A stretch of 64,000 nucleotides of DNA from Spirosoma radiotolerans (lineage in GTDB: Bacteria > Bacteroidota > Bacteroidia > Cytophagales > Spirosomataceae): NCBI RefSeq assembly GCF_000974425.1, contig NZ_CP010429.1, positions 5,844,501 to 5,908,500 on the forward strand. Direction: 5' to 3'. Positions 1 to 64,000 of the stretch are shown in pieces. Numbering within the stretch: the first letter of the stretch is position 1; every line of letters starts with the position of its first letter. Under the pieces are notes generated by a model that was not told the DNA's origin, made no database searches, and saw only the letters and a program-made list of their open reading frames with translations. The position numbers were made by a program, and so were the translations under genes.

Positions 1-2
1 TA

Positions 3-791
3 CGCCAGTCGGCTCACCCGCTCAGCCGCCGGTTGACGGCTTATTTTAGTTCTGTGCATCCACTGCCGACCGAAGGCTTTACGGAACTGTCCGGACAGGG
101 TGTGCAGGCACTGGTGGATGACTGGATGGTAAAGTTGGGGCGACTGAATTTTGTTGGAGCTGATCCGTCAGCACAGAAAGCGACAGGTGTTGTGGTTCAT
201 CTTAGCATAGAAGGTCATTATCGGGGCTGCTTTCACTTTCCAGCCCAATACCGCCCCGGCATTGACACGATGCTGGCAGACTTGAGCAAGACACATGAAC
301 TTCACCTGCTTTCGGGTGATAACGATGCCGCAAAACCGCAACTGCTGCGCTGGTTCCGGAATGACCGAATGGTGTTTGAGTGTACCCCTCAACAGAAGCT
401 CGATGTGGTGCGACGGTTGCAGGCTGAAGGTCACCGTGTACTAATGGTTGGCGATGGCCTGAATGATGCCGGTGCGTTGAAACAGGCCGACGTGGGCATT
501 GCGGTAACAGGGGATACTATCCAGTTTACACCCGCCAGCGATGGTATTCTGGACGCGTCGGCGCTGCGTGAGCTACCCCGATTTCTGCGGTTCAGCCGGT
601 TCGGGATGCAACTGATCCGGTTTAGCTTTTGCGTATCACTACTCTATAATTTCGTCGGTCTGAGCTACGCTCTGACAGGCCATCTTTCTCCGATTGTAGC
701 GGCCATTCTGATGCCACTTAGTTCAACGACTATGGTTCTCATCGGGACGCTCGGTATGCGGTGGTGGGCTGCTAAAAAACTGAGTGCTTAA
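3..791 (+). CDS. ccoI: Copper-translocating P-type ATPase, C-terminal part (CcoI/FixI-like)
   Basis: Only the C-terminal part lies in the window. The frame is open from base 3, so the TTG at 33 is not the true start. The visible residues begin with a Ser-x-His-Pro-Leu motif, the conserved HP site of the nucleotide-binding domain of P1B ATPases. The hinge motif GDGLNDAGAL follows, and then two C-terminal membrane helices containing YN and MPLSS, positions where P1B pumps carry metal-site residues. P1B-type CcoI pumps supply copper for assembly of the CuB centre of cbb3 oxidase, and the ccoS-ccoNOQP-GH genes downstream support that role over general copper efflux (CopA). The phosphorylation DKTG motif would lie upstream of the window. 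Confidence 0.88.
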   Translation, partial: RQSAHPLSRRLTAYFSSVHPLPTEGFTELSGQGVQALVDDWMVKLGRLNFVGADPSAQKATGVVVHLSIEGHYRGCFHFPAQYRPGIDTMLADLSKTHELHLLSGDNDAAKPQLLRWFRNDRMVFECTPQQKLDVVRRLQAEGHRVLMVGDGLNDAGALKQADVGIAVTGDTIQFTPASDGILDASALRELPRFLRFSRFGMQLIRFSFCVSLLYNFVGLSYALTGHLSPIVAAILMPLSSTTMVLIGTLGMRWWAAKKLSA

Positions 792-848
792 CTCCGAACC
801 ATCAATTAGAAATCTTTGAGCCAAACCTGATTGGCTTCATACGTCGGC

Positions 849-862
849 CTGACGCTCATCAT
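849..862. promoter_or_regulatory. TGA-N6-TCA palindrome upstream of the desaturase
   Basis: The sequence CTGACGCTCATCAT has TGA-N6-TCA symmetry like CRP/FNR/FixK-type operators. It lies 54 bp before the chosen desaturase start. Alone it would be weak, since such a 6-base match is expected about once per 4 kb. Its value comes from related sites at 1711, 8940, 8962 and 11283. Confidence 0.35.
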
Positions 863-915
863 GGTATCGGCAACGGGCCTGACTCAATTTTGTGCTACTA
901 CTTTCTGCTTCTTCC

Positions 916-1668
916 ATGCTTATTATTCTTACGTTTTTCTTCTGTCACTGGTATCTCTCGATTTTCACCCAAACCTTTTTTCTGCATCGTTACGCGGCTC
1001 ACCAGATGTTTGTCATGAGCCCTCGCTGGGAAAAATTCTTTTACATCCTGACGTTCATTGGCCAAGGGTCGTCATTTCTGAGTCCCCGTGCTTACGGCAT
1101 CATGCACCGCCTGCACCACGCCTATGCCGACACGGAAGATGACCCGCACTCGCCTTCCTACGCCAAAGGATTGCTCGATATGATGTGGAAAACGCGGATA
1201 TTTTATAACGACATCCTCAACAATCGCGACCATATCGAACCAAAATTTAAAAAGGGCGTGCCAAACTGGGCGTTCATGGAATGGCTCGGCGACCGCTGGC
1301 CGGTACGTCTGGCGTGGGGAACAGCGTATACGCTCGTCTATATTTTTTATGCGCCCTCGGCCTGGTGGTTTGCGTTGTTGCCGGTTCACTACCTGATGGG
1401 GCCAATCCACGGAGCCATCATCAACTGGTACGCGCACCGTTACGGCTACGTAAATTTCCCCGTGAACGACACGGCCAGAAACCTGCTACCGGTTGATTTT
1501 CTGATGATGGGCGAGTCCTATCACAACAACCATCATAAGTTTGGGGGCCGGGCCAATTTTGGCGGCTTCCGCTGGCACGAATTCGATCCGACCTATCCCA
1601 TTATACGCCTGCTGAACCGCCTAAGGATCATCCGACTAAAGGTCAATAACGATTTAAAATACATGTAG
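916..1668 (+). CDS. Acyl-CoA/fatty acid desaturase (stearoyl desaturase family)
   Basis: This is a 250-residue membrane di-iron desaturase expected to introduce a double bond into a saturated acyl chain using O2 and reductant. Three histidine boxes are visible: HRYAAH near residue 24, HRLHH near residue 64 and HNNHH near residue 208, with hydrophobic segments between them. The ATG at 916 is preferred over a GTG at 892 because the protein then starts directly at the first membrane segment. At 250 residues it is short for the family but has all three boxes. It sits between ccoI and ccoS, an unusual position for a lipid gene. Either oxygen-dependent membrane remodelling is controlled together with the high-affinity oxidase, or the gene is a chance insertion. 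The substrate cannot be read from sequence. Confidence 0.85.
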   Translation: MLIILTFFFCHWYLSIFTQTFFLHRYAAHQMFVMSPRWEKFFYILTFIGQGSSFLSPRAYGIMHRLHHAYADTEDDPHSPSYAKGLLDMMWKTRIFYNDILNNRDHIEPKFKKGVPNWAFMEWLGDRWPVRLAWGTAYTLVYIFYAPSAWWFALLPVHYLMGPIHGAIINWYAHRYGYVNFPVNDTARNLLPVDFLMMGESYHNNHHKFGGRANFGGFRWHEFDPTYPIIRLLNRLRIIRLKVNNDLKYM

Positions 1669-1710
1669 TTGGGCGATGTTAGCCCTAGACCCGCTCATGT
1701 CATGGCCTGC

Positions 1711-1724
1711 CTGAATTCTATCAG
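1711..1724. promoter_or_regulatory. CTGA-N6-TCAG operator candidate before ccoS-ccoNOQP
   Basis: CTGAATTCTATCAG is a palindrome of form CTGA-N6-TCAG, 73 bp upstream of the ccoS start at 1797. The same arms occur at 8962 and 11283 around the REC-CRP regulator gene. A second, weaker TGA-N6-TCA match lies at 1733-1746. CRP/FNR-family proteins read TGA half sites, so this is a plausible activator site for the oxidase operon. Confidence 0.5.
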
Positions 1725-1796
1725 CCCGTTAACTGACATTCCTCATAAAACGCCGATTTGAATAGCCGCACCTTTGATTCATCAAATCGTCAGGCT

Positions 1797-1973
1797 ATGC
1801 ACATTATTTTCTTCATGATCGGCGTCAGCCTGTTGATGGCACTGGGTTTTCTGGGCGCCTTTTTCTGGGCCATGAAAACCGGCCAGCAGGACGATCTCTA
1901 CACACCGTCGATGCGTATGCTGCTGGACGACGAAACACCCGTAACCCCTGAAACCGAACCTACCGTACTTTAA
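1797..1973 (+). CDS. ccoS: cbb3 oxidase maturation protein CcoS
   Basis: This is a small single-span membrane protein of 58 residues. It begins MHIIFFMIG, continues as one long hydrophobic helix, and then has the family signature WAMKTGQQDD with an acidic C-terminal tail. CcoS is needed for cofactor insertion (heme b and copper) into CcoN, where known. The ATG at 1797 is chosen over an upstream TTG at 1758 because it gives the family's usual length and places the helix at the N-terminus. It is followed 17 bp later by ccoNO and is surely co-transcribed with it. Confidence 0.9.
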   Translation: MHIIFFMIGVSLLMALGFLGAFFWAMKTGQQDDLYTPSMRMLLDDETPVTPETEPTVL

Positions 1974-1990
1974 TCACCTCTTTGTTTGCC

Positions 1991-4195
1991 ATGAATGTCT
2001 CGTTTAAACCACCCGTAACCAGTATCTCGTCCGACCGCGAGGCCATCGGAAAGCGACCTCCAGGGGCCGGAGCGCCGGTGGAGTATTTCGCTTATGACAA
2101 CCGGACCGTCCGCAACTTCGCGGTGGCCACCATTATCTGGGGACTCGTTGGGATGCTTGTCGGCGTCCTGATTGCCAGTCAGTTGTTTGCGCCATCGGCC
2201 AACCTGGGCACCCAGTATACCACGTTCGGGCGCATTCGACCCCTACACACCAACGCCGTCATTTTCGCTTTTGTGGGTAACGCCATTTTTATGGGCGTAT
2301 ATTACTCGCTGCAGCGGCTCTGTAAAACACGGATGTTTTCTGATCTGCTCAGCAAAATTCACTTCTGGGGCTGGCAGGCCATCATCGTTGCGGCAGCCAT
2401 TACCCTGCCGCTGGGGATGACAACCTCCCACGAATACGCCGAACTCGAATGGCCCATCGACATTGCCATTACGCTGATCTGGGTGGTATTCGGCGTCAAT
2501 ATGTTCGGTACCATCATCAAACGCCGGGAGCGCCACCTGTACGTAGCCATCTGGTTTTACATCGCTACGTTCGTGACGGTGGCCGTGCTGCACATTGTCA
2601 ACTCGTTCGAGATGCCAGTGAGCCTGTTCAAAAGCTATTACCTCTATGCCGGCGTTCAGGACGCTCTGGTGCAGTGGTGGTACGGACACAATGCCGTGGC
2701 CTTTTTCCTAACGACACCGTTTCTGGGGCTCATGTATTACTTCTTGCCCAAGATGGCCAACCGCCCGGTGTACTCGTACAAACTATCGATTCTGCACTTC
2801 TGGGCCTTGATCTTCATCTACATCTGGGCAGGCCCTCACCATTTGCTGTACACCTCGCTACCCGACTGGGCACAGTCGCTGGGGGTTGTGTTCTCGATCA
2901 TGCTCATTGCGCCGTCGTGGGGTGGTATGATCAATGGGCTGCTAACCTTGCGCGGTGCCTGGGATAAGGTTCGGGAGGATGCCATTCTGAAATTTATGGT
3001 CGTGGGGCTAACGTCCTATGGCATGGCCACCTTCGAGGGGCCGATGCTCTCATTGAAGAACGTCAACGCCATTGCCCACTTCACCGACTGGATCGTAGCA
3101 CACGTGCACGTGGGTGCCCTGGGCTGGAACGGCTTCCTGGCCTTCGCCATTTTGTACTGGCTCATTCCGCGCATGTACCACACCCCCATTTACTCGAAGA
3201 AGTTGATGAATATCCACTTCTGGATCGGTACACTGGGTATTCTGTTCTATGCGGTGCCGATGTATATCTCGGGTTTCACGCAGGGAATGATGTGGAAAGA
3301 ATTTACGCCCGAAGGCGTTCTGAAATACCCCAGTTTCCTCGAAACGACGCTCCAGGTTTTACCGATGCACCAGATGCGGGCGCTGGGCGGTACGTTCTAC
3401 CTGCTCGGGGCTATTCTGATGGCATACAACCTCTTCAAGACGATGGCCGCCGGAACACTTGTTGCCAACGAAGCCGCCGAAGCGCCCGCGTTACCAAAGG
3501 CGTATACGCCCACGGGCTCGGATACTTACTGGCACCGCTGGTTTGAACGGAAGCCCTTCCCCCTGCTGGTTGGTTCGCTGGTGGTGATTCTAATTGGTTC
3601 TTTAGTCGAGCTGATTCCGACTTTTATGGTGCAGTCGAACGTGCCGACCATTGCTTCAGTCCAGCCCTATACGGCACTCGAAGTGCAGGGCCGCGACCTG
3701 TACATCCGGGAAGGCTGCGTCAACTGCCACAGCCAGATGGTCCGTCCCTTCCGCTCTGAAACCGAGCGTTATGGCGAGTACTCGAAGGCGGGCGAGTTCG
3801 TGTATGACCACCCGTTCCTGTGGGGCAGTAAGCGCACGGGTCCGGATCTGCACCGCGAAGGCGGCAAGTACCCCGACTCCTGGCATTATCACCACATGCG
3901 CGATCCGGCGTCCATGTCGCCCGGCTCGATTATGCCGCCGTATGCGTGGCTGCTGGAGCAGAAACTGGACATATCGACGACGTCGGATAAGCTGCGGGCA
4001 CTGAAGAAAGTAGGTGTTCCCTACGACGATCAAACCATCGACTATGCCAACGAGGCCCTCATGAAACAGGCTGACCTAGTCAGTGGCCGACTGGCGAAAG
4101 AAGGCATCAAGGTCAAATCAGACCGCGAAATCGTCGCGCTGATTGCCTATCTGCAACGACTCGGTACAGACATTAAGAAAATGGAATCAAACTAG
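1991..4195 (+). CDS. ccoNO: Fused cbb3 cytochrome c oxidase subunits I and II (CcoN-CcoO)
   Basis: This is a 734-residue fusion of the catalytic heme-copper subunit CcoN (about residues 1-490) and the mono-heme cytochrome c subunit CcoO (about 520-734). CcoN shows the histidines expected for heme b, CuB and heme b3: RPLHTNAV, WYGHNAVAFF, GPHHLLYT and VAHVHVGALGWNG. CcoO shows a membrane anchor and the heme site C576-V-N-C579-H580, with a later PGSIMPPY segment giving a likely Met ligand. The enzyme reduces O2 to water at low oxygen and pumps protons. Fusion of N and O is usual in Bacteroidota, while Proteobacteria have separate genes. The ATG at 1991 is preferred to the TTG at 1982. ccoQ starts 2 bp after the stop codon. 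Confidence 0.97.
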   Translation: MNVSFKPPVTSISSDREAIGKRPPGAGAPVEYFAYDNRTVRNFAVATIIWGLVGMLVGVLIASQLFAPSANLGTQYTTFGRIRPLHTNAVIFAFVGNAIFMGVYYSLQRLCKTRMFSDLLSKIHFWGWQAIIVAAAITLPLGMTTSHEYAELEWPIDIAITLIWVVFGVNMFGTIIKRRERHLYVAIWFYIATFVTVAVLHIVNSFEMPVSLFKSYYLYAGVQDALVQWWYGHNAVAFFLTTPFLGLMYYFLPKMANRPVYSYKLSILHFWALIFIYIWAGPHHLLYTSLPDWAQSLGVVFSIMLIAPSWGGMINGLLTLRGAWDKVREDAILKFMVVGLTSYGMATFEGPMLSLKNVNAIAHFTDWIVAHVHVGALGWNGFLAFAILYWLIPRMYHTPIYSKKLMNIHFWIGTLGILFYAVPMYISGFTQGMMWKEFTPEGVLKYPSFLETTLQVLPMHQMRALGGTFYLLGAILMAYNLFKTMAAGTLVANEAAEAPALPKAYTPTGSDTYWHRWFERKPFPLLVGSLVVILIGSLVELIPTFMVQSNVPTIASVQPYTALEVQGRDLYIREGCVNCHSQMVRPFRSETERYGEYSKAGEFVYDHPFLWGSKRTGPDLHREGGKYPDSWHYHHMRDPASMSPGSIMPPYAWLLEQKLDISTTSDKLRALKKVGVPYDDQTIDYANEALMKQADLVSGRLAKEGIKVKSDREIVALIAYLQRLGTDIKKMESN

Positions 4196-4197
4196 CC

Positions 4198-4383
4198 ATG
4201 TTTAAGCAATTCATATCCACTGTTCCGGGGGCGGACGTCTACATGATCGGCTCGTTCCTGACATTTTTCTTCTTTTTCATGCTGGTGGGTTTGTACCTGC
4301 TCATTGCGGATAAGGGGCATATCCAACGCATGGGCCGCCTGCCCCTGGACGAATCGACCGATGCCGGAGCGCCAGTACTTTAA
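4198..4383 (+). CDS. ccoQ: cbb3 oxidase small subunit CcoQ
   Basis: This 61-residue protein has one membrane helix containing a run of phenylalanines, followed by a short charged tail (ADKGHIQRMG). It lies between ccoNO and ccoP with gaps of 2 and 12 bp, exactly where ccoQ is expected. CcoQ stabilises the association of CcoP with the core in proteobacterial systems. Sequence conservation in this family is low, so the call rests on position, length and topology. Confidence 0.82.
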   Translation: MFKQFISTVPGADVYMIGSFLTFFFFFMLVGLYLLIADKGHIQRMGRLPLDESTDAGAPVL

Positions 4384-4395
4384 TTCCTTCCTGAT

Positions 4396-5226
4396 ATGAA
4401 CCTGTTTCTAACCAACCTATTCGATCCGGCCGCTGGCTCATCCATCTGGACCCTCCGTTCGGGCGAGGACCTGCTGTGGGTAGTTATCCTCTTTCTGATT
4501 GCTGCGGGAGTCGGCCTGATGCTCGTCGCAACCTTGTACTTAGCCTATATTTTACGGCAGGCACTTGGGCCGCAAGAAGTCGCCCGCCCCGTCGACACCC
4601 GCTCGTCCTGGCAGCGGTGGGCAGGCCTGCACACGCTCAGCAGCGAGAGTGATCTGGTGATGGAACACGCCTACGATGGGATTGCTGAACTGGACAACCC
4701 AACACCGCCCTGGTTTATGGGCCTGTTCTACGGTACCATCGGCTTTGGGGTTGTGTACCTATTAGTTTTTCACGTGATCGGTTCCGGCAACATCATGGAG
4801 CAGGAGTATACGCAGGAAGTAGCCGTTGCGGATAAGCAACGCGAAGCCTACCTGAAACTGGTGGCAGGAAAGGTCAACGAAAACAATGTGACCCGGCTCA
4901 CCAATGCAAAGGATATTGACGGCGGAAAGGCGCTTTTTGTTCAGTATTGCACCGCCTGCCACGGCCAGAATGCCGAAGGCAAAGTGGGACCAAACCTGAC
5001 CGACGAGTACTGGCTGCACGGCGGTTCGGTTAAGGCTGTTTATCATACCATCAATGAGGGCGTCCCTGAAAAGGGCATGATTTCCTGGAAGAAACAACTT
5101 AATCCGTTGCAAATTCAGCAGGTGGCCAGCTATGTTCTTTCGCTACAGGGATCGAAACCAGCGGGTGCCAAAGAGCCGCAGGGTGACAAAGTAACACCCG
5201 AAAGCCCTTCCGTAGCGGCTCGTTAA
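4396..5226 (+). CDS. ccoP: cbb3 oxidase cytochrome c subunit CcoP, single-heme form
   Basis: This 276-residue protein has two hydrophobic segments near the N-terminus (about residues 28-54 and 106-130) and one cytochrome c domain with C185-T-A-C188-H189 followed by GKVGPNLTDEYW. Proteobacterial CcoP has two c-type hemes. Here only one CxxCH is present and the N-terminal half carries an extra helix, the form known from Bacteroidota. It passes electrons from the quinol:cytochrome c branch to CcoO. The tail after residue 250 is rich in Lys, Pro and Glu and is probably disordered. It belongs to the ccoS-ccoNO-ccoQ-ccoP operon. Confidence 0.93.
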   Translation: MNLFLTNLFDPAAGSSIWTLRSGEDLLWVVILFLIAAGVGLMLVATLYLAYILRQALGPQEVARPVDTRSSWQRWAGLHTLSSESDLVMEHAYDGIAELDNPTPPWFMGLFYGTIGFGVVYLLVFHVIGSGNIMEQEYTQEVAVADKQREAYLKLVAGKVNENNVTRLTNAKDIDGGKALFVQYCTACHGQNAEGKVGPNLTDEYWLHGGSVKAVYHTINEGVPEKGMISWKKQLNPLQIQQVASYVLSLQGSKPAGAKEPQGDKVTPESPSVAAR

Positions 5227-5301
5227 GCCTGACGCTCAACGAAACGCAGACCTGGCAAAGCTCAGTGTCTTTTCGCGCACCTTCATGCAACGACCAATCC
5301 C

Positions 5302-6747
5302 ATGACGACGGAATTTAACGACTTCGAAACACCCGTTGATGCCTACAGGCAAAAGCATGCACCCAAGCCTGACATGACGGGCGGCAAGCGGCAGTGGCTT
5401 TATCCACGTGTGGTTAAGGGTCGTTACTACCGCTGGCGGACGCTGGTTGCCTGGGTATTACTGGCGCTGTTCTTTGGCGGCCCGTTCCTAAGTCGCGATG
5501 GGCAACCGCTGTTTCTGTTCAATGTACTGGAACGAAAATTCAACTTTTTCGGCGTTACGTTCTGGCCACAGGATTTCCACCTTGTGGCCATCGGAATGCT
5601 GGCGTTCATCGTCTTCATCTCGCTCTTTACGGTCGTTTATGGCCGGGTGTGGTGTGGGTGGGCCTGTCCTCAGACGGTTTTCATGGAAATGGTATTCCGG
5701 AAAATTGAAACGGCAATCGAAGGAGATGCTAATACCCGTAAACGACTCGATGCCGCTCCCTGGACAACGGAGAAACTCTTAAAGAAGGGCACTAAATACA
5801 CCGTCTTCTTTCTGATCTCGTTCGTTATCAGCAACACGTTTCTGGCGTATATCATCGGGAAAGATGAGCTGCTGCAAATCATCACCGACGACCCCATGAA
5901 CCACCTCGGCGGGTTGATGGCCATCCTGATCTTTACGGGCGTATTCTATGCAGTTTTTGCCTGGCTGCGCGAAATTGTCTGCACCACTATCTGCCCGTAT
6001 GGGCGTCTGCAGGGCGTCCTGCTCGACCGAAAATCGGTAGTGGTTGCCTACGATGACCGGCGTGGCGAACCACGTGGAAAGATGCAGAAGCCAACAGCCA
6101 TTAACCACACATGGCAACCCCTGTCTTTTGCGCCAAAAGGAGACTGCATCGACTGTAAACTTTGCGTACAGGTTTGCCCTACCGGCATCGATATTCGCAA
6201 GGGTATCCAAATGGAGTGCATCAGTTGTACCGCCTGCATCGATGCCTGCGACGAGGTAATGGACAAAATTGGTCGTCCGCAGGGACTTATCCGGCATGAT
6301 TCGCTGGAGGGTATTCAAACCCGTAAACCGTGGCGTTTTTCGGGACGAATGATGGCCTACAGTCTCGTACTACTCCTGATTATGGGCGTGTGGGGCTATT
6401 TACTAGCCGGGCGCACCGATCTGGAAACGACCATACTTCGGGCACCGGGGCAGTTGTTTCAGCGCGAATCGGGTGGACGGATTTCGAACCTTTATCTGGT
6501 CGAAGTAGTGAACAAAACGCATCACACCCGACCCGTAACCTTTCGGGTGACGTATCCCGGCGCTCAGTTGAAGATGGTGCAACCCCTCGTGCGGGTGCCC
6601 GCCGACGAACTGGCCAAGGGTATGTTATTCATCTTGCTGCCCGAAAAGGCTATCCATCAAAACAGCACTCATCTAGAGATCGAAGTCCTTTCCGAAGGTG
6701 TCGTACTCGATAACATTAAAACAACCTTTCTGGGACCAATTCAATGA
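5302..6747 (+). CDS. ccoG: Cytochrome oxidase accessory protein CcoG (4Fe-4S, FixG-like)
   Basis: This 481-residue membrane ferredoxin is typical of cbb3 clusters. It has several membrane helices, a WCGWACPQTVF motif, and two ferredoxin-type clusters (CIDCKLCVQVCP and CISCTACIDACD). After a last helix near residue 350 comes an Ig-like C-terminal domain. CcoG acts in copper reduction or delivery during oxidase assembly in known systems. The ATG at 5302 follows a 75-bp gap after ccoP. The gene ends inside an octamer-repeat hairpin, its TGA being part of the left arm (6743-6761). Confidence 0.95.
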   Translation: MTTEFNDFETPVDAYRQKHAPKPDMTGGKRQWLYPRVVKGRYYRWRTLVAWVLLALFFGGPFLSRDGQPLFLFNVLERKFNFFGVTFWPQDFHLVAIGMLAFIVFISLFTVVYGRVWCGWACPQTVFMEMVFRKIETAIEGDANTRKRLDAAPWTTEKLLKKGTKYTVFFLISFVISNTFLAYIIGKDELLQIITDDPMNHLGGLMAILIFTGVFYAVFAWLREIVCTTICPYGRLQGVLLDRKSVVVAYDDRRGEPRGKMQKPTAINHTWQPLSFAPKGDCIDCKLCVQVCPTGIDIRKGIQMECISCTACIDACDEVMDKIGRPQGLIRHDSLEGIQTRKPWRFSGRMMAYSLVLLLIMGVWGYLLAGRTDLETTILRAPGQLFQRESGGRISNLYLVEVVNKTHHTRPVTFRVTYPGAQLKMVQPLVRVPADELAKGMLFILLPEKAIHQNSTHLEIEVLSEGVVLDNIKTTFLGPIQ

Positions 6748-6840
6748 GTGAAAGAGCGAATAGCTGCCAGCTGCCGCCTGCCACAAGTCGTTCCTTCATT
6801 CGTTCTTTCGCTCATTCACACTTTCACTCTTTCACTCATT
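6743..6840. repeat. Octamer-word inverted repeat between ccoG and ccoH
   Basis: The left arm at 6743-6761 reads GAGTGAAA GAGCGAAT and overlaps the ccoG stop codon. The right side at 6797-6840 is a longer run of the complementary octamers (consensus GAGYGAAW on the minus strand, five units in register). The right side ends 5 bp before the ccoH ATG, so a folded transcript would hide the ccoH start region. The same words form hairpins at 38271 and 49846. Confidence 0.75.
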
Positions 6841-6844
6841 GCGT

Positions 6845-7288
6845 ATGAACTGGGGCAAAGCCATACCACTTGTTTTCATTCTGTTTGCTGGTTTCATAGG
6901 CACGATGGTGTTTCGGATGAGCAGCCAGCGCATCGATCTGGTACGCGAGGACTACTACCAGGACGAGCTTACCTATCAGCAACACATCGACCGAGTCAGT
7001 AACGCACACCATACCAGACAGGGCCACACGAACTCCTCTATCGCCATGATGTATCAATCCGATCAGCAGCAGGTCGTTTTTGTCCTGCCCGATACCTTTA
7101 AAAAAGGCAAGATTACGTTTTATCGCCCTGCCGACCGCCGTGCAGATTTTCAGGTTCCGATTGTGCCGACCCATTCGGTTCGGCAGGTGGTTCCAACCAA
7201 AACGCTCGCGAAAGGGTACTGGCGGGTACAATTTACCTGGTCGGACGGGCGGCAGGACTATTATACAGAAGAACAGCTATTTATATAA
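6845..7288 (+). CDS. ccoH: cbb3 oxidase assembly protein CcoH (FixH family)
   Basis: This 147-residue protein has an N-terminal membrane anchor (residues 4-22, containing AGFIGTMVFRM) and a soluble periplasmic domain with the family signature LVREDYYQDELTYQQHIDR. CcoH is needed for stable assembly of cbb3 oxidase. The ATG at 6845 is used because the TTG at 6839 lies inside the octamer repeat. The next gene starts 2 bp after the stop codon, indicating tight coupling with the TauE/SafE-like gene. Confidence 0.9.
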   Translation: MNWGKAIPLVFILFAGFIGTMVFRMSSQRIDLVREDYYQDELTYQQHIDRVSNAHHTRQGHTNSSIAMMYQSDQQQVVFVLPDTFKKGKITFYRPADRRADFQVPIVPTHSVRQVVPTKTLAKGYWRVQFTWSDGRQDYYTEEQLFI

Positions 7289-7290
7289 CG

Positions 7291-7986
7291 ATGTCACCCT
7301 GGCTGGTTACCGCGCTCCTGACGGGGCTGATCAGCAGCCTGCACTGCGTGGGCATGTGTGGACCTTTGGTCGCGGCTTTACCCGTTGGTCGCCTGCCTTA
7401 CCCGAAGCGCCGACTAGCCATTGGCCTATACCATGCCAGCCGCATAGCAACCTATAGCGCGCTGGGCACATTGGCAGGCACAATGGGTTTCGGTTTGCAT
7501 ATGCTGGGCTGGCAACGCCCCCTTGCCATTTTTTGCGGGATTGTGCTGCTGGTCGGTTCGGTCTGGCGAAGTGGTTGGGCCACGGGATTACGCTGGGCGT
7601 GGTTTAATCGTTGGGTAACGACTTCCTTTGGGCAGCACTTGCGCCAACCGGGCTGGGCAGGTTTCGCCGGATTGGGCGTTTTGAACGGCCTGTTGCCCTG
7701 CGGATTTACGTACGTAGCGCTGGCCGGAACGCTGACTACACAAACGCCATTGGCGGGGGCTACATACATGCTGCTTTTCGGGCTAGGTACACTCCCGGCC
7801 CTGCTGAGCGTTAATGCCCTGGCAGCTTGGTTAACCACAGTGGGTCGCAGGCGATTGAACCGGGTGTTATCCGTTGCTACGGTCGTTGTTGGTCTGCTGC
7901 TTATCGGACGGGGTCTCGTAACTTACCAATTTCCCAGTCAACCTTCAGTGAGCATTCCTGTCTGTCATGGTGTACTGACAAAATAA
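7291..7986 (+). CDS. TauE/SafE-like (DsbD_2) membrane protein of the cco cluster
   Basis: This 231-residue integral membrane protein has about six helices. The first contains the motif SSLHCVGMCGPLV, and a second CxxT-type motif is LLPCGFTYVAL. Proteins of this family are often annotated as sulfite exporters, but members next to cco genes carry Cys and Met residues in membrane helices and are thought to handle copper or redox equivalents for oxidase biogenesis. The role here is inferred from position as the last gene of the cco operon, 2 bp after ccoH. The GMCG motif is clear, the transported substrate is not. Confidence 0.78.
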   Translation: MSPWLVTALLTGLISSLHCVGMCGPLVAALPVGRLPYPKRRLAIGLYHASRIATYSALGTLAGTMGFGLHMLGWQRPLAIFCGIVLLVGSVWRSGWATGLRWAWFNRWVTTSFGQHLRQPGWAGFAGLGVLNGLLPCGFTYVALAGTLTTQTPLAGATYMLLFGLGTLPALLSVNALAAWLTTVGRRRLNRVLSVATVVVGLLLIGRGLVTYQFPSQPSVSIPVCHGVLTK

Positions 7987-7988
7987 AA

Positions 7989-8016
7989 AGCGTCAGGTTT
8001 GAGAGCCTAACGCTGA
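7989..8016 (+). terminator. Possible terminator after the cco operon
   Basis: A short hairpin, AGCGTCAGG with CCTAACGCT, has one mismatch in the stem and lies just after the stop codon of the last cco gene. No T-run follows. Position suggests termination, but structure is weak. Confidence 0.4.
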
Positions 8017-8137
8017 TGATTGGCTTAGTCTGTGACTGTGGCCAACACTTACCTGATGCCTACTTTTAGCAGACTTCACCCCCTCGAAGCAAGTTAGCTG
8101 AAACGCTGGGATGACGCTTGTTTCTGAGATGAATGCC

Positions 8138-8551
8138 TTAAAGCAGATTCAGCGTCATCATACCTGACAGAAACTGGATACAGTCGGCTTTGATCCGTTC
8201 AAATTCATCCGTCACCGTTGTGATATGGTGTTCCAACGCAACGGACAGACCAAAATGCAGATCATAACAGGCCCTGTTTTGTGTGGCAGTTCCGCAGTTT
8301 AGTCCCTCGCAGACGAAGTCACGATGCAGCCAGTTCAAACGCGTCCGTAAATTGTTCAGCTTGCGATAGTATTCCACAGCCGAGTGGCGCAGACTGCGGT
8401 AGTTATAACGGTTCAGGACGTCAAGCAGTAGCGTTTGGAGCTGGTCGATTTCTTCGGTTTGCCGACCAATGGCCTGTTGCTGATCCTGGTAGCCCGACCG
8501 ACAGGCAGGTAAGGTGAGTGCATCCGATTGCCAAAGAGATGTGTGATTCAT
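8138..8551 (-). CDS. Hypothetical protein, 137 residues, helical
   Basis: I do not recognise this protein. It has no signal peptide and looks mostly helical, with a coiled-coil-like first half (DQQQAIGRQTEEIDQLQTLLLDVLNRY). Two cysteines lie in a CEGLNC pair near residue 81, with another Cys in ACYDLHF. The paired Cys and His residues could bind a metal or form a disulfide. It follows the thioredoxin-like gene by 5 bp and shares its promoter region, which carries two TGA-N6-TCA palindromes, so it is probably co-regulated with the adjacent sensor system. Codon usage looks normal for the window. Confidence 0.65.
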   Translation of the reverse strand: MNHTSLWQSDALTLPACRSGYQDQQQAIGRQTEEIDQLQTLLLDVLNRYNYRSLRHSAVEYYRKLNNLRTRLNWLHRDFVCEGLNCGTATQNRACYDLHFGLSVALEHHITTVTDEFERIKADCIQFLSGMMTLNLL

Positions 8552-8556
8552 AGGGT

Positions 8557-8886
8557 TTAATCGGTAAGGTTTCTGAAAATAGATTGCCCAAGCCGGGCAC
8601 TTAACTGCTGAAGGAGTTCCGGCCCGTCAATGCTGCCCGTGTGCCGCCATAATTCGAGTCCACGCTGGAGCAGCACAAACGAGGGCTGCGCCGTGAACTC
8701 GAAACTACTAACCACTTCGGGATGAGTCGTTTCGGTAATACGCATAATCCGCACGGCCGGGTTAAGCACCGACCGGGTTTTTTCTACCAATTGGTCCACC
8801 TCGGCCCGCTGGGTCAGAGTCGCTGGCGTAAAGACCAGCAGCACGGGTAGCTGAACCGGCGTCAGCAACGAAGAAGGGGATATCAT
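8557..8886 (-). CDS. Thioredoxin-fold protein without CxxC
   Basis: This 109-residue protein reads like a thioredoxin: a central beta strand (VLLVFTPA), a helix (EVDQLVEKTRSVL), and a TAQPSFVLLQRG segment that matches the cis-proline strand and the following glycine. The CxxC active site is absent, the equivalent place reading TPATLT. A redox role of the usual kind is therefore unlikely, and it could be a binding or sensing relative. It is divergent from the histidine kinase gene across a 139-bp region and heads a two-gene operon with the 137-residue unknown protein. Confidence 0.65.
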   Translation of the reverse strand: MISPSSLLTPVQLPVLLVFTPATLTQRAEVDQLVEKTRSVLNPAVRIMRITETTHPEVVSSFEFTAQPSFVLLQRGLELWRHTGSIDGPELLQQLSARLGQSIFRNLTD

Positions 8887-8939
8887 GACAACAAATTAGT
8901 TTACCGCTGTAAAGTTGCGCTGGTTAATGCCGCTAACCC

Positions 8940-8953
8940 GTGAGCCGGATCAC
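8940..8953. promoter_or_regulatory. GTGA-N6-TCAC palindrome, CRP/FNR-type operator candidate
   Basis: GTGAGCCGGATCAC is a perfect GTGA-N6-TCAC inverted repeat in the divergent promoter region between the thioredoxin-like gene and the kinase gene. Its centre is 22 bp (about two helical turns) from the centre of the next site at 8962. Confidence 0.5.
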
Positions 8954-8961
8954 ATGATAAA

Positions 8962-8975
8962 CTGATTTTTGTCAG
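8962..8975. promoter_or_regulatory. CTGA-N6-TCAG operator candidate, divergent promoter
   Basis: CTGATTTTTGTCAG is, read on the other strand, CTGACAAAAATCAG. That is exactly the sequence found at 11283-11296 on the far side of the two regulator genes. Identical 14-mers flanking a CRP/FNR-type regulator gene argue for autoregulation and control of the neighbours. Confidence 0.6.
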
Positions 8976-9025
8976 TCGAAACAACGACGGTTCGTGTTAA
9001 TTTTACCCGTTGAAATTCGTATTGT

Positions 9026-10240
9026 ATGTCCAACGACTCGTTCGAGGCCGTTTTTTCCCATGCTACGCTAGCTATCCTCGTTTCGGATGAGCAGGGGCGC
9101 ATTATTTCTGCTAACCGCTCTGCCCGGACACTATTTGGTTACGACACGGACATGACCGAACTACGTATTGAAGCGCTTGTTCCCGACTCGGTAGTCAACC
9201 GCCACGAGCGACTAAGGGCTTCATTCAACGCTAATCCGCAGGTGCGGGCCATGGGGCACGGCCGCGATCTGTACGCCAAACGAAGCGACGGGTCGGTGTT
9301 TCCGGCCGAAATCAGCCTGAGTTATTATCGCCAGAACGATGCGCTGTTCGCCGTTGCCTACATCATCGACATCACGTTCAAAAAAGAAGCCGAGCGGACG
9401 CTGCTGGAGCAGAAAGACCGCATCGAGCAGCTTAACGCGCAACTGGAGCAGAAGGTCGCCGACCGCACGCACGCGCTCATGGCAACGCTCCACCAGCTTG
9501 AGCAGTCGAAAGATGAACTGGCCAGGGCATTGGCCGCCGAACGTGAGTTGGGCGAACTTAAATCCCGCTTCGTTTCCATGGCTTCTCATGAGTTCAGAAC
9601 GCCCTTAAGCGCCGTACTAACCTCAGCCTCGCTCATCGAAAAATACCCTGGTGGCGATCAGCAGGACAAGCGGCTGCGCCATATCCAGCGCATCAAATCC
9701 TCCGTTAACCACCTGAATGACATTCTCGAAGAATTTCTGTCGGTTGGGCGGCTCGAAGAAGGGCGTGTGGAAGCCAACTGGTCGTCCGTAAGCGTACCTG
9801 TGCTGGTCAGTGAAGTAGTGGCCGATTTACAGGGTTTGTTAAAAGCGGGGCAGGTCATTCAAACGGCGTTCAACGGTGCAGAGACGGTGCAATCCGACCC
9901 TTCGCTGCTGCGTAAGATTTTAGTGAACCTGTTATCCAACGCCATCAAATATTCGGGCGAAAACCAGTCCGTCTGGCTGAAAGCGGATAGCCTGGACAGC
10001 GCCCTGAAAATAACCATCCGCGACGAAGGGATCGGCATTTCGTCCGACGACCAGAAACACCTCTTCGAACGGTTTTTCCGGGCGAAAAACGTTACCAATT
10101 TTGCCGGTACAGGCCTTGGGCTGCACATCGTTGCCAAATACCTCGAATTGCTGGGTGGCACCATCGACCTGACCAGCCAGTTGGGCCAAGGCACCACCAT
10201 TACGCTGACATTACCTTATGAAAACAATTCTGCTCATTGA
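9026..10240 (+). CDS. PAS-domain sensor histidine kinase (FixL-like hypothesis)
   Basis: This 404-residue protein has no membrane helices and is cytoplasmic. A PAS domain (about 8-120) is followed by a coiled coil (122-178), a HisKA domain with the phospho-acceptor H188 in SHEFRTPL, and an ATPase domain with N-box NLLSN (301-305), G1 DEGIGI (333-338) and G2 GTGLGL (361-366). The PAS domain has H60 and R80 at the spacing of the heme ligand and O2-gating arginine of FixL (H+20=R), followed by a RSDGSVFPAEISLS segment resembling FixL. This pattern also occurs in PAS domains without heme, so oxygen sensing is a hypothesis. Its end overlaps the regulator gene by 23 bp, so the two are translated together. 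Confidence 0.9.
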   Translation: MSNDSFEAVFSHATLAILVSDEQGRIISANRSARTLFGYDTDMTELRIEALVPDSVVNRHERLRASFNANPQVRAMGHGRDLYAKRSDGSVFPAEISLSYYRQNDALFAVAYIIDITFKKEAERTLLEQKDRIEQLNAQLEQKVADRTHALMATLHQLEQSKDELARALAAERELGELKSRFVSMASHEFRTPLSAVLTSASLIEKYPGGDQQDKRLRHIQRIKSSVNHLNDILEEFLSVGRLEEGRVEANWSSVSVPVLVSEVVADLQGLLKAGQVIQTAFNGAETVQSDPSLLRKILVNLLSNAIKYSGENQSVWLKADSLDSALKITIRDEGIGISSDDQKHLFERFFRAKNVTNFAGTGLGLHIVAKYLELLGGTIDLTSQLGQGTTITLTLPYENNSAH

Positions 10241-11276
10241 AGACAACGCCGATATTCGTGAGAATACGGCAGAGATACTGGAACTGGCCGGTTACCGGGT
10301 TCTGACGGCCGAAAATGGTAAGATGGGTGTTGAGCAAGCCTTAGCCAATCGCCCTGATCTGATCATTTGCGACATCATGATGCCGGTTCTGGATGGCTAT
10401 GGCGTTTTGCACATCGTGAACAGCAATCCGGGTCTGAGCGGCATTCCGTTTATCTTCCTGACAGCCAAATCCGAACGGGTCGACTTTCGCAAAGGCATGG
10501 AGCTCGGCGCTGACGATTACCTGACCAAGCCCTTCGATGATACGGAGTTGCTGAGTGCCGTAGAAGGACGGCTAAACCGCTTCCGGAACGTCGGGCCAAC
10601 GGCAGCCGATCCGACCAGTCGGGTGCAGCCAAATGAACTGAACCATTTTTTAGACAGTGCCCAGTCAGCGGGCGGCCTACAGGCGTTATCAGTTGACCGC
10701 AAGGCGCACCGCGTTCTCAAAAAGCAGTTTATTTATACCGAAGGCGATGAGCCGACGCGGCTGTATTTTCTTAAAAGCGGACGCGTTAAAACCATGCGCA
10801 TCAATACCGACGGCAAAGAATTGGTAACCGGTCTGCATGGACCGGGCGAGTTTTTCGGCTACCTGGCTTTGATCGATAATACACCCTATACAGACTCGGC
10901 TGTTACGCTGGATGAATCCGAATTGATCTACATTCCTCAGTCCGACTTTCAACAGCTCCTGATGGCGCAACCCGGCGTAAGCCGTCAGTTCGTGCGGTTG
11001 CTGGCGGGTCGGGTGGACGAAATCGAAAAGCAGTTGCTGGGAATGGCCTACGGATCGTTGCGCCGTCGGGTGGCGGATGCATTGCTACGGTTGCATGAGC
11101 AATTAGCGGGCGGACCTATTCAATTGTCGCGGGATGATCTGGCAGCAGTCGTCGGAACGGCTACCGAATCGCTGATCCGTACACTCGGTGAGTTTAAGCA
11201 GGATGGCCTAATCGACGTGAGCAACGCCGGTATTCGGGTGCTTCAGCCGGATAAGCTACGACGGGCCAACTGGTAA
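10218..11276 (+). CDS. Response regulator fused to CRP/FNR-type DNA-binding protein
   Basis: This 352-residue protein joins a receiver domain (1-120, phospho-acceptor D52 in CDIMMPVLDG, K104 in the YLTKPF loop) to a cyclic-nucleotide-binding-like beta barrel (about 155-265) and a CRP-type helix-turn-helix (about 305-335). The recognition helix reads TATESLIRTL. The Glu and the Arg four residues later are spaced like the residues of FNR and CRP that read TGA half sites. No FNR-type cysteine cluster is seen, so input is probably phosphorylation by the adjoining kinase. In rhizobia FixJ (receiver) activates fixK (CRP/FNR type). Here both roles could lie in one polypeptide. Likely targets are the TGA-N6-TCA sites near the cco operon, the divergent promoter and the gene at 11374. 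Confidence 0.92.
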   Translation: MKTILLIEDNADIRENTAEILELAGYRVLTAENGKMGVEQALANRPDLIICDIMMPVLDGYGVLHIVNSNPGLSGIPFIFLTAKSERVDFRKGMELGADDYLTKPFDDTELLSAVEGRLNRFRNVGPTAADPTSRVQPNELNHFLDSAQSAGGLQALSVDRKAHRVLKKQFIYTEGDEPTRLYFLKSGRVKTMRINTDGKELVTGLHGPGEFFGYLALIDNTPYTDSAVTLDESELIYIPQSDFQQLLMAQPGVSRQFVRLLAGRVDEIEKQLLGMAYGSLRRRVADALLRLHEQLAGGPIQLSRDDLAAVVGTATESLIRTLGEFKQDGLIDVSNAGIRVLQPDKLRRANW

Positions 11277-11282
11277 AAGCAA

Positions 11283-11296
11283 CTGACAAAAATCAG
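11283..11296. promoter_or_regulatory. CTGA-N6-TCAG operator candidate
   Basis: CTGACAAAAATCAG starts 6 bp after the stop codon of the REC-CRP regulator and 78 bp before the next ATG. It is the reverse complement of the site at 8962. The spacing suits an activator site for the 149-residue gene. Confidence 0.6.
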
Positions 11297-11341
11297 CCAG
11301 CAGCCGAATACAAATCATGCACTGGGCTGGTTGAAACCTCT

Positions 11342-11360
11342 ACGTTTGTGCCACAAACGT
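11342..11360. promoter_or_regulatory. Perfect 19-bp inverted repeat upstream of the small stress-type gene
   Basis: The arms ACGTTTGTG and CACAAACGT are perfect 9-mers separated by one base, 13 bp before the ATG at 11374. A one-base loop cannot form an RNA hairpin at full length, so a dimeric protein operator is more likely. No regulator can be named. Confidence 0.45.
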
Positions 11361-11373
11361 TTAACCCTCGTCT

Positions 11374-11823
11374 ATGAAAACGGCTCTTTTTTTGACAGAC
11401 TGCTCAATTGATTCAGCACTTACTCTACGCAATTGGATGAGCCAATACAAAGGCGAAGCGATACAGCTGACCGTTGTCCATCCCTATGCGTTAGCCAATG
11501 GAAGTTTGCTTACGAAAGAGACGCATCGAACAGCCAAGCAACAGGCACAAACCCGGTTGCAACACTGGTCGGAGATGCTGCCGTCATCACATCCGGGCAT
11601 GTTGCTCACCGAAACACTCTTCGGTGACGCTAGTCTGGTCTTTACTATTCACCTACAATTGCGTCGCTACACGTACGTATTACTCGATTTCTGGCAGGAA
11701 GCGCTGACAGAGATTTACACCGCTCAGGCCACTCCTCACGGCCGTCTTTTTTATATTGACTTGCAGAAAAAGCGCCTACCTATGCCCGGTACGTTCCCGG
11801 AGGAGATAAATGTGTTGGATTAG
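11374..11823 (+). CDS. Small UspA-like/unknown protein
   Basis: This 149-residue protein starts like a universal stress protein (strand TALFLTDCS, helix DSALTLRNWMSQY, strand IQLTVVHPYAL) but lacks a recognisable GxxG nucleotide loop. The C-terminal part (RRYTYVLLDFWQ) is compatible with another beta-alpha unit. I would call it USP-like with low certainty. Its upstream region carries the 14-bp CTGA-N6-TCAG site and a 19-bp palindrome. USPs are common members of low-oxygen regulons, which fits the neighbours, but this is inference. Confidence 0.6.
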   Translation: MKTALFLTDCSIDSALTLRNWMSQYKGEAIQLTVVHPYALANGSLLTKETHRTAKQQAQTRLQHWSEMLPSSHPGMLLTETLFGDASLVFTIHLQLRRYTYVLLDFWQEALTEIYTAQATPHGRLFYIDLQKKRLPMPGTFPEEINVLD

Positions 11824-11991
11824 TGGACCAGGCAGTGGACGCATGCGCCTGATTACTGTGGCATTTTAAGCCGTACGAGCAAGTTGTGAACGCTCGTAAA
11901 ATGTCTATAATAGGCTTTTGCTTTTAAGGGGTAGACCTCTGCCACTTACTAAAGTCTTTTGATTCGGATAGGGATTCTGGCTGTCTGTGCT

Positions 11992-11999
11992 TATTTTTG
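11992..11999 (+). promoter_or_regulatory. Bacteroidota -7 element (TAnnTTTG) upstream of ahcY
   Basis: TATTTTTG matches the TAnnTTTG -7 consensus and lies 84 bp before the ahcY ATG. No TTTG is seen at the expected 19-20 bp spacing, so the promoter is only half supported. Confidence 0.35.
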
Positions 12000-12083
12000 C
12001 ACTTTCCTAAGAAATTGTCACCCTTGCCAGGATGGCCATTCATACAGACGCATAATCGCTCCGTTACTTCTTTTAGTTCAACT

Positions 12084-13394
12084 ATGCAAACATCAACCTA
12101 CGTCCCCTATAAAGTTAAGGACATTGCGCTGGCCGAGTGGGGCCGCAAAGAAATTAAACTGGCTGAAGCCGAAATGCCAGGACTTATGGCCCTTCGTGCC
12201 GAATATGGCCCGTCGAAACCCCTGCAGGGCGCACGCATTGCTGGCTGTCTGCACATGACCATTCAAACCGCTGTTCTGATTGAAACACTGGTTGAGTTGG
12301 GAGCCGACGTAACGTGGTCGTCCTGTAATATTTTTTCGACACAGGACCATGCGGCTGCGGCTATCGCGGCTGCGGGTATTCCGGTATATGCCTGGAAAGG
12401 AATGAATGAAGAAGAATTCAACTGGTGTATCGAGCAAACGCTGTTTTTCGGCGAAGATCGTCAGCCATTGAACATGATTCTTGATGATGGTGGCGACTTA
12501 ACGAACATGGTTTTCGATGATTATCCTGAGCTGATTCAGGGCATCAGAGGCCTGTCGGAGGAAACAACGACCGGTGTTCACCGCCTGTATGAGCGCATGA
12601 AGAACGGCACGTTGCACTTGCCTGCCATCAACGTAAATGATTCGGTAACAAAGTCTAAATTCGATAACAAATACGGTTGCCGCGAATCGCTGGTCGACGC
12701 CATCCGTCGGGCTACCGACCTCATGCTGGCGGGCAAAGTAGCGGTTGTGGCTGGCTACGGTGACGTGGGCAAAGGATCTGCCGAATCGCTACGGGGTGCC
12801 GGTTGCCGCGTGCTGGTCACCGAAATTGACCCCATTTGTGCGCTCCAGGCAGCTATGGATGGCTTTGAAGTGCTTCCAATGGACGAAGCCGTTCACCGGG
12901 CGCAAATTTTTGTAACGGCAACTGGTAACGTAGGCATTATCAAAGAGCGTCACTTCGAAGCCATGCGCGACAAAGCCATTGTCTGCAACATTGGTCACTT
13001 CGACAACGAGATTGACATGGCGTGGCTGAACGGGAAATACGGTCAGACGAAGAGCCAGATCAAACCACAAGTGGATATGTACGAAATCAACGGCAAGGAA
13101 ATTATCATTCTGGCTGAAGGCCGTTTGGTAAACCTGGGCTGTGCTATGGGCCACCCGTCCTTTGTGATGTCGTGTTCGTTCTCGAACCAAACGCTGGCAC
13201 AACTGGAATTATGGGCTAACGCCGACAAATACGAAAACAAGGTGTATGTGCTACCCAAAATTCTCGATGAGAAAGTAGCCTCGCTTCACCTGGCTCACGT
13301 AGGCGCAAAACTGGAATCACTGGCACAAGATCAGGCCGATTACATCGGTGTATCGGTTCAGGGTCCATTCAAATCAGAAATGTATCGGTACTAG
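12084..13394 (+). CDS. ahcY: S-adenosyl-L-homocysteine hydrolase
   Basis: This 436-residue cytosolic enzyme splits S-adenosylhomocysteine into adenosine and homocysteine, completing the methyl cycle. Visible motifs are [16 protein letters not shown], the adenosine-site segment [16 protein letters not shown], the NAD-binding [17 protein letters not shown], and the C-terminal KSEMYRY that reaches into the neighbouring subunit. The ATG at 12084 gives the usual family N-terminus, while an upstream TTG at 11997 would add 29 unrelated residues. The gene is monocistronic, followed by a heptamer inverted repeat and then a strong intrinsic terminator. Confidence 0.97.
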
Positions 13395-13460
13395 ATGATG
13401 TATGATATAGGGCATATGATGTACGCCCTATATCATATACCCTACATCATACATCCTATC
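13394..13460. repeat. Heptamer-word inverted repeat (GATGTAT class) after ahcY
   Basis: The inner stem pairs 13403-13413 with 13425-13435 (TGATATAGGGC, perfect). An outer stem pairs 13397-13406 with 13446-13455 (perfect). Read on the minus strand, the right part falls into 7-base units such as ATGTATG, ATGTAGG and ATATAGG. The same class occurs at 40369 and as a single arm at 35159. Confidence 0.75.
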
Positions 13461-13466
13461 TCAGTG

Positions 13467-13501
13467 AGCGCGACCTCGGAAAAAAGGGTCGCGCTTTTTT
13501 G
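13467..13501 (+). terminator. Intrinsic terminator after ahcY
   Basis: A perfect 9-bp GC-rich stem, AGCGCGACC with GGTCGCGCT, is followed directly by six T residues. This is a textbook rho-independent terminator for ahcY. Confidence 0.85.
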
Positions 13502-13543
13502 CGTTAAATTTGTTAGTATTGACCCCAGGAAACATTACTCGAC

Positions 13544-14692
13544 ATGAACCGTCTGCTCCTCGTGCTGCTATTGTCACCCCTGCTCGGCTCGGCGCAGGCG
13601 ACAATTGATACGCTGCACTGGAGCGCTTCCAGACGGCTACAACTCACTGATTTTCACTCCCCAACCCAACCAGGATTAGGTGGCTCAGATTTTCATTACC
13701 AGATTGGTTATGAAGTTCGCCCCACCTCGGTATGGAGCCAGCCTGCCATTGATGCCTTTTGCCTGATGTTCCGCAACCTGTCGTGGGTGTCGGAAACGGC
13801 TCGCAACGAGCGTACACTGGCTTATAACCAGGTTTTGTTCGATTTGGTCGAAGTACATACGCGGCTGATGAAAGCGAAACTGATCGCCCTTCGGGCTGAT
13901 CGCCATTTTAAGCAACAGGCCACTCAAATCGAGTACCTGACCAATGCTGAATTGGGTGCCGAAGTCAACAGATTCCGGGCTGAAACGGGTGGTGGCGACG
14001 ATTTGCCAATCCTAAAACAATGGCAGCTAAAAGTGGCTCAGCGCCTGTATGACACGCCCGATCTGGTAACGACGTTTCTCTCATCCAATGTCGGTTTTGG
14101 GATGTTTGTGGGCGTGGGCGGTTTTTTGCCGACCGGCCCCGTCACGCAAACCATTAACCCGGCAGCTGGGGTTGTTTTCGGGTTAGACGTTACGTTTCGG
14201 CGAACAGTGCTCCTGCTCCATCCAACTTTATATAACGGCACACTCCGATCAGGCTTCTCGCATGGCAGTCAAACCTGGGTGGACGACATGAAGGTTACAT
14301 CAAGCTTATTTGAAGTAGGCTTGGGCCATATTCTGACCAATTCGCCCCATCAGCGGCTGATTCCGTATGTTGGCTATCGGTTGCTTGACCTGGCCCCACG
14401 CGACCAGAACGACGAACGGTATAAGGGTTTGTCGCTGTTCAATCATGCGCCAACGGCTGGTCTGATACTGGATATTAAGCTGGGAAATAACACGCCTAAG
14501 GCCGATCATTCAGAAGACAGCTTTTGGTTTGTACGCACCAAAGTTTCTTACAGCCCCTTACTCTCTACCGATACCATTTCGGGTGGGCTGATCAATCTGC
14601 AAGTTAGTCTTGGCGGATTTAGCCGTGTTCGTAAAGTGGCCTACAAGCCTGAACACACCCTCATCCCCTTACAAGGCACGAACCTCAATTAG
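13544..14692 (+). CDS. Secreted protein of unknown function (DUF922-like N-terminus)
   Basis: This 382-residue protein has a signal peptide (MNRLLLVLLLSPLLGSAQA). Residues 20-150 contain an LHWSASRRLQLTDF motif resembling the start of DUF922 proteins, which some authors relate to zinc proteases, but no HExxH is visible. The second half (from about 180) is rich in Gly and alternating hydrophobic residues (GFGMFVGVGGFLPTGP, LIPYVGYRLLDLAP) and may form an outer-membrane beta barrel. A TAAATTTG -7-like element lies at 13505-13512. The function is unknown. Confidence 0.6.
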   Translation: MNRLLLVLLLSPLLGSAQATIDTLHWSASRRLQLTDFHSPTQPGLGGSDFHYQIGYEVRPTSVWSQPAIDAFCLMFRNLSWVSETARNERTLAYNQVLFDLVEVHTRLMKAKLIALRADRHFKQQATQIEYLTNAELGAEVNRFRAETGGGDDLPILKQWQLKVAQRLYDTPDLVTTFLSSNVGFGMFVGVGGFLPTGPVTQTINPAAGVVFGLDVTFRRTVLLLHPTLYNGTLRSGFSHGSQTWVDDMKVTSSLFEVGLGHILTNSPHQRLIPYVGYRLLDLAPRDQNDERYKGLSLFNHAPTAGLILDIKLGNNTPKADHSEDSFWFVRTKVSYSPLLSTDTISGGLINLQVSLGGFSRVRKVAYKPEHTLIPLQGTNLN

Positions 14693-14742
14693 GCCAAACG
14701 GCGCGGAGAATATACCCGACTGGCCAGTAAGCCTGGGTTTCT

Positions 14743-14764
14743 AATGATTTGTTAACACATCATT
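14743..14764. promoter_or_regulatory. 22-bp near-perfect palindrome before the nucleotidase pair
   Basis: A 22-base palindrome centred on TGTTAACA with flanking AATGAT/ATCATT arms has a single mismatched pair. It lies 28 bp before the ATG at 14793. Size and position fit a dimeric repressor operator, and the regulator is not identifiable. Confidence 0.45.
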
Positions 14765-14792
14765 GCTCAGAGTTTCCGAACTTGCTACCCAT

Positions 14793-15533
14793 ATGAAAAA
14801 ACACATACTGATACTGGTCCTGGCCGCCCTGTCAGCCTGTAACCCAAGCTATCACCTAACCAACCGAACGGCCGAACGGATTGGCGTGGATTCGGTGACG
14901 GCTCAGACCGACAGCAGCGTTGCCAATTTCCTGAAGCCTTATCGGCAGGGCCTCGAAAAGACCATGAACGAGGTATTGGCGCGCTCAAGCGGACGCATTG
15001 AAAAAGGCCAGCCAGAAGCCCCACTCAACGATTTGTTGACCGATGCGCTACTCAAACAGGCTAGCCAGCGGTATGGTAAACCCATCGATTGCTCGCACCT
15101 CAACTTTGGCGGTATTCGTAGTAATCTGCCGGAGGGCAACATTACAACCGGCTCAATTTTCGAGGTGATGCCATTCGATAATCAGTTGATCGTGTTGACC
15201 GTTAAAGGCGATATGCTCCGGCAAATGCTGAATCATTTTGCCAAAGGAAATAAATTGGTGGTGGGTGGTCTACGGGCTAAAATTCACGATGAACAGGTAC
15301 AATCTGTTACGTTTACGAATGGGCGAACGCTCCAGCCCGATGAGACGTATACCGTTGTCATGAGCGATTACGTGGCCAATGGGGGCGATGACGCCGGCTT
15401 TTTGAAGAACCCCATCAAAAGTGAAAATATCAACTACCTCATGCGTGATGCCCTGATCGACTATTTTCGGGAACAGGGCAAAACCGGACAACCCATTAAT
15501 CCCGTTTCTGATGGACGCATTAGCATCGAATAG
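14793..15533 (+). CDS. 5'-nucleotidase C-terminal domain lipoprotein
   Basis: This 246-residue protein has a lipoprotein signal (MKKHILILVLAALSAC, lipobox LSAC). It consists of only the C-terminal substrate-binding domain of UshA/5'-nucleotidase proteins: NFGGIRSNLPEGNITTGSIFEVMPFDNQLIVL is typical, with the later MSDYVANGGDDAGFL segment. No metallophosphatase motifs are present. The missing catalytic half is encoded by the next gene, which overlaps it by 23 bp. The two products probably assemble at the cell envelope into a working nucleotide phosphatase. The ATG at 14793 is preferred to an upstream start at 14763 because it begins the signal peptide. Confidence 0.88.
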   Translation: MKKHILILVLAALSACNPSYHLTNRTAERIGVDSVTAQTDSSVANFLKPYRQGLEKTMNEVLARSSGRIEKGQPEAPLNDLLTDALLKQASQRYGKPIDCSHLNFGGIRSNLPEGNITTGSIFEVMPFDNQLIVLTVKGDMLRQMLNHFAKGNKLVVGGLRAKIHDEQVQSVTFTNGRTLQPDETYTVVMSDYVANGGDDAGFLKNPIKSENINYLMRDALIDYFREQGKTGQPINPVSDGRISIE

Positions 15534-16458
15534 GCGCCAGTTTCTGAAATTATTAGGTACAGCCGCTGTTGTTGGCTCCGTTACGCCTGACAGTCTGGCC
15601 ACAGCGGTTGGACGTAGTAAATGGACATCGCTGACCATTCTGCATACCAACGACGTACACAGTCGGCTGGATCCGTTTCCGATGGATGGGAGCCGGAATG
15701 CCGGCAAAGGCGGTGTTGCCCGACGGGCGACCCTTATCCAGAAAATCCGGAGTGAGCAAGTGGATGGCCGCCCTCGAAACGTGTTGCTGTTTGATGCGGG
15801 CGACATTTTTCAGGGAACACCATATTTTAACGTTTATAAGGGTGAACCCGAAATCCTGGCCATGAATAGACTTGGCTACGATGCAGGCACCATTGGCAAC
15901 CACGATTTCGATGGCGGTATCGACAACATGGTCACGCAGTTTGGCAAGGCCCGTTTCCCCATGCTGATTGCCAACTACGATTTTAAAAATACCGTGATGG
16001 ATGGCATGACAACGCCCTATAAAGTTTTCGAGAAAGACGGCATTCGCATTGGTGTGTTTGGGCTGGGAATCAAGCCCGAAGGCCTGATTCCGCGCGATGC
16101 CTACAAGGAGACGAAATACCTCGACCCGATTGAGATTGGCAACGACACGGCCGCCAAACTGCGCAGCGACAAGAAATGCGATTACGTCGTTTGCCTGTCG
16201 CATCTTGGGTTCAAATACACGGGCGAACCTACTGTTTCCGACAACGTCCTGGCCGCCAAAACGCAGCATATCGATCTGATCATTGGTGGTCACACCCATA
16301 CGTTCCTGGATGCTCCGGTGGCGGTCAACAACCTCAACGGGCAACCCGTCTGGATCAACCAGGTTGGATTTGCGGGTATCAACCTCGGCCGAATCGATCT
16401 GTCCTTTGAGAAAGGCAAAGCCGTTACCAGCACCGGGCAGTCCGTAGAAGTGAAGTAA
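15511..16458 (+). CDS. 5'-nucleotidase/metallophosphatase catalytic domain, Tat-exported
   Basis: This 315-residue protein has a twin-arginine type signal (NRRQFLKLLGTAAVVGS). The catalytic domain shows the di-metal ligands of UshA-type phosphatases in order: HTNDVHS, FDAGDIFQG, GNHDFD, VCLSHLG and GGHTHTF. It lacks the C-terminal substrate domain, which is provided by the preceding overlapping gene. The metal cofactor is expected to load before Tat export. The predicted role is dephosphorylation of extracellular nucleotides for nucleoside and phosphate uptake. Confidence 0.9.
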   Translation: MDALASNRRQFLKLLGTAAVVGSVTPDSLATAVGRSKWTSLTILHTNDVHSRLDPFPMDGSRNAGKGGVARRATLIQKIRSEQVDGRPRNVLLFDAGDIFQGTPYFNVYKGEPEILAMNRLGYDAGTIGNHDFDGGIDNMVTQFGKARFPMLIANYDFKNTVMDGMTTPYKVFEKDGIRIGVFGLGIKPEGLIPRDAYKETKYLDPIEIGNDTAAKLRSDKKCDYVVCLSHLGFKYTGEPTVSDNVLAAKTQHIDLIIGGHTHTFLDAPVAVNNLNGQPVWINQVGFAGINLGRIDLSFEKGKAVTSTGQSVEVK

Positions 16459-16480
16459 GCTGACCATATGAGCGAAAGGC

Positions 16481-16511
16481 TTTGCTACTGAATAAGGAGA
16501 AACTATCTTTG
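16481..16511 (+). promoter_or_regulatory. Promoter of xylA (TTTG-N19-TAnnTTTG)
   Basis: TTTG at 16481-16484 and TATCTTTG at 16504-16511 are separated by 19 bp. This is the full Bacteroidota consensus for the primary sigma factor. Transcription would start near 16518, leaving a leader of about 35 bases before xylA. Confidence 0.8.
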
Positions 16512-16551
16512 GTTTTCTTTTATCTTACCTATTACCTTAATTTCCATTTTC

Positions 16552-17892
16552 ATGTCTGACGTTAAATTAACCCTCGGCGAGAAAACGTATTTTCCATCCA
16601 TAGAGAAGCCCATTGCTTACGAAGGCCGCGAGTCCGATAACCCAATGGCGTTTAAATTCTACGATGCGAACCGGCTCATTTTGGGCAAACCCATGAAGGA
16701 TATTTTCCGGTTCGCAACCGCCTACTGGCATACCTTCTGTGGCACCGGTGCCGACCCCTTTGGCCCTGGCGTTAAACACTTTCCGTGGGATGAGAACCCT
16801 GATCGGTTGGCAGCGGCTCATGATAAAATGGACGCAGCGTTCGAGTTTATCACGAAAATTGGCATGGAATTTTATTGCTTCCACGATGTCGATGTGGCAC
16901 CAGAAGGGAACTCAAACGCCGAATTCGAGAAAAACTTCCGCGCCATTGTCGACTATGCCAAGCAGAAACAAGCCGCCAGTGGTGTAAAATTGTTATGGGG
17001 AACAGCCAATCTGTTCTCGCACGAGCGCTACATGAACGGCGCATCGACTAACCCGGATTTTCACGTACTGGCCCACGGCGGCTGGCAAGTAAAAAACGCC
17101 ATTGATGCAACGATTGAGCTGGGTGGTGCTGGGTATACGTTCTGGGGAGGTCGCGAAGGGTACATGTCGCTGCTGAACACCAACATGAAGCGCGAACAGG
17201 AGCACTTAGGCAAATTCCTGCAAATCAGCCGTGATTACGCCCGCAAGCAAGGGTTCAAAGGAGCGTTCTATATTGAGCCGAAACCGATGGAGCCGACCAA
17301 ACACCAGTACGACTTCGACGCGGCTACCGTCGTTGGCTTCCTGAATCGGTTTGGCTTGCAGGATGATTTTGAACTGAATATCGAAACAAACCACGCAACA
17401 CTGGCCAATCACACGTTTGCGCATGAATTACAAGTGGCCGCCGATAACAACATGCTCGGCAGCATCGACGCAAACCGGGGTGATTACCAGAACGGCTGGG
17501 ATACCGACCAGTTCCCGGTGGATGTATATGAATTGACCGAGGCTATGCTGGTCATTCTGGAAGCAGGTGGACTGAAATCAGGCGGGGTTAACTTCGATGC
17601 CAAAACGCGCCGGAACTCAACGGATCTGGACGATATTTTCATTGCGCACATCGGTGGTATGGACACCTTTGCCCGGGCCGCCATTGCCGCCGAAGCTATT
17701 CTGGCTAAATCGCAGTACAAGAAATTACGGTCTGAGCGGTATGCCAGCTACGATTCAGGCGAGGGTGCCCGCTTTGAGAAAGGCGAATTAACCCTTGAAG
17801 ACCTGCGCCAGTACGCGTTGACCAACGGTGAGCCGAAGCAATTGAGCGGCAAACAGGAATTGTACGAAATGATTGTGAATCAGTACATTTAA
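16552..17892 (+). CDS. xylA: Xylose isomerase
   Basis: This 446-residue TIM-barrel enzyme interconverts D-xylose and D-xylulose using two divalent metals. The catalytic His lies in [12 protein letters not shown], the metal ligands in [30 protein letters not shown] and [17 protein letters not shown]. Length and N-terminus match the long (class II) form. No xylulokinase or transporter gene adjoins it, so xylA stands alone with its own promoter. The gene is followed by a long inverted repeat. Confidence 0.96.
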
Positions 17893-17903
17893 CCCGTAAT
17901 GAA

Positions 17904-17978
17904 ACGCCAATTCTTGTGATTTTTAAGAGTTGATATGCTTTTATCAGCGCAAATCTTAAAAATCATAAGAATCGGCGT
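17904..17978. repeat. Long inverted repeat after xylA
   Basis: Two 25-base arms (17904-17928 and 17954-17978) are complementary with two mismatches, separated by a 25-base loop. The right arm ends 12 bp before the next ATG. It may act as a terminator for xylA and insulate the next gene, but no T-run follows. Confidence 0.7.
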
Positions 17979-17990
17979 TCCATCCTTCCA

Positions 17991-18452
17991 ATGAAAACAC
18001 TACTCCTTCTACTGGCTAGTCTTTCGGCTTTCGCGCAAACATCTACAGACGAAGCCGCCGTGCGCACAACCATCAAACTGATGTTCGATGGCATGCGTAA
18101 AGGTGACTCGACGCAGATTAAAAATACGTTTTTGCCTGGTGGCTCTCTACAGACTATCGCCAAGAATAAAGAAGGAGATGTGTCGGTACGCACCGAGGAC
18201 CTGAACAAGTTTGCGGCTTCGGTGGTGAAGTATCCAGCCTTTACGCTTGACGAGCGTCTGTCCGCCATGGATATTAAAATCGATGCGGAGCTGGCTACGG
18301 CCTGGACGCCCTATGTCTTTTATTTGAAGGATCAGAAAAGCCATTGTGGTGTCAATGCCTTCACCCTTGTGAAAGTAAACGGCAACTGGAAAATTCAATC
18401 TATTATCGACACGCGCCGGAAAGACAATTGCCCGGATTTGCCAAAGCCTTAA
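17991..18452 (+). CDS. Secreted NTF2-like protein (lumazine-binding/SnoaL type)
   Basis: This 153-residue protein has a signal peptide (MKTLLLLLASLSAFAQ). The mature part has the NTF2-like pattern: a first helix EAAVRTTIKLMFDGMRKGDSTQIKNTFLP, and a C-terminal strand pair ending in VKVNGNWKIQSIIDTRR. The family binds small molecules or is an enzyme in different cases, so no function can be given. Its stop codon touches the stop codon of the convergent enoyl-CoA hydratase gene without any gap. Confidence 0.8.
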   Translation: MKTLLLLLASLSAFAQTSTDEAAVRTTIKLMFDGMRKGDSTQIKNTFLPGGSLQTIAKNKEGDVSVRTEDLNKFAASVVKYPAFTLDERLSAMDIKIDAELATAWTPYVFYLKDQKSHCGVNAFTLVKVNGNWKIQSIIDTRRKDNCPDLPKP

Positions 18453-19271
18453 TCAGCTTCCCGACCACTTCGGCGGGCGTTTTTCCAGAAAAGCCGCCAT
18501 GCCTTCTTTTGCATCGGGCGTTTGCTGCAGCTGCATAAACTGATTATACAAAAAGGCCTGCTGTTCACTGGATGGCAGGTCTTTTAGTTGTTGATAAGCG
18601 CGCAAACCAAACTGCATGGCCGTAGGTGAAAACTGTTTTAGCTCATCCGCCAAGCTGACGACGGCACCGTCTAAAGCGTTGGCAGGCACAACGGTTGTTG
18701 CCAGGCCAAGCGTCAAGGCTTCTGATGCAGAGAGCGTTTTAGCCCGCAGGCAAAGATCAAGAGCGGTGCGAGCGGGCATTATAGGGAGCAACACCGCTAG
18801 CACCTGAAAAGGAAACAAGCCCCGTTTTACTTCTGGTAGGCTAAACGTAGCCGACTCAGCCGCTACGACGTATGTGCTTGTGGCTACCAACAGGAAACCA
18901 CCAGCATAAACCGACCCCTGCACGCGGGCAATACTGGGTTTGTGAAAACTGGCCATGAGCTCGCCCAGCCGAACCGGTCCCGATGGCTCAGGCACCGAAA
19001 TGGGTTCAATATCGCCCGTTGACAGGCTTTTCAAATCCATTCCCGCACAGAATGTATTCCCCGTAGCCGCCAGCACCACGAGCCAAACCTCAGTCGTATA
19101 CTGCGCGTATGCCAATGCAAAAGCCAATTCAGCGAGCATCGGCGGATGAAGCGCGTTCTTTTTTTCGGGCCTGTTTAAGGTAATGGTTAGCACGTGATCG
19201 CTGAGCGATGTGAGCAAATACCGGAACCCGTCAGCAGGCAGGTGAGCAGTTTGGTCAGGCGAATAGAGCAT
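18453..19271 (-). CDS. Enoyl-CoA hydratase/isomerase family protein
   Basis: This 272-residue crotonase-fold enzyme acts on an acyl-CoA thioester. It shows the NRPEKKNAL start, the first oxyanion-hole strand FCAGMDLKSL, the second oxyanion segment GSVYAGGFLL and a PEVKRGLFP motif carrying a candidate catalytic Glu. The second oxyanion segment differs from the usual GxxxGGG by having Phe after the glycines. The substrate is unknown. The gene stands alone, with no other fatty acid genes directly beside it, and converges without a gap on the NTF2-like gene. Confidence 0.85.
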   Translation of the reverse strand: MLYSPDQTAHLPADGFRYLLTSLSDHVLTITLNRPEKKNALHPPMLAELAFALAYAQYTTEVWLVVLAATGNTFCAGMDLKSLSTGDIEPISVPEPSGPVRLGELMASFHKPSIARVQGSVYAGGFLLVATSTYVVAAESATFSLPEVKRGLFPFQVLAVLLPIMPARTALDLCLRAKTLSASEALTLGLATTVVPANALDGAVVSLADELKQFSPTAMQFGLRAYQQLKDLPSSEQQAFLYNQFMQLQQTPDAKEGMAAFLEKRPPKWSGS

Positions 19272-19381
19272 AGCCGAAAGTACAAAAATACCGCTTACGA
19301 AATGTCCAGTCTCAATTATATGGTTGCATATGCATTTAAAGTTATCCGGATAAGTCTATTATCCCGGCCTTTCCAATTGAT

Positions 19382-20506
19382 ATGAAAACTACGCTAACCT
19401 TCTACCTAATCTTACTGAGTATACAGCTTTCGCGGGCTTCGCATTTGCTTGGCGGTTACATCCAGGCAAAGCCTGCGGCCGGTTCAGCACTCAGTCAGAC
19501 CATTACGACGGTGCTTTACTTAGACGAGATTCGGGGAAAGCCAGCTGCCGACCAGGCCGAGTCGATCCAGATTTGTTTTGGCGATGGAACTACGGGGATA
19601 GCTTATCGCCAAAACCGGTTATACATAGCGGACAAAAGTGCGAGTATTAGCAGCTACACCATCGTTCACACTTATGCGGGAGCAGGCATTTTTACGCTGG
19701 CCGTTTCATTGGCAAACAGAACCATCGTTAAAAATAGTAGCAATGCAGACCAACAGTTATTTAGCCTCGAAACCACCATTTCTACCACTTCGCCAACAGT
19801 CAATCAAACGCCAGTTCCTGGCTTTCCTTCGAGCGGTTTCCACATCAGCTCAGGAAAACGGACAGCGATTTTACTGACCGCAACTGATACCGATGGCGAT
19901 AGTCTGGTATATGGCTTAGCCAAACCACTTACCAATACAAGGCAGGACGATTGTGGTTATCGGCCACTTATACCGTATCAATTCCCGAATGATTTAACCC
20001 AAAAAGGCACTTTCAAAATCAATAACCGCACGGGAGAACTAGTTTGGGACATCCCCATTGAACTAGGGTATTATAGCGTAGCCATCACCATCAGTGAATA
20101 TCGGACGGGCCTTTTGCTTAGCCAGACAATTCAGGAAATCACCTTGCTCGTAGAGGACAAGCCCGGTACACCCGACACCATTCCACCTTATGAGGCTGCT
20201 ATTGAAGGAGCGTTCACGGGCCTGGTAACGGCCATTGGAGAGCCTGTAGACGCTAATTTCCAACTCATTACCTTTCCAAACCCGGTAGATGACCGGTTGC
20301 AGGTGGTTATCCAGACAAGCAATCCGACACTAGCTACGGTGCAATTAAGCGATGCCAACGGCCGCAAACTTCACGAATTAACGTTTAATCGGCTGGCTCG
20401 CCAGCACGAACAAGTCATCAGCCTGAGTAGCCTGGCACCGGGTGTCTACTTAATTCAGGCGATGGTTGGCGAACGAACCCTGGTGCGAAAGGTGGTAAAA
20501 AGATGA
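19382..20506 (+). CDS. Secreted protein with type IX secretion sorting domain
   Basis: This 374-residue protein has a signal peptide (residues 1-20). The mature part starts HLLGGYIQAKP, similar to the SHIVGGEI-type modules of gliding-motility associated surface proteins, followed by beta-rich sequence with PKD-like character (HTYAGAGIFTLAVSLAN). The C-terminal 75 residues are a type A T9SS sorting domain: FPNPVDDRLQV, VQLSDANGRKL, SLAPGVYLIQAMVGE and a basic end KVVKR. It is expected to be exported through the outer membrane and anchored or released. The binding partner is unknown. Confidence 0.85.
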   Translation: MKTTLTFYLILLSIQLSRASHLLGGYIQAKPAAGSALSQTITTVLYLDEIRGKPAADQAESIQICFGDGTTGIAYRQNRLYIADKSASISSYTIVHTYAGAGIFTLAVSLANRTIVKNSSNADQQLFSLETTISTTSPTVNQTPVPGFPSSGFHISSGKRTAILLTATDTDGDSLVYGLAKPLTNTRQDDCGYRPLIPYQFPNDLTQKGTFKINNRTGELVWDIPIELGYYSVAITISEYRTGLLLSQTIQEITLLVEDKPGTPDTIPPYEAAIEGAFTGLVTAIGEPVDANFQLITFPNPVDDRLQVVIQTSNPTLATVQLSDANGRKLHELTFNRLARQHEQVISLSSLAPGVYLIQAMVGERTLVRKVVKR

Positions 20507-20536
20507 TTTTTTGATCGTACGCTAACCTGACAAATA

Positions 20537-21514
20537 CTAAAACAACTGCTTCCAAGTGCCTTTGACCCAGTTATATTTGAGCGTACTGGGGAGGGCACTC
20601 CAGAAGTATTTGTTCACCTCGACGGCAAAGGAAGGCTGCATGTAGCAGTTGATGGCACAGCCCTCACAAGCGGGCAAACGTCCCTCCAAGGCTACCAGTT
20701 TCTGTACTTCTGCGGAGCGATAAAGCGCATACAGGTTGTCCTCAACAGCGAAGTCTTTTATCCCTAAATGATAGCAGGGCAAAATGAGCTTGTTTTCAGG
20801 AGAAAGAACAATGGTTGTACTGGCCGCGCGACAAATGGGGTCTTCAATGTGATTACCCCCATCGCGCCGTAGCTGAATGAAGGCATCGTTCAGGTACACT
20901 TTTTTTTGCTTGCCCCACCACGACATCTTCGCCAGAGCGTCCTCCGAAAAGCGGTCGCCCGTTTCAACAGCATTATACTCGAATACCGGATTAAGAATCA
21001 GTACGAGGTCGTTGGGAAGGCAAATGGTCTCGTGCATCCGTTTGATTTTGTCCACATTGTGTTCGAAAACCGTGAACAGAATATCCGGTCGTTCGCCAAG
21101 GCTACGAGCAATGGCGATGGATTCCATTACCTTATCGAAGCATTTTACCCCCCGTGAAGCATCGTGCTCTTCGGCAATGGGCGAATCGAGCGAAAAGTGG
21201 AGCATGTCGACCAGGCCGCGCAGCCGTTCAGCCTGTTTTGGGTAGAGAAGGCCGTTGGTGGTAACAGTCGTAATCAGACCAAGCCGCTTGGCTTCCTGAA
21301 GCAATTCGGGCAATTGGCGGTGGAGCAACGGTTCGCCCCCCGTAAAATCGACCACTCGGACACCCAGCTTTTTAAGATCCCGTAGGTTTTGCCGAGCATT
21401 ATCGAGCGTTACATACGGCGAGGGGCGCTCCCATATATCGCAAAAACTACAGGTCGCATTGCAACGATATGTAAGGTAGTAATTGCACAGAACAGGATGG
21501 GAGACAAGGCGCAT
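20537..21514 (-). CDS. Radical SAM protein with SPASM-like C-terminus
   Basis: This 325-residue protein has the radical SAM motif C18-x3-C22-x2-C25 (CNATCSFC), then VVDFTGGEPLLHRQLPELL (the GGEP motif that binds SAM). The C-terminal part has further cysteines (PICRAAST, ILPCYHLG, ACEGCAINCYM) that probably bind an extra Fe-S cluster. This architecture occurs in peptide- or nucleoside-modifying enzymes and in HpnH-like proteins, and the substrate cannot be assigned. The ATG at 21514 is used because the start at 21520 is TTG. It lies 32 bp downstream of accD on the same strand. Confidence 0.85.
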   Translation of the reverse strand: MRLVSHPVLCNYYLTYRCNATCSFCDIWERPSPYVTLDNARQNLRDLKKLGVRVVDFTGGEPLLHRQLPELLQEAKRLGLITTVTTNGLLYPKQAERLRGLVDMLHFSLDSPIAEEHDASRGVKCFDKVMESIAIARSLGERPDILFTVFEHNVDKIKRMHETICLPNDLVLILNPVFEYNAVETGDRFSEDALAKMSWWGKQKKVYLNDAFIQLRRDGGNHIEDPICRAASTTIVLSPENKLILPCYHLGIKDFAVEDNLYALYRSAEVQKLVALEGRLPACEGCAINCYMQPSFAVEVNKYFWSALPSTLKYNWVKGTWKQLF

Positions 21515-21546
21515 AGGCAACGTTGTAGAAACCGGCGGACCGGTTT

Positions 21547-22389
21547 CTACAGCAACATCTTAAACAGGCTCACCAGTTTATCTTTCAGGTCTTTCCGATC
21601 AACGATAAAGTCGAGAAAACCGTGATCGAGAACAAATTCTGCACTCTGGAAACCTTTGGGCAGATCTTTGCCAATGGTTTCGCGAATGACACGCGGACCG
21701 GCAAAACCGATCAACGCTTCGGGTTCAGCGATGTTAAAATCACCCAGCATGGCATACGAGGCCGTAACACCACCTGTTGTTGGGTCTGTTAATAGTGACA
21801 CATACGGCAGTTTAGCTTTTTCCAGCAAGGCCAGCTTGGCCGATGTTTTCGCCATTTGCATCAGTGAGAAACCGGCTTCCATCATGCGCGCACCACCCGA
21901 TTTTGATACCATCAGAAACGGCGTTTTGTGTTCAATAGCGTGATCAATAGCGCGGGCAATTTTCTCGCCTACAACAGACCCCATGGAGCCTCCAATGAAA
22001 TTAAAATCCATGACGGCCATCGTCACCGTCAGGCCATTCATGGGGCCATAGGCTGTCCGGACGGCATCTTTCAATCCCGTTTTGGCCATAGTCGCTTTTA
22101 AACGGTCTGGGTAAGCTTTGGTATCGACAAATTTCAGCGGGTCGGCTGACTGCATATTGGCATCGAGTTCGGTGAACTCGTTCTCATCGAACAGGATCGA
22201 GAAATACGCATCCGACCCTATTTTTTCGTGGTAATTGCAATGAACACAGGTGTACGCGTTGAGTTTGTGTTCCCGCGTATTCATTACTTTTTTGCAGTTC
22301 GGACATAGATACCACAACCCATCGGGAGCTTCCCGTTTCATTTCGGTTGGGGTCTGAATACCCTTATCTTTTCGGACGAACCAAGACAT
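21547..22389 (-). CDS. accD: Acetyl-CoA carboxylase carboxyltransferase subunit beta
   Basis: This 280-residue subunit joins AccA to transfer the carboxyl group from biotin to acetyl-CoA, forming malonyl-CoA for fatty acid synthesis. It has an N-terminal zinc ribbon (CPNCKK ... CVHCNY) and the crotonase-like domain with [32 protein letters not shown] and [16 protein letters not shown]. The ATG at 22389 gives the usual [11 protein letters not shown] start, and the upstream TTG extension is unsupported. A TACCTTTG -7-like element lies upstream on the minus strand at 22421-22428. Confidence 0.96.
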
Positions 22390-22572
22390 TTTCAGTAAGT
22401 AATTATCAGGAAAGGAACGACAAAGGTACAAACAAAAGCACGATGAACGCTAGCCTTTATCGATTCAAAGAGAAGCTTCCGCTAACCACCTGGCATGTGT
22501 ACGAGCTAACCAGACAGTCGTTTTACCCCGTATACCGTTTTTTTATTACGATAAAGTTGTTGTTTTGCGGCC

Positions 22573-23013
22573 ATGAAACATGCATTAACTGCTTTACTTT
22601 TCGCAATCACCCTATCGGCCTTTGGTCAGGCATCGGTAGCTTATTACCCGTTCAACAACCTGATTACGGTTAGCACTAACGCCGATCGTGCGTTTTGGGT
22701 GGATGCCCGGGTACAAACCAACACGGTATTTGGCTCATTGAGCACCACCATCTGCCCAATGGTTAATGTAGCCCGCAAGGCTCAGGTTAATTATTACACA
22801 GGATTAGGGGTGCGCTTTAACGCACTGAACGGAATTGATGATCGTGATGTGCTGGAAGGCTACTCGCTTCATGTCGGCGTACGCATCAAACCGCTTCTTA
22901 TGGTCCCCAATTTGCGTGTTGCTTTCGAGCTGGCTCCCTACTCCCGGAAGGATTTCAAGACAGGAAACCTCCAGTCATTTCTGGGGCTCGTTTATCAGTT
23001 TAGCAAAAAGTGA
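22573..23013 (+). CDS. Small secreted beta-barrel-like protein, unknown
   Basis: This 146-residue protein has a signal peptide (MKHALTALLFAITLSAFGQ). The rest alternates hydrophobic and polar residues and ends in FLGLVYQFSKK, compatible with the last strand of a small outer-membrane barrel. I do not recognise a family. Its stop codon is the start of a heptamer inverted repeat. Confidence 0.6.
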   Translation: MKHALTALLFAITLSAFGQASVAYYPFNNLITVSTNADRAFWVDARVQTNTVFGSLSTTICPMVNVARKAQVNYYTGLGVRFNALNGIDDRDVLEGYSLHVGVRIKPLLMVPNLRVAFELAPYSRKDFKTGNLQSFLGLVYQFSKK

Positions 23014-23100
23014 TTCGGTTTATGGTTTACGGTTTGTGGCTGGCTGGCGCGTGCTTAGTGCCATTCACAAACTACAAATCGTAAACCACAAACCGAATCC
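23012..23100. repeat. Heptamer-word inverted repeat (GTTTACG class)
   Basis: Left arm 23012-23039 starts GATTCG and continues in 7-base units GTTTATG, GTTTACG, GTTTGTG. The right arm (23066-23099), read on the minus strand, has GATTCG, GTTTGTG, GTTTACG, ATTTGTA, GTTTGTG. Differences between arms are mostly transitions. It lies between convergent genes. Confidence 0.8.
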
Positions 23101-23105
23101 CACCC

Positions 23106-24836
23106 TCACTTCTGGTTATACGACATCGCGCCGTGTTCCAGTTTGTTGGCCCTGTCGAAAAGCTTGAGTGCTTTCTGGTAGGTATCATCCGTTTGGCTGA
23201 TAACCCGGAAGAACTCGTTGTTTTGACCGCCTTTGTTGTTTTTCTGGTAAATCGACCGCGCTACCAGCGCCTTGATCTGATTCCGCAGGTAATTTTTCGA
23301 GCGGTTGTATTCTTTCTCGTTGAACTTAATTCCCTCGGCGGTTGCATCTTTTACCAAACGGTTCATCTGCTCATCGTTGATCGTAACGGTGCGGTCAAAT
23401 TCTTCGAACGGTATTTTCTCCAGTTTTTTCCGGTTGTCGTTGGCGTATTCCATAGCAAACTCACGAATGATGTTTTTGCCATAAAGCTGAACTAGATAAG
23501 CTGTCTGCCAAGTCGAATCCCTTGGAATAAAATAATCGGGCGTGATGCCGCCCCCGCCATACACAATGCGTCCACCGTCGGTTTTGAATTTGAGTTTGGG
23601 GTCATTCTTAATGGAGTCAGCGACGTAATATTCCCCGCGTTTTGAACGCAGCTCAAGGTCTTTCTCGTAGTCGCCTTCGTGGCCGGGCACATAAGGTTTT
23701 TGAATACTGCGGCCGCTGGGTGTATAGTAGCGAGAGATCGTTAGCCGTAGTTCTGAGCCGTCAGACAGTTGCACCGGCATCTGTACCAGCCCCTTTCCGA
23801 ATGACCGACGACCTGCAATCAGCGCCCGGTCGTGGTCCTGTAACGCGCCCGACACAATCTCCGATGCCGAGGCACTCCCTTCGTCGATCAGCACTACCAA
23901 TGGTCCTTCCTCAAACTGACCCGCAATGTGGGCCATGGTTTTACGGTCGTACCGATTGTCTTTTCCATCGGTATAGACCAGCAGTTTATTACCCGAAATG
24001 AACTCATCGGCAATATTGGTGGCCCGATCCATATAACCACCAGGGTTGTTGCGCAAGTCCATCATCAGTTGCGTCATCCCTTTTGCTTTGAGAGACGCCA
24101 ACGCGGTTTTAAACTCATCGTACGTCGTTTCGGAAAAACGGTTGATTTTAATGTAACCGGTCTTCGCGTCGATCATGTAAGCTGCATCGACAGAATAGGT
24201 AGGAATCCGGTCACGGGTCACCGTAAATTCTTTAGCCTGCTTGTCACCTTTCCGAAGAATGGTCAATTTAACGTTGGTACCCCGTTTGCCCCGAAGCGCC
24301 TTAAAAACAGCGCTGTTTTCAATTTTACCACCCGTCGCCAACGCTTTATCATCCACTTTGATGATTTTATCACCACTCTGGATACCGGCCGACTCCGACG
24401 GGCCACCAGCCAGGGGCGTGACCACATAAACTGTGTCTTTGTAAATATTGAACTCAACGCCAATACCATCAAAGCCGCCTTCGAGTTGCGAGCGGGCCGC
24501 AACCGCATCCTGCGGATTCATGTAGGCTGTGTGCGGATCAAGCTTTTCGAGCATCTTTGTGATCGAGTAGTCAACCAGCTCGTCGGTATTAACTGAGTCA
24601 ACGTAGTTATTTTCGATCAGTTGCAAAATTTCCCGGTATTTGGCGTAGCCTTTCCCGATGTTATTCATGCTTTTTGTCCCACCAAAAAATGTTGCGCCAA
24701 TAAGCATACCACCAGCCAGGGTGATGCCTAATAACATGGGGATCCGAACCGTCGTTTTATCGTTCTGAATTCGGTTTCCGCGCCCATCAACTTCATGACC
24801 GCCAGGTTTATTCGTAGCGTTGCTATCTCCCTCCAT
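23106..24836 (-). CDS. Carboxyl-terminal processing protease, S41 family
   Basis: This 576-residue protein has an N-terminal membrane anchor (about 35-55), a PDZ domain (about 125-210, GIGVEFNIYKD ... AGIQSGDKI) and the S41 protease core with the catalytic Ser in DEGSASASEIVSGAL and the general-base Lys in SFGKGLVQMP. Such periplasmic proteases trim the C-termini of envelope proteins. The ATG at 24836 (MEGDSNATNKPGG) is chosen, since the longer reading frame from 25016 would add 60 residues with no family match. It overlaps no other gene and converges on the small secreted protein across a heptamer inverted repeat. Confidence 0.93.
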   Translation of the reverse strand: MEGDSNATNKPGGHEVDGRGNRIQNDKTTVRIPMLLGITLAGGMLIGATFFGGTKSMNNIGKGYAKYREILQLIENNYVDSVNTDELVDYSITKMLEKLDPHTAYMNPQDAVAARSQLEGGFDGIGVEFNIYKDTVYVVTPLAGGPSESAGIQSGDKIIKVDDKALATGGKIENSAVFKALRGKRGTNVKLTILRKGDKQAKEFTVTRDRIPTYSVDAAYMIDAKTGYIKINRFSETTYDEFKTALASLKAKGMTQLMMDLRNNPGGYMDRATNIADEFISGNKLLVYTDGKDNRYDRKTMAHIAGQFEEGPLVVLIDEGSASASEIVSGALQDHDRALIAGRRSFGKGLVQMPVQLSDGSELRLTISRYYTPSGRSIQKPYVPGHEGDYEKDLELRSKRGEYYVADSIKNDPKLKFKTDGGRIVYGGGGITPDYFIPRDSTWQTAYLVQLYGKNIIREFAMEYANDNRKKLEKIPFEEFDRTVTINDEQMNRLVKDATAEGIKFNEKEYNRSKNYLRNQIKALVARSIYQKNNKGGQNNEFFRVISQTDDTYQKALKLFDRANKLEHGAMSYNQK

Positions 24837-25069
24837 TCGTTCGTCTCGTAAGTGGTGTCTCTTGTTCTCCCATAACGTTTTGAAGGTAGCGAAATGTTTG
24901 CTAGAAAGATGATATGGCGTTAAAAAAATAGAAACCGTTCCTACCGATAATTTAAGACGGTAGTAATTGCCGTTTTTAGGCAGCTTTTCATTTACTTTTT
25001 CGGTCACGTGTCCCAAAAACTATGCTTATTTTTACGGGCAGCCAATACCTTAGCCTGCCTTCTACTCTT

Positions 25070-25369
25070 ATGTTTGTACATACCGTTTTTTTCTGGCTAC
25101 GTCATCCCGAAAGCCAGGACGATCACCAGGCCCTCCGCGCTGGCCTGGAAGGTCTCAAGTCGATCACCGACATTACGACTGCTTACGTTGGTACCCCCGC
25201 CGAAACGCGTCGGCCTGTCATCGACCACAGCTATGATTTCGCCCTAACGCTTGTCTTTGCCGACAAAGCGGCTCACGATGCCTATCAGGTGCATCCGGGC
25301 CATTTGGCTTTTGTCGACAAATGTTCGCACCTCTGGGAGCGGGTTCAGATTTATGATGCAGTAAGTTAA
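25070..25369 (+). CDS. Dabb-family (stress-responsive alpha/beta barrel) protein
   Basis: This 99-residue protein has the dimeric alpha+beta barrel signature: an initial MFVHTVFFWLR strand, the central VYGT-like AYVGTPAET turn, the YDFALTLVFADKAAHDAYQ segment and a C-terminal HPGHLAFVDKCSHLW helix. Members range from stress proteins to small cyclases, and the role here is unknown. The ATG at 25070 gives the canonical length. Confidence 0.85.
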   Translation: MFVHTVFFWLRHPESQDDHQALRAGLEGLKSITDITTAYVGTPAETRRPVIDHSYDFALTLVFADKAAHDAYQVHPGHLAFVDKCSHLWERVQIYDAVS

Positions 25370-25372
25370 ATC

Positions 25373-25457
25373 ATAGGAGCGAGGAGTTAGACGTGAGAAG
25401 ATATTCGACGGCACAGTAGGCGTCAGCAACTCCTCACATCTGACTCCTCGCTCCTAT
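25373..25457. repeat. Heptamer-word inverted repeat (AGGAGCG class)
   Basis: The 25-base arms (25373-25397 and 25433-25457) pair with two transition differences. The left arm reads as 7-mers AGGAGCG, AGGAGTT, AGACGTG. The right arm read on the minus strand gives AGGAGCG, AGGAGTC, AGATGTG, AGGAGTT. It lies between the convergent dabb and ohr genes. Confidence 0.8.
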
Positions 25458-25467
25458 TACTTAACTC

Positions 25468-25881
25468 TTATACCAGTACCTCGATCTTCATATCCATATT
25501 CCCTTTCACAGCTTTGGAATACGGACACACGGCATGGGCAGATTCCGCTAACTGCTGAAGTTGGTCATGATCCATGTGGGGCGCTTTGACCGTAATTTTT
25601 CCCGACAGAAACATGTTGTTTCCGTCTTTGTTGAGGGAAATACCGACCTCTACGGAATGTTCGGGCAGAATAACCTTCCGCCGTTCGGCAACTGCCATGA
25701 GCGCTCCGTTGTAGCAGGCGCTGTAAGCAGCCGCAAATAACATCTCGGGATTAGGAGCCCCACCCTGGCCATGCATTTCTACCGGACGTTTAACGTCTAA
25801 TTCTAAAATACCATCGAGCGACTTAACGTCACCTTCGCGCCCGCCAACATTACTGACGGTGGCCGTATACAAGGTTTCCAT
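25468..25881 (-). CDS. ohr: Organic hydroperoxide resistance protein (Ohr)
   Basis: This 137-residue OsmC-fold peroxidase detoxifies organic hydroperoxides. The two redox cysteines are in AAAYSACYNGAL and HAVCPYSKA, and the conserved Arg/Glu pocket in VKRPVEMHGQGGAPNPEML. Length is typical for Ohr rather than OsmC. No OhrR gene is adjacent. A TTGAT-N4-ATCAA palindrome lies just upstream of the start codon and a 13-bp palindrome lies further up. Confidence 0.93.
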   Translation of the reverse strand: METLYTATVSNVGGREGDVKSLDGILELDVKRPVEMHGQGGAPNPEMLFAAAYSACYNGALMAVAERRKVILPEHSVEVGISLNKDGNNMFLSGKITVKAPHMDHDQLQQLAESAHAVCPYSKAVKGNMDMKIEVLV

Positions 25882-26210
25882 TCTATTGAGTTTTGATAAG
25901 TATCAACCGGCACTGACGTGGCCAATTGGTGTAGTATACACTCAAGAAACGCTACTTGTTCACAAACCAGCGATAAAGAAAGAAGCGATGGCAGGCCTTA
26001 AACCGTTTTATTGACGAATCCGTCGTTCACGGTTACGATTAAGGCAAACTTTTTGCGTTCATTTACCAGACGGTTTCCCGATAAAAAGGTTAGTTGTTCA
26101 GGCTGGTTTAGTCGTTTACTGACATTCCATCATTTTAAACTACCTTTGTCTTAGCGGTTTATTTAAATCAGAACCGCAATAGACCGGGTTGAGCCGCGTT
26201 TTTCGTACGT
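25882..26210. other. Intergenic region between ohr and the TPR gene
   Basis: This 329-bp divergent gap holds the ohr promoter region on one side and the TPR gene leader on the other. It contains the FNR-like palindrome at 25893, a perfect inverted repeat GTGTA-GTA-TACAC at 25929-25941, and a TACCTTTG -7-like element on the plus strand at 26141-26148. I see no gene in it. Confidence 0.6.
25893..25906. promoter_or_regulatory. FNR-box-like palindrome next to the ohr start
   Basis: TTGATAAGTATCAA fits TTGAT-N4-ATCAA exactly, the FNR/FixK consensus, and is also of TGA-N6-TCA form. It ends only 12 bp from the ohr ATG, a position suited to repression rather than activation. Confidence 0.5.
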
Positions 26211-28019
26211 ATGCATCACGACACGCAGACCAACATGACTCCATTATCTATACCATACCGAACCCGTCATCTGTTTCTAGGCGTAGCGGGTAGTTTGGCG
26301 CTACTGCTTGGGCTGTCGGCCGAGCCAGTTTTTGCCCAGCGCAAGCGCGAAAAAGACGATACAGCCCTGGCAAAACCAGGCTCTGGCTCGACAACTACCG
26401 TGCGGATGGAAGAAGAAACGCAGTTTACGGAAGGCATTCGGTATTTAATGACCGACGAGCCAACCAAGGCCATCGCACAGTTCGCCAAAGTACTGCAAAA
26501 GGATCCCAACAACGCTGCTGCTCAGTACTCAACAGCCAGCGCTTATTTGAAGAGCGGTAAAACGGTGGAGGCCATTCCCTTCGCCACAAAAGCCCACTCA
26601 CTGGATGTAGAGAACAAGTTTTACTCACTGCTTCTGGCGGAGCTATACGTTAAACAGAAACGCTATGGCGAGGCCGAAGAACTCTATGAAGCACTTCTGA
26701 AAAAGGGCCCGGAAAACGCTGAATATGGTGTGGAACTGGCTGCTATTTACCTCTTTAACGATAAGCCCGACAAAGCGCTTGAAACGTACAATAAAGTAGA
26801 GCGCGAATTAGGACTGAACGAGGAAATTACCCGGCAAAAACAACGTATTTATCTCAAACAGAACAAGATAGATAAAGCCGTTGAAGAAGCCGAAAAATTA
26901 GTAGCGTCAGAGCCATCGGATCCGGACTACCTGCTCGAAGGGGCGGAGTTATTGATTGCTAATGACCGGGCCGATCAGGCGATTAGCTGGATCGACCGGG
27001 CGCTCAAACTAAGCACCGACTTACCCCAGGCTCATGTGTTGCTGGCAGATATTTATCGCAAGAAAGGCGATATGGACCGCGTCACGAAAGAGTTGAATCA
27101 GGTACTGGCCAACCCAAACCTGGAAGCAGGCCTGAAAGCCCGTATTTTGTCGAGCTATATGGGCATGACGGGGTCCAATCCAGCAGCGCAGCAGGATGCG
27201 CTCGGGATGGCACAGAACCTGGCCAAAACCTCCCCCAATGATCCTAAAACACAGGTGATGCTGGCTAATTTGCTGCACCAGCAGGGTAAAAAGGCCGAAG
27301 CACGCGATGCATACGCCAAAGCGGCTCGGCTGGACGGGTCTATTTACGAGGTTTGGGAGGCTTTGCTGCAATTGGACGGTGAGTTGAATCAGGTGGATAG
27401 TCTGCTGGTTCACTCCGAGAAAGCCCTGGAAGTATTTCCAACACAGGGCTATTTCTGGTACTCAAACGGATCAGCTAATTTATACAAGCGCAAGTACCAA
27501 CAGGCGGTCGATGCGCTCGAAGAAAGCCAGAAGCTACTGGCGGCCAGCTCAAACAATGAACTAAGAAAAGGCATTTACGCCCAGCTAGGCGACGCATACA
27601 ACGGAGTAGGCGACCATACGAAGTCCGATGAAGCCTATGAAGCCGTTCTGAAAGTAGACCCGCTGAACGATCACGTTCTGAACAACTACAGCTATTTTCT
27701 GTCCCTGCGAAAAGAGAATTTACCCCGAGCGGTTCAGTTGGCTCAAAAACTCGTTGAGCGGAACCCAACGAATGCCACGTATCTGGATACCTACGCCTGG
27801 GTACTTTATGTATCGAAAGACTACGCCAAGGCAAAACAGTATCTGGAAAAAGCACTGGCCGATCCGGCCAATGTGAGCGGAACAGTCATTGAACATTACG
27901 GCGATGTGCTCTATCAACTGGGTGAGCGCGACAAAGCGCTTGAACAGTGGAAGCAGGCAAAAAGTAAAGGCGGTGCCAGTACCGATTTAGAGAAGAAAAT
28001 AGCCTCTGGCAAAATGTAA
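26211..28019 (+). CDS. Secreted tetratricopeptide repeat protein
   Basis: This 602-residue protein has a signal peptide-like N-terminus (LFLGVAGSLALLLGLSAEPVFA, ending near residue 43) and then a solenoid of TPR units from about residue 75 to the C-terminus (for example AIAQFAKVLQKDPNNAAAQYSTASAYLKSG and AVDALEESQKLL). TPR solenoids hold protein partners. It heads an operon-like row with the DUF4292 lipoprotein and EnvC-like genes, an arrangement common in Bacteroidota and linked to envelope assembly. An ATG at 26235 is an alternative start. Confidence 0.88.
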   Translation: MHHDTQTNMTPLSIPYRTRHLFLGVAGSLALLLGLSAEPVFAQRKREKDDTALAKPGSGSTTTVRMEEETQFTEGIRYLMTDEPTKAIAQFAKVLQKDPNNAAAQYSTASAYLKSGKTVEAIPFATKAHSLDVENKFYSLLLAELYVKQKRYGEAEELYEALLKKGPENAEYGVELAAIYLFNDKPDKALETYNKVERELGLNEEITRQKQRIYLKQNKIDKAVEEAEKLVASEPSDPDYLLEGAELLIANDRADQAISWIDRALKLSTDLPQAHVLLADIYRKKGDMDRVTKELNQVLANPNLEAGLKARILSSYMGMTGSNPAAQQDALGMAQNLAKTSPNDPKTQVMLANLLHQQGKKAEARDAYAKAARLDGSIYEVWEALLQLDGELNQVDSLLVHSEKALEVFPTQGYFWYSNGSANLYKRKYQQAVDALEESQKLLAASSNNELRKGIYAQLGDAYNGVGDHTKSDEAYEAVLKVDPLNDHVLNNYSYFLSLRKENLPRAVQLAQKLVERNPTNATYLDTYAWVLYVSKDYAKAKQYLEKALADPANVSGTVIEHYGDVLYQLGERDKALEQWKQAKSKGGASTDLEKKIASGKM

Positions 28020-28020
28020 A

Positions 28021-28103
28021 CCGATTTACGGTTTTTAGTTTACGGATTCATTATAACCATGTCTTTTGACAGACTGAATCCGTAAACCAAAAACCGTAGA
28101 CCG
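28021..28103. repeat. Heptamer-word inverted repeat (GTTTACG class)
   Basis: Left arm 28021-28050 and right arm 28075-28103 pair over 29 bases with three transition differences. The arms divide into 7-mers (GATTTAC, GGTTTTT, AGTTTAC, GGATTCA). It starts immediately after the TPR gene stop codon and ends 11 bp before the DUF4292 gene. Confidence 0.8.
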
Positions 28104-28114
28104 AAATCACCTAA

Positions 28115-28999
28115 ATGAATAAATACTTCTTCATTGCGTTTCTGTTAGGCATTCTACTACAGTCGGAAGGTTGCCGACGACATCACATGTCGCACAGCAC
28201 CCGGTCAACGCCGGTTTCGTCAGCGCCTGCCCCTATCGACTCAACCGTTGCCAGCAACCCGCCCCAAAAATTACCCGCTGATTCAGCCGCGACCACACGC
28301 CCAGCCGCCACGAGGCCGGGCATCGAAGAAGCCCGTTCCAATGTGGCCGAAATTGACTTTCGCTATTTGACGGCCAAATCGAAAATTTCCTTTAAAGGTC
28401 AGCAACAGGATATCGACAATGCCAATGTAAACATTCGGGTTCGGAAAGACAGCCTTATCTGGTTATCCGTTTCCAAGTTGGGCATTGAAGCCGTTCGGGG
28501 GCTCATTACCCACGATTCAATTACGATTATTGATAAGATTCACCGGGAATACTCTGTTTATGACTTTCCGACGCTGAGCAAACAGTTCAATTTCGACATG
28601 AATTTCGAACTACTGCAAGCCCTGATTGTCGGGAACCTACCTTTACCCAAACGCCCGGCCCAAAAAATTAAAAACGAGCGGGATTATCTGCTCCTTCGGC
28701 AAAGTGAAGGAAAAGTGTTGGTTGAAAATTATATCGGGGAGCAGGATAGAAAACTGAAAAAGTTGATGGTTACCGAGCAGCCAACAAAAAATACGCTGCG
28801 TCTTGATTATGATGACTTTACCTCGCTGAACAACTTTCTATTTCCTTACACCAGCTTAGTAACGGTCGATTATAAGTCGAAAGCCGACGGGCAATTTTAT
28901 CAGACCCTGCTGCGTATCAAGCATAATAAAGTCGAACTGGTCGATAAAAATCCGGGCTTCCCGTTTTCAATACCCGCTTCTTACACTCGTCGACCATAA
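28115..28999 (+). CDS. DUF4292 lipoprotein
   Basis: This 294-residue protein has a lipoprotein-type N-terminus with Cys at residue 20 (SEGCRRHH), a Pro/Ser/Thr-rich linker to about residue 75, and then a DUF4292 domain with a LolA/LolB-like beta pattern (IDFRYLTAKSKISFKG, DSLIWLSVSKLGIEAVRGLITHDSI). It is predicted to be anchored in the outer membrane facing the periplasm, and a lipoprotein-handling role has been proposed for the fold. It lies between the TPR and EnvC-like genes and is probably co-transcribed with the latter (23-bp gap). Confidence 0.85.
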   Translation: MNKYFFIAFLLGILLQSEGCRRHHMSHSTRSTPVSSAPAPIDSTVASNPPQKLPADSAATTRPAATRPGIEEARSNVAEIDFRYLTAKSKISFKGQQQDIDNANVNIRVRKDSLIWLSVSKLGIEAVRGLITHDSITIIDKIHREYSVYDFPTLSKQFNFDMNFELLQALIVGNLPLPKRPAQKIKNERDYLLLRQSEGKVLVENYIGEQDRKLKKLMVTEQPTKNTLRLDYDDFTSLNNFLFPYTSLVTVDYKSKADGQFYQTLLRIKHNKVELVDKNPGFPFSIPASYTRRP

Positions 29000-29022
29000 G
29001 AATAGTCGCTGGTTTTATTTTT

Positions 29023-30450
29023 ATGTACGTCTCGTTTCGCCCTTTTTCCAACGTTGTGCACTGGTCGGTCATCAGCCTGCTTGTCGTCGGTTGTTTATGC
29101 CTGATAAATCCGCTACAAGCGCAGCAAACAGTGCACAATCGGCAAGTATTGGAGAAAGAAAAAAAGCAGAATCTGGAGAAAATGAACCAGATCCGGACTA
29201 TTCTGAAACAAACAGCATCGGAGAAACAGGCGGGTCTGGGGCAACTCAAAGCCCTGGATCAACAGATTCAAACCCAGTCGAAGCAGATTGGCCTGCTGAA
29301 TAAAGACCTCCAACTCACCGAGTCCGAAATTACTGAACTTCGCCAGGCAAGCGCCACCCTCACCAAAGACCTGAACAAACTACGGGCTGAATATGGGTCC
29401 ATGATTTATGCCGCCGACAAACGGCGTCAGCAAGTAAATCCATTGGGCTTTTTGTTTGCTGCCGATAACTTTAATCAGCTCGTTGCCCGCTACCGGTACC
29501 TGCGCCAGTACTCCGACGCCCGCTTAAGCCAGGTTCGGCAAATGAACAACGTCAAAACCATGCTGCAAGGGAAACAGCAGGCTACCCTTCGCAAACGACA
29601 GGAGCAGAAAAATACCATTGGGGCCAAAGTGAACGAGACAAAAAGTCTCGAAACCCTGAAGGTGGTCAAAAATCAGGTTGTTAAAGAATTAAGTCAGAAA
29701 GAGTCCGAGCTGAAGACAGAGCTGGACGAAAGTCGCCGGGCCGTTGCCCAGCTTGAGTCGTTGATCAAGCGACTGATTCTGCGCGAAGCAAGAGAGCGGG
29801 CGGAACGTGAAGCCCGCGAACGCGCCGACCGTGAACGAATTGCCCGACTTGAAGCTGAGCGTAAAGCCGCCGAACGACGACGCGCCGAAGCCGCCATTGC
29901 CGCAGCCGAGAAAGCGGGCGAAAAGCCAGCGCCCGCCGATGTAGCTAAAGTAGAACGCCCAGCGGAGCCGGAAGCAGCCGCCCGAAAACCCGACGAACGA
30001 CGGAACAATAACCTCAATGATGAAGAAACAGCCCTGGCCTCGTCCTTTACGGGGGCTCGCGCGCGTTTGCCGTGGCCCGTCACAAAAGGCTTTATTTCGG
30101 ATCACTTTGGCCGTAAACCCCACCCCGTGCTCAAGGGCATCTATGTCGAAAACCAGGGCGTCGATATTCAGACAAACGCGGGCGAGGGCGTCCGGTCGGT
30201 ATACGATGGCATTGTTCAGGATGTGACCAGTATGCCCGGCATGAACAACGTCGTCGCGATTCAACACGGCGATTACTTCACAGTTTATGCCAAACTCCGT
30301 AGCGTATCCGTCCGAATTGGGCAACGGGTTAAAGCCCGCGAGTCGATCGGGACGGTGGCCACCGATAAGAATGGCGTCTCCGAAATTCAGTTCCAGATCT
30401 GGAAGGAGTTCACCAAACTTAACCCCGAATCGTGGCTGACCCCAAGGTAA
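29023..30450 (+). CDS. EnvC-type murein hydrolase activator, degenerate M23 domain
   Basis: This 475-residue protein has a signal segment (about 12-34), a long coiled coil (about 37-275, with an Arg/Glu/Ala-rich stretch) and a C-terminal LytM/M23 domain (about 345-475). Active M23 enzymes have HxxxD and HxH zinc ligands. Here the corresponding segments read ENQGVDIQTN (only D retained) and EIQFQIWK (no His), so zinc binding is lost, as in EnvC, which activates amidases instead of cutting peptidoglycan. It probably helps cell separation. The coiled coil matches EnvC-type regulators. Confidence 0.88.
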   Translation: MYVSFRPFSNVVHWSVISLLVVGCLCLINPLQAQQTVHNRQVLEKEKKQNLEKMNQIRTILKQTASEKQAGLGQLKALDQQIQTQSKQIGLLNKDLQLTESEITELRQASATLTKDLNKLRAEYGSMIYAADKRRQQVNPLGFLFAADNFNQLVARYRYLRQYSDARLSQVRQMNNVKTMLQGKQQATLRKRQEQKNTIGAKVNETKSLETLKVVKNQVVKELSQKESELKTELDESRRAVAQLESLIKRLILREARERAEREARERADRERIARLEAERKAAERRRAEAAIAAAEKAGEKPAPADVAKVERPAEPEAAARKPDERRNNNLNDEETALASSFTGARARLPWPVTKGFISDHFGRKPHPVLKGIYVENQGVDIQTNAGEGVRSVYDGIVQDVTSMPGMNNVVAIQHGDYFTVYAKLRSVSVRIGQRVKARESIGTVATDKNGVSEIQFQIWKEFTKLNPESWLTPR

Positions 30451-30456
30451 TTCATC

Positions 30457-30527
30457 GTTTGTAGTGCAGAGTTTGTAGTTTTGATTGTTGGTTGACTAGG
30501 TATGACCACAAACTGTAAACTACAAAC
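30457..30527. repeat. Heptamer-word inverted repeat (GTTTGTA class)
   Basis: Left arm 30457-30478 reads GTTTGTA GTGCAGA GTTTGTA. The right arm 30506-30527 on the minus strand reads GTTTGTA GTTTACA GTTTGTG. Arms agree at most positions with the middle unit diverged. It separates the EnvC-like gene from panB. Confidence 0.7.
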
Positions 30528-30534
30528 TTGACTT

Positions 30535-31353
30535 ATGTCCGTACATAATCCCGATATCAAGCGAGTTACAACGCATACTATCCAGGAATTAAAAAATAAG
30601 GGCGAGAAAATTTCGGCCTTAACCGCCTACGACCATGCGATGGCACAGGTCGTTGATGCGGCTGGTGTCGAACTGATTTTAGTTGGTGACTCAGCCTCCA
30701 ATGTCATGGCCGGGCACGAGACAACCCTGCCCATCACGCTCGACCAGATGATTTACCACGCCAGCTCAGTTGTGCGGGGTGTTAAGCGGGCACTGGTTGT
30801 GGTCGATCTACCCTTTGGCTCGTATCAGGGCAACTCTACCGAAGCGCTACGGTCGGCCATTCGGATTATGAAGGAATCCGGTGCCCACGCCGTTAAGATG
30901 GAAGGTGGCCTCGAAATTAAAGAGTCTATTGTGCGTATTTTAAGCGCTGGCGTACCCGTAATGGGTCACCTTGGTCTGACACCACAGTCCATATATAAAT
31001 TCGGAACATATGCCGTGCGGGCTAAAGAAGAGGCCGAAGCCCAGAAGCTGATCGACGATGCGCACATGCTTCAGGAAATTGGCTGTTTTGGTGTCGTACT
31101 CGAAAAGATTCCCGCTGCCCTGACAAAGCAGGTGTCCAGCAGCCTGAGCATTCCAACAATAGGTATTGGCGCCGGGCCTGATGCCGATGGGCAGATCCTG
31201 GTTATACACGATCTACTGGGCATTACAAACGAGTTTAAGCCTCGCTTCCTGCGCCGGTACGCTGACTTGCATAAGGTTATGACAGAGGCTATTGCCCACT
31301 ACGTAGACGATGTGAAAACCAACGACTTCCCGAACGAGAAAGAAGCGTATTGA
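30535..31353 (+). CDS. panB: 3-methyl-2-oxobutanoate hydroxymethyltransferase
   Basis: This 272-residue enzyme adds a hydroxymethyl group from methylene-tetrahydrofolate to 2-oxoisovalerate, the first step of pantothenate synthesis. The family motifs are [36 protein letters not shown] (metal site), [18 protein letters not shown] and [12 protein letters not shown]. Length is typical. No other pan gene is nearby. The heptamer hairpin ends 7 bp before its ATG. Confidence 0.96.
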
Positions 31354-31484
31354 GTTAAGAGAGATACGAATACAATGACGTCGGATTTTCAACGCTGGTG
31401 ATTGAAGGTCTGAATAACCTCATTCATGGCAGACAAGAGGTTTTTAGAAACCTCAAAAAATGTGGGTTCTCACCTGCGCAACTT

Positions 31485-32231
31485 ATGAAGCATAAACCAT
31501 TTCAGGTCATTTACGAAGACAATCACCTGCTCATTGTTAACAAAGAGCCGGGCGTTTTGGTACAGGGTGACCGCACCGGCGATGTTACGTTGCTGGATTT
31601 ACTGAAAGATTACATTAAGGAAAAGTATAATAAACCGGGCGATGTATTTCTGGGGTTGGTTCACCGGCTCGACCGTCCGGTAAGCGGCCTGGTTGTCTTT
31701 GCCCGTACGTCAAAGGCATTGGAACGCATGAACGAAATTTTTCGAAAGCGGCAGGTGCAGAAAACGTATTGGGCAGTGGTTCGGCGCAAGCCACCCAAAG
31801 ATTCCGACAAGTTGGTTGGCTGGATTACGAAAGATGAGCAAAAGAACCAGGTAACGGTCCACGATTTTGAAGTTCCCAAGTCGCAGAAGGCCGAACTCTC
31901 CTATCGGGTACTTGGCAAGATCAACGAACACTATTTACTGGAAGTGAACCCGATCACGGGGCGACCACATCAGATCAGGTCACAGCTAGCGCATATGGGC
32001 TGCCCGATTCGGGGCGACATAAAATATGGCTACGACCGTGCCGTTGCCGATAAGAAAATCTACCTCCATGCCCGTCGGCTATATTTTATTCACCCAATTA
32101 AACAACCAGGCGCCCCAGATCGGCCATTGATATGCAAGGCGGGTTTACCAAATGATCCATTCTGGGAAGAATTTTTGATCCTGGATGACGAAATATATAA
32201 TGACAAGAATCTGGATTTTACGTTTGAGTAA
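31485..32231 (+). CDS. RluA-family RNA pseudouridine synthase
   Basis: This 248-residue enzyme isomerises uridine to pseudouridine in rRNA or tRNA. The catalytic Asp lies in VHRLDRPVSGLVVFAR, with the family blocks YWAVVRR, LLEVNPITGRPHQIRSQLAHMGCPI and IYLHARRLYF. No N-terminal S4 domain is present, as in the RluA/TruC-like short forms. The ATG at 31485 (MKHKPFQVIYED) is chosen over one at 31398 that adds 29 unrelated residues. The modified site is not predictable. Confidence 0.9.
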   Translation: MKHKPFQVIYEDNHLLIVNKEPGVLVQGDRTGDVTLLDLLKDYIKEKYNKPGDVFLGLVHRLDRPVSGLVVFARTSKALERMNEIFRKRQVQKTYWAVVRRKPPKDSDKLVGWITKDEQKNQVTVHDFEVPKSQKAELSYRVLGKINEHYLLEVNPITGRPHQIRSQLAHMGCPIRGDIKYGYDRAVADKKIYLHARRLYFIHPIKQPGAPDRPLICKAGLPNDPFWEEFLILDDEIYNDKNLDFTFE

Positions 32232-32260
32232 GCCAAAACCCAATGTTGTCTGAAATAGTA

Positions 32261-32300
32261 AGGGGCGCATTCCTCCTAATCAGGAAATGCGCCCCTTTAT
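32261..32300. terminator. Bidirectional terminator after the pseudouridine synthase gene
   Basis: AGGGGCGCAT-TCCT (32261-32274) pairs with AGGAAATGCGCCCCT (32282-32296), one base bulged, followed by TTTATAT. It lies between convergent genes and can serve both. Confidence 0.8.
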
Positions 32301-32318
32301 ATATGCACTAAATGGAGT

Positions 32319-32504
32319 TCAGTGTTCGGTTACAGTATGTGTTGTACTTTGTTCAGAAGGAGCTATGTCAAGAATAATCTGGTCCATAACGCGCTCAATC
32401 ATTTGAACAATCCCCCTTAAAGCGCCGAATACAATGCACAACGGAAGTATGATAGGCAGGAAAAAAACCCACTGAAAAATCATATACACTTTAAAATTTC
32501 TCAT
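32319..32504 (-). CDS. Small single-span membrane protein, unknown
   Basis: This 61-residue frame has one strong membrane helix (VYMIFQWVFFLPIILPLCIVFGAL) followed by an amphipathic stretch and a Ser/Thr-rich tail. It begins with ATG, is followed by a shared terminator and is preceded by an AT-rich gap. No family is recognised. It is plausible as a gene by topology but unproven. Confidence 0.45.
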   Translation of the reverse strand: MRNFKVYMIFQWVFFLPIILPLCIVFGALRGIVQMIERVMDQIILDIAPSEQSTTHTVTEH

Positions 32505-33152
32505 CAGCTTAGGGGATAATTAAAGATTAAGTTTACGGCAAAATCAAAAAGAGCACTTCTATCAATCAATTTTAAAACTTTATTCTATTCATATTCAAAA
32601 TTAACCTTGACTTAGTACAAAAACAAGGGCAGTTTGAAAAAGTTCATCAGTGAATATACAACTTTTCTATTAAACTCGGTAAAGTTGTTGTCACTCTTGA
32701 TCAAGATAATGGGCATCAACTACTATGCCAAAAATTTACAATTACATAAGTTTCTAAATAAATTTAGACAACCACGTCATAAAGCTAATAAATAACTCCC
32801 ATTTTACATAAAAACCAAATAATATTCTCTAGTACAATACATCTCCTTCAATTTAGCTACTATAGGATTGTTTCAAGATTACAGACAATCGCATAGAATA
32901 GTAAAGTAGACCTTATTTGTTTCTACACATTGCTTTTCAGGTAACATACCTACATGAAAGGCAATAGATAGTTGGATATAGCTACTACATTCTTCTGTCT
33001 ATTTCCGTTAATGAGAAGAATAATTTTCTTTCAAAGAAGTCAGGTAGTGGTAGGTGCCATTAGGAATCAGTAACGCGTAAAAATAAAGGGTTCGGCTTAC
33101 ACGTCATGATTAACGTATAAACCGAACCCCTATCTATACCTTTATTCAAACT
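32505..33152. other. AT-rich non-coding gap of about 650 bp
   Basis: This stretch is clearly poorer in GC than its neighbours. It holds no convincing gene. A 28-codon frame at 32709-32795 was seen and not accepted. The right end holds the terminator of the aminotransferase gene. The gap may be a decayed gene, a mobile-element scar or an upstream region of the small membrane protein. Confidence 0.5.
33086..33131 (-). terminator. Terminator after the aminotransferase gene
   Basis: GGTTCGGCTTACACGT (33089-33104) pairs with ACGTATAAACCGAACC (33113-33128) with two wobble positions. On the minus strand the stem is followed by CTTTATTTTTA, a T-rich tail, suiting termination of the minus-strand aminotransferase. 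Confidence 0.75.
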
Positions 33153-34370
33153 CTATTTCAGTGTTGCTACAGCGTCTTTAATCCGCTGTACGGCTTCAAC
33201 AAGCGATTCGTCGGATGCTGCCGTTGAAATGCGCAAGCAATTGGGAGCGCCAAAACCAGAACCGGCTACAGTCGCTACGTAAGCTGTGTTTAACAACCAG
33301 GCGGCAAAGTCATCCGAGTTGTTGATGGTTGTTGCCCCATCCGATTTGCCATAGTAATAGCTGATATCAGGAAAAGCGTAGAAAGCTCCTTCAGGTACGT
33401 TGGTCCGGAAGTGAGGGACCTCTTTGAGCAATTTCACAACCAGATCGCGCCGACGGTGATAGGCTTTAGCCATTTCCTGGGAGGGTTCCATCGGGCCATT
33501 TAAGGCAGCAACGGTTGCTTTCTGAGCAATGGAGTTCGTACCCGACGTAACCTGGCCCTGTAGCTTTTCGACCCCATCAGCAATCCATTTTGCCGCACCG
33601 ATATAACCAATACGCCAGCCAGTCATGGCATATCCTTTTGCCACACCATTCACCGTAATGACTCGCTCTGCAATTTCAGGAATTGACCCCATGCTGAAGT
33701 GGCCTTCTGGTGTGAAATTGATGTATTCGTAGATTTCATCAGCCAGCACATGAACATTCTCATGCCGCGCCACAACGTCAGCAATGGCACGAAGCTCAGC
33801 TTCGGAATAGATCGACCCTGTCGGGTTATTAGGCGACGCATACATGACAATTTTGGTCCGGTCCGTAATAGCGGCTTCAAATTGTTCGGGCGTTACCTTA
33901 AAGTTATTGTCAAAGCTACCGTCAATAACGACGGCTTTTCCTTCAGCCAGCTTCACCATTTCGGAGTAGCTAACCCAATAAGGAGAGAAAATGATCACCT
34001 CATCGCCTGGATTTACCAATACTTGAATGACATTGGCCAGCGAGTGTTTAGCCCCCGTTGACACGACAATATTTTCGGGCTTCCAGTCGATGTTGTTGTC
34101 GCGCTTGAACTTATCGGCAATGGCTTTGCGAAGATCAGGGTAGCCAGCAACGGGTGAATAGCCATGAAAGCCATCATCAATGGCTTTTTTGGCCGCTTCA
34201 CAAATGTGGGCGGGTGTTTTAAAATCCGGCTCCCCAACGCTCAGGCTGATTACTTTATGGCCCAGAGCGGCCAATTCACGAGCTTTCTTGGTCATCGCCA
34301 GCGTGGACGATTCCTCCAGCGCATTGATGCGGTCGGCTAACAAACTCACGGTGTCAAGCGTGGCAGACAT
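33153..34370 (-). CDS. PLP-dependent aminotransferase, aspartate aminotransferase type (class I/II)
   Basis: This 405-residue fold-type I enzyme has the AspC-like blocks: SVGEPDFKTPAHICEAAKKAI, PYWVSYSEMVKLA, NNPTGSIYSEAEL and the PLP lysine in NGVAKGYAMTGWRIGY, plus the C-terminal CLRIS arginine for the substrate carboxylate. It is most likely an aspartate aminotransferase of the Ib subgroup, although other amino acids are possible. The ATG at 34370 is used, since an upstream ATG-less extension is not supported. A TACCTTTG -7-like element lies on the minus strand at 34410-34417. Confidence 0.92.
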   Translation of the reverse strand: MSATLDTVSLLADRINALEESSTLAMTKKARELAALGHKVISLSVGEPDFKTPAHICEAAKKAIDDGFHGYSPVAGYPDLRKAIADKFKRDNNIDWKPENIVVSTGAKHSLANVIQVLVNPGDEVIIFSPYWVSYSEMVKLAEGKAVVIDGSFDNNFKVTPEQFEAAITDRTKIVMYASPNNPTGSIYSEAELRAIADVVARHENVHVLADEIYEYINFTPEGHFSMGSIPEIAERVITVNGVAKGYAMTGWRIGYIGAAKWIADGVEKLQGQVTSGTNSIAQKATVAALNGPMEPSQEMAKAYHRRRDLVVKLLKEVPHFRTNVPEGAFYAFPDISYYYGKSDGATTINNSDDFAAWLLNTAYVATVAGSGFGAPNCLRISTAASDESLVEAVQRIKDAVATLK

Positions 34371-34537
34371 AATCGGTGATGTTTTAAGAAAATGATAACA
34401 AACTGACTGCAAAGGTAGTCGGTTTTCAGCGGAGGGCAGATGTTTTTGGAAAATTAAAAAAGCTGGTTCGCGGAGATATAACCTGCATCAGTCAGGTTTA
34501 GCTATTTTCCAGCAATTTCCGTCTCCGGCTGAATGAC

Positions 34538-35014
34538 TTAAAGATACGGTATGACTTCACCGTTATCAGCGCATTCTGCCAGCAATTCACTTGTCGTTTT
34601 TTTAAAAACAGGATGCACAAGGTTGGGCGCGATTTCTGCCAGCGGAACCAGTGTAAAGCGTCGCTGATGCAGGTACGGATGTGGAATCGTCAGCGTATCA
34701 CTTTGCTGAATGAGGTGGTCGTAATACAGCATGTCGATATCGATGACGCGTGCCCCCCATTTTTCGAAGCGGACACGCCCCAATTCCTGTTCAATGATCT
34801 GTGTCTGCACAAGTACGTCTTCCGGCCGCAGCATAGTTTCAACGGCCAACACCTGATTCAGATACGCCGGTTGATCCACGACACCCCAGGGCGCTGTTTC
34901 GTACAAAGCTGATTGTTGCATCACTGTCCCAAGGCGTTCCGCAATCAGGTCAACTGCCCGATGAAGAGTTTGCACACGGTCACCGAGGTTAGCGCCCAGA
35001 AGAAGATAGATCAT
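34538..35014 (-). CDS. folK: 2-amino-4-hydroxy-6-hydroxymethyldihydropteridine pyrophosphokinase
   Basis: This 158-residue enzyme transfers pyrophosphate from ATP to the pterin in folate synthesis. Motifs are LLLGANLGDR, YETAPWGVVDQPAYLNQVLAVET, WGARVIDIDMLYYD (metal Asp pair) and the HPYLHQRRFTLVPLAEIAP loop. The ATG at 35014 starts at the first beta strand. A longer frame from 35086 would run through a hairpin and is not supported. Confidence 0.95.
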   Translation of the reverse strand: MIYLLLGANLGDRVQTLHRAVDLIAERLGTVMQQSALYETAPWGVVDQPAYLNQVLAVETMLRPEDVLVQTQIIEQELGRVRFEKWGARVIDIDMLYYDHLIQQSDTLTIPHPYLHQRRFTLVPLAEIAPNLVHPVFKKTTSELLAECADNGEVIPYL

Positions 35015-35063
35015 GATGCAGGCTGTAGAATTTATAGAATAATAGTAAGGTGTCTCTTTTCCG

Positions 35064-35090
35064 TGGGCCGTGTTCTCACGGCCCATTTTT
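35064..35090. terminator. Hairpin with T-run upstream of folK
   Basis: TGGGCCGTG-TTCT-CACGGCCCA is a perfect 9-bp stem with a 4-base loop, followed by TTTTT on the plus strand. The orientation fits termination of plus-strand transcription, yet no plus-strand gene lies upstream. It may instead block antisense transcription or structure the folK leader. Confidence 0.6.
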
Positions 35091-35158
35091 CCGGATGGCG
35101 CGGCTGTTGCTAGCGCTTATGAGGGCAGCGAGGCCACAACACTTGAAATAGCCCTCTA

Positions 35159-35200
35159 ATCACTCAATATATATACAGCCTATATCATATATCCTACTCC
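35159..35200. repeat. Single arm of a heptamer-word element (GATATAG class)
   Basis: On the minus strand this stretch divides into 7-mers GGAGTAG, GATATAT, GATATAG, GCTGTAT, ATATATT, GAGTGAT. No complementary arm is seen nearby, so it looks like half of the elements at 13394 and 40369. Confidence 0.5.
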
Positions 35201-35202
35201 AA

Positions 35203-36207
35203 TCAATAGTCCTTGATGGGCTTGATTCCGTAATACGCCTTGATTTCTTCTTCGCTGGGCGCTTTAGCGGGCCGGACCAGCCGAAATCCGACAAACGAAG
35301 CGGATGTTAACCACCAGTCTGACTTAGGGCTTTGGGGGTCAAGTACTTTCCAGGCTGGGGCCGAAGGTGTCCGGGCAGCCGACCGTAGTACAATGGCCTC
35401 ATCGTCCCAGGAGCCACCGCGTACCGAGTTGGGATAGAGTGTGGTGGTGGGCGCATAGGCTTCCTTCACTTTTCCGCTGGCCACCTGCTGGTAATAATCC
35501 TCTACGTACTGATCTTTCGTCCACTCCATCACGTTGCCATGCATATCGTACAGGCCAAATGGATTGGGCTTTTTTGTCCCCACCTTCTTGTAGCCACCGT
35601 CGCTGTTACCCGTAAAAACGGCATATTCGCCCAGTTGCTTGACGTCGGCACCGAATGAATATGGCGTTGTGGTATTTGCGCGGCAGGCATACTCCCACTC
35701 GGCTTCCGTCGGCAATCGGTAGAAGACACCCGTTTTGGCATAGAGCCAGGCGCAGAATTTAATAGCCGCATATTGGGTCATGTTAATAGCCGGATAGCCC
35801 GCCCGGCCCATCCCAAAAGACATGTCTACATAAGGTGGGCTTGGCCGTGTCGTGGCATCTGTTTTCGCCAGGTTAGCGTCGGACTCGGTATATTTAGCTG
35901 CCATTTCCTTTTCCATGTTGGTAAAAGCAAACAGGTCGTACAGATCCCAGGTCACCTCATATTTGCCCATGTAAAAGGGTTCGATCTGTACTTTGTGCTG
36001 GGGGCCTTCATCGGCATTACGTCCTTTCTCGGTGGCGGGACTACCCATCAGATACGTTCCGCCGGGAATAGCGACCATCGCGTAGGTCTGGTTGCTGCCG
36101 GGCACCGCCTGGGTGTATGATTTAATTGAACTTGTGGTTTGAGCACTTGTACTAACCACTACGCCACTCAGAAAAGCGATGGTTAAAAAGAGATATTTCA
36201 GACGCAT
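35203..36207 (-). CDS. Secreted SUMF1/FGE-sulfatase-domain protein, non-catalytic
   Basis: This 334-residue protein has a signal peptide (to about residue 22) and one SUMF1 domain: MVAIPGGTYLMGSPATEKGRNADEGPQHKVQIEPFYMGKYEVT, RLPTEAEWEYACRA, GLYDMHGNVMEWTKD, SVRGGSWDD and FVGFRLVRPA. True formylglycine-generating enzymes need a cysteine pair near the end of the domain. Here the RGGSWDDEAIVLRSAA segment has none, and no sulfatase gene is close. A binding or gliding-related (GldK/GldJ-like) role is more likely. Followed by a single-arm heptamer element, then folK. Confidence 0.85.
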   Translation of the reverse strand: MRLKYLFLTIAFLSGVVVSTSAQTTSSIKSYTQAVPGSNQTYAMVAIPGGTYLMGSPATEKGRNADEGPQHKVQIEPFYMGKYEVTWDLYDLFAFTNMEKEMAAKYTESDANLAKTDATTRPSPPYVDMSFGMGRAGYPAINMTQYAAIKFCAWLYAKTGVFYRLPTEAEWEYACRANTTTPYSFGADVKQLGEYAVFTGNSDGGYKKVGTKKPNPFGLYDMHGNVMEWTKDQYVEDYYQQVASGKVKEAYAPTTTLYPNSVRGGSWDDEAIVLRSAARTPSAPAWKVLDPQSPKSDWWLTSASFVGFRLVRPAKAPSEEEIKAYYGIKPIKDY

Positions 36208-36328
36208 TATTGGTTATTCAGGAAAAGGACGTTGTATTGATTAATAGGTAAAAGTACGAACGATTTCCTTTGTTGTACCTTTGTAGAAATAAATCAAAAG
36301 GTGGCTGGGCTAACACATCCGTTAAGCC

Positions 36329-36364
36329 GACTAGACTGACTGCCTGTGGCAGCCTTTTCTAGTC
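36329..36364 (+). promoter_or_regulatory. Structured leader before the ABC-F gene
   Basis: GACTAGA (36329-36335) pairs with TCTAGTC (36358-36364), enclosing a CTGCC-TGT-GGCAG hairpin (36340-36352). It lies 22 bp upstream of the ABC-F start codon, downstream of a TACCTTTG element at 36276-36283. Some ABC-F genes are controlled by leader attenuation, so this hairpin may matter. Confidence 0.35.
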
Positions 36365-36385
36365 CGTCCACGACAAGATCAACGA

Positions 36386-38269
36386 ATGAATTATCTATCA
36401 GCCGAAAATTTAGCGAAGTCCTACGGCGACCGTACTCTTTTTAAAAACCTTACGTTCGGTATAAACCGGGGCGATAAAGTAGCCATCGTTGGTGCCAACG
36501 GTTCGGGTAAAACAACGTTGCTGTCCATTCTGGCCGGGTCAATGCCGCCCGATGCGGGTATCGTTAGCCACCGCAAAGACATCAGCATTGGCTACCTCGA
36601 TCAGCAGCCAGACCTGAATGATAGCCTGACGATCATGGAAGTGGTGCTGGCGGGCGAAAGCGCTCAGCTCGATGCCGTACGCGCTTACGAACAGGCCCTC
36701 GCCAACGAAGACCATGACGCCCTCGAAGAAGCCATGTCGAACATGGAAAAGCTCGAAGCCTGGGATTATGAAGCGCAGATTCGGCAGATTCTGGGTGAAC
36801 TGGGTATTCAGGATGTCAATCAGATTGCCGGTTCCTTATCGGGGGGGCAACGTAAACGCGTTGCGTTAGCACGGGTACTCATCCAAAATCCTGACTTGCT
36901 GATTCTGGATGAGCCAACCAACCACCTCGATCTGGAAGCAATCGAATACCTCGAAAACTACCTGAATACTAACAACGGCACCTTGCTGATGGTCTCCCAC
37001 GACCGGTATTTTCTGGATCGGGTGTGCAACCAAATCGCCGAGCTGGACAGTGGGCAGCTTTATACCTACAAAGGCAACTACGCGTACTTTCTGGAGAAAA
37101 AAGAGGAACGCGAAACGGCAGCGGCTTCGGAGCTGACCAAAGACCGTAACACTTTCCGGCGGGAACTGGAATGGATGCGTCGGCAACCCAAAGCCCGGGG
37201 CACAAAAGCGCAATACCGCATCGATGCCTTCGAGGAATTGAAAGAAAAAACCAGCGGCAAACGGAATGACGGCGAACTGGATCTGAACCTGCGCATGGCG
37301 CGGCTGGGCAGTAAAATCCTGGAAGTCGAAAACCTGAGCAAGCGCTTTGGCGATAAAGTCTTGCTCGACCATTTTAATTACACCTTCAAACGGCCCGACC
37401 GCGTGGGGTTGATTGGTAAAAATGGCATGGGCAAAACCACGCTGATGAATATGCTGACCGGCCAGTTGCGCCCCGATTCAGGGAAAATTACGACAGGCGG
37501 CACCGTTAAATTTGGCTATTATACACAAACAGAACTGGATCTACCCGAAAATCAGCGGGTAATCGATGTGGTGCAGGATGTGGCCGAAGTAATGAAACTA
37601 GCCAATGGCGATACCATCACGGCGACACAACTTCTTAGCCGGTTTTTGTTCGATCGTTCCAAGCAGTATGATTTTGTAGCCAAGCTGAGCGGGGGCGAAA
37701 AAAGACGCCTGCAACTACTGCTCGTGTTGGTGCAAAACCCAAACTTCCTGATTTTGGATGAGCCAACCAACGATCTGGATATTATGACGTTGAACGTGCT
37801 GGAAGACTTTTTACTTAATTTCCCAGGTTGTGTACTCATTGTAACCCACGATCGCTATTTCATGGACCGGCTGGTCGAGCACGTTTTCGTATTGGAAGGC
37901 GAGGGGAAAGTCCGCGATTATCCCGGTAACTATACTGATTATCGCGATTGGCGGGATGCACAACCCAAGGCTATACGCTCCGGCAAAGCAGCTCCAGCGG
38001 AGACCAAGGTTTCAGCCCCGGCGGCCGCTCCCGTGACGTCCAGCGCAAATAGTGCCAAGCGGAAACTGTCGTTTAAGGAGCTAAAGGAGTATGAAAGCAT
38101 CGAGAAAGAACTTGAATCGCTGGAAGAACATAAAAACAACCTGGTGAACCTACTGAATTCGGGAGGCCCACATGAACAACTAACGGCCTGGGCACGTGAA
38201 ATTGAGCTGATAGATCAAACCATTGCTCAAAAATCAGACCGCTGGCTGGAGTTGGCAGAATATATTTGA
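36386..38269 (+). CDS. ABC-F family ATPase
   Basis: This 627-residue cytosolic protein has two ABC domains and no membrane part. Walker A motifs are GANGSGKTT (36-44) and GKNGMGKTT. Signatures are LSGGQRKRVALARVL and LSGGEKRRLQLLLVL, with Walker B ILDEPTNHLD and ILDEPTNDLD. A linker between the domains (about 235-310) and a C-terminal coiled coil (about 555-627, KRKLSFKELKEYESIEKELESLEEH) match Uup-like ABC-F proteins that act on the ribosome. Its stop codon is 1 bp before a 30-bp palindrome. Confidence 0.94.
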   Translation: MNYLSAENLAKSYGDRTLFKNLTFGINRGDKVAIVGANGSGKTTLLSILAGSMPPDAGIVSHRKDISIGYLDQQPDLNDSLTIMEVVLAGESAQLDAVRAYEQALANEDHDALEEAMSNMEKLEAWDYEAQIRQILGELGIQDVNQIAGSLSGGQRKRVALARVLIQNPDLLILDEPTNHLDLEAIEYLENYLNTNNGTLLMVSHDRYFLDRVCNQIAELDSGQLYTYKGNYAYFLEKKEERETAAASELTKDRNTFRRELEWMRRQPKARGTKAQYRIDAFEELKEKTSGKRNDGELDLNLRMARLGSKILEVENLSKRFGDKVLLDHFNYTFKRPDRVGLIGKNGMGKTTLMNMLTGQLRPDSGKITTGGTVKFGYYTQTELDLPENQRVIDVVQDVAEVMKLANGDTITATQLLSRFLFDRSKQYDFVAKLSGGEKRRLQLLLVLVQNPNFLILDEPTNDLDIMTLNVLEDFLLNFPGCVLIVTHDRYFMDRLVEHVFVLEGEGKVRDYPGNYTDYRDWRDAQPKAIRSGKAAPAETKVSAPAAAPVTSSANSAKRKLSFKELKEYESIEKELESLEEHKNNLVNLLNSGGPHEQLTAWAREIELIDQTIAQKSDRWLELAEYI

Positions 38270-38270
38270 A

Positions 38271-38300
38271 GAGCGAAAGAGCGCATGCGCTCTTTCGCTC
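38271..38300. repeat. Perfect 30-bp palindrome of octamer words between ABC-F and DedA genes
   Basis: Left half GAGCGAAA GAGCGCA and its exact reverse complement meet with no spacer. A third complementary run (GCGCTCTTTCACTC) continues to 38318. The next ATG is at 38324. Same word class as 6743 and 49846. Confidence 0.85.
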
Positions 38301-38323
38301 ATGCGCTCTTTCACTCTTTGACT

Positions 38324-38971
38324 ATGGATCAGTTTATTACTTTCTTTCAGACGTTACTCAACTCCGAAGAAATTATCCGGACGGGTGGGTTAGTACTGAT
38401 TACAGCCATTGTCTTCGTCGAAAATGGCTTTTTCTTCGGCTTCTTTCTACCAGGCGATTACCTCCTGTTTCTATCGGGCGTGTTTGCGGGTATCAAACTG
38501 CTGAACGTACCCCTTTGGCTGCTGCTGAGCTGCATTTTTGGGGCGGCTATAATCGGATCGCTGGTTGGCTATCTGACAGGCTATTACTTTGGCGGGAAGA
38601 TCAAGAATCGACCGGACTCCCTGTTTTTCAAACAGAAGTACATTGAAAACACACGAGAAGCCTTTATCAAATACGGGAATAGCGCCTTAATTATTTCCCG
38701 ATTTCTGCCCATCGTCAGAACCTTCGCCCCACTTCTGGCTGGCCTGATCCACATGCCCGCTCGGTTCTTTATGCTCTACAACATCATTGGCGGGGGCATT
38801 TGGGTGTTAACGCTGGTCGGCGGAGGATTTTTCTTTGGTGAGCGGTTTCCCTGGATCGTCGATTACGTTCAATACATCATTTTGTTTTTCCTGGCCATCA
38901 CAACCTTTACCGTTGTCAGAGGTTATCTGAATGCACGCAAGGAGAATCAGCGTAAAACCGGCGACGCCTAA
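38324..38971 (+). CDS. DedA family membrane protein
   Basis: This 215-residue protein has about five hydrophobic segments and the DedA/SNARE-associated motifs: ENGFFFGFFLPGDYLLFLSG (first), GYYFGGKI and the ISRFLPIVRTFAPLLAGLIHMP block with the conserved Arg residues. DedA proteins are thought to move lipid carriers or phospholipids and support envelope homeostasis. The ATG at 38324 lies just after an octamer palindrome. It is probably co-transcribed with the ABC-F gene. Confidence 0.92.
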   Translation: MDQFITFFQTLLNSEEIIRTGGLVLITAIVFVENGFFFGFFLPGDYLLFLSGVFAGIKLLNVPLWLLLSCIFGAAIIGSLVGYLTGYYFGGKIKNRPDSLFFKQKYIENTREAFIKYGNSALIISRFLPIVRTFAPLLAGLIHMPARFFMLYNIIGGGIWVLTLVGGGFFFGERFPWIVDYVQYIILFFLAITTFTVVRGYLNARKENQRKTGDA

Positions 38972-38973
38972 TA

Positions 38974-40332
38974 TCAGGGTTTCTCGACCCAGATCGTTTT
39001 TATATTCACGAACTCTTTAATGCCTGCTTCCGATAATTCGCGGCCGAAACCCGACTGTTTAATACCGCCAAAAGGCACGCGTGCATCGGAGCGCATCAGC
39101 CCATTCACGAAGACCGAGCCGGCCTGAATCTGGCGAGCTAGTCGGTCAGCCCGATCTAAGTCCTGCGTCCAGATGGCGGAGCCCAGCCCAAAGTCTGACT
39201 GATTTGCCAGCCGGATAGCCTCTTTTTCGTCTTTAGCCTCAACAAGTACCGCCAGCGGGCCGAAGGTCTCTTCGTCAAACGCAGCCATACCGGGTTTCAC
39301 TTTATCGAGCAGCATGGGCTGCACATTGCATTGATTCCGCTCACCGCCCGCCAGTCGTTTGGCCCCTTTTGCCAGCGTAGCCTTGTATTGTCGTTCGATG
39401 GCATCGGCTAGATCCAGCCGGGCCATCGGGCCCATCGTCGTTGAGTTATCCAACGGGTCACCCTGTTTGATTTGGCTAATCTGGTGCAGGAGCCGTTCCG
39501 TAAATGGCTTCTTAATGGATCTTTCGAGGATAAATCGTTTGGCAGCAATGCAGCTTTGGCCGGCGTTCTGCATCCGTGACTTAACGGCCACTTCGGCCGC
39601 TTTATCCAGGTCAGCATCGGCTAGCACAATCAATGCATCAGACCCGCCCAGTTCCAAAACGGATTTCTTGATTTCACGACCAGCAATGCTGGCTACCGAT
39701 GCGCCCGCCCGTCCGCTACCGGTGAGCGTCACGGCCTTTACCCGTTTATCGCTCAACAAACCGTCAACAGCAGGCACATCAACTAAAAGTGATTGAAAGA
39801 CGCCAGCGGGTAAGCCACATGCCCGAAACGCTTCGTCGATGGCAAGTGAACAGCCGAACACATTGGGGGCGTGCTTCAGCAAGCCGACATTTCCCGCAAT
39901 AAGACCTGGAATAGCGAAACGCATGACCTGCCAGAAGGGAAAATTCCAGGGCATGATGGCTAGTACCGGCCCCAGAGGCTGATAAGTTATAAAACTGGTC
40001 TGGGCATCGGAATCAATTCGCTGGTCAGTCAGGAATGTTTCAGCCTGATCGGCGTAAAAAGTGCAGGTCGTCGCACACTTATCTACTTCGCCAATCGCTT
40101 CTTTGAGTGTCTTGCCCATTTCGGCGGTTATCAGTTCGCCGTAACGCTGGTTATTATCGGTTAAGTACTGACCAACTTTCCGTAAATAATCGGCACGTCC
40201 GCGAATAGACAAAGCCGACCAGTCGGCAAATGCCCGGTCGGCTTGTTTAAGTTTTCGCTCAATTGTGCTGGCGTTATCGGCCCGATAAGTCCTGATCGTT
40301 TTTTGCGTATACGGATTGATGGAAGCAAACAT
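38974..40332 (-). CDS. NAD(P)-dependent aldehyde dehydrogenase, succinate-semialdehyde type
   Basis: This 452-residue enzyme oxidises an aldehyde to its acid. It shows PLGPVLAIMPWNFPFWQV (cofactor loop), VTLTGSGRAGASVA, LELGGSDALIVLADADLD (catalytic Glu), and the catalytic Cys in NAGQSCIAAKRF, ending FGGIKQSGFGRELSEAGIKEFVN. The short length is typical of the YneI/Sad type succinate-semialdehyde dehydrogenases. Substrate is inferred. It converges on dedA with a gap of only 2 bp. Confidence 0.9.
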   Translation of the reverse strand: MFASINPYTQKTIRTYRADNASTIERKLKQADRAFADWSALSIRGRADYLRKVGQYLTDNNQRYGELITAEMGKTLKEAIGEVDKCATTCTFYADQAETFLTDQRIDSDAQTSFITYQPLGPVLAIMPWNFPFWQVMRFAIPGLIAGNVGLLKHAPNVFGCSLAIDEAFRACGLPAGVFQSLLVDVPAVDGLLSDKRVKAVTLTGSGRAGASVASIAGREIKKSVLELGGSDALIVLADADLDKAAEVAVKSRMQNAGQSCIAAKRFILERSIKKPFTERLLHQISQIKQGDPLDNSTTMGPMARLDLADAIERQYKATLAKGAKRLAGGERNQCNVQPMLLDKVKPGMAAFDEETFGPLAVLVEAKDEKEAIRLANQSDFGLGSAIWTQDLDRADRLARQIQAGSVFVNGLMRSDARVPFGGIKQSGFGRELSEAGIKEFVNIKTIWVEKP

Positions 40333-40368
40333 AGCGAGCGGAATGTGTGATGTATGATATAGGATGTA

Positions 40369-40412
40369 TGGTGTATCATGTATAATACACCATACATCCT
40401 ATATCATACATC
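40369..40412. repeat. Perfect heptamer-word inverted repeat (GATGTAT class)
   Basis: A 28-bp perfect stem pairs with 40385-40412 across an 8-base loop. The arm at 40349-40376 reads GATGTAT GATATAG and then GATGTAT GGTGTAT. Start given here covers the visible loop side; the full element spans 40349-40412. It lies between the aldehyde dehydrogenase start and the marR stop. Confidence 0.9.
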
Positions 40413-40422
40413 CTACATCTCT

Positions 40423-40908
40423 CTATTGTTCTTCACTTTCTAATTTATTGACCAACTCAACCATAGTGTCGATCACTTGTTCCATTCGCTCATGCCCCAC
40501 AACGAGATCAAACTTCTCGCGGGCTTCCTGCATGCATGCCTTGAGGCTTACAAATAGTTCTTTGCCCCGCTCGTTGAGAAAAATTATACTAGATCGTGAG
40601 TCGTTCGGATTCTTCTCCGTGTATATATAGCCCGCCGTTTCCAGCAAGCCAACAATTTTACTCATCATTTGCTTGGTTACACAAGCCCGTTTGGCGAGTT
40701 CATTGTTGGTAATGCCACTTTCTTCAATGTTCGCAAGAAACATCAGGTAACTCATTTTAAAATCAGTGTACCCCAACGCATGAAGGCGCGGCTCGATGAA
40801 GTTACTCGTATATCGCTTAAGACGCCATAAAATACGCCCGATGGAGCGTTCCCGGAACGTCCGATACTGGTTAAAATCAAAGGAATCTTTATCTGTTTCC
40901 ACGAACAT
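40423..40908 (-). CDS. MarR-family transcriptional regulator
   Basis: This 161-residue winged-helix repressor has helices for dimerisation and a DNA-binding segment TNNELAKRACVTKQMMSKIVGLLETAGYIYTEKNPNDSRSSIIFLNERG with the DSR wing. It probably binds the two palindromes in the divergent region and represses the efflux operon until a ligand is present. The ATG at 40908 (MFVETDKDSFDF) is preferred over a TTG at 40989 that would lie inside the operator. A TATATTTG -7-like element lies on the minus strand at 40956-40963. Confidence 0.92.
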   Translation of the reverse strand: MFVETDKDSFDFNQYRTFRERSIGRILWRLKRYTSNFIEPRLHALGYTDFKMSYLMFLANIEESGITNNELAKRACVTKQMMSKIVGLLETAGYIYTEKNPNDSRSSIIFLNERGKELFVSLKACMQEAREKFDLVVGHERMEQVIDTMVELVNKLESEEQ

Positions 40909-40963
40909 ATTGGCAATTTGAAAAACACTGAAACGATTTCTGGCAAAAAATCGTACAAATATA

Positions 40964-40978
40964 GTCAACCTATTTGAC
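40964..40978. promoter_or_regulatory. MarR operator candidate 1
   Basis: GTCAACCTATTTGAC has perfect GTCAA-N5-TTGAC symmetry and covers the -33 TTTG of the efflux promoter. It sits 21 bp (two helical turns) centre to centre from operator 2, with the marR promoter in between, so one repressor can silence both directions. Confidence 0.6.
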
Positions 40979-41004
40979 CTTGTAGTCAACCTGGTTTACT
41001 TTTG
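40973..41004 (+). promoter_or_regulatory. Promoter of the efflux operon (TTTG-N20-TAnnTTTG)
   Basis: TTTG at 40973-40976 and TACTTTTG at 40997-41004 have a 20-bp spacer. Both elements overlap the candidate MarR operators. Confidence 0.75.
40985..40999. promoter_or_regulatory. MarR operator candidate 2
   Basis: GTCAACCTGGTTTAC is a 15-bp palindrome with one mismatch and begins with the same GTCAACCT as operator 1. It ends inside the -7 element. A third half site (TTAGTCAA) follows near 41012. Confidence 0.6.
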
Positions 41005-41099
41005 TGCAACATTAGTCAAACAGCCGGGGCGCCCGAATGATTGACTACTAATTAGTTCTTTACCTCAACGCAGGCTATGACTAAACTATTACTGATTCT

Positions 41100-42212
41100 A
41101 TGGCAACTCTAACAACAGAAATGGAAACCTCAGAAGAGAAAAGTGGTATAAAAACGTATTTACCTCGTATCATTATTGCCCTCGTTGTATTGGTTGGCGG
41201 GTATTTTGGCTATAAAGCCTTCGTACATGCCCAGCAATACGAAACAACCGACAATGCCCAAATTGAGGGCAATTCAGCTCCTGTACTGGCCCGTGTAGCT
41301 GGTTATGTAACAGCCGTCAACGTTGACGATTACGCAAACGTTAAACAGGGTCAGCCGTTAGTAACCATCGATCCACAGGAATACGATGTTGCACTGGCGC
41401 AGGCCGAAGCCGATTACCAACAATCATTGGCCGATCTTGAGAATGCTCGTGCCGATGTGCAGAACGCCCTGGCCAACGCGCGCAATGTCGCCCAAAACGC
41501 TCGCGTGGCGCAGTCGAACGCCCAGGTGCAGGCGGCCCGGCGCGACAAATCACGGCAGGATCTGCAACGTGACCAGAACCTGTACAAAGAGCAGTCTCTA
41601 ACGAAAAAACAGTTGGAAGATACGCAGAACAATGTTGAGGTTCAATCGCGCCAGTACGATGCCAATATCGAGCAGATTAACCTCGCCAAAACGGCGCAGG
41701 GCGTAGCTCAGGCTGGCATTGCCAAAGCGCAGGCGAACGTCCAGAAAATTCAGGCGGTCCTGAAAGTGAAACAGGCGGCAATCGATAATGCCAAACTGCG
41801 CGTTGGTTACGCCCGGCTTGCCGCGCCAATTGCTGGTAAAATTGGCCGCAAAAACGTGGTTGTGGGTCAATATGTACAACCCGGCCAGAATCTGTTCACG
41901 ATTGTAGCCGATTCGACCTTCTGGGTTGTGGCCAACTTTAAAGAGACTCAGTTGGAGAAAATGCAGCTTGGCCAGCCAGTTGACATTAAACTCGACGCCT
42001 ATCCTGATCTCGACATTAAAGGCCGTGTTTCTTCCCTTTCTGATGCTACAGGCGCTCGGTTTGCGCTCTTACCTGCCGACAATGCTTCGGGCAACTTTGT
42101 TAAGATCACCCAGCGCGTACCGGTAAAAATTGAAATTCTGAATCCGGAAAAATACAAGAACCAACTGCGGGCGGGTTTGAGCGTTGACGCTGAAGTGCGG
42201 GTAGCCAAGTAA
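41100..42212 (+). CDS. HlyD/EmrA-type membrane fusion protein
   Basis: This 370-residue periplasmic adaptor has one N-terminal membrane helix (about 21-41), a lipoyl/barrel-sandwich half (NAQIEGNSAPVLARVAGYV), a long alpha-helical hairpin (about 98-205, Gln/Ala-rich) and the second half with GKIGRKNVVVGQYVQPGQNLF. It links the MFS pump to the TolC channel. First gene of the MarR-regulated operon, 26 bp before the pump gene. Confidence 0.94.
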   Translation: MATLTTEMETSEEKSGIKTYLPRIIIALVVLVGGYFGYKAFVHAQQYETTDNAQIEGNSAPVLARVAGYVTAVNVDDYANVKQGQPLVTIDPQEYDVALAQAEADYQQSLADLENARADVQNALANARNVAQNARVAQSNAQVQAARRDKSRQDLQRDQNLYKEQSLTKKQLEDTQNNVEVQSRQYDANIEQINLAKTAQGVAQAGIAKAQANVQKIQAVLKVKQAAIDNAKLRVGYARLAAPIAGKIGRKNVVVGQYVQPGQNLFTIVADSTFWVVANFKETQLEKMQLGQPVDIKLDAYPDLDIKGRVSSLSDATGARFALLPADNASGNFVKITQRVPVKIEILNPEKYKNQLRAGLSVDAEVRVAK

Positions 42213-42238
42213 GAAATAGACCAGGAACGAGCACGATT

Positions 42239-43819
42239 ATGTCTCAACCAACAGGATTTCGCCGATGGATTGTGGTCATCACGGCTATATCTGCGGCTAT
42301 TATTGAATTGATCGACACATCCATCGTGAACGTCGGCCTGACCGACATAGCCGGAAATCTCGGCGTCACGATTGAGGATGTATCGTGGGTGGTAACGGCC
42401 TATGCCATTGCCAACGTGATCGTTATTCCGATGACGGGCTTTTTGCAACGGTATTTCGGGCGTAAAAACTACTATATCGGGTCCATCATTCTGTTTACAC
42501 TTGCATCCTACGGGTGCGGTTTTGCCGATAGCCTGTGGACACTGGTTGCTTTTCGGTTTTTACAGGGAATTGGTGGAGGAGCCCTCTTGTCTACCTCGCA
42601 GGGCTTGATGTTCGATGCCTTTCCGCCTTCACAACGACCTGTTGCTTCGGCCTTGTTCGGGATGGGTATTGTACTCGGCCCAACACTTGGCCCTACCCTC
42701 GGTGGTTACATTATCGACAATTACCACTGGAGCTGGATGTTCTACATCAACGTGCCGATTGGTATTATTGCCGTCTTATTGAGCTCTACGTTTATCGACA
42801 AGAAAGAAGATGAACTGAATATTGACCGCAAAAACATACCCATTGATCAGATGGGAATTCTCCTGCTTGCCATTGGTATCGGGAGTTTGCAGTACGTTCT
42901 GGAACGGGGCGAAGCCGACGACTGGTTCGACAGTAAAGCGATTATGTGGTTAGCGGTTGCAGCTGCCATTGCGATTCCAGCCTTTATCTGGTGGGAGTTT
43001 AGAGGGACCAAAGACCCCGTGGTGGACCTTCGAACGATGAAAAACCGTAACCTGGCCATCGGCTCTATTTTGATGGTCGTTATCGGGTATGGCTTGTTTA
43101 CGTCGGTCCTGCTCTATCCACTTTTTGCCCAGCGCATTGTTGGCCTCACGGCTACCCAAACGGGTAAACTTCTGATTCCGGGGGGGCTAGTCACGTTGCC
43201 TATGTTCGCGCTGGCGGGTCGCTTGCTGGCCAAAGGGGTCTCGCCCAAGATCATCGTGATTGGTGGCTACATTGCGTTTGCAAGCTTCTGCTTCATCATG
43301 TCCACCTACAACATGGATGCCTCGAACGGCGACTTTATTACGGCGCTGATCATTCGGGGAATTGGGCTTGCCTTCGTCAACGTACCGCTCATTAACCAAT
43401 CGGTTTCCACGCTGGAGCCGCGCCAATTACCAACCGGTATTGCCATCGTCAATATGATGCGGCAGGTTGGCGGGGCTTTCGGCGTAGCCATCACGAATAC
43501 CTACGTTACGCAGCGAACAGCCGTGCACCGGGGCGATCTGGTATCGAACCTGCAACCGGGTGATATGCTCACTACGGAACGGCTCAATGCCATGACGCAG
43601 AACCTGGTAGCTAAAGGCGTAAATGCGTTCGATGCCTTAACGGGAGCCTATAAAAACATGGATTCGATTATTTCACGGCAGGCGCTTATGATCTCCTACC
43701 TGGATACGTTCAAGTTGGCCGGTCTGTTTTTCGTAGTCACGTTCCCACTCCTATTCTTACTTAAAAACAAAAAGATGGATGCCGCAACCGCCAAAGCGGT
43801 TGCCGATGCAGCCCACTGA
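42239..43819 (+). CDS. DHA2-family MFS drug exporter (EmrB-like)
   Basis: This 526-residue membrane protein has 14 predicted helices, the DHA2 number. Motifs include IDTSIVNVGLTDIAG in helix 1, VSWVVTAYAIANVIVIPMTGFLQRYFGRK (motif A), and LGPTLGPTLGGYIIDNYHWSWMFYINVPIG (motif C and its following loop). It uses the proton gradient to expel hydrophobic or anionic compounds such as uncouplers and drugs together with the adaptor and channel genes at its sides. Confidence 0.95.
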   Translation: MSQPTGFRRWIVVITAISAAIIELIDTSIVNVGLTDIAGNLGVTIEDVSWVVTAYAIANVIVIPMTGFLQRYFGRKNYYIGSIILFTLASYGCGFADSLWTLVAFRFLQGIGGGALLSTSQGLMFDAFPPSQRPVASALFGMGIVLGPTLGPTLGGYIIDNYHWSWMFYINVPIGIIAVLLSSTFIDKKEDELNIDRKNIPIDQMGILLLAIGIGSLQYVLERGEADDWFDSKAIMWLAVAAAIAIPAFIWWEFRGTKDPVVDLRTMKNRNLAIGSILMVVIGYGLFTSVLLYPLFAQRIVGLTATQTGKLLIPGGLVTLPMFALAGRLLAKGVSPKIIVIGGYIAFASFCFIMSTYNMDASNGDFITALIIRGIGLAFVNVPLINQSVSTLEPRQLPTGIAIVNMMRQVGGAFGVAITNTYVTQRTAVHRGDLVSNLQPGDMLTTERLNAMTQNLVAKGVNAFDALTGAYKNMDSIISRQALMISYLDTFKLAGLFFVVTFPLLFLLKNKKMDAATAKAVADAAH

Positions 43820-43823
43820 TTTT

Positions 43824-43888
43824 GGTTTCCAGTTTGTGATTTGGCCTTCCCGTAAACCAAGCACCACCCACTGAAAACCTTAAACTTC
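43824..43888. repeat. Diverged heptamer-word inverted repeat (GTTTACG class)
   Basis: Left side has GTTTCCA GTTTGTG ATTTGGC. The right side on the minus strand has GTTTAAG, GTTTTCA, GTGGGTG, GTGCTTG, GTTTACG in a clean 7-base register. Pairing is imperfect. It lies between the pump and channel genes of one operon. Confidence 0.55.
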
Positions 43889-43895
43889 ACTTACT

Positions 43896-45224
43896 ATGAA
43901 ACCAGGACTTCTTACTATACCATTACTGTTAGCATTTGCGGCTGTTCATGCACAAAACCAGCCAATACAAGTACCCGACGATTTGCGGGCGCTGGTTCAG
44001 CAGGCTAATACCAATTATCCCACGCTGAAACAGCAGCAACAACAGATTCAGGCGGGCGAAGTGCGGGTTGACATTGCCCGAACCGCAATGCGCCCTAATG
44101 TGAACCTGAACGGCAATTACACCTACGTAACGCCCGTACCCCAGTTTGCCATTCCAATCAATGGGCAGGATGTGGTCGCCAAACTGGCTCCTAACAATAA
44201 CGTGAACGCAAACGTGTCGGTTGGGCAAACGATTTATGACTTCGGCCGTACAGACGCGGCCATTCGGCAAGCCACGGATAATGTACAGATCCTGCGTCGA
44301 AATTTCGAACTAACCCAGCAATCACTGGCTTATCAGGTGGCGGCTGCTTACTATGGCGTTGGCTTTTTACAACGTGGCCTGATTGTTCAGGACTCAGTTA
44401 TCAGAACAGCAACGGCCAACGTCAGGCTTTTATCGACACGACTACAGAATGGTGATGCACTTCAATACGATGTACTGACAGAAGCCGTACGGGTAAAAGC
44501 AGCGCAGAACCGTAGAATTGAGATTCAGAATCAGTTAGAGCGGCAATTGGCTGTCCTGATTTACCTGACGGGGAACCCACAGCCGGAAACGAGCCGCGCT
44601 ATTGAGCAATTTCAGCTTGGCGTTCAGTCAGGAACGGTATCTCTGTTTGACCTCAATGGTCAGTTTCAAACGGCCGTTGCGGGCAACAAAGCTGTATTAT
44701 TGGCACAGGATCAGGTTCGGGCGGCTGAAACAGACGTATTGGTTATAAATCGGGCTGGTCAGCCGAGTATTACGTTCAGTGGTACGGCTGGTTATAAAAA
44801 CGGGTATCCGCTCCAGGTTGAAAAACTACGGGCCAATACGGCTGCTGGCATTAATTTTATTGCTCCGCTTTATGCTGGCAAGCGCTACAAATTACAAAAT
44901 CAGGCCGCTCAACTTACGTTAAATGCCAGCCGCTACGCTGTTGAGAATGCCAGTGCTCAGTTACGTCAGAGCATCGCCCAGGTCAATGCCGACATTAGAA
45001 GCAATCAGACTCGGCTGGCTAACCTGGAAACCCAGGTAGAGCAGGCCCGCAAGGCACTCCAGATTGCCAACGCCCGTCTACGAAACGGCGTTATCACAAA
45101 TGTTGAATTACAGAGTGCTGAAACGGGTGTAGAAGAGGCTGAGCTCGGCCGGCTAAACTTCCAGTATCAACTCATGCTTAACCAACTGGAACTGAAACGC
45201 TTACTGGGCGAAAATTTATTTTAA
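43896..45224 (+). CDS. TolC-family outer membrane efflux protein
   Basis: This 442-residue protein has a signal peptide (MKPGLLTIPLLLAFAAVHA) and two internal repeats of the outer membrane efflux domain, with helical stretches (for example LVQQANTNYPTLKQQQQQIQAGEV and YRLANAR-like LQIANARLRNGVITNVELQSAE). As a trimer it forms the outer membrane channel. It completes the tripartite efflux set of the operon. Confidence 0.93.
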   Translation: MKPGLLTIPLLLAFAAVHAQNQPIQVPDDLRALVQQANTNYPTLKQQQQQIQAGEVRVDIARTAMRPNVNLNGNYTYVTPVPQFAIPINGQDVVAKLAPNNNVNANVSVGQTIYDFGRTDAAIRQATDNVQILRRNFELTQQSLAYQVAAAYYGVGFLQRGLIVQDSVIRTATANVRLLSTRLQNGDALQYDVLTEAVRVKAAQNRRIEIQNQLERQLAVLIYLTGNPQPETSRAIEQFQLGVQSGTVSLFDLNGQFQTAVAGNKAVLLAQDQVRAAETDVLVINRAGQPSITFSGTAGYKNGYPLQVEKLRANTAAGINFIAPLYAGKRYKLQNQAAQLTLNASRYAVENASAQLRQSIAQVNADIRSNQTRLANLETQVEQARKALQIANARLRNGVITNVELQSAETGVEEAELGRLNFQYQLMLNQLELKRLLGENLF

Positions 45225-45370
45225 GACAGGCCTTTGGTTTAGCTCCGACCGAGCTAACCGAAAAGATCCCTAACATTAAAGTATGTTAAAAATGCACGGG
45301 CGTACATACTAAACTGCGGAAAGGAAGGATTCTATACAAAAGACACTGGTTGATAAACGAACAACGCATC

Positions 45371-45601
45371 ATGAAAAAACGAGTGATAGGAATTCTGAAA
45401 GAATTTGGTGTACAAGAGTCAGCGATAACTGACCAAACTCATTTCTCACGCGATCTGGGTCTTGACAGTCTGGATTCGGTTGACTTGATTATGCAACTCG
45501 AAAAGGAATTCGGCATTCGCATTCCTGATGAAGACTACGGAAAATTAACAACCATGCAGGGCGTATTAACCTATCTGGAATCCGAACAGGCAACTGCCTG
45601 A
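45371..45601 (+). CDS. Acyl carrier protein (orphan)
   Basis: This 76-residue protein has the four-helix acyl carrier fold, with the phosphopantetheine Ser in DLGLDSLDSVDLIMQLEKEFGI. Length and helix 3 pattern match ACPs of fatty acid or polyketide type. ATG 45371 gives the usual length, and the TTG at 45350 adds only seven residues. No ketosynthase or ACP synthase lies nearby. It sits 146 bp after the efflux operon, so it may serve a specialised pathway or be a second copy of acpP. Strong terminator follows. Confidence 0.9.
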   Translation: MKKRVIGILKEFGVQESAITDQTHFSRDLGLDSLDSVDLIMQLEKEFGIRIPDEDYGKLTTMQGVLTYLESEQATA

Positions 45602-45658
45602 CCATAGGGTTCAGCACCCGTTTCGCCAATAACGAACTACACGAACTGACTGTAATAT

Positions 45659-45697
45659 AAACGAAAAGGGAGGCTTCATCAGCCTCCCTTTTCGTTT
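45659..45697. terminator. Bidirectional terminator between acp and comB
   Basis: A perfect 17-bp stem (45659-45675 with 45681-45697) has a 5-base loop, with A-rich and T-rich outer ends giving T-runs on both strands. It serves the convergent acp and comB genes. Confidence 0.9.
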
Positions 45698-45700
45698 ATA

Positions 45701-46411
45701 TTAGATCTGCATACTCACCAGCGCATTGCCCCTTAACACCGGAACAACGTCGTAAAGGTCATGCTGCAGGCAATACGTTATGTCCTTCTGTATACCCAGC
45801 CGTTGAAGCCGCTGAATATGCGACGAACTGGACAGATAACTTGGCAGGTTATCTTTCCCCTGGCAGTAAAGCCGCCATGCCATAATAGCGCTATCCTCGG
45901 CCATGGCATAGCTATCTTTTAGGCGTTCGACCAGCGCACCCGCAAAGAGCGTGTCTTCCATATTGACACGTCCTTTCCAGCCGGCACATAACACCATGAC
46001 GTCATAGCGCTCCGTTTTCAGGAACTGAACGACCGCATCTAAATTCAGGAACGATCCGACAAGCACTTTCACTGCCGAGCGTGACTTGGTAATCGCCAGC
46101 GTGCCATTGGTGGTTGTCATGGCCACATTAGCCCCCCGAATTCGTTCGTCCATGTAGGTGAACGGCGAATTATCCAACTCAAACCCGTCGACCTTTCGGG
46201 CGTTTCGTTCGGCAGCGGCCAGGTACCCACGCTCCTGATACAGTTGACACTCCTCGATAGTAGCAACAGGAATAATGCTGTTGACACCATAGGCAAACGC
46301 AGTCACCATGCACGAAGTCGCCCGAAACACATCGGCAACAACGACAATCGTATTTTCAACCTTGTGCAGGTGCAGTAAATCAGGCGTTAAGCAAACATCA
46401 ATTTGTTTCAT
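45701..46411 (-). CDS. comB: 2-phosphosulfolactate phosphatase (ComB family)
   Basis: This 236-residue protein matches the ComB family: VVVADVFRATSCMVTAFAYGV near the N-terminus, AERNARKVDGFELDNSPF and TTTNGTLAI with ALCAGW-like LCAGWKGRVNMEDTLFAGALVERL. ComB removes phosphate from phosphosulfolactate in coenzyme M synthesis in archaea. In Bacteroidota the substrate may be part of sulfonate metabolism. No ComA or other CoM gene is present in the window. Confidence 0.88.
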   Translation of the reverse strand: MKQIDVCLTPDLLHLHKVENTIVVVADVFRATSCMVTAFAYGVNSIIPVATIEECQLYQERGYLAAAERNARKVDGFELDNSPFTYMDERIRGANVAMTTTNGTLAITKSRSAVKVLVGSFLNLDAVVQFLKTERYDVMVLCAGWKGRVNMEDTLFAGALVERLKDSYAMAEDSAIMAWRLYCQGKDNLPSYLSSSSHIQRLQRLGIQKDITYCLQHDLYDVVPVLRGNALVSMQI

Positions 46412-46417
46412 AAGCTT

Positions 46418-46498
46418 TTTTGTTCTGCCGACGCAGGAAGCATCGTAACAGGCTCGTTTAGGACACCTTACGATGCTTCCTGCGTCGGCAGAACAAAA
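46418..46498. repeat. Perfect 31-bp-stem hairpin between comB and gcvT
   Basis: Arms 46418-46448 and 46468-46498 are exactly complementary over 31 bases, with a 19-base loop. The arms carry T and A runs at the outer ends, so a terminator function for gcvT is possible. It is far longer than a typical terminator and its sequence is not word-repetitive. Confidence 0.9.
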
Positions 46499-46505
46499 GA
46501 ATAAG

Positions 46506-47612
46506 TTATTTTTTCACGAAAGGAGGTTTGATGACCTGTGCTTTTAACAGGCGATCACGAACTCTAACAAAAATCTCGGAACCTGGCTTACTAAACGCGG
46601 TTTGAATGTAACCCAGGCCAACGCCTTTGCCCAGTGTAGGCGACTGCGTACCCGACGTGACCTCGCCAATGACCGCGCCGGTAGCATCTGCAAGTTCGTA
46701 ATGACCGCGCGGAACACCCCGCTCAAGCAGTTCAAAGCCAACGAGTTTACGTGGAACGCCCTGCTGCTTTTGCTCCTTCAGAAGATCGGCATCAATGAAG
46801 TCATGCGTGAACTTAGTAACCCAGCCCAAACCCGCTTCAATGGGCGATGTTTCGTCGGTAATGTCGTTTCCGTACAGGTTATAGCCCATTTCGAGACGGA
46901 GGGTATCGCGGGCGCCAAGGCCGATTGGCTTGATGCCAAACGGCGCACCAGCCTGCATAATAGCATGCCAAACGCCTTCGGCCTGGTGGTTGGATACGTA
47001 AATTTCGAAGCCACCCGCGCCGGTATAGCCCGTTGCCGATACGATGACGTTGGCATAACCGGCAAAATCGGTTTTCTCAAAGGTGTAATACTCCATCGAG
47101 TCCAGATCGACGTTTGTGAGCGACTGAAGGGCTTTGGCCGCCAACGGACCCTGCACCGCAAACAGGCACATGTCATCGGATACATTCACTATGGTGAGCG
47201 GTGCGCCTGCCTGGTCATAGTCAGGCGCGTATTGACTAATCCAGTTCCAGTCTTTTTCAATATTGGAGGCATTGACTACGAGCATATATTCCAGCTCGCC
47301 GATCCGATACACCAATAGATCGTCGACGATGCCGCCCCGGCCATTTGGCAGGTAGCTATATTGCACTTTGCCATCGAACAGAATGCTGGCATCGTTGGCC
47401 GACACCCGCTGGATCAGGGCCAGAGCGCCCTCTCCTTTGAGGATGAATTCGCCCATGTGCGACACGTCGAAAATACCAACGCCATTGCGGACGGTATTGT
47501 GTTCATCGAGATCGGAGGAGTAGCGAACGGGCATCTCAAAACCCGCAAACGGCACAATTTTCGCACCTAACTGTTGGTGAATGTGATGAAGTGGGACTTG
47601 CTTAAGCGACAT
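46506..47612 (-). CDS. gcvT: Aminomethyltransferase, glycine cleavage T protein
   Basis: This 368-residue enzyme moves the methylene group of glycine from the lipoyl H-protein to tetrahydrofolate. It shows VPFAGFEMPVRYSSDLDEHNTVRNGVGIFDVSHMGEF, TGYTGAGGFEIYV, GLGARDTLRLEMGYNLYGND and the C-terminal GTQSPTLGKGVGLGYI of the OB-like domain. Typical length. No other gcv genes adjoin. A TAAATTTG -7-like element is on the minus strand at 47632-47639. Confidence 0.96.
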   Translation of the reverse strand: MSLKQVPLHHIHQQLGAKIVPFAGFEMPVRYSSDLDEHNTVRNGVGIFDVSHMGEFILKGEGALALIQRVSANDASILFDGKVQYSYLPNGRGGIVDDLLVYRIGELEYMLVVNASNIEKDWNWISQYAPDYDQAGAPLTIVNVSDDMCLFAVQGPLAAKALQSLTNVDLDSMEYYTFEKTDFAGYANVIVSATGYTGAGGFEIYVSNHQAEGVWHAIMQAGAPFGIKPIGLGARDTLRLEMGYNLYGNDITDETSPIEAGLGWVTKFTHDFIDADLLKEQKQQGVPRKLVGFELLERGVPRGHYELADATGAVIGEVTSGTQSPTLGKGVGLGYIQTAFSKPGSEIFVRVRDRLLKAQVIKPPFVKK

Positions 47613-47680
47613 GTACTGAGAGGTTATCCGGCAAATTTACCGAAAAACGTGGGTTTCTGTGGTATAGCCTTCGAATAAGG

Positions 47681-49135
47681 TTAAGGCATGTTAAAATTGA
47701 TCGGCAAATTATAGTTTGTATTTACCTTTCTTCCCCGCTGAACGCCGGGTTTCCAATGCCCATTGGTCTTCTTCACAACACGCAGGGCTTCTTCATCGGC
47801 ACCATAGCCGATTCCTTTTAAGACGCGAACATTCTCAACGGCCCCCTCGGCGTTTATCACAAACGAGATAAATACCTTACCCTGCACTCGGGCTCGAACG
47901 GCATCTGGTGGATACTGTAGATTCTGACTCAGAAACTGGCCCAATGCCTGCATACCCCCAATAAACTCTGGCGGCTGCTGTACCACGGTATAGTGCGTCA
48001 TGGCCCCACCCATCGTTGAGGCTTTACCTGTCTGACAGATTCCTTTTTCATACTGCTCTTCGTAGAAATAGGAACCATCCTCATAATGGCCCGTCCAAAC
48101 GCCCTGTTTGTATCCATTTTGATAAGCTCCTTCTTCAAGAAAAAGCTTAAACTGGGTCGTATCGCTTGATGACCGTACTCGCGTGCTGTACGTTACGCGG
48201 CCCATACCTGCTACAATTTGCTGGTGGCCTGTGCTATCCCAATAGGCATTTACCTGTTCCGGGCTACCAACTTGCTGGGGCTTAAATTTGGCAACCGTTC
48301 GCACCTGCTTTATTTGCCCGTTCATATACCAGGAATTAATTATAGTCGTTGCGTCGAATTCTTCTATTTTTTCAGCAACAAGACCATTCGAATAGTAAAT
48401 CAATTCAGCACCTACCCGTTTTCCGTCCTTGAAATAAGCTTGTCTAAGTAACGCCCCGCGATCATCCACACTGATTAGTTGCCCATCAAGTTGACTAATT
48501 GCGTTTTGATAGCCAATCAGGTAACCGGTCTTCCCCGACTTTCCCCGAAAGCCATTCTCTTTACGAACCAGTGGCAGACGAAACTCTTCTTTCCAGGAAT
48601 TCTTACTGGCTTTGTACACAACCGCATCGCCGGTAGGAATACCAATTGAATCAATCGGTGAAACTTGTTTATAACGCGCCCGGCTACTGTCTGGAAGCGG
48701 TTTGTTATTCGCGTCGAAATAGTCGGTTCGCGTACCGTTTTCGTAGATGAAAGGTGTATTAGGTTTGAATGTTATTGGCATAGTGACTTGTTGTCTGACT
48801 GGTCTACCACCTTTCAAAGCTGGTTTCCAGGCATTAAACAGCTTGAATACCCGTAAGGCTTCGTGGTCACAATCAGGCCGAAAGGTTTTGCCAAGCTTTA
48901 CATCCGTTAGGCGGCCGTCGGTTTCAACAATGCCGCTCACAATCACGCGCCCACCTTCCCCTTTTGCTTCGGCCGCTGTGGGTTTGCGCAGATTCGTCTG
49001 GAGAAATGTGTTGAAAAAGGGAATACCACCACGAGGTTCGGCCGCACTATCAGCTTCGAACGGCTGATAAATGGTCGTTTGAGCAACAGCCCATGAGATC
49101 CTGAGAAACAGGGATAAAGTAAGCCAGAATTTCAT
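47681..49135 (-). CDS. TonB-domain protein with MORN-like repeats
   Basis: This 484-residue protein has a signal peptide (to about residue 19), a first TonB C-terminal-like domain (about 60-130: RVIVSGIVETDGRLTDVKLGK), a central region with MORN-type repeats (EEGAYQNGYKQGVWTGHYEDGSYFYEEQYEKG) and a second TonB_C domain at the end (about 400-484: GKVFISFVINAEGAVENVRVLKGIGYGADEEALRVVKKT). A TonB-like protein normally has one such domain and an inner membrane anchor. The double form without anchor suggests a periplasmic scaffold. Function unknown. Confidence 0.82.
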   Translation of the reverse strand: MKFWLTLSLFLRISWAVAQTTIYQPFEADSAAEPRGGIPFFNTFLQTNLRKPTAAEAKGEGGRVIVSGIVETDGRLTDVKLGKTFRPDCDHEALRVFKLFNAWKPALKGGRPVRQQVTMPITFKPNTPFIYENGTRTDYFDANNKPLPDSSRARYKQVSPIDSIGIPTGDAVVYKASKNSWKEEFRLPLVRKENGFRGKSGKTGYLIGYQNAISQLDGQLISVDDRGALLRQAYFKDGKRVGAELIYYSNGLVAEKIEEFDATTIINSWYMNGQIKQVRTVAKFKPQQVGSPEQVNAYWDSTGHQQIVAGMGRVTYSTRVRSSSDTTQFKLFLEEGAYQNGYKQGVWTGHYEDGSYFYEEQYEKGICQTGKASTMGGAMTHYTVVQQPPEFIGGMQALGQFLSQNLQYPPDAVRARVQGKVFISFVINAEGAVENVRVLKGIGYGADEEALRVVKKTNGHWKPGVQRGRKVNTNYNLPINFNMP

Positions 49136-49201
49136 AACGAGACGATCAATGAATCGACCGAAATATATAAAAATGGCTTCCAGAACCCTAAAGGTACTTA
49201 G

Positions 49202-49837
49202 TTAAAGGCGGCCTATTGACAACCGCTCTACACCCGCCGAGATCAGGGCTTCCAGTTGAGGCTCCGTAGCGTTGTCAGCTACGATCTTGACACCTACCGA
49301 TTTAGGAACAAGCTGGCGAAAGTGTTGGGCCGCATCAAGCGAAAACGCATTGTTGAGCGCCCCGGTCGCATTTTTAATGAAATCAGCCCCGGCATCGGCA
49401 GCGAGTTTAACCGTCTTTTGCATCTGCTCCTGATCGAGCAGCGAGGTTTCCATAATAACTGTAAAAAACTTTTCCTGTGCGTGAACCAGCGCAACCAGCT
49501 TGGCCAGTTCGATCTTCAACCAAACGGACGATGGCGAGAACAGAGCCGACGTATTCAGAACCACTTCAATCTCGCTGGCTCCGTCGCGCAGTGCCCACTC
49601 AATTTCGGTTTGCTTGGCTTCAGTGCGCTGATAACCAAACGGAAATCCGACGACGGTGGACAAGATGGCGGGATGAGTATCGCCCAATTCGCGCCGGAAC
49701 TTCTTCACCCAAAAGGGCGCAACCGTCAGTCCTGCCATGCCTAACTGGATCACCTCATCGAGTGCGTCATACTGCTCTCCGATGGTCACCCCAGGATGCA
49801 GCAAAGTTCGTTCGATATACGGGAAAAGGTGGTTCAT
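49202..49837 (-). CDS. deoC: Deoxyribose-phosphate aldolase-like protein, divergent active site
   Basis: This 211-residue TIM-barrel protein resembles DeoC, which splits 2-deoxyribose 5-phosphate. The Schiff-base lysine is K155 in ADFIKNATG (usual FIKTSTG) and K184 in VGVKIVAD is the second lysine (usual VKASGG). The usual Asp near VVIN is replaced by E91 in EIEVVLN, and the phosphate-binding GG is missing from the second block. It is shorter than most DeoC. Activity or substrate may have changed. The ATG at 49837 is used since the frame upstream runs through an octamer hairpin. Confidence 0.75.
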   Translation of the reverse strand: MNHLFPYIERTLLHPGVTIGEQYDALDEVIQLGMAGLTVAPFWVKKFRRELGDTHPAILSTVVGFPFGYQRTEAKQTEIEWALRDGASEIEVVLNTSALFSPSSVWLKIELAKLVALVHAQEKFFTVIMETSLLDQEQMQKTVKLAADAGADFIKNATGALNNAFSLDAAQHFRQLVPKSVGVKIVADNATEPQLEALISAGVERLSIGRL

Positions 49838-49845
49838 AAATAAAA

Positions 49846-49914
49846 GAGCGAAAGAAAGAATGAGTGAAAGAGTGCCATTCGGCGTCGCTCTTTCACTCAT
49901 TCTTTCTTTCGCTC
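49846..49914. repeat. Octamer-word inverted repeat between deoC and rluB genes
   Basis: Arms 49846-49874 and 49886-49914 pair over 29 bases with one mismatch and an 11-base loop. The left arm reads GAGCGAAA GAAAGAAT and then GAGTGAAA GAGTG, same words as 6743 and 38271. Confidence 0.88.
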
Positions 49915-49922
49915 ATTAGAAA

Positions 49923-51812
49923 TTATGCGTTCAGGTACTTCAGCTTTACAACCTCCTTCGGATCGAGGAAGCGCCATTTACCACGGGGCAACTCTTTCTT
50001 GGTCAAACCGGCATAGGTTGTACGATCGAGCTTAGTTACTTCATAACCAAGGCTTTCGAATATCCGGCGCACAATACGGTTACGACCCGAATGAATTTCA
50101 ATCCCCACGACATAGGCATCAGGCGTGACAATACTTACTGCATCGGGCTTAATCGGGCCATCTTCCAGTTCAATGCCTTGCTTGATGGCATTCAGGTGCT
50201 CCTCCGTGATGGGTTTATCCAACTCAACCTGGTAGATTTTACGGATGTTGTTCGATGGGTGCGTCAGTTTATCGGCCAGTTCACCGTCATTGGTTACCAG
50301 CAAGAGACCCGTTGTGTTGCGGTCCAGGCGCCCGACCGGATACATCCGGAAGTTGCCCGCATCAGCTACTAACTCCATTACGGTTTTGCGCTCTTCGGGA
50401 TCTTCGGTCGTCGTAATGTAATCTTTCGGTTTATTCAGCAGTACATACACGAACCGCTCAGGATTCAGCACCTTCGTACCATACTTAACCGTATCGCCTT
50501 CTTTCACCTTATAACCCATCTCAGTTACCACTTTGCCGTTTACTGAAATATCACCTCGGGCAATGAGTTCATCAGCTTCCCGGCGGGAACAAACACCCGA
50601 ATTGGCGATATACCGATTCAGACGAGTCGTTCCTGGTCCGTCGTTATGATCTGACTGGCGTTTGTCATCTGACCGACTCCGTTTAAACGTGTCGGCAGCG
50701 CGGGTCTGCTCCAGATTATAATCGGGGGCTTTCGTGTAATTGCCCGTGCGCCGATCACCAGATTCTTTCCGTTGCTTACCCGTAAACCGGCTTTCGGTAT
50801 CCCAATCATTACGTGGTCCGTCATTACGTGGTCCGTCATTACGGCGATTATTCCGCTCCTGATCGGCGCTGCCAAATCGATTTCGTTCATCGGCTTCGCG
50901 GCTGAAACCACCCACCCGCTTGAAAGCTGGTTTATCAGGTCTGGCCGATCCGCCATCGCGCGAAAAACGGGACGAACCCGTACTGCGGGAATCGCTTCTA
51001 CGGTCATTCGAACGAGAAGAATCACTCCGATTTATGCGTGGGCGATCCCCATCTGGACGATCTTCCCGTTTCGGACGCTCGCTGCCGAAACGATCATTGC
51101 TACGGCTCCGATCATTTGAAAAACGCGGAGAGTCTGTATCCCGGTTACGTTGGTCCGGACGATCTTCCCGGTTGAAGCGTGGTGTACCGGCGGGCTTATC
51201 GCTGCGCGGTCCGGCACTGGCTGGCCGATAGGTGCGGTCGTCCCGGTTAAAGCGAGGCCGATCGCCATCATTAGGCCGATTGAATTTTGGGCGGTCATTA
51301 TCCCGGCTACTACCTCCCGTGCGATCACTGTCAGCAGGCCGATTAAACGTAGAACGGTCATTATCCCGACTAAACCGAGGGCGGTCACCATCGGCAGGAC
51401 GGTTAAATTTTGGGCGATCATTCTGACCACGATCAAAGCGTGGTCCGTCATTACGTGGTCCGTCATTACGTGGTCCGTCATTACGGTTATTATCGCGTGA
51501 TCCGGCTGGCCGGAAAGGTCGGCTGGATGATCCGGAGTCGCGCGAATCGGTACTACGTGGTCCACTGTTGCGGTCGTCTCGATTAAAGCGGGGCCGATCG
51601 CCATCAGCAGGGCGATTGAATTTCGGGCGGTCGTTGTTGTCCCGACTAAACCGGGGGCGATCATCACTCCGGTCCGAATTTGTGCGTGATCCCGTTGGAC
51701 CACTGGAGCGGGCGTCATCCCGACGCCCGAATGAACGACCGTCCCGCCGTTGCGGATCACCATCACGGTTTGGTCTGCCTCCCCGATCGTTCTGTTCTGA
51801 ATCTTGACTCAT
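49923..51812 (-). CDS. rluB: RluB-type pseudouridine synthase with long disordered N-terminus
   Basis: This 629-residue protein has a normal RluB/RsuA C-terminal half: an S4 RNA-binding domain from about residue 396 (TRLNRYIANSGVCSRREADELI) and the synthase domain with the catalytic Asp (about residue 497) in VGRLDRNTTGLLLV. Residues 1-395 are low-complexity, rich in Asp, Arg, Asn, Ser and Phe, with repeated units like DRPKFNRP and DGDRPRFN. RluB of E. coli is about 290 residues, so the extension more than doubles the protein. It may bind RNA or phase-separate, unproven. A TACCTTTG -7-like element is on the minus strand at 51898-51905. Confidence 0.9.
   Translation of the reverse strand: MSQDSEQNDRGGRPNRDGDPQRRDGRSFGRRDDARSSGPTGSRTNSDRSDDRPRFSRDNNDRPKFNRPADGDRPRFNRDDRNSGPRSTDSRDSGSSSRPFRPAGSRDNNRNDGPRNDGPRNDGPRFDRGQNDRPKFNRPADGDRPRFSRDNDRSTFNRPADSDRTGGSSRDNDRPKFNRPNDGDRPRFNRDDRTYRPASAGPRSDKPAGTPRFNREDRPDQRNRDTDSPRFSNDRSRSNDRFGSERPKREDRPDGDRPRINRSDSSRSNDRRSDSRSTGSSRFSRDGGSARPDKPAFKRVGGFSREADERNRFGSADQERNNRRNDGPRNDGPRNDWDTESRFTGKQRKESGDRRTGNYTKAPDYNLEQTRAADTFKRSRSDDKRQSDHNDGPGTTRLNRYIANSGVCSRREADELIARGDISVNGKVVTEMGYKVKEGDTVKYGTKVLNPERFVYVLLNKPKDYITTTEDPEERKTVMELVADAGNFRMYPVGRLDRNTTGLLLVTNDGELADKLTHPSNNIRKIYQVELDKPITEEHLNAIKQGIELEDGPIKPDAVSIVTPDAYVVGIEIHSGRNRIVRRIFESLGYEVTKLDRTTYAGLTKKELPRGKWRFLDPKEVVKLKYLNA
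50811..50848. repeat. 15-bp tandem repeat coding NDGPR (copy cluster 1)
   Basis: Tandem 15-base units with core CGTCATTACGTGGTC, encoding Asn-Asp-Gly-Pro-Arg on the minus strand, lie within the RluB extension. They are near identical at the DNA level, unlike the surrounding degenerate repeats. Confidence 0.6.
51439..51488. repeat. 15-bp tandem repeat coding NDGPR (copy cluster 2)
   Basis: Three nearly identical 15-base units of the same sequence occur here, again encoding NDGPR. Identical units suggest recent slippage, so copy number could vary between strains without a frame shift. Confidence 0.65.
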
Positions 51813-52075
51813 GGAATAATACAGTAAATCAGATTTTATTTTGAGAAATCTGACTGATTGTCAGCATAGCTGTTACTAGAAAATACAAAATGGGCTACAA
51901 AGGTAGGGCTTTTAAAGATAACCCGACCATGGCTGCTTTGTTGAAACGCTTTTTATTCTAAAAACAATCCGCAGAAGGCCTTAGTCGTTAGTCAATACCG
52001 AGCTATTGGTACAGCTATTTTCCAACGTGGTCATACCGGCTCCCAACATCCCTCATTCAATCGAAAACTACGTTT

Positions 52076-54046
52076 ATGTCCCGACCCACTTTAACGCCAC
52101 TCTACACACCCACCAGAAACGCTATCGGACAGTCGCTTTTAAAACGATACATGGACTGGCTTTTCGTAAAAAAAGGTCTTTATTTTCGGGATTACGACGA
52201 TTTGTGGGACTGGTCGGTAACGGATCTGGAAGATTTCTGGGAAAGCATCTGGCAGTTTTTTGATGTCCAAAGCCATACACCCTATCATCAGGTAATTTTC
52301 AGGCCAAACCGGGAAGATATGATTGGCGTCAGCTGGTTTTCGGAAGCAACGCTGAATTATGCCGAGCATATTTTTCGTCACCGAAGCCCCCAGCGTCCGG
52401 CCATTCTTTTTTCTTCGGAGCGACAACCCGCCGTAACCAGCTTATCCTGGGAAACGCTGGAACGGCAGGTAGCGGCCATGGCTGCTTTTCTGCGCCAACA
52501 GCGCGTAGGCGTTGGTGACCGCGTGGTAGCGGTATTGCCAAATGGACCCGAGGCCATTATCGCCTTTCTGGCCACAAACGCCATTGGGGCCGTCTGGTCG
52601 AGCTGTTCGCCCGATTTCGGTACATCGGGTGTCATTGACCGGTTTCAGCAGATCGAACCCAAACTGTTGATTGCGGCCGACGGCTATAGTTACAACGGCA
52701 AAGCGATTGACAAGACCGAATCCATTCGGGAGCTTCGCGCTCAATTGCCAACACTTCAACATGTGATTTGGGTACCTTACCTCGATCAGGAAAGTGAGCT
52801 AAGGGGTACAACAAATTGGCACGACGCTCTGGAAACTCCCGCACCCGATGGCCTGACGTTTGAACCGGTTCCATTCGACCATCCAATTTGGATCCTTTAC
52901 TCATCAGGTACCACCGGTAAACCGAAAGCCATTACACATAGCGTTGGTGGCTGTTTACTCGAACACATGAAAGCGTTGGGGCTGCATCAGGATGTCCGCA
53001 TGGGTGAGCGCTATTTCTGGTATTCCACCACTGGCTGGATGATGTGGAATTACGCCGTTGGCTCCATGCTCGTTGGGGCCACCCTTGTGTTGTACGACGG
53101 AGCGCCGGGTTACCCCAATCAGAATATACTTTGGAAACTGGCCGATACGGCCCGAATCAATCATTTTGGTGGTGGGGCAGCCTATTATCTGGCTTGTTTA
53201 CGAGCGGGATTACGGCCCATCGACACTGTAAACCTAAGCCATTTACGAACGATCGGCTCAACAGGTTCGCCCCTGCCGCCCGAAGGTTTTCGCTGGATTT
53301 ACGAATCCGTAAAGCCAACCGTCTGGTTAATTTCGCTGAGTGGCGGCACCGATGTATGCAGCGGTTTTGTGGGCGGCAACCCGCTTCTGCCCGTCTATGA
53401 AGGCGAGATTCAGTCGCGGCTGTTAGGGTGCAAAGTAGAGGCCTTTGATGAGAATGCCCAACCGGTTCGGGGTGCGTTGGGCGAAATGGTTATTCTGGAG
53501 CCAATGCCCTCCATGCCTATTTACTTCTGGAATGACCGCCACAATGAGCAATACCGAAAAAGCTATTTCGATGTGTATCCAGGCATTTGGCGACACGGCG
53601 ACTATATCCGCATCACGGAACGCAACGGCGTCATTATTTACGGCCGCTCCGATGCCACACTCAACCGCGATGGTATTCGAATTGGCACCAGCGAGATTTA
53701 TAGCGCAGTCGAAAGCCTACCCGAAGTAGCCGATAGTTTAATTGTGGGATTGGAGCAGCCCGGCGGGAAATACTTTATGCCCTTGTTTGTGGTTCTGCGT
53801 GACGGCTTTTCATTGACTGACGACTTGATTGCCCATATAAAGCAATCGTTACGGAATCAATTCAGCCCGCGGCATGTACCCGATGCAATCTATGCCATCA
53901 CCGATGTGCCCTATACCATCAGCGGCAAGAAACTTGAAACACCGGTTAAGAAAATCCTGTCTGGCATGGATACCTCGCTGGCCACCAGTAAAGACACGGT
54001 CCGGAATCCAGCCTCATTGGAACAGTTTATGCGTTTTACGAAATGA
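52076..54046 (+). CDS. Acetoacetate-CoA ligase (acetoacetyl-CoA synthetase)
   Basis: This 656-residue acyl-adenylate enzyme activates acetoacetate. It shows the early family block WSVTDLEDFWESIWQFFDV, the P-loop ILYSSGTTGKPKAI, the WMMWNYAVGSMLVGATLVLYDG segment and the late GRSDATLNRDGIRIGTSEIYSAVE and ISGKKLETPVKKI (adenylate lysine). It is longer and different from AcsA in the N-terminus, matching acetoacetyl-CoA synthetases. It may serve ketone body use or sterol-like precursors; substrate is inferred. A perfect 58-bp palindrome follows. Confidence 0.88.
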   Translation: MSRPTLTPLYTPTRNAIGQSLLKRYMDWLFVKKGLYFRDYDDLWDWSVTDLEDFWESIWQFFDVQSHTPYHQVIFRPNREDMIGVSWFSEATLNYAEHIFRHRSPQRPAILFSSERQPAVTSLSWETLERQVAAMAAFLRQQRVGVGDRVVAVLPNGPEAIIAFLATNAIGAVWSSCSPDFGTSGVIDRFQQIEPKLLIAADGYSYNGKAIDKTESIRELRAQLPTLQHVIWVPYLDQESELRGTTNWHDALETPAPDGLTFEPVPFDHPIWILYSSGTTGKPKAITHSVGGCLLEHMKALGLHQDVRMGERYFWYSTTGWMMWNYAVGSMLVGATLVLYDGAPGYPNQNILWKLADTARINHFGGGAAYYLACLRAGLRPIDTVNLSHLRTIGSTGSPLPPEGFRWIYESVKPTVWLISLSGGTDVCSGFVGGNPLLPVYEGEIQSRLLGCKVEAFDENAQPVRGALGEMVILEPMPSMPIYFWNDRHNEQYRKSYFDVYPGIWRHGDYIRITERNGVIIYGRSDATLNRDGIRIGTSEIYSAVESLPEVADSLIVGLEQPGGKYFMPLFVVLRDGFSLTDDLIAHIKQSLRNQFSPRHVPDAIYAITDVPYTISGKKLETPVKKILSGMDTSLATSKDTVRNPASLEQFMRFTK

Positions 54047-54074
54047 CTTTTTGCTGACAGGTAGGTTTTCCGTA

Positions 54075-54132
54075 AGCCTTAAAAGCAGATTCGCCAATAA
54101 CCCGGGTTATTGGCGAATCTGCTTTTAAGGCT
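54075..54132. repeat. Perfect 58-bp palindrome between aacS-like and sigma genes
   Basis: Two 29-base halves (54075-54103 and 54104-54132) are exact reverse complements with no spacer, centred on CCCGGG. Convergent genes flank it. It probably ends transcription from both sides but is longer than needed. Confidence 0.9.
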
Positions 54133-54147
54133 AAAGTAAGTGGTAAT

Positions 54148-54702
54148 CTAAACAGTATACATTTTTTCATATAAATGATAAATCTTATCACGGCTCCGTT
54201 TCAGCCGCATTTTAACGGTACTTTCTTTCAGATTGCATAGTTCGCTAATGGCTGCAATACTCATACCATCTTCGTATTTAAGTTTTAGTAAGTCCTGCTC
54301 ACTCACAGAAAGCGACTCCATAGCTCGATTAACCAAAAAGAGTGTTTCTTCGTGTACTTGCTCTTCTTTCGATTCGGGTATATCGTGCTTAAAATCATCG
54401 TCCATACCGGTCACCTGAAGGCGTCTGGCCAACCGAATCTGGTCGGAACAGTAGTTAAAGGCAATGGAGTAAAGCCAGGTAGAAAAACTTGACCGTTCCT
54501 GAAAGGCATCCAGTTTATGAAAAACCTTCAGAAAAATGTCGTGCGTGAAGTCTTCAGCTTTCAAGGGATCTTTCGTCATTGACAAACAACGTCTATAGAC
54601 TTTGTTGACATAACGATTGTAAAGAGCCTCAAAGCAATGCGAAGGCTGACTGGTGAGATACTGGCGAATCATCTCCTCGTCGCTTAATGGTTGATTGATC
54701 AT
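54148..54702 (-). CDS. ECF RNA polymerase sigma factor
   Basis: This 184-residue protein has sigma region 2 (CFEALYNRYVNKVYRRCLSMTKDPLKAEDFTHDIFLKVFHKLDAF) and region 4 (VSEQDLLKLKYEDGMSIAAISELCNLKESTVKMRLKRSRDKIY), without regions 1 and 3. No anti-sigma gene adjoins, and the target regulon is unknown. It is separated from fadN by a long AT-rich gap. Confidence 0.93.
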   Translation of the reverse strand: MINQPLSDEEMIRQYLTSQPSHCFEALYNRYVNKVYRRCLSMTKDPLKAEDFTHDIFLKVFHKLDAFQERSSFSTWLYSIAFNYCSDQIRLARRLQVTGMDDDFKHDIPESKEEQVHEETLFLVNRAMESLSVSEQDLLKLKYEDGMSIAAISELCNLKESTVKMRLKRSRDKIYHLYEKMYTV

Positions 54703-55280
54703 TATAGTTTATGGGTTAGTTATTTACAGGCTAGGTAAATTTCTGTTTACAAGTTAAGCAAGAGCTTATATATTCGGTTTCATTTAATTAACGTAAATAT
54801 ATTAAGTGGCATAAAAATTGATAAGCTGCAACTTATTTTACTGATAAATCTTAAATTAATACAATTGATTTTACCTATAATAGTGTAATTTTTTGACATT
54901 GTTACCGAAAAGTCCAATTTAACAACAGCAATTAACTATAGCTTTACTAATCCTGATTTATGGCAAATTTTTATAGGGCTACTATACAGCTCTTTTTACC
55001 CATTTTAATCGGTTAACCCGCTATAGGGTCAGTCAATCTGTATGCGCTCAGCGCCCCTAAACTTATTCGGATCATAAAAAGCGACCATTCATCAATCAAT
55101 GCTTGGTCACACTTTAGAAATATTACTTACATATATCGGCACGAATGATACTTGTTTATTTTAATTTAAACTTCTACAGCTTTTTAGAAACCAAAAGAGT
55201 CGTCAGGCTCGTAGAACAAACACGTTTCTACGAGCCTGACGACTCTTTATTTACTTATAACGGTTGTTATTGAACCACTC
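54703..55280. other. AT-rich gap of about 580 bp between the sigma factor and fadN
   Basis: The left part is the presumed promoter region of the sigma gene. The right part holds the fadN terminator. No gene, tRNA or clear promoter was found by eye. Confidence 0.5.
55194..55248 (-). terminator. Perfect 23-bp hairpin downstream of fadN
   Basis: AAAGAGTCGTCAGGCTCGTA... (55194-55216) pairs exactly with 55226-55248 across a 9-base loop. On the minus strand the stem ends in CTTTT, suiting termination of the fadN transcript. Confidence 0.85.
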
Positions 55281-57716
55281 TTAATTACGCAGTGGCTTAC
55301 CACCCGTCAACAAACTCTGAATTCGCTCCAAGGTTTTCTTCTCGCCTGTGAGTGAGAGGAAGGCCTCGCGCTCAAGATCAAGTAAGTACTGCTCCGAAAC
55401 GACCTGCGGTGCACTCAAATCACCACCACAAATAACGTACGCTAGTTTGTCAGCAATTTTCATATCATGGTCCGAAATGTACCGACCCATTCGCATGGCC
55501 GTCAAACCTGCTTTAAATAACGCAATACCCGTTTTGCCCTGTACTTTAATATCCGTGCGTGGCTTGGGCTGGGTATATCCATTATCGGCCAGCTCAATGG
55601 CGGCCTGCTTGGCCTCCGCCAGTAAGCGGCTTCGGTTAAGCACAATCTGATCGGCCGAGCGAAGGTAGTTCATCTCCCGAGCTTCCTGCGCCGACGTAGA
55701 CACCTTGGCGGTGGCAATGTTCATAAACACATTTTGCAGAATGTTTAGCTCGGGGTCGCCGGTTTGGTAAAGATCCGATGCGCGGGCGGCCATTTCTTTA
55801 GTGCCACCACCAGCCGGAATCAGACCGACACCAACTTCAACCAGCCCAATATAGCTTTCGGCATGAGCCACCACGCGGTCGGCATGCAGTACGGCTTCGC
55901 AGCCGCCCCCGAGCGTGAGCGTATGGGGCGCGACAATGACTGGTACTGATGAGTAACGCAAACGGGCAATGAGTTTCTGAAATTGGGCAATCATGAGGTT
56001 TACCTCATCGAACTCCTGCTCAACGGCAAACATAAAGAGTGTAGCCAGATTCGCACCAGCGGAGAACGCTTCGTTCGAGTCGTTGCCCACAACCAGACCA
56101 CGAAAGTCCTTTTCGGCCAGCGTCACCCCTTTTAGCAGCGCTTCGGATACACCCTGCCCGAAAGTGTTCATTTTACTCCGGAATTCGACGTTCAAAATGC
56201 CATCGCCAAGATCATAGATCGAAGCATCCGCATTTTTCCAGACAACGCTGTTACTTAAGTTTTCCAGAATCGTGAATTGCTCCACACCCGGAATGGCTTT
56301 GTAGCTTTTGGTTGGTATGTCGTAATATTTACGCTTGCCACCGTCTACTTTATAGAAAGAATCGAAGCCCGCGTCGAGCATATCGTATACCCACTGAGCG
56401 GGTTTCTGTCCCTGCGCTTCGATCATTTCCAGGCCGGCTTTAACCCCGATGGCGTCCCAGGTTTCAAATAAACCCAACTGCCAGCCAAATCCAGCCGTTA
56501 TAGCCGCATCGATTCGGTAAAGCTCATCCGAGATTTCGGGAATGCGGTGAGTAGCATACGTGAAGCCATCCGCAAAGGTTTTGCGGTAGAACTCACCGGC
56601 CTTATCTTTCCCGGCAATCAATACCGGGAAACGCTTTTTGAGGGTATCAATCGCCTTTGTACTCTCTAATGTTGCAAATTTTACCTTCTGCGACGGTTTG
56701 TACTCAAACGTTTTCAGATCCAGAGCCAGGATCTGAGTCTGCCCGGTTGCGTCTTTCGTTTTCTTATAATAACCCTGGCCGGTTTTGTCACCGAGCCATT
56801 TATTTTCCATCAGTTTCTGTACGGAAGCGGGCAGTTCAAAGCTCGCCCGTGACTCGTCGTGCTGCATCTTGACCAGGTTACCCGCTACATTGACGGTTGT
56901 GTCGAGTCCCACAACATCCGATAAGCGGAACGTGCCCGACTTAGGCCGCCCGACCACCGGACCCGTGAGTTTATCCACCTCCTCAACAGTCAGACCCAAT
57001 TCCTCAGCCACGCGAATTGTTTGAATCAGAGACTGAATCCCAAGCCGGTTGGCAATGAAACCGGGGGTATCTTTGCACAATACAGTGGTTTTACCGAGGT
57101 ACAAATCCCCGTAGTTCATCAGGAAATCAATAACGGCTGGATCAGTATCGGGGCCAGGAATGATCTCTAGCAACCGCAAATACCGAGGAGGGTTGAAGAA
57201 GTGCGTACCGCAAAAATTACGGCGAAAATCTTCACTGCGTCCCTCTGCCAGCAGATGCATCGGAATACCGGATGTATTGGACGTAATGAGCGTTCCGGGC
57301 TTACGGAACTGCTCAACGCGCTCATAAACCGACCGCTTGATGTCTAACCGCTCGACAACGACTTCAATGACCCAGTCGTAGGCAGCAATGTCTTTCAGGT
57401 TATCGTCGAAATTACCCAACTTGACGCGCTCGGCAAACTTAGGGCTATACAAGGAGGCTGGGCTGGCTTTCAACATCGTCTGGAACGCATCGGTAACAAT
57501 CCGATTCCGTACAGCCGGGCTATCAGTCGTTAACCCCTTAGCCAGCTCGGCGGGATTTGGTTCGTTCGGAACGATGTCCAGTAGTAAAACATCAGCGCCA
57601 ATATTGGCAAAATGGGCGGCAATGCGTGATCCCATAATACCTGACCCTAAAATGGCTACGCGCCGGATTGTACGATTCCTGGTTTGGGTTCTGGGTTTTT
57701 CTAAGGTAGCTTCCAT
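55281..57716 (-). CDS. fadN: Bifunctional 3-hydroxyacyl-CoA dehydrogenase/enoyl-CoA hydratase (FadN-type)
   Basis: This 811-residue beta-oxidation enzyme has the dehydrogenase part first: NAD-binding GSGIMGSRIAAHFANIGADVLLLD (about 25-50), then FCGTHFFNPPRYLRLLEIIPG and GFIANRLGIQ. The C-terminal half (about 490-690) is a crotonase domain with AFSAGANLA and PHTLTLGGGCEAVLHADRVVAHAESY. Order is that of Bacillus FadN rather than FadB. It hydrates enoyl-CoA and oxidises the product. It follows a MarR gene by 126 bp; the usual thiolase and acyl-CoA dehydrogenase genes are missing downstream. Confidence 0.93.
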   Translation of the reverse strand: MEATLEKPRTQTRNRTIRRVAILGSGIMGSRIAAHFANIGADVLLLDIVPNEPNPAELAKGLTTDSPAVRNRIVTDAFQTMLKASPASLYSPKFAERVKLGNFDDNLKDIAAYDWVIEVVVERLDIKRSVYERVEQFRKPGTLITSNTSGIPMHLLAEGRSEDFRRNFCGTHFFNPPRYLRLLEIIPGPDTDPAVIDFLMNYGDLYLGKTTVLCKDTPGFIANRLGIQSLIQTIRVAEELGLTVEEVDKLTGPVVGRPKSGTFRLSDVVGLDTTVNVAGNLVKMQHDESRASFELPASVQKLMENKWLGDKTGQGYYKKTKDATGQTQILALDLKTFEYKPSQKVKFATLESTKAIDTLKKRFPVLIAGKDKAGEFYRKTFADGFTYATHRIPEISDELYRIDAAITAGFGWQLGLFETWDAIGVKAGLEMIEAQGQKPAQWVYDMLDAGFDSFYKVDGGKRKYYDIPTKSYKAIPGVEQFTILENLSNSVVWKNADASIYDLGDGILNVEFRSKMNTFGQGVSEALLKGVTLAEKDFRGLVVGNDSNEAFSAGANLATLFMFAVEQEFDEVNLMIAQFQKLIARLRYSSVPVIVAPHTLTLGGGCEAVLHADRVVAHAESYIGLVEVGVGLIPAGGGTKEMAARASDLYQTGDPELNILQNVFMNIATAKVSTSAQEAREMNYLRSADQIVLNRSRLLAEAKQAAIELADNGYTQPKPRTDIKVQGKTGIALFKAGLTAMRMGRYISDHDMKIADKLAYVICGGDLSAPQVVSEQYLLDLEREAFLSLTGEKKTLERIQSLLTGGKPLRN

Positions 57717-57842
57717 GCGTTTTATTTTACTCGGTCAGGAATGCGAACGAAACAGATTAAGCGAATCTAAATAGCGAAAAAAGCTCTGTTCACTCGTTTT
57801 ATCCGCGTTCTATCTTTTGGTTCTAATTAGTATCTTGTAGGC

Positions 57843-58313
57843 TCAATCCAGCGGCAGTTCTTCTGGCTCGCCCGCTTTGATCTTGATATTTTCTTCTTCG
57901 ACCAACTTATTGATTTCTTTCATCACCTCGAAAAAGATAACCAGTTTATCGAGGGGAATTTTCTCCCGAATCATATTATTGAACAGAATAACCCCATCGC
58001 GGGCCATCTCCCGTTTTGCTTTTCCTTCGTCGGTCAGATAGATTCGAACGAATCGTTTGTCATTCCCATCTACTTCCCGCCGAATCAGACCACGTTCCTC
58101 CAGGCTCTTAAGCATTCTGACCAACGACCGGGGTTCCATTCCCAGCAGCGGCCCAATTTTAGTAGCGGGCGTGCCTTCGTCGAGGTCAATGTTCAGCAGC
58201 ACGTAGCCAATCGCCATGGTAATACCGAAGCGAGACGCATTGGCGTTATACATGCGCGAAATAGCATGCCAACCCCATTTTATATGAAAGTCAACGGTCT
58301 TCTCTTTTTTCAT
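57843..58313 (-). CDS. MarR-family regulator of the fadN region
   Basis: This 156-residue winged-helix protein has TKIGPLLGMEPRSLVRMLKSLEERGLIRREVDGNDKRFVRIYLTDEGK, a MarR recognition helix and wing. In Bacteroidota such genes often precede beta-oxidation operons and respond to acyl-CoA. A perfect 14-bp palindrome lies 57 bp upstream of its start, probably its operator. Confidence 0.88.
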   Translation of the reverse strand: MKKEKTVDFHIKWGWHAISRMYNANASRFGITMAIGYVLLNIDLDEGTPATKIGPLLGMEPRSLVRMLKSLEERGLIRREVDGNDKRFVRIYLTDEGKAKREMARDGVILFNNMIREKIPLDKLVIFFEVMKEINKLVEEENIKIKAGEPEELPLD

Positions 58314-58369
58314 GGTTGGTGTCGTCCTGTCCCCTTCTGGATGTAAATCTACTATTTTTTTTGAAAATA

Positions 58370-58383
58370 GTATGCATGCATAC
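58370..58383. promoter_or_regulatory. Perfect palindrome upstream of marR-fadN
   Basis: GTATGCATGCATAC is a perfect 14-bp palindrome. An adjacent inverted pair (ACTATTTT at 58351 with AAAATAGT at 58364) overlaps it. Position and symmetry fit autoregulation by the MarR protein. Confidence 0.55.
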
Positions 58384-58389
58384 CAATAA

Positions 58390-58492
58390 GTCAGAAGCGG
58401 GATTTATGAGATTACCCTGATTTATATGATTTTGCTATTTCGATAGGATTAATCATATAAATCAGGGTAATCTCATAAATCCCGCTTCTGAC
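58390..58492. repeat. Perfect 41-bp-stem hairpin abutting the TlpA-like gene
   Basis: Arms 58390-58430 and 58452-58492 are exactly complementary over 41 bases with a 21-base loop. The right arm ends on the base before the stop codon of the TlpA-like gene. It separates the two minus-strand units. Confidence 0.92.
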
Positions 58493-59749
58493 CTATTCAG
58501 CCAACAATTTATCCACCAGTCGATTGAACTCTTCTACATACTGGTCGTAATATTTGCCCGTACCTGGGCCCGAAAAGCCTGTATGAATATGCCGTACCTG
58601 GCCTTTTTTGTCAATAAAAATGGTTGTCGGGAAAGCCACAACGGCATTCAGGTCGGGTAATGCTTTGGATGCCTGCGCCTTATCATTCGTGCCCGCCAGC
58701 GCTACGGGATAATCAATCTTGAACCGTTGCTTCATGCGTTCAATCTTCGGCCCCGATTCAGCCATGTCGGGTGAGCGTTCAAACGAAAGCCCAACTAGTT
58801 CTACCCCGCGTTGTTTATTGCGCTTGTACCAGGGACTCATAAAGTTAGTTTCGTCCATGCAGTTGGGACACCAAGACCCCATAATTTGCACGATGGTTAC
58901 CTTATTTTTAAACCTTGGATCGGTATTGGAAACCGTTTTGCCACCGGGTTCGGGAAACGAGAAGTTGAGTGTTTTCGAACCAGGTTTCAAATACGTCAGT
59001 TTGGCCGGATCGGGCAGGTCGGCCTTTGGGTCAAGGAGAGCCACCCACGACTCATAGCCCGATACGCCAGCCCATTGCCCACCCGTCAGTGTTTTCGTGG
59101 CCACATCATAACCAGCTTTGAACAGATAGAGGTGAGATCCGTCGAAACAGGAGAGAAACAAGCTATCGCCAATGACATTTCCGTCAAGATAGCGGTAGTC
59201 ACCAGTCGGTGTAAGGAAAGTACCACTCAGTACATTCCCTTTCTGAGCAAACACACCAACGGCGTTGACGGTATCTACCTTCCCCGTTTTGCTGCCGAAG
59301 TTAGTCGCCCATTTGCCCGTTAAGTTAGCTTTAGCAGCCGGTTTGCCTTCTGTTTTAAACCGGTACGTCACACCATACTGGGCTTCGAAAGGCAACGTTT
59401 GCACCTGTTGTGCCGTCCGGCGACGGCGCCATTCGCCCCGCAACAGATTACCGTCTATCTTTGCCACTAATTCTGACTCAAAGAGGGACATAGGTATCCG
59501 AATTGAGTCGCCCTGTACAGTGGCGGGGTCCATGGGCAAGCGTTCGTTCCCATTGATGGCAAAGACGGCATAGGTCCGGGCGTCACCCGCAGTTGGCTGA
59601 ATGTCCAGTCCGAACGGTAGTTCACCACCTTTGGTTTTCAGAACAGCCCGGTAGGTTCCGGGTTTTACCGTTGCCGGGGCCGATTGACCGGAGCAGGCAG
59701 TGGGTAGCCACAGCAACGTAAGGGCTGCCAGAGGAAGAAGATGTTTCAT
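58493..59749 (-). CDS. TlpA/ResA-type thioredoxin lipoprotein
   Basis: This 418-residue protein has a lipoprotein signal (MKHLLPLAALTLLWLPTAC, Cys at about residue 19), an N-terminal beta-rich domain (about 25-260) and a C-terminal thioredoxin domain with the active site GSWCPNCMDE and the cis-Pro in AFPTTIFIDKKGQ. It probably reduces or exchanges disulfides in the periplasm, for example during cytochrome c maturation. The ATG at 59749 is used as it starts the signal peptide. Confidence 0.88.
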   Translation of the reverse strand: MKHLLPLAALTLLWLPTACSGQSAPATVKPGTYRAVLKTKGGELPFGLDIQPTAGDARTYAVFAINGNERLPMDPATVQGDSIRIPMSLFESELVAKIDGNLLRGEWRRRRTAQQVQTLPFEAQYGVTYRFKTEGKPAAKANLTGKWATNFGSKTGKVDTVNAVGVFAQKGNVLSGTFLTPTGDYRYLDGNVIGDSLFLSCFDGSHLYLFKAGYDVATKTLTGGQWAGVSGYESWVALLDPKADLPDPAKLTYLKPGSKTLNFSFPEPGGKTVSNTDPRFKNKVTIVQIMGSWCPNCMDETNFMSPWYKRNKQRGVELVGLSFERSPDMAESGPKIERMKQRFKIDYPVALAGTNDKAQASKALPDLNAVVAFPTTIFIDKKGQVRHIHTGFSGPGTGKYYDQYVEEFNRLVDKLLAE

Positions 59750-59877
59750 AGTTTTCAATAAATTCAGGATGCAGGTTGCAGTTGGTAGCAAGTATACGTT
59801 CAAATGCGGACATATGCTGTTTACTCGCTGAGCGTCAACGTCCAAAATAACGACCAATAAATACGGTTAGTTTCTGA

Positions 59878-60783
59878 ATGAGTAATTACCACGAACCAGT
59901 TTTATTGCAGGCCTGTATTGATGGGCTGAATTTGCAGCCCGGCGGCACCTACGTCGATATTACTTTTGGTGGGGGCGGTCACAGCCGGGAAATCCTCAAC
60001 CAGTTGGAAGGAGGGCGACTGTTCGGCTTCGATCAGGATGCTGATGCCCGCGCCAATGCCCAGGCCATCGGTGATTCCAGACTTACGTTTGTAGCCTCTA
60101 ACTTTCGTAATATCAAGCGCTACCTGCGGCTCTACAAAGCTGAACAGGTAGACGGCATCCTGGCCGATTTAGGTATTTCGTCGCATCAGATCGATACGCC
60201 AGAGCGCGGATTTTCGACGCGTTTCGATGCCGACCTCGACATGCGCATGAATCAACAAGCCGACCGGACGGCCCGCCAGGTGGTCAACGAGTATTCGGAA
60301 GCAGATTTGCACCGGATTCTGGGCATGTACGGCGAAATCACGAATGCCCGAACAGCGGCCAGTGCACTTGTATCCGCGCGCTCAAACCGGCCAATCAACA
60401 CGGTCAATGACTTGAAAGCAGCCTTGCAACGCTATGCGCCCCGTGGCAAAGAAAATAAGTTCTTCGCTCAGGTATTTCAGGCGTTGCGGATTGAAGTAAA
60501 CGAAGAGTTGCAGGCGCTCGAAGAATTTCTGGAGCAGGTGCCAGAGATTCTCAAGCCAGGTGGCCGACTGGTCGTTATGTCCTATCATTCGCTGGAAGAT
60601 AGGCTGGTGAAGAATTTCATCAACAAGGGAAAATTTCAGGGGGATGTCGAGAAGGACTTGTTTGGCAATGATCTAAAGCCGTTGCAATCGGTAACGCGCA
60701 AACCCATCGAAGCCTCGCCTGAAGAAATAGCCCGGAACCCCCGCGCCCGAAGCGCAAAGCTGCGAATTGCAGAAAAGATCTAA
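59878..60783 (+). CDS. rsmH: 16S rRNA (cytosine-1402 N4) methyltransferase
   Basis: This 301-residue SAM enzyme methylates C1402 of 16S rRNA. It has HEPVLLQACIDGLNLQPGGTYVDITFGGGGHSREIL at the start, DGILADLGISSHQIDTPERGFS and SYHSLEDRLVKNFI near the end. The gene usually lies in the dcw cell wall cluster after mraZ, but here it stands alone with a terminator directly downstream. Confidence 0.96.
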   Translation: MSNYHEPVLLQACIDGLNLQPGGTYVDITFGGGGHSREILNQLEGGRLFGFDQDADARANAQAIGDSRLTFVASNFRNIKRYLRLYKAEQVDGILADLGISSHQIDTPERGFSTRFDADLDMRMNQQADRTARQVVNEYSEADLHRILGMYGEITNARTAASALVSARSNRPINTVNDLKAALQRYAPRGKENKFFAQVFQALRIEVNEELQALEEFLEQVPEILKPGGRLVVMSYHSLEDRLVKNFINKGKFQGDVEKDLFGNDLKPLQSVTRKPIEASPEEIARNPRARSAKLRIAEKI

Positions 60784-60790
60784 CTAATAA

Positions 60791-60837
60791 AAACAGGAAG
60801 GGGCGCAGTTTATACAAACTGCGCCCCTTCCTGTTTT
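60791..60837. terminator. Bidirectional terminator after rsmH
   Basis: A 21-bp perfect stem (60791-60811 with 60816-60836) has a 4-base loop and A/T-rich ends, between convergent rsmH and FKBP genes. Confidence 0.9.
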
Positions 60838-60841
60838 TACT

Positions 60842-61729
60842 TTACTGAGCCGAAACTAATTCGACATCAAAACGCATGGGCGCATAAGGTGGAATAACAG
60901 ATCGGCCCGCGCTGCCATAGCCTATTTTGGACGGCAGAATGAGTATAGCCTTTTCGCCAACTTTCAGCTTGGCTAACCCCTCATCAAACCCTGGTACAGA
61001 CTGACCCAATGTAAAGCCATAAGTTCCTGTCCCTGTGCTATCGAAAGCCGACTGAGACCGTAGCAAGGTGCCTCTATAACGAACATTCAACGTTTGGTTA
61101 GCCGTTGGGGCAATGCCCGTTGGATTTGATACCGTCTTTATAAACCGAAGACCACTTAAGGTAACCTCCGTTGGTGTCAGTTGGTTGGCCGTCATGTACT
61201 CATTGATCTGCTGATCCTCGGTTCGGATTCGTTTGAGCGTTACGTTTAAGCGAACGGGTGCGTTGGGTGGCACTTTGCCATCGCTGCTTCCGGTTGTGCC
61301 AAAGGCATAAGCAGAAGGCAACAGAACCACAGCCTGGTCATTCTCGTGCATCCGAAGTAGCCCCTCCGTCAAGCCCGCATTCGTGGCGACCAGATAGGCA
61401 TAGCTAGACTTGGTCGTGTAGGTTGAATCGACAAAACTATCAACGACTACATTGCTGCTATTGCGCACCAGTGCGTAGATCGAGTAATTAAACTCTACCT
61501 CCTGCCCGTTGGCCGGTGTCACCGTCGATGTACCCGTTTTGGTTAAAGCAACGTAAACGCCGGTGTTTGTCATTGATCCAGTCAGACCTTTGCTGGTAGC
61601 ATAGGACTGAATATCGGCTTGATTCGATTGCAAAATCGAGTCGTCAGAGGAAGTAACGTCATTTTGTTGGCAGGCGGTCAACCCGCCAAGCACCAAAAGG
61701 CTGAAAATAGATACTGTACGTTTACGCAT
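60842..61729 (-). CDS. FKBP-type peptidyl-prolyl isomerase lipoprotein (1 of 2)
   Basis: This 295-residue protein has a lipoprotein signal (lipobox LTAC). It holds two FKBP-type domains: a degenerate one (about 60-175, ending VPPNAPVRLNVTLKRI) and a C-terminal one (about 205-295) with NQTLNVRYRGTLL, FTLGQSVPGFDEGLAKLKVGEKAILILPSKIGYGSAG and IPPYAPMRFDVEL. It should assist folding of secreted proteins. The next gene upstream is a paralog with the same layout. Confidence 0.9.
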   Translation of the reverse strand: MRKRTVSIFSLLVLGGLTACQQNDVTSSDDSILQSNQADIQSYATSKGLTGSMTNTGVYVALTKTGTSTVTPANGQEVEFNYSIYALVRNSSNVVVDSFVDSTYTTKSSYAYLVATNAGLTEGLLRMHENDQAVVLLPSAYAFGTTGSSDGKVPPNAPVRLNVTLKRIRTEDQQINEYMTANQLTPTEVTLSGLRFIKTVSNPTGIAPTANQTLNVRYRGTLLRSQSAFDSTGTGTYGFTLGQSVPGFDEGLAKLKVGEKAILILPSKIGYGSAGRSVIPPYAPMRFDVELVSAQ

Positions 61730-61825
61730 GAAAATAAACTAAAGTCAAGTTACACTACCACTAACAGTGCATAGTTAGTAAGTTATTGATTAATAACTGG
61801 AAAGCAAGCGAGTTGGCGCTCATTT

Positions 61826-62749
61826 TTACTTGGCCGAAACGACCTCCAGATCGAAGCTAAGGGGCGAGTAAGGAGGAATAACATAAGTATTATTCTGGGC
61901 AGCGCCGGTAGCCCCATACCCCAGCGACGATGGAAAGATAACCGTTGCCTTCTCGCCAACTTTTAGCTTGGCTAGCCCTTCCTCAAAACCGGGTACAAAC
62001 TTAGTTATCCCAACCGTTTTGGTATCGGTTCCGGTGCCGCCCGTAAAGCCGGTGGTGGCTCGTAGGAGTTTGCCAGCATAATTTAGCGTTATGGTTTGAT
62101 TGGCTGAAGGTTGAAGCCCAGAAGGATTACTTTTGGTCTTGATAACTAACGCGCCTGATTGTGTTGTATCTGTAACAACCAGCTTGTTAGCAGCAATATA
62201 ATCGTTTATTTGTTGAGCCTCTGTCCGCGTGCGCTTCAATGTCACGTCAAACCGAACGGGTGAGTTGGCGGGAATATTTCCATCTACGACACTACCAAAC
62301 GCTAAAATCGATGGCATAATCAGAATAGCAGACTCACCCTCGTGCATCTTCAGAATACCTTCCTCCAGTCCAGGCTTCAGTGACTTAGCAAAAAACGGAA
62401 AGTAGGTAGAGGTTGTGGCATAGGCCGAATCTACCACCTTACTCGTTACCGTTGTCGCATTACTTACGTTGCTGGGCCCGTATAACACAGACAGTTTATA
62501 GGTAAACTCAATTTCCTGGCCGTAAGTAGGTACTATCGTTGTTGAGCCAGGGCTCGTCGACTGAAAAAAGAGCCCCGATGCGGACGTGGTTCCCGACAAA
62601 CCCTGACTGATCGTATAACTACTAATATCGGCCATGTTATTCGTGTACGTAGTAGCGGCATCGCTACTAGCGTCAATACTTTGTTGCTGGCAGGAAGCCA
62701 GTCCGCCGATCAGGAGGGCGCCTAAAATGGCAAATGGAATGATACGCAT
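61826..62749 (-). CDS. FKBP-type peptidyl-prolyl isomerase lipoprotein (2 of 2)
   Basis: This 307-residue lipoprotein (lipobox LASC) is a paralog of the downstream gene, with the same two-FKBP layout: QTITLNYAGKLL, KFVPGFEEGLAKLKVGEKATVIFPSSLGYG and VIPPYSPLSFDLEVVSAK. The two genes lie in tandem, 96 bp apart, and share block positions along their whole length, so they arose by duplication. Diverged linkers suggest different clients. Confidence 0.9.
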   Translation of the reverse strand: MRIIPFAILGALLIGGLASCQQQSIDASSDAATTYTNNMADISSYTISQGLSGTTSASGLFFQSTSPGSTTIVPTYGQEIEFTYKLSVLYGPSNVSNATTVTSKVVDSAYATTSTYFPFFAKSLKPGLEEGILKMHEGESAILIMPSILAFGSVVDGNIPANSPVRFDVTLKRTRTEAQQINDYIAANKLVVTDTTQSGALVIKTKSNPSGLQPSANQTITLNYAGKLLRATTGFTGGTGTDTKTVGITKFVPGFEEGLAKLKVGEKATVIFPSSLGYGATGAAQNNTYVIPPYSPLSFDLEVVSAK

Positions 62750-62837
62750 GAAAAAAGAGTAACTAAGAATCAGTAAATACTACGCTCAATGACCCCAAAA
62801 CGTGGCAAGACGTTGTAAACCCGTTAATTTTTGTTAA

Positions 62838-63794
62838 TCAGGGTAGCAATACCTGGTCTATCACATGAATGACTCCGTTGGTCGTAGGCTGATCGCCTTG
62901 TTTGATGGTAGCCGCCGTTGAATTTTTGTTACCCTTGATCGTAAGCTGATTGGCAGTAGCCGTAACCGCTAGTCGGTTGCCATTAAGCAACGTAGTCAGG
63001 TTACCTGTCTGAAGCTGATTGGCAAACAAAGCGCCCGATACCACATGATAGAGTAACATATTGGTCAGCGTTTGTACATTGGCCGAACTAACGGCAGCCA
63101 GATCTTTATAGCCAGCCGATTTAAATGCGGCATCATTCGGCGCAAACACCGTGACAATATTGGACGTCGACTCATTATTCAAAGTTGTCATTAGGGTCGG
63201 ATTACTAGTCCCAACCCGTTGAATGGCCGCCGATAGAAATGTCAGGTTCGGATTGTTCTGAATAGTTGTCAACAGATTACCCGATGACGGAATCAGTACC
63301 CGGTCTACGCTGTGCATATATCCATTCGCCACCGCAATGTCAGCCTGAATGACTTGGGCATTGTTTATGAAAATCTTGCCATCCGACGTTTTATTAAGAA
63401 AGGTGATGCTTTTGCCAACCGTTGCTACCGGATTCTGGCCCGATGGTATCGTGGAGGCTGAAACAGGTCCGCCCAACACATGGTATAACAAAATAGCCCG
63501 CATCTGCTCCTTTGAGTAAGCCGTAATAGCGCCCGGCGTTGCCAGTCCCGACGCTTGGAAAGCCGCATCATTCGGCGCGAACAGGGTTAAATTACTGCCC
63601 TTAAGTGCATCGCCAACTTCAGCATAAATCATAGCAGCCCGTAGCAGGCTAAATTGATCATCTTCAACAATACGATCCGTGATGGTTTTAGGAGTAGCTA
63701 TGGTATCATCACCATTCTTGCAACTAAACAAGGCTATAAACAGCAAAACGATCACAGGGATCCGGCGGGTGCCTATCAAAAAAACGGAGTTCAT
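62838..63794 (-). CDS. Fasciclin (FAS1) domain lipoprotein
   Basis: This 318-residue protein has a lipoprotein signal (MNSVFLIGTRRIPVIVLLFIALFSC) and two FAS1 domains, each with the TLFAPNDAAF/VFAPNDAAF H1 box and a YHV H2 box (LLYHVLGG, LLYHVVSG). FAS1 domains bind matrix or cell surfaces. It is in the same orientation as the FKBP genes, 88 bp upstream, and may be a client or partner. ATG 63794 begins the signal peptide. TATCTTTG lies at 63864-63871 on the minus strand. Confidence 0.92.
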   Translation of the reverse strand: MNSVFLIGTRRIPVIVLLFIALFSCKNGDDTIATPKTITDRIVEDDQFSLLRAAMIYAEVGDALKGSNLTLFAPNDAAFQASGLATPGAITAYSKEQMRAILLYHVLGGPVSASTIPSGQNPVATVGKSITFLNKTSDGKIFINNAQVIQADIAVANGYMHSVDRVLIPSSGNLLTTIQNNPNLTFLSAAIQRVGTSNPTLMTTLNNESTSNIVTVFAPNDAAFKSAGYKDLAAVSSANVQTLTNMLLYHVVSGALFANQLQTGNLTTLLNGNRLAVTATANQLTIKGNKNSTAATIKQGDQPTTNGVIHVIDQVLLP

Positions 63795-63884
63795 CACAAC
63801 AGACGGGGTTAACGAGGGTCTGTACCTAAAAACGCCAGCCCTCAGCTTATTAGTCTTCAACCACAAAGATACAGCGGTCGAAGG

Positions 63885-63995
63885 TAAGTTGATAAATGGT
63901 CAGGTAGTAAGTCATCCATTGGTAACGAATAGGGACTGGCTGCGTCAGTTGCTGACCACTTACCGACTTATGACTTACTACTTATCGACTTGCCA
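63885..63995. repeat. Word-based inverted repeat (AAGTCAT class) at window end
   Basis: The right side on the minus strand reads AAGTCGAT AAGTAGT, then AAGTCAT AAGTCGGT AAGTGGT (7-8 base units). The left side has AAGTTGAT and GGTAGT AAGTCAT in the same order with an insertion. It may extend past the window. Confidence 0.6.
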
Positions 63996-64000
63996 GTTGT

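Follow-up and report, generated by a model that had tools for sequence, protein, structure and literature searches.

Word hairpins between Spirosoma genes as candidate template-switch-maintained spacers

Long, nearly perfect stems that are kept while both of their sides change are an old puzzle of RNA evolution. The window analysed here, a 64-kb stretch of a Spirosoma chromosome, brings this puzzle to the gaps between genes. The original prediction listed 11 inverted repeats in it, with arms composed of degenerate tandem units of 7 or 8 bases. Do these repeats pair beyond chance, and what keeps them between genes?

Pairing and arm period in the window

Each of the 11 sites was tested for pairing, with 200 dinucleotide shuffles per site as the null, and for arm period, taken as the best arm lag. 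Nine sites (6743, 13394, 23012, 25373, 28021, 30457, 38271, 40349 and 49846) score above the best of their shuffles and have an arm lag of 7 or 8, with a modest z for any single site (2.2 to 3.9). The units are as originally assigned, that is, lag 8 at 6743, 38271 and 49846 and lag 7 at the other six.

The octad hairpin at 6743..6840 (plus strand, GAGYGAAW words, 62-nt loop) overlaps the stop codon of the gene ending at 6747 and scores 15.5 versus a shuffle maximum of 13.0. The octad hairpin at 38269..38318 (plus strand, 17.0 versus 9.5) lies between an ABC-ATPase gene and a VTT-domain gene, and that at 49843..49917 (minus strand, 27.5 versus 11.0) follows the minus-strand gene 49923-51812. 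Two heptad hairpins are of the GATGTAT type: 13397..13455 (plus strand, 19.5 versus 16.0), 2 nt past the stop of the gene ending at 13394, and 40343..40418 (minus strand, 29.5 versus 14.0), 4 nt past the stop of the minus-strand gene 40423-40989. Two others, assigned to neither strand, separate convergent genes. The one at 23012..23099 (GGTTTAC type, 21.0 versus 10.0) has an S41 peptidase gene as its minus-strand neighbour; the one at 25364..25466 (AGGAGCG type, 24.5 versus 10.0) is placed between Dabb-domain and OsmC-like genes. The hairpin at 28027..28098 (plus strand, GTTTACG type, 21.5 versus 11.5) lies between a TPR-protein gene and a DUF4292 gene. The last, at 30457..30527 (plus strand, GTTTGTAGT), between an M23 peptidase gene and panB, passes narrowly with 13.0 versus 12.0.

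The remaining two sites fell short. Site 63885 (63904..63981, no strand assigned) is a marginal inverted repeat of 12 perfect pairs scoring 12.0 versus 11.5, with arms too short for the 7/8 test. Site 43824 (43824..43879, plus strand) pairs at chance level, its 7.5 lying below both the 95th percentile (8.5) and the maximum (9.5) of the shuffles, and it was not counted.

As for placement, the elements do lie inside operons or in convergent gaps, but those at 6742, 23012 and 25364 are not strictly intergenic and share a few bases with the upstream stop codon. The claim that arms differ mainly by transitions fits the nine sites, with 16 transitions among 22 arm mismatches, but not the 49 co-directional word hairpins of three genomes, with 64 among 120. 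Chance pairing does not account for the elements, as shuffling the genome's own gaps gave such pairing in 0 to 1% only. The words also recur genome-wide: the heptad pattern had 148 + 142 matches versus 5 + 7 for a reversed control, and the octad pattern 74 + 67 versus 0. Rfam gave 0 matches above the family gathering cut-offs within the 64-kb window.

Counts, lexicon and placement of word hairpins

Of the own genome (7.03 Mb), 1.26 Mb was scanned; six other genomes contributed 100 to 300 kb apiece. Genes were longest-ORF calls, in which stops are firmer than starts, and whole-genome start codons are guesses. Averaged over all intergenic inverted repeats, arm periodicity is weak or absent (lag 7 z of 1.1, 4.3 and 3.1 in three own stretches) because most inverted repeats carry no words; classing per hairpin was therefore needed. 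Among 256 hairpins, the best lag at z of at least 2.5 was 7 in 33, 8 in 20 and any other lag in 10, versus 25 over ten lags for shuffled arms. The word calls depend on z thresholds; judged from the shuffled arms, between about 5 (z 2.5) and 17 (z 2.0) of these calls could be chance.

Word hairpins are a class apart from the other, plain hairpins. They span a median of 78% of their gap, versus 41% for plain hairpins, and their 5′ arm is G-rich. By orientation, 49 of 60 lie in co-directional gaps, 9 in convergent and 2 in divergent ones. Relative to the upstream stop, 47 of the 49 co-directional hairpins start between -15 and +18 nt (median +2).

The own 1.26 Mb holds 42 word hairpins, of which 37 fall into three word classes, and the lexicon recurs across many loci and several genera. 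In own noncoding DNA a strict threshold for tandem arrays (14 of 16 matches) gave too few, only 5 at lag 7 and 5 at lag 8; relaxed to 12 of 16, it gave 44 and 26. The fixed 7/8 register and the small lexicon would be expected if the words were arrayed as sites for an RNA- or DNA-binding protein that reads repeats, with the hairpin secondary, and cold-shock proteins have been considered as proteins that might read the heptamers of TAACTGA repeats (PMC4679880). However, the words drift and at some gaps switch class from species to species, and many arrays have an inverted partner (21/44 at lag 7, 17/26 at lag 8), the rest having none. We regard this explanation as hardly credible. A role of periods 7 and 8 in placing stop codons in every reading frame was dismissed on inspection by eye, because words such as GAGCGAA and GGTTTAC contain none on their sense strand.

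That the lexicon recurs so widely could also point to dispersed mobile palindromes, REP- or MITE-like, copied round the genome. A loop motif, GCTGACGC, is found in 10 of the 42 word hairpins, and one nested pair of elements 6 kb apart has extended sequence in common, so some local copying happens. Two Y1-transposase (Y1_Tnp) genes were found, one with a word hairpin within about 170 nt downstream. That gene, however, is flanked on both sides by different palindromes of its own, the word hairpin lying beside the downstream one. Further, loops are alike between loci in only 3 of 4950 pairs at a score of at least 12 (17 at a score of at least 10), abutting end duplications of 4 nt or more occur in 0/42, and REP tags are at chance level (GTAG 2/42 versus 2.8 in shuffles; CGTC 0/42 versus 0.5). 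The mobile-element reading is thus largely rejected and would be very improbable, and the earlier description of the elements as replicating is not supported.

The position next to stop codons recalls transcription terminators or 3′-end stabilisers of the upstream gene. Own hairpins of all kinds favour convergent (53-66%) and co-directional (28-36%) gaps over divergent ones (5-15%), a preference that suits termination or stabilisation. Against it, word hairpins lie mostly in co-directional gaps, and 6% of 49 have a TTTT at most 3 nt beyond the 3′ arm; the latter test is of low power, because plain hairpins are low too (9% of 111 and 7% of 74) and arms may absorb the T run. The 3′ foot lies 2-13 nt upstream of the conserved start in 27/28 cases at the 49846 gap and 1-12 nt in 17/19 at the 38271 gap, which leaves no room for a new promoter behind the hairpin. 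For the word class the predicted terminator is therefore not favoured, and we consider a terminator or stabiliser role distinctly unlikely.

A promoter in every loop was dropped on motif counts. In own gaps of 70-200 nt, TAnnTTTG is found in 1/29 word gaps versus 24/158 gaps without a hairpin. Over all 49 co-directional word gaps it is found 4 times versus 2.1 in shuffles, and promoters are therefore not absent there. As a separate observation, the 30457 gap often carries a promoter-like motif, and motif and hairpin tend toward mutual exclusion (p 0.073 for TAnnTTTR, 0.69 for TAnnTTTG).

Concerted arm change and retention across the genus

Comparison of sister species reveals how the arms evolve. 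Word hairpins had 10 double changes that keep the pair and 6 other doubles in 540 pairs, where 2.9 doubles, about 1.0 of them kept, are expected. Plain hairpins had 28 kept doubles in 605 pairs (about 2.5 expected); they change in concert likewise, and template switching is thus not confined to word hairpins. In the 49846 gap, one mirrored T/C change is all that separates two genomes (G004 and G027). An arm was perfected in one lineage, and a perfected loopless palindrome and indels of 8 and 14 nt were seen.

Loops can also be inverted. Exact inversions of 14 nt (G004/G027) and 13 nt (G007/G010) were found, along with a good inversion between G001 and G018, in a plain hairpin, and a weak one between L019 and L021. 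Among 45 sister loops, 3 are inverted, 11 have the same orientation and 31 are alignable neither way. A within-locus survey gave 3 inverted in 869 pairs, two of them via the common GCTGACGC motif, and a survey between loci 3 in 3787. Compensatory change with loop inversion is regarded as the strongest evidence that template switching could have, and such cases were found to be extremely rare (PMC8794818). Since mirrored changes and loop inversions are published signatures of template switching, there is good support for the self-correcting element of the original prediction.

Selection for pairing could also produce mirrored changes and hairpin retention. Among standing mismatches, G-U and A-C are about equally frequent (29:35 and 44:32; binomial p 0.53 and 0.21), and thus single pairs are not visibly selected in RNA. 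Stepwise RNA compensation via G-U pairs left no trace in these mismatches and was set aside. The 14 transition-type single changes in word hairpins (10 to G-U, 4 to A-C) are too few to tell.

The equal mismatches suit a neutral by-product, in which slippage and template switching make and refresh palindromes that survive only where they are harmless, just after stops, and serve no function. The DNA-level signatures are all explicable in this way, and the hairpin is missing in some species. At the 28021 gap no hairpin scoring 12 was found in 8 of the 12 species having spacers of 60 nt or more, and at the 30457 gap in 13 of 26. On the other side, a hairpin is present in 30/30 Spirosoma genomes at the 49846 gap and in 27/30 at the 38271 gap, and three genomes (L170, L179 and L182) have at the 38271 gap a hairpin of quite different, non-word sequence, which suggests selection for having one. 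Among sister species it is kept in 31/33, though 13/33 are under 70% identical. A class with conserved position and shape but changing sequence is easily missed by sequence-based searches. We judge the neutral account rather unlikely.

A candidate mechanism and its relation to known systems

We propose, giving the whole an even chance, that intercistronic word hairpins are palindromic spacers maintained by template switching, as their sequence signatures suggest, and looped out in the RNA. At the DNA level, arms would change by whole 7- or 8-base units through slippage, and polymerase template switching would rewrite each arm from the other, so that the sequence turns over, and the loop can flip, without loss of the hairpin. 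At the RNA level, a hairpin transcribed between co-directional genes would loop out the spacer and may leave the upstream stop and the next start about 10 unpaired nt apart; at the 49846 and 38271 gaps, where both feet of the hairpin are anchored, the unpaired remainder has medians of 9 and 10 nt. Such proximity might keep both cistrons adjacent for translation, with little ribosome-free single-stranded RNA exposed to Rho or nucleases. Selection would act on the closed hairpin and not on its letters. That half or more of the spacer-bearing species lack the hairpin at the 28021 and 30457 gaps counts against the looping-out and shielding.

More tentatively, and with considerable doubt, the hairpins may be self-masking insertions. 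A palindromic spacer would enter a tight operon junction and fold away once transcribed, leaving stop and start within about 10 nt; maintained by its own template switching, it would keep its place and shape genus-wide, with free sequence and a drifting 7/8-base lexicon. Whether a spacer-looping hairpin keeps two cistrons coupled is the operon question raised here. The gene gaps of Spirosoma offer many natural replicates for the puzzle of kept stems, including the 13-14 nt loop inversions between sister species.

A literature search found no description of such word hairpins, and four known systems come near them. Structures that shape operon mRNAs (PMC5927463, PMC9239205) likewise occupy operon-internal sites and raise the matter of Rho or decay at gene junctions; the opening lines of those abstracts do not mention word construction or sequence turnover. 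TAACTGA and other heptanucleotide long simple sequence repeats are described in PMC4679880, which also reports on Mrazek 2007. They too are intergenic tandem units of 7 bases for which slippage is proposed, but they repeat a single unit in direct orientation and, in the main genome, mostly sit immediately upstream of start codons, whereas word hairpins have degenerate words, inverted arms, a place after stop codons, and 8-base words too. Heptanucleotide simple sequence repeats are near-perfect tandem copies, unlike the word arrays (5 + 5 at 14 of 16).

REP elements (PMC3733652) are, like word hairpins, palindromes between co-directional and convergent genes near the upstream 3′ end. They carry GTAG or CGTC tags and occur as similar copies, whereas word hairpins have no tag excess, unique loops and arms of degenerate tandem words. 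Hairpins made or maintained by template switching, known as quasipalindrome correction (PMC8794818, PMC8604942), resemble word hairpins in their alike arms, compensatory changes and inversion of the loop (spacer). Those cases are from rRNA, microRNA and yeast coding DNA, whereas word hairpins form a genus-wide class in gene gaps, with arms of 7- or 8-base words and loop inversions of 13-14 nt.

Occurrence and anatomy of the word hairpins

Word hairpins are intergenic hairpins with arms of degenerate 7-base (heptad) or 8-base (octad) words; the remaining hairpins are called plain. The 11 word-hairpin coordinates of the original prediction were scored for local self-pairing, with gaps allowed, against dinucleotide shuffles, and arm periodicity was tested afterwards. 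By pairing and arm period nine of them stand, the site at 63885 is marginal, and that at 43824 drops out. An ungapped blind scan of the window yielded 15 inverted repeats, compared with 0 for a single shuffled copy; a further 400 kb gave 55, and 0 when shuffled. Long inverted repeats outside the 7/8 word class lie in the window at 17899, 45653, 46418, 54075, 55194, 58385, and 60788. The hairpin at 46418–46498 has perfect arms of 31 nt (TTTTGTTCTGCCGACGCAGGAAGCATCGTAA) without 7/8 words, and arms in the compared genome G005 (GTCATCCTGACGCAGGAAGCATC) resemble them. The very long hairpin at 58385–58497 overlaps the stop of a minus-strand gene; its 47-nt arms are 98% complementary, with a best lag (arm period in nt) of 9 (z 2.6).

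The genome scan covered 1.264 Mb of the 7.03-Mb single-contig S. radiotolerans chromosome and 200 kb each of G005 and the sister genome G030. Among the first 20 loci listed for one protein of the window, 18 are from Spirosoma, and the best segment has 89% identity. Among S. radiotolerans gaps of at least 45 nt, a hairpin score of at least 12 was reached in 28–36% of co-directional, 53–66% of convergent, and 5–15% of divergent gaps. The same gaps reached it in 0–1% when shuffled, which argues against chance, the alternative that shuffled intergenic DNA would pair equally. For the 256 hairpins scoring at least 13 in the three genomes, the best lag at z of at least 2.5 was 7 in 33, 8 in 20, and another value in 10; shuffled arms gave 25 lag calls, spread across ten lags. 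Taking word hairpins as those with lag 7 or 8 at z of at least 2.3 gives 60, of which about 5 to 17 may be chance, judged by shuffled arms. The 1.264 Mb of S. radiotolerans holds 42, extrapolating to about 230 per genome, so the elements are not absent elsewhere in the chromosome. Degenerate tandem arrays in its noncoding DNA number 44 at lag 7, 26 at lag 8, and 4–13 at lags 5, 6, 9, 10, and 11. An inverted partner accompanies 21 of the lag-7 and 17 of the lag-8 arrays (2 and 0 for shuffled arrays), leaving about half of the lag-7 arrays without one.

Across the three genomes, co-directional, convergent, and divergent gaps hold 49, 9, and 2 word hairpins and 111, 74, and 11 plain hairpins, respectively. 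In co-directional gaps, the distance from the upstream stop to the start of the word hairpin is between −15 and +18 nt in 47/49 cases, with a median of +2 (plain, 21). The median share of the gap spanned is 78% for word and 41% for plain hairpins. The GC skew of the sense 5′ arm averages +0.51 in word hairpins (positive in 92% of 49) and 0.08 in plain ones (positive in 57% of 111). Since a palindrome is identical on both strands, this 5′-arm G skew means that the G-rich word is directed at the loop. By class, the 42 S. radiotolerans word hairpins comprise 15 GAGYGAAW, 14 GTTTAYG, 8 GATGTAT, and 5 others; GCTGACGC or a near form is present in 10. The octamer GCTGACGC/GCGTCAGC occurs 32 times in 149 kb of noncoding versus 50 times in 1115 kb of coding DNA; genome-wide, exact copies face each other in 15 pairs, versus 0 in the control. 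The octamer was also found within loops of other species.

The same gaps across species

Six window gaps, compared in up to 29 loci, show a spacer that often holds a hairpin; the words vary by species, and the word class sometimes switches. The gaps at 49846 and 38271 were each compared in 30 Spirosoma genomes, S. radiotolerans included. A hairpin scoring at least 10 is present in 30/30 and 27/30, respectively, and the best arm period is 8 in 22 genomes at either gap. At 38271, the hairpin in three loci (L170, L179, and L182) is quite unlike the others and not built of words, and in two genomes (G007 and G010) the spacer is short and lacks a hairpin. Despite a spacer of at least 60 nt, a score-12 hairpin is missing in 8/12 species at the 28021 gap and in 13/26 at the 30457 gap, which counts against the hairpin as a general rule. 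At threshold 10, among species with sequence, 7/24 and 16/25 have one. A filled/empty pair was seen between genomes G004 and G027 (L241/L242 region), where G004 carries a heptad hairpin and the G027 gap retains only a short GGTTTACG remnant.

The 3′ foot lies 2–13 nt before the conserved start in 27/28 genomes at the 49846 gap and 1–12 nt before it in 17/19 at the 38271 gap, indicating a hairpin anchored at both feet. The unpaired remainder of the spacer has a median of 9 nt at 49846, 10 at 38271, 15 at 28021, and 14 at 30457. At 28021 the spacer is nearly absent in some relatives, which suggests that the hairpin restores a spaced junction to tight-junction geometry. The Bacteroidota promoter motif TAnnTTTG occurs in 1/29 S. 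radiotolerans gaps of 70–200 nt with a word hairpin, 10/64 with a plain one, and 24/158 with none; the 49 co-directional word gaps together contain 4, versus 2.1 in shuffles. The hairpin might loop out the spacer between cistrons, a function that we put forward tentatively from the anatomy. Shielding from Rho and nucleases would have the same anatomy, and these sequences do not separate the two.

Arm and loop changes between sister genomes

The comparison of sister genomes comprised 18 pairings, and gaps below 70% identity (13/33 for word hairpins, 15/40 for plain) were excluded from the base-pair counts. Where the gap had an orthologue, the word hairpin was found in the sister in 31/33 cases; 5 more word hairpins and 24 plain ones had no locatable orthologue. 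The remaining 540 base pairs of word hairpins show 47 single changes, 10 double changes that kept pairing, and 6 other doubles, where independence would give 2.9 doubles, about 1.0 of them kept. Plain hairpins show the same concerted behaviour: in 605 pairs there are 72 single changes, 28 kept doubles, and 4 others (expected, 7.6 doubles and 2.5 kept). By themselves, the double changes could alternatively come from selection for pairing. G-U and A-C arm mismatches do not differ in frequency (29:35 in one count, 44:32 in another), and the unit of selection would therefore be the whole hairpin, not single pairs.

The available text of PMC8604942 describes template switching as homogenising arms and inverting spacers, and that of PMC8794818 as able to create and maintain RNA hairpins. 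In 45 sister comparisons, the loop had the same orientation in 11, was inverted in 3, and was not alignable in 31. The inversion between G004 and G027 is exact over 14 nt (L241:8815-8842 versus L251:4325-4352); of the other two, one lies in a plain hairpin and the other (L019/L021) is weak. An additional exact inversion of 13 nt separates G007 and G010 (L211, L212). Inverted loop pairs number 3/869 within loci, two through the shared GCTGACGC motif, and 3/3787 between loci, most pairs being too diverged for alignment. At the 49846 gap, G004 and G027 differ solely by one mirrored T/C change; another G004 site is a perfect loopless palindrome, and its G027 counterpart is imperfect with a 22-nt loop. 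These genomes also differ by one 8-nt unit, and one arm differs by 14 nt between S. spitsbergense and S. luteum.

The kept doubles beyond expectation and the two exact loop inversions support the template switching originally proposed. Judging from the sequences compared, the arms of word hairpins quite probably slip by 7- or 8-base units and are rewritten from each other by polymerase template switching.

Growth was also observed in plain hairpins of G018 (L219-L223) relative to G001 (L214-L218). One has a 10-nt insert mirroring the opposite flank, and a second was extended in both arms by complementary blocks; a third gap shows one extra hairpin.

Distribution and relation to known elements

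With one mismatch allowed, the heptad pattern occurs in 31/35 other Spirosoma genomes, several at background level, and in 7/23 genomes outside the genus. The octad pattern occurs in 20/148 genomes sampled from the order (control matches, 0): 8/11 in the own family and 12/137 in others, including family f12, with close inverted pairs among the places listed, and genome G107. The latter, from another family of the order, carries long direct octad arrays (GAGTGAAT) at C2:233759-233837 and C13:47738-47824, on a single strand only among the matches listed. Just outside Spirosoma, the best lag is 7 in 8/36 hairpins (null, 1) from 203 kb in ten loci of Rudanella, Fibrella, Fibrivirga, Fibrisoma, one labelled Cytophagales, and one labelled Flavobacterium. 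Twenty-two further Bacteroidota loci gave lag 7 in 4/22 hairpins and lag 8 in 1 (null, 0). Inverted repeats with different 8- and 9-base words (GACAGGATTACAGGATT) were seen in G030 (L134-L143).

A nested element pair near 2,614,240 and 2,620,474 of the chromosome indicates that nearby loci do exchange sequence. A Y1-type transposase gene (L253:1369-2079; G000:C1 near 3300158, in S. radiotolerans) has its own palindromes on either side (ACCCACACATTTATGTGTGGGT, CCCACAAATTTATTTGTGGG), and a GTTTACG word hairpin lies directly beyond the downstream one.

Our search of the open-licence PMC literature found no description of such word hairpins in Cytophagales. Membership of the REPs or MITEs fails on the features tested. 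In E. coli, REPs near stop codons reduce translation. Among described kinds of element, REPs, heptanucleotide repeats, and hairpins made by template switching come nearest.
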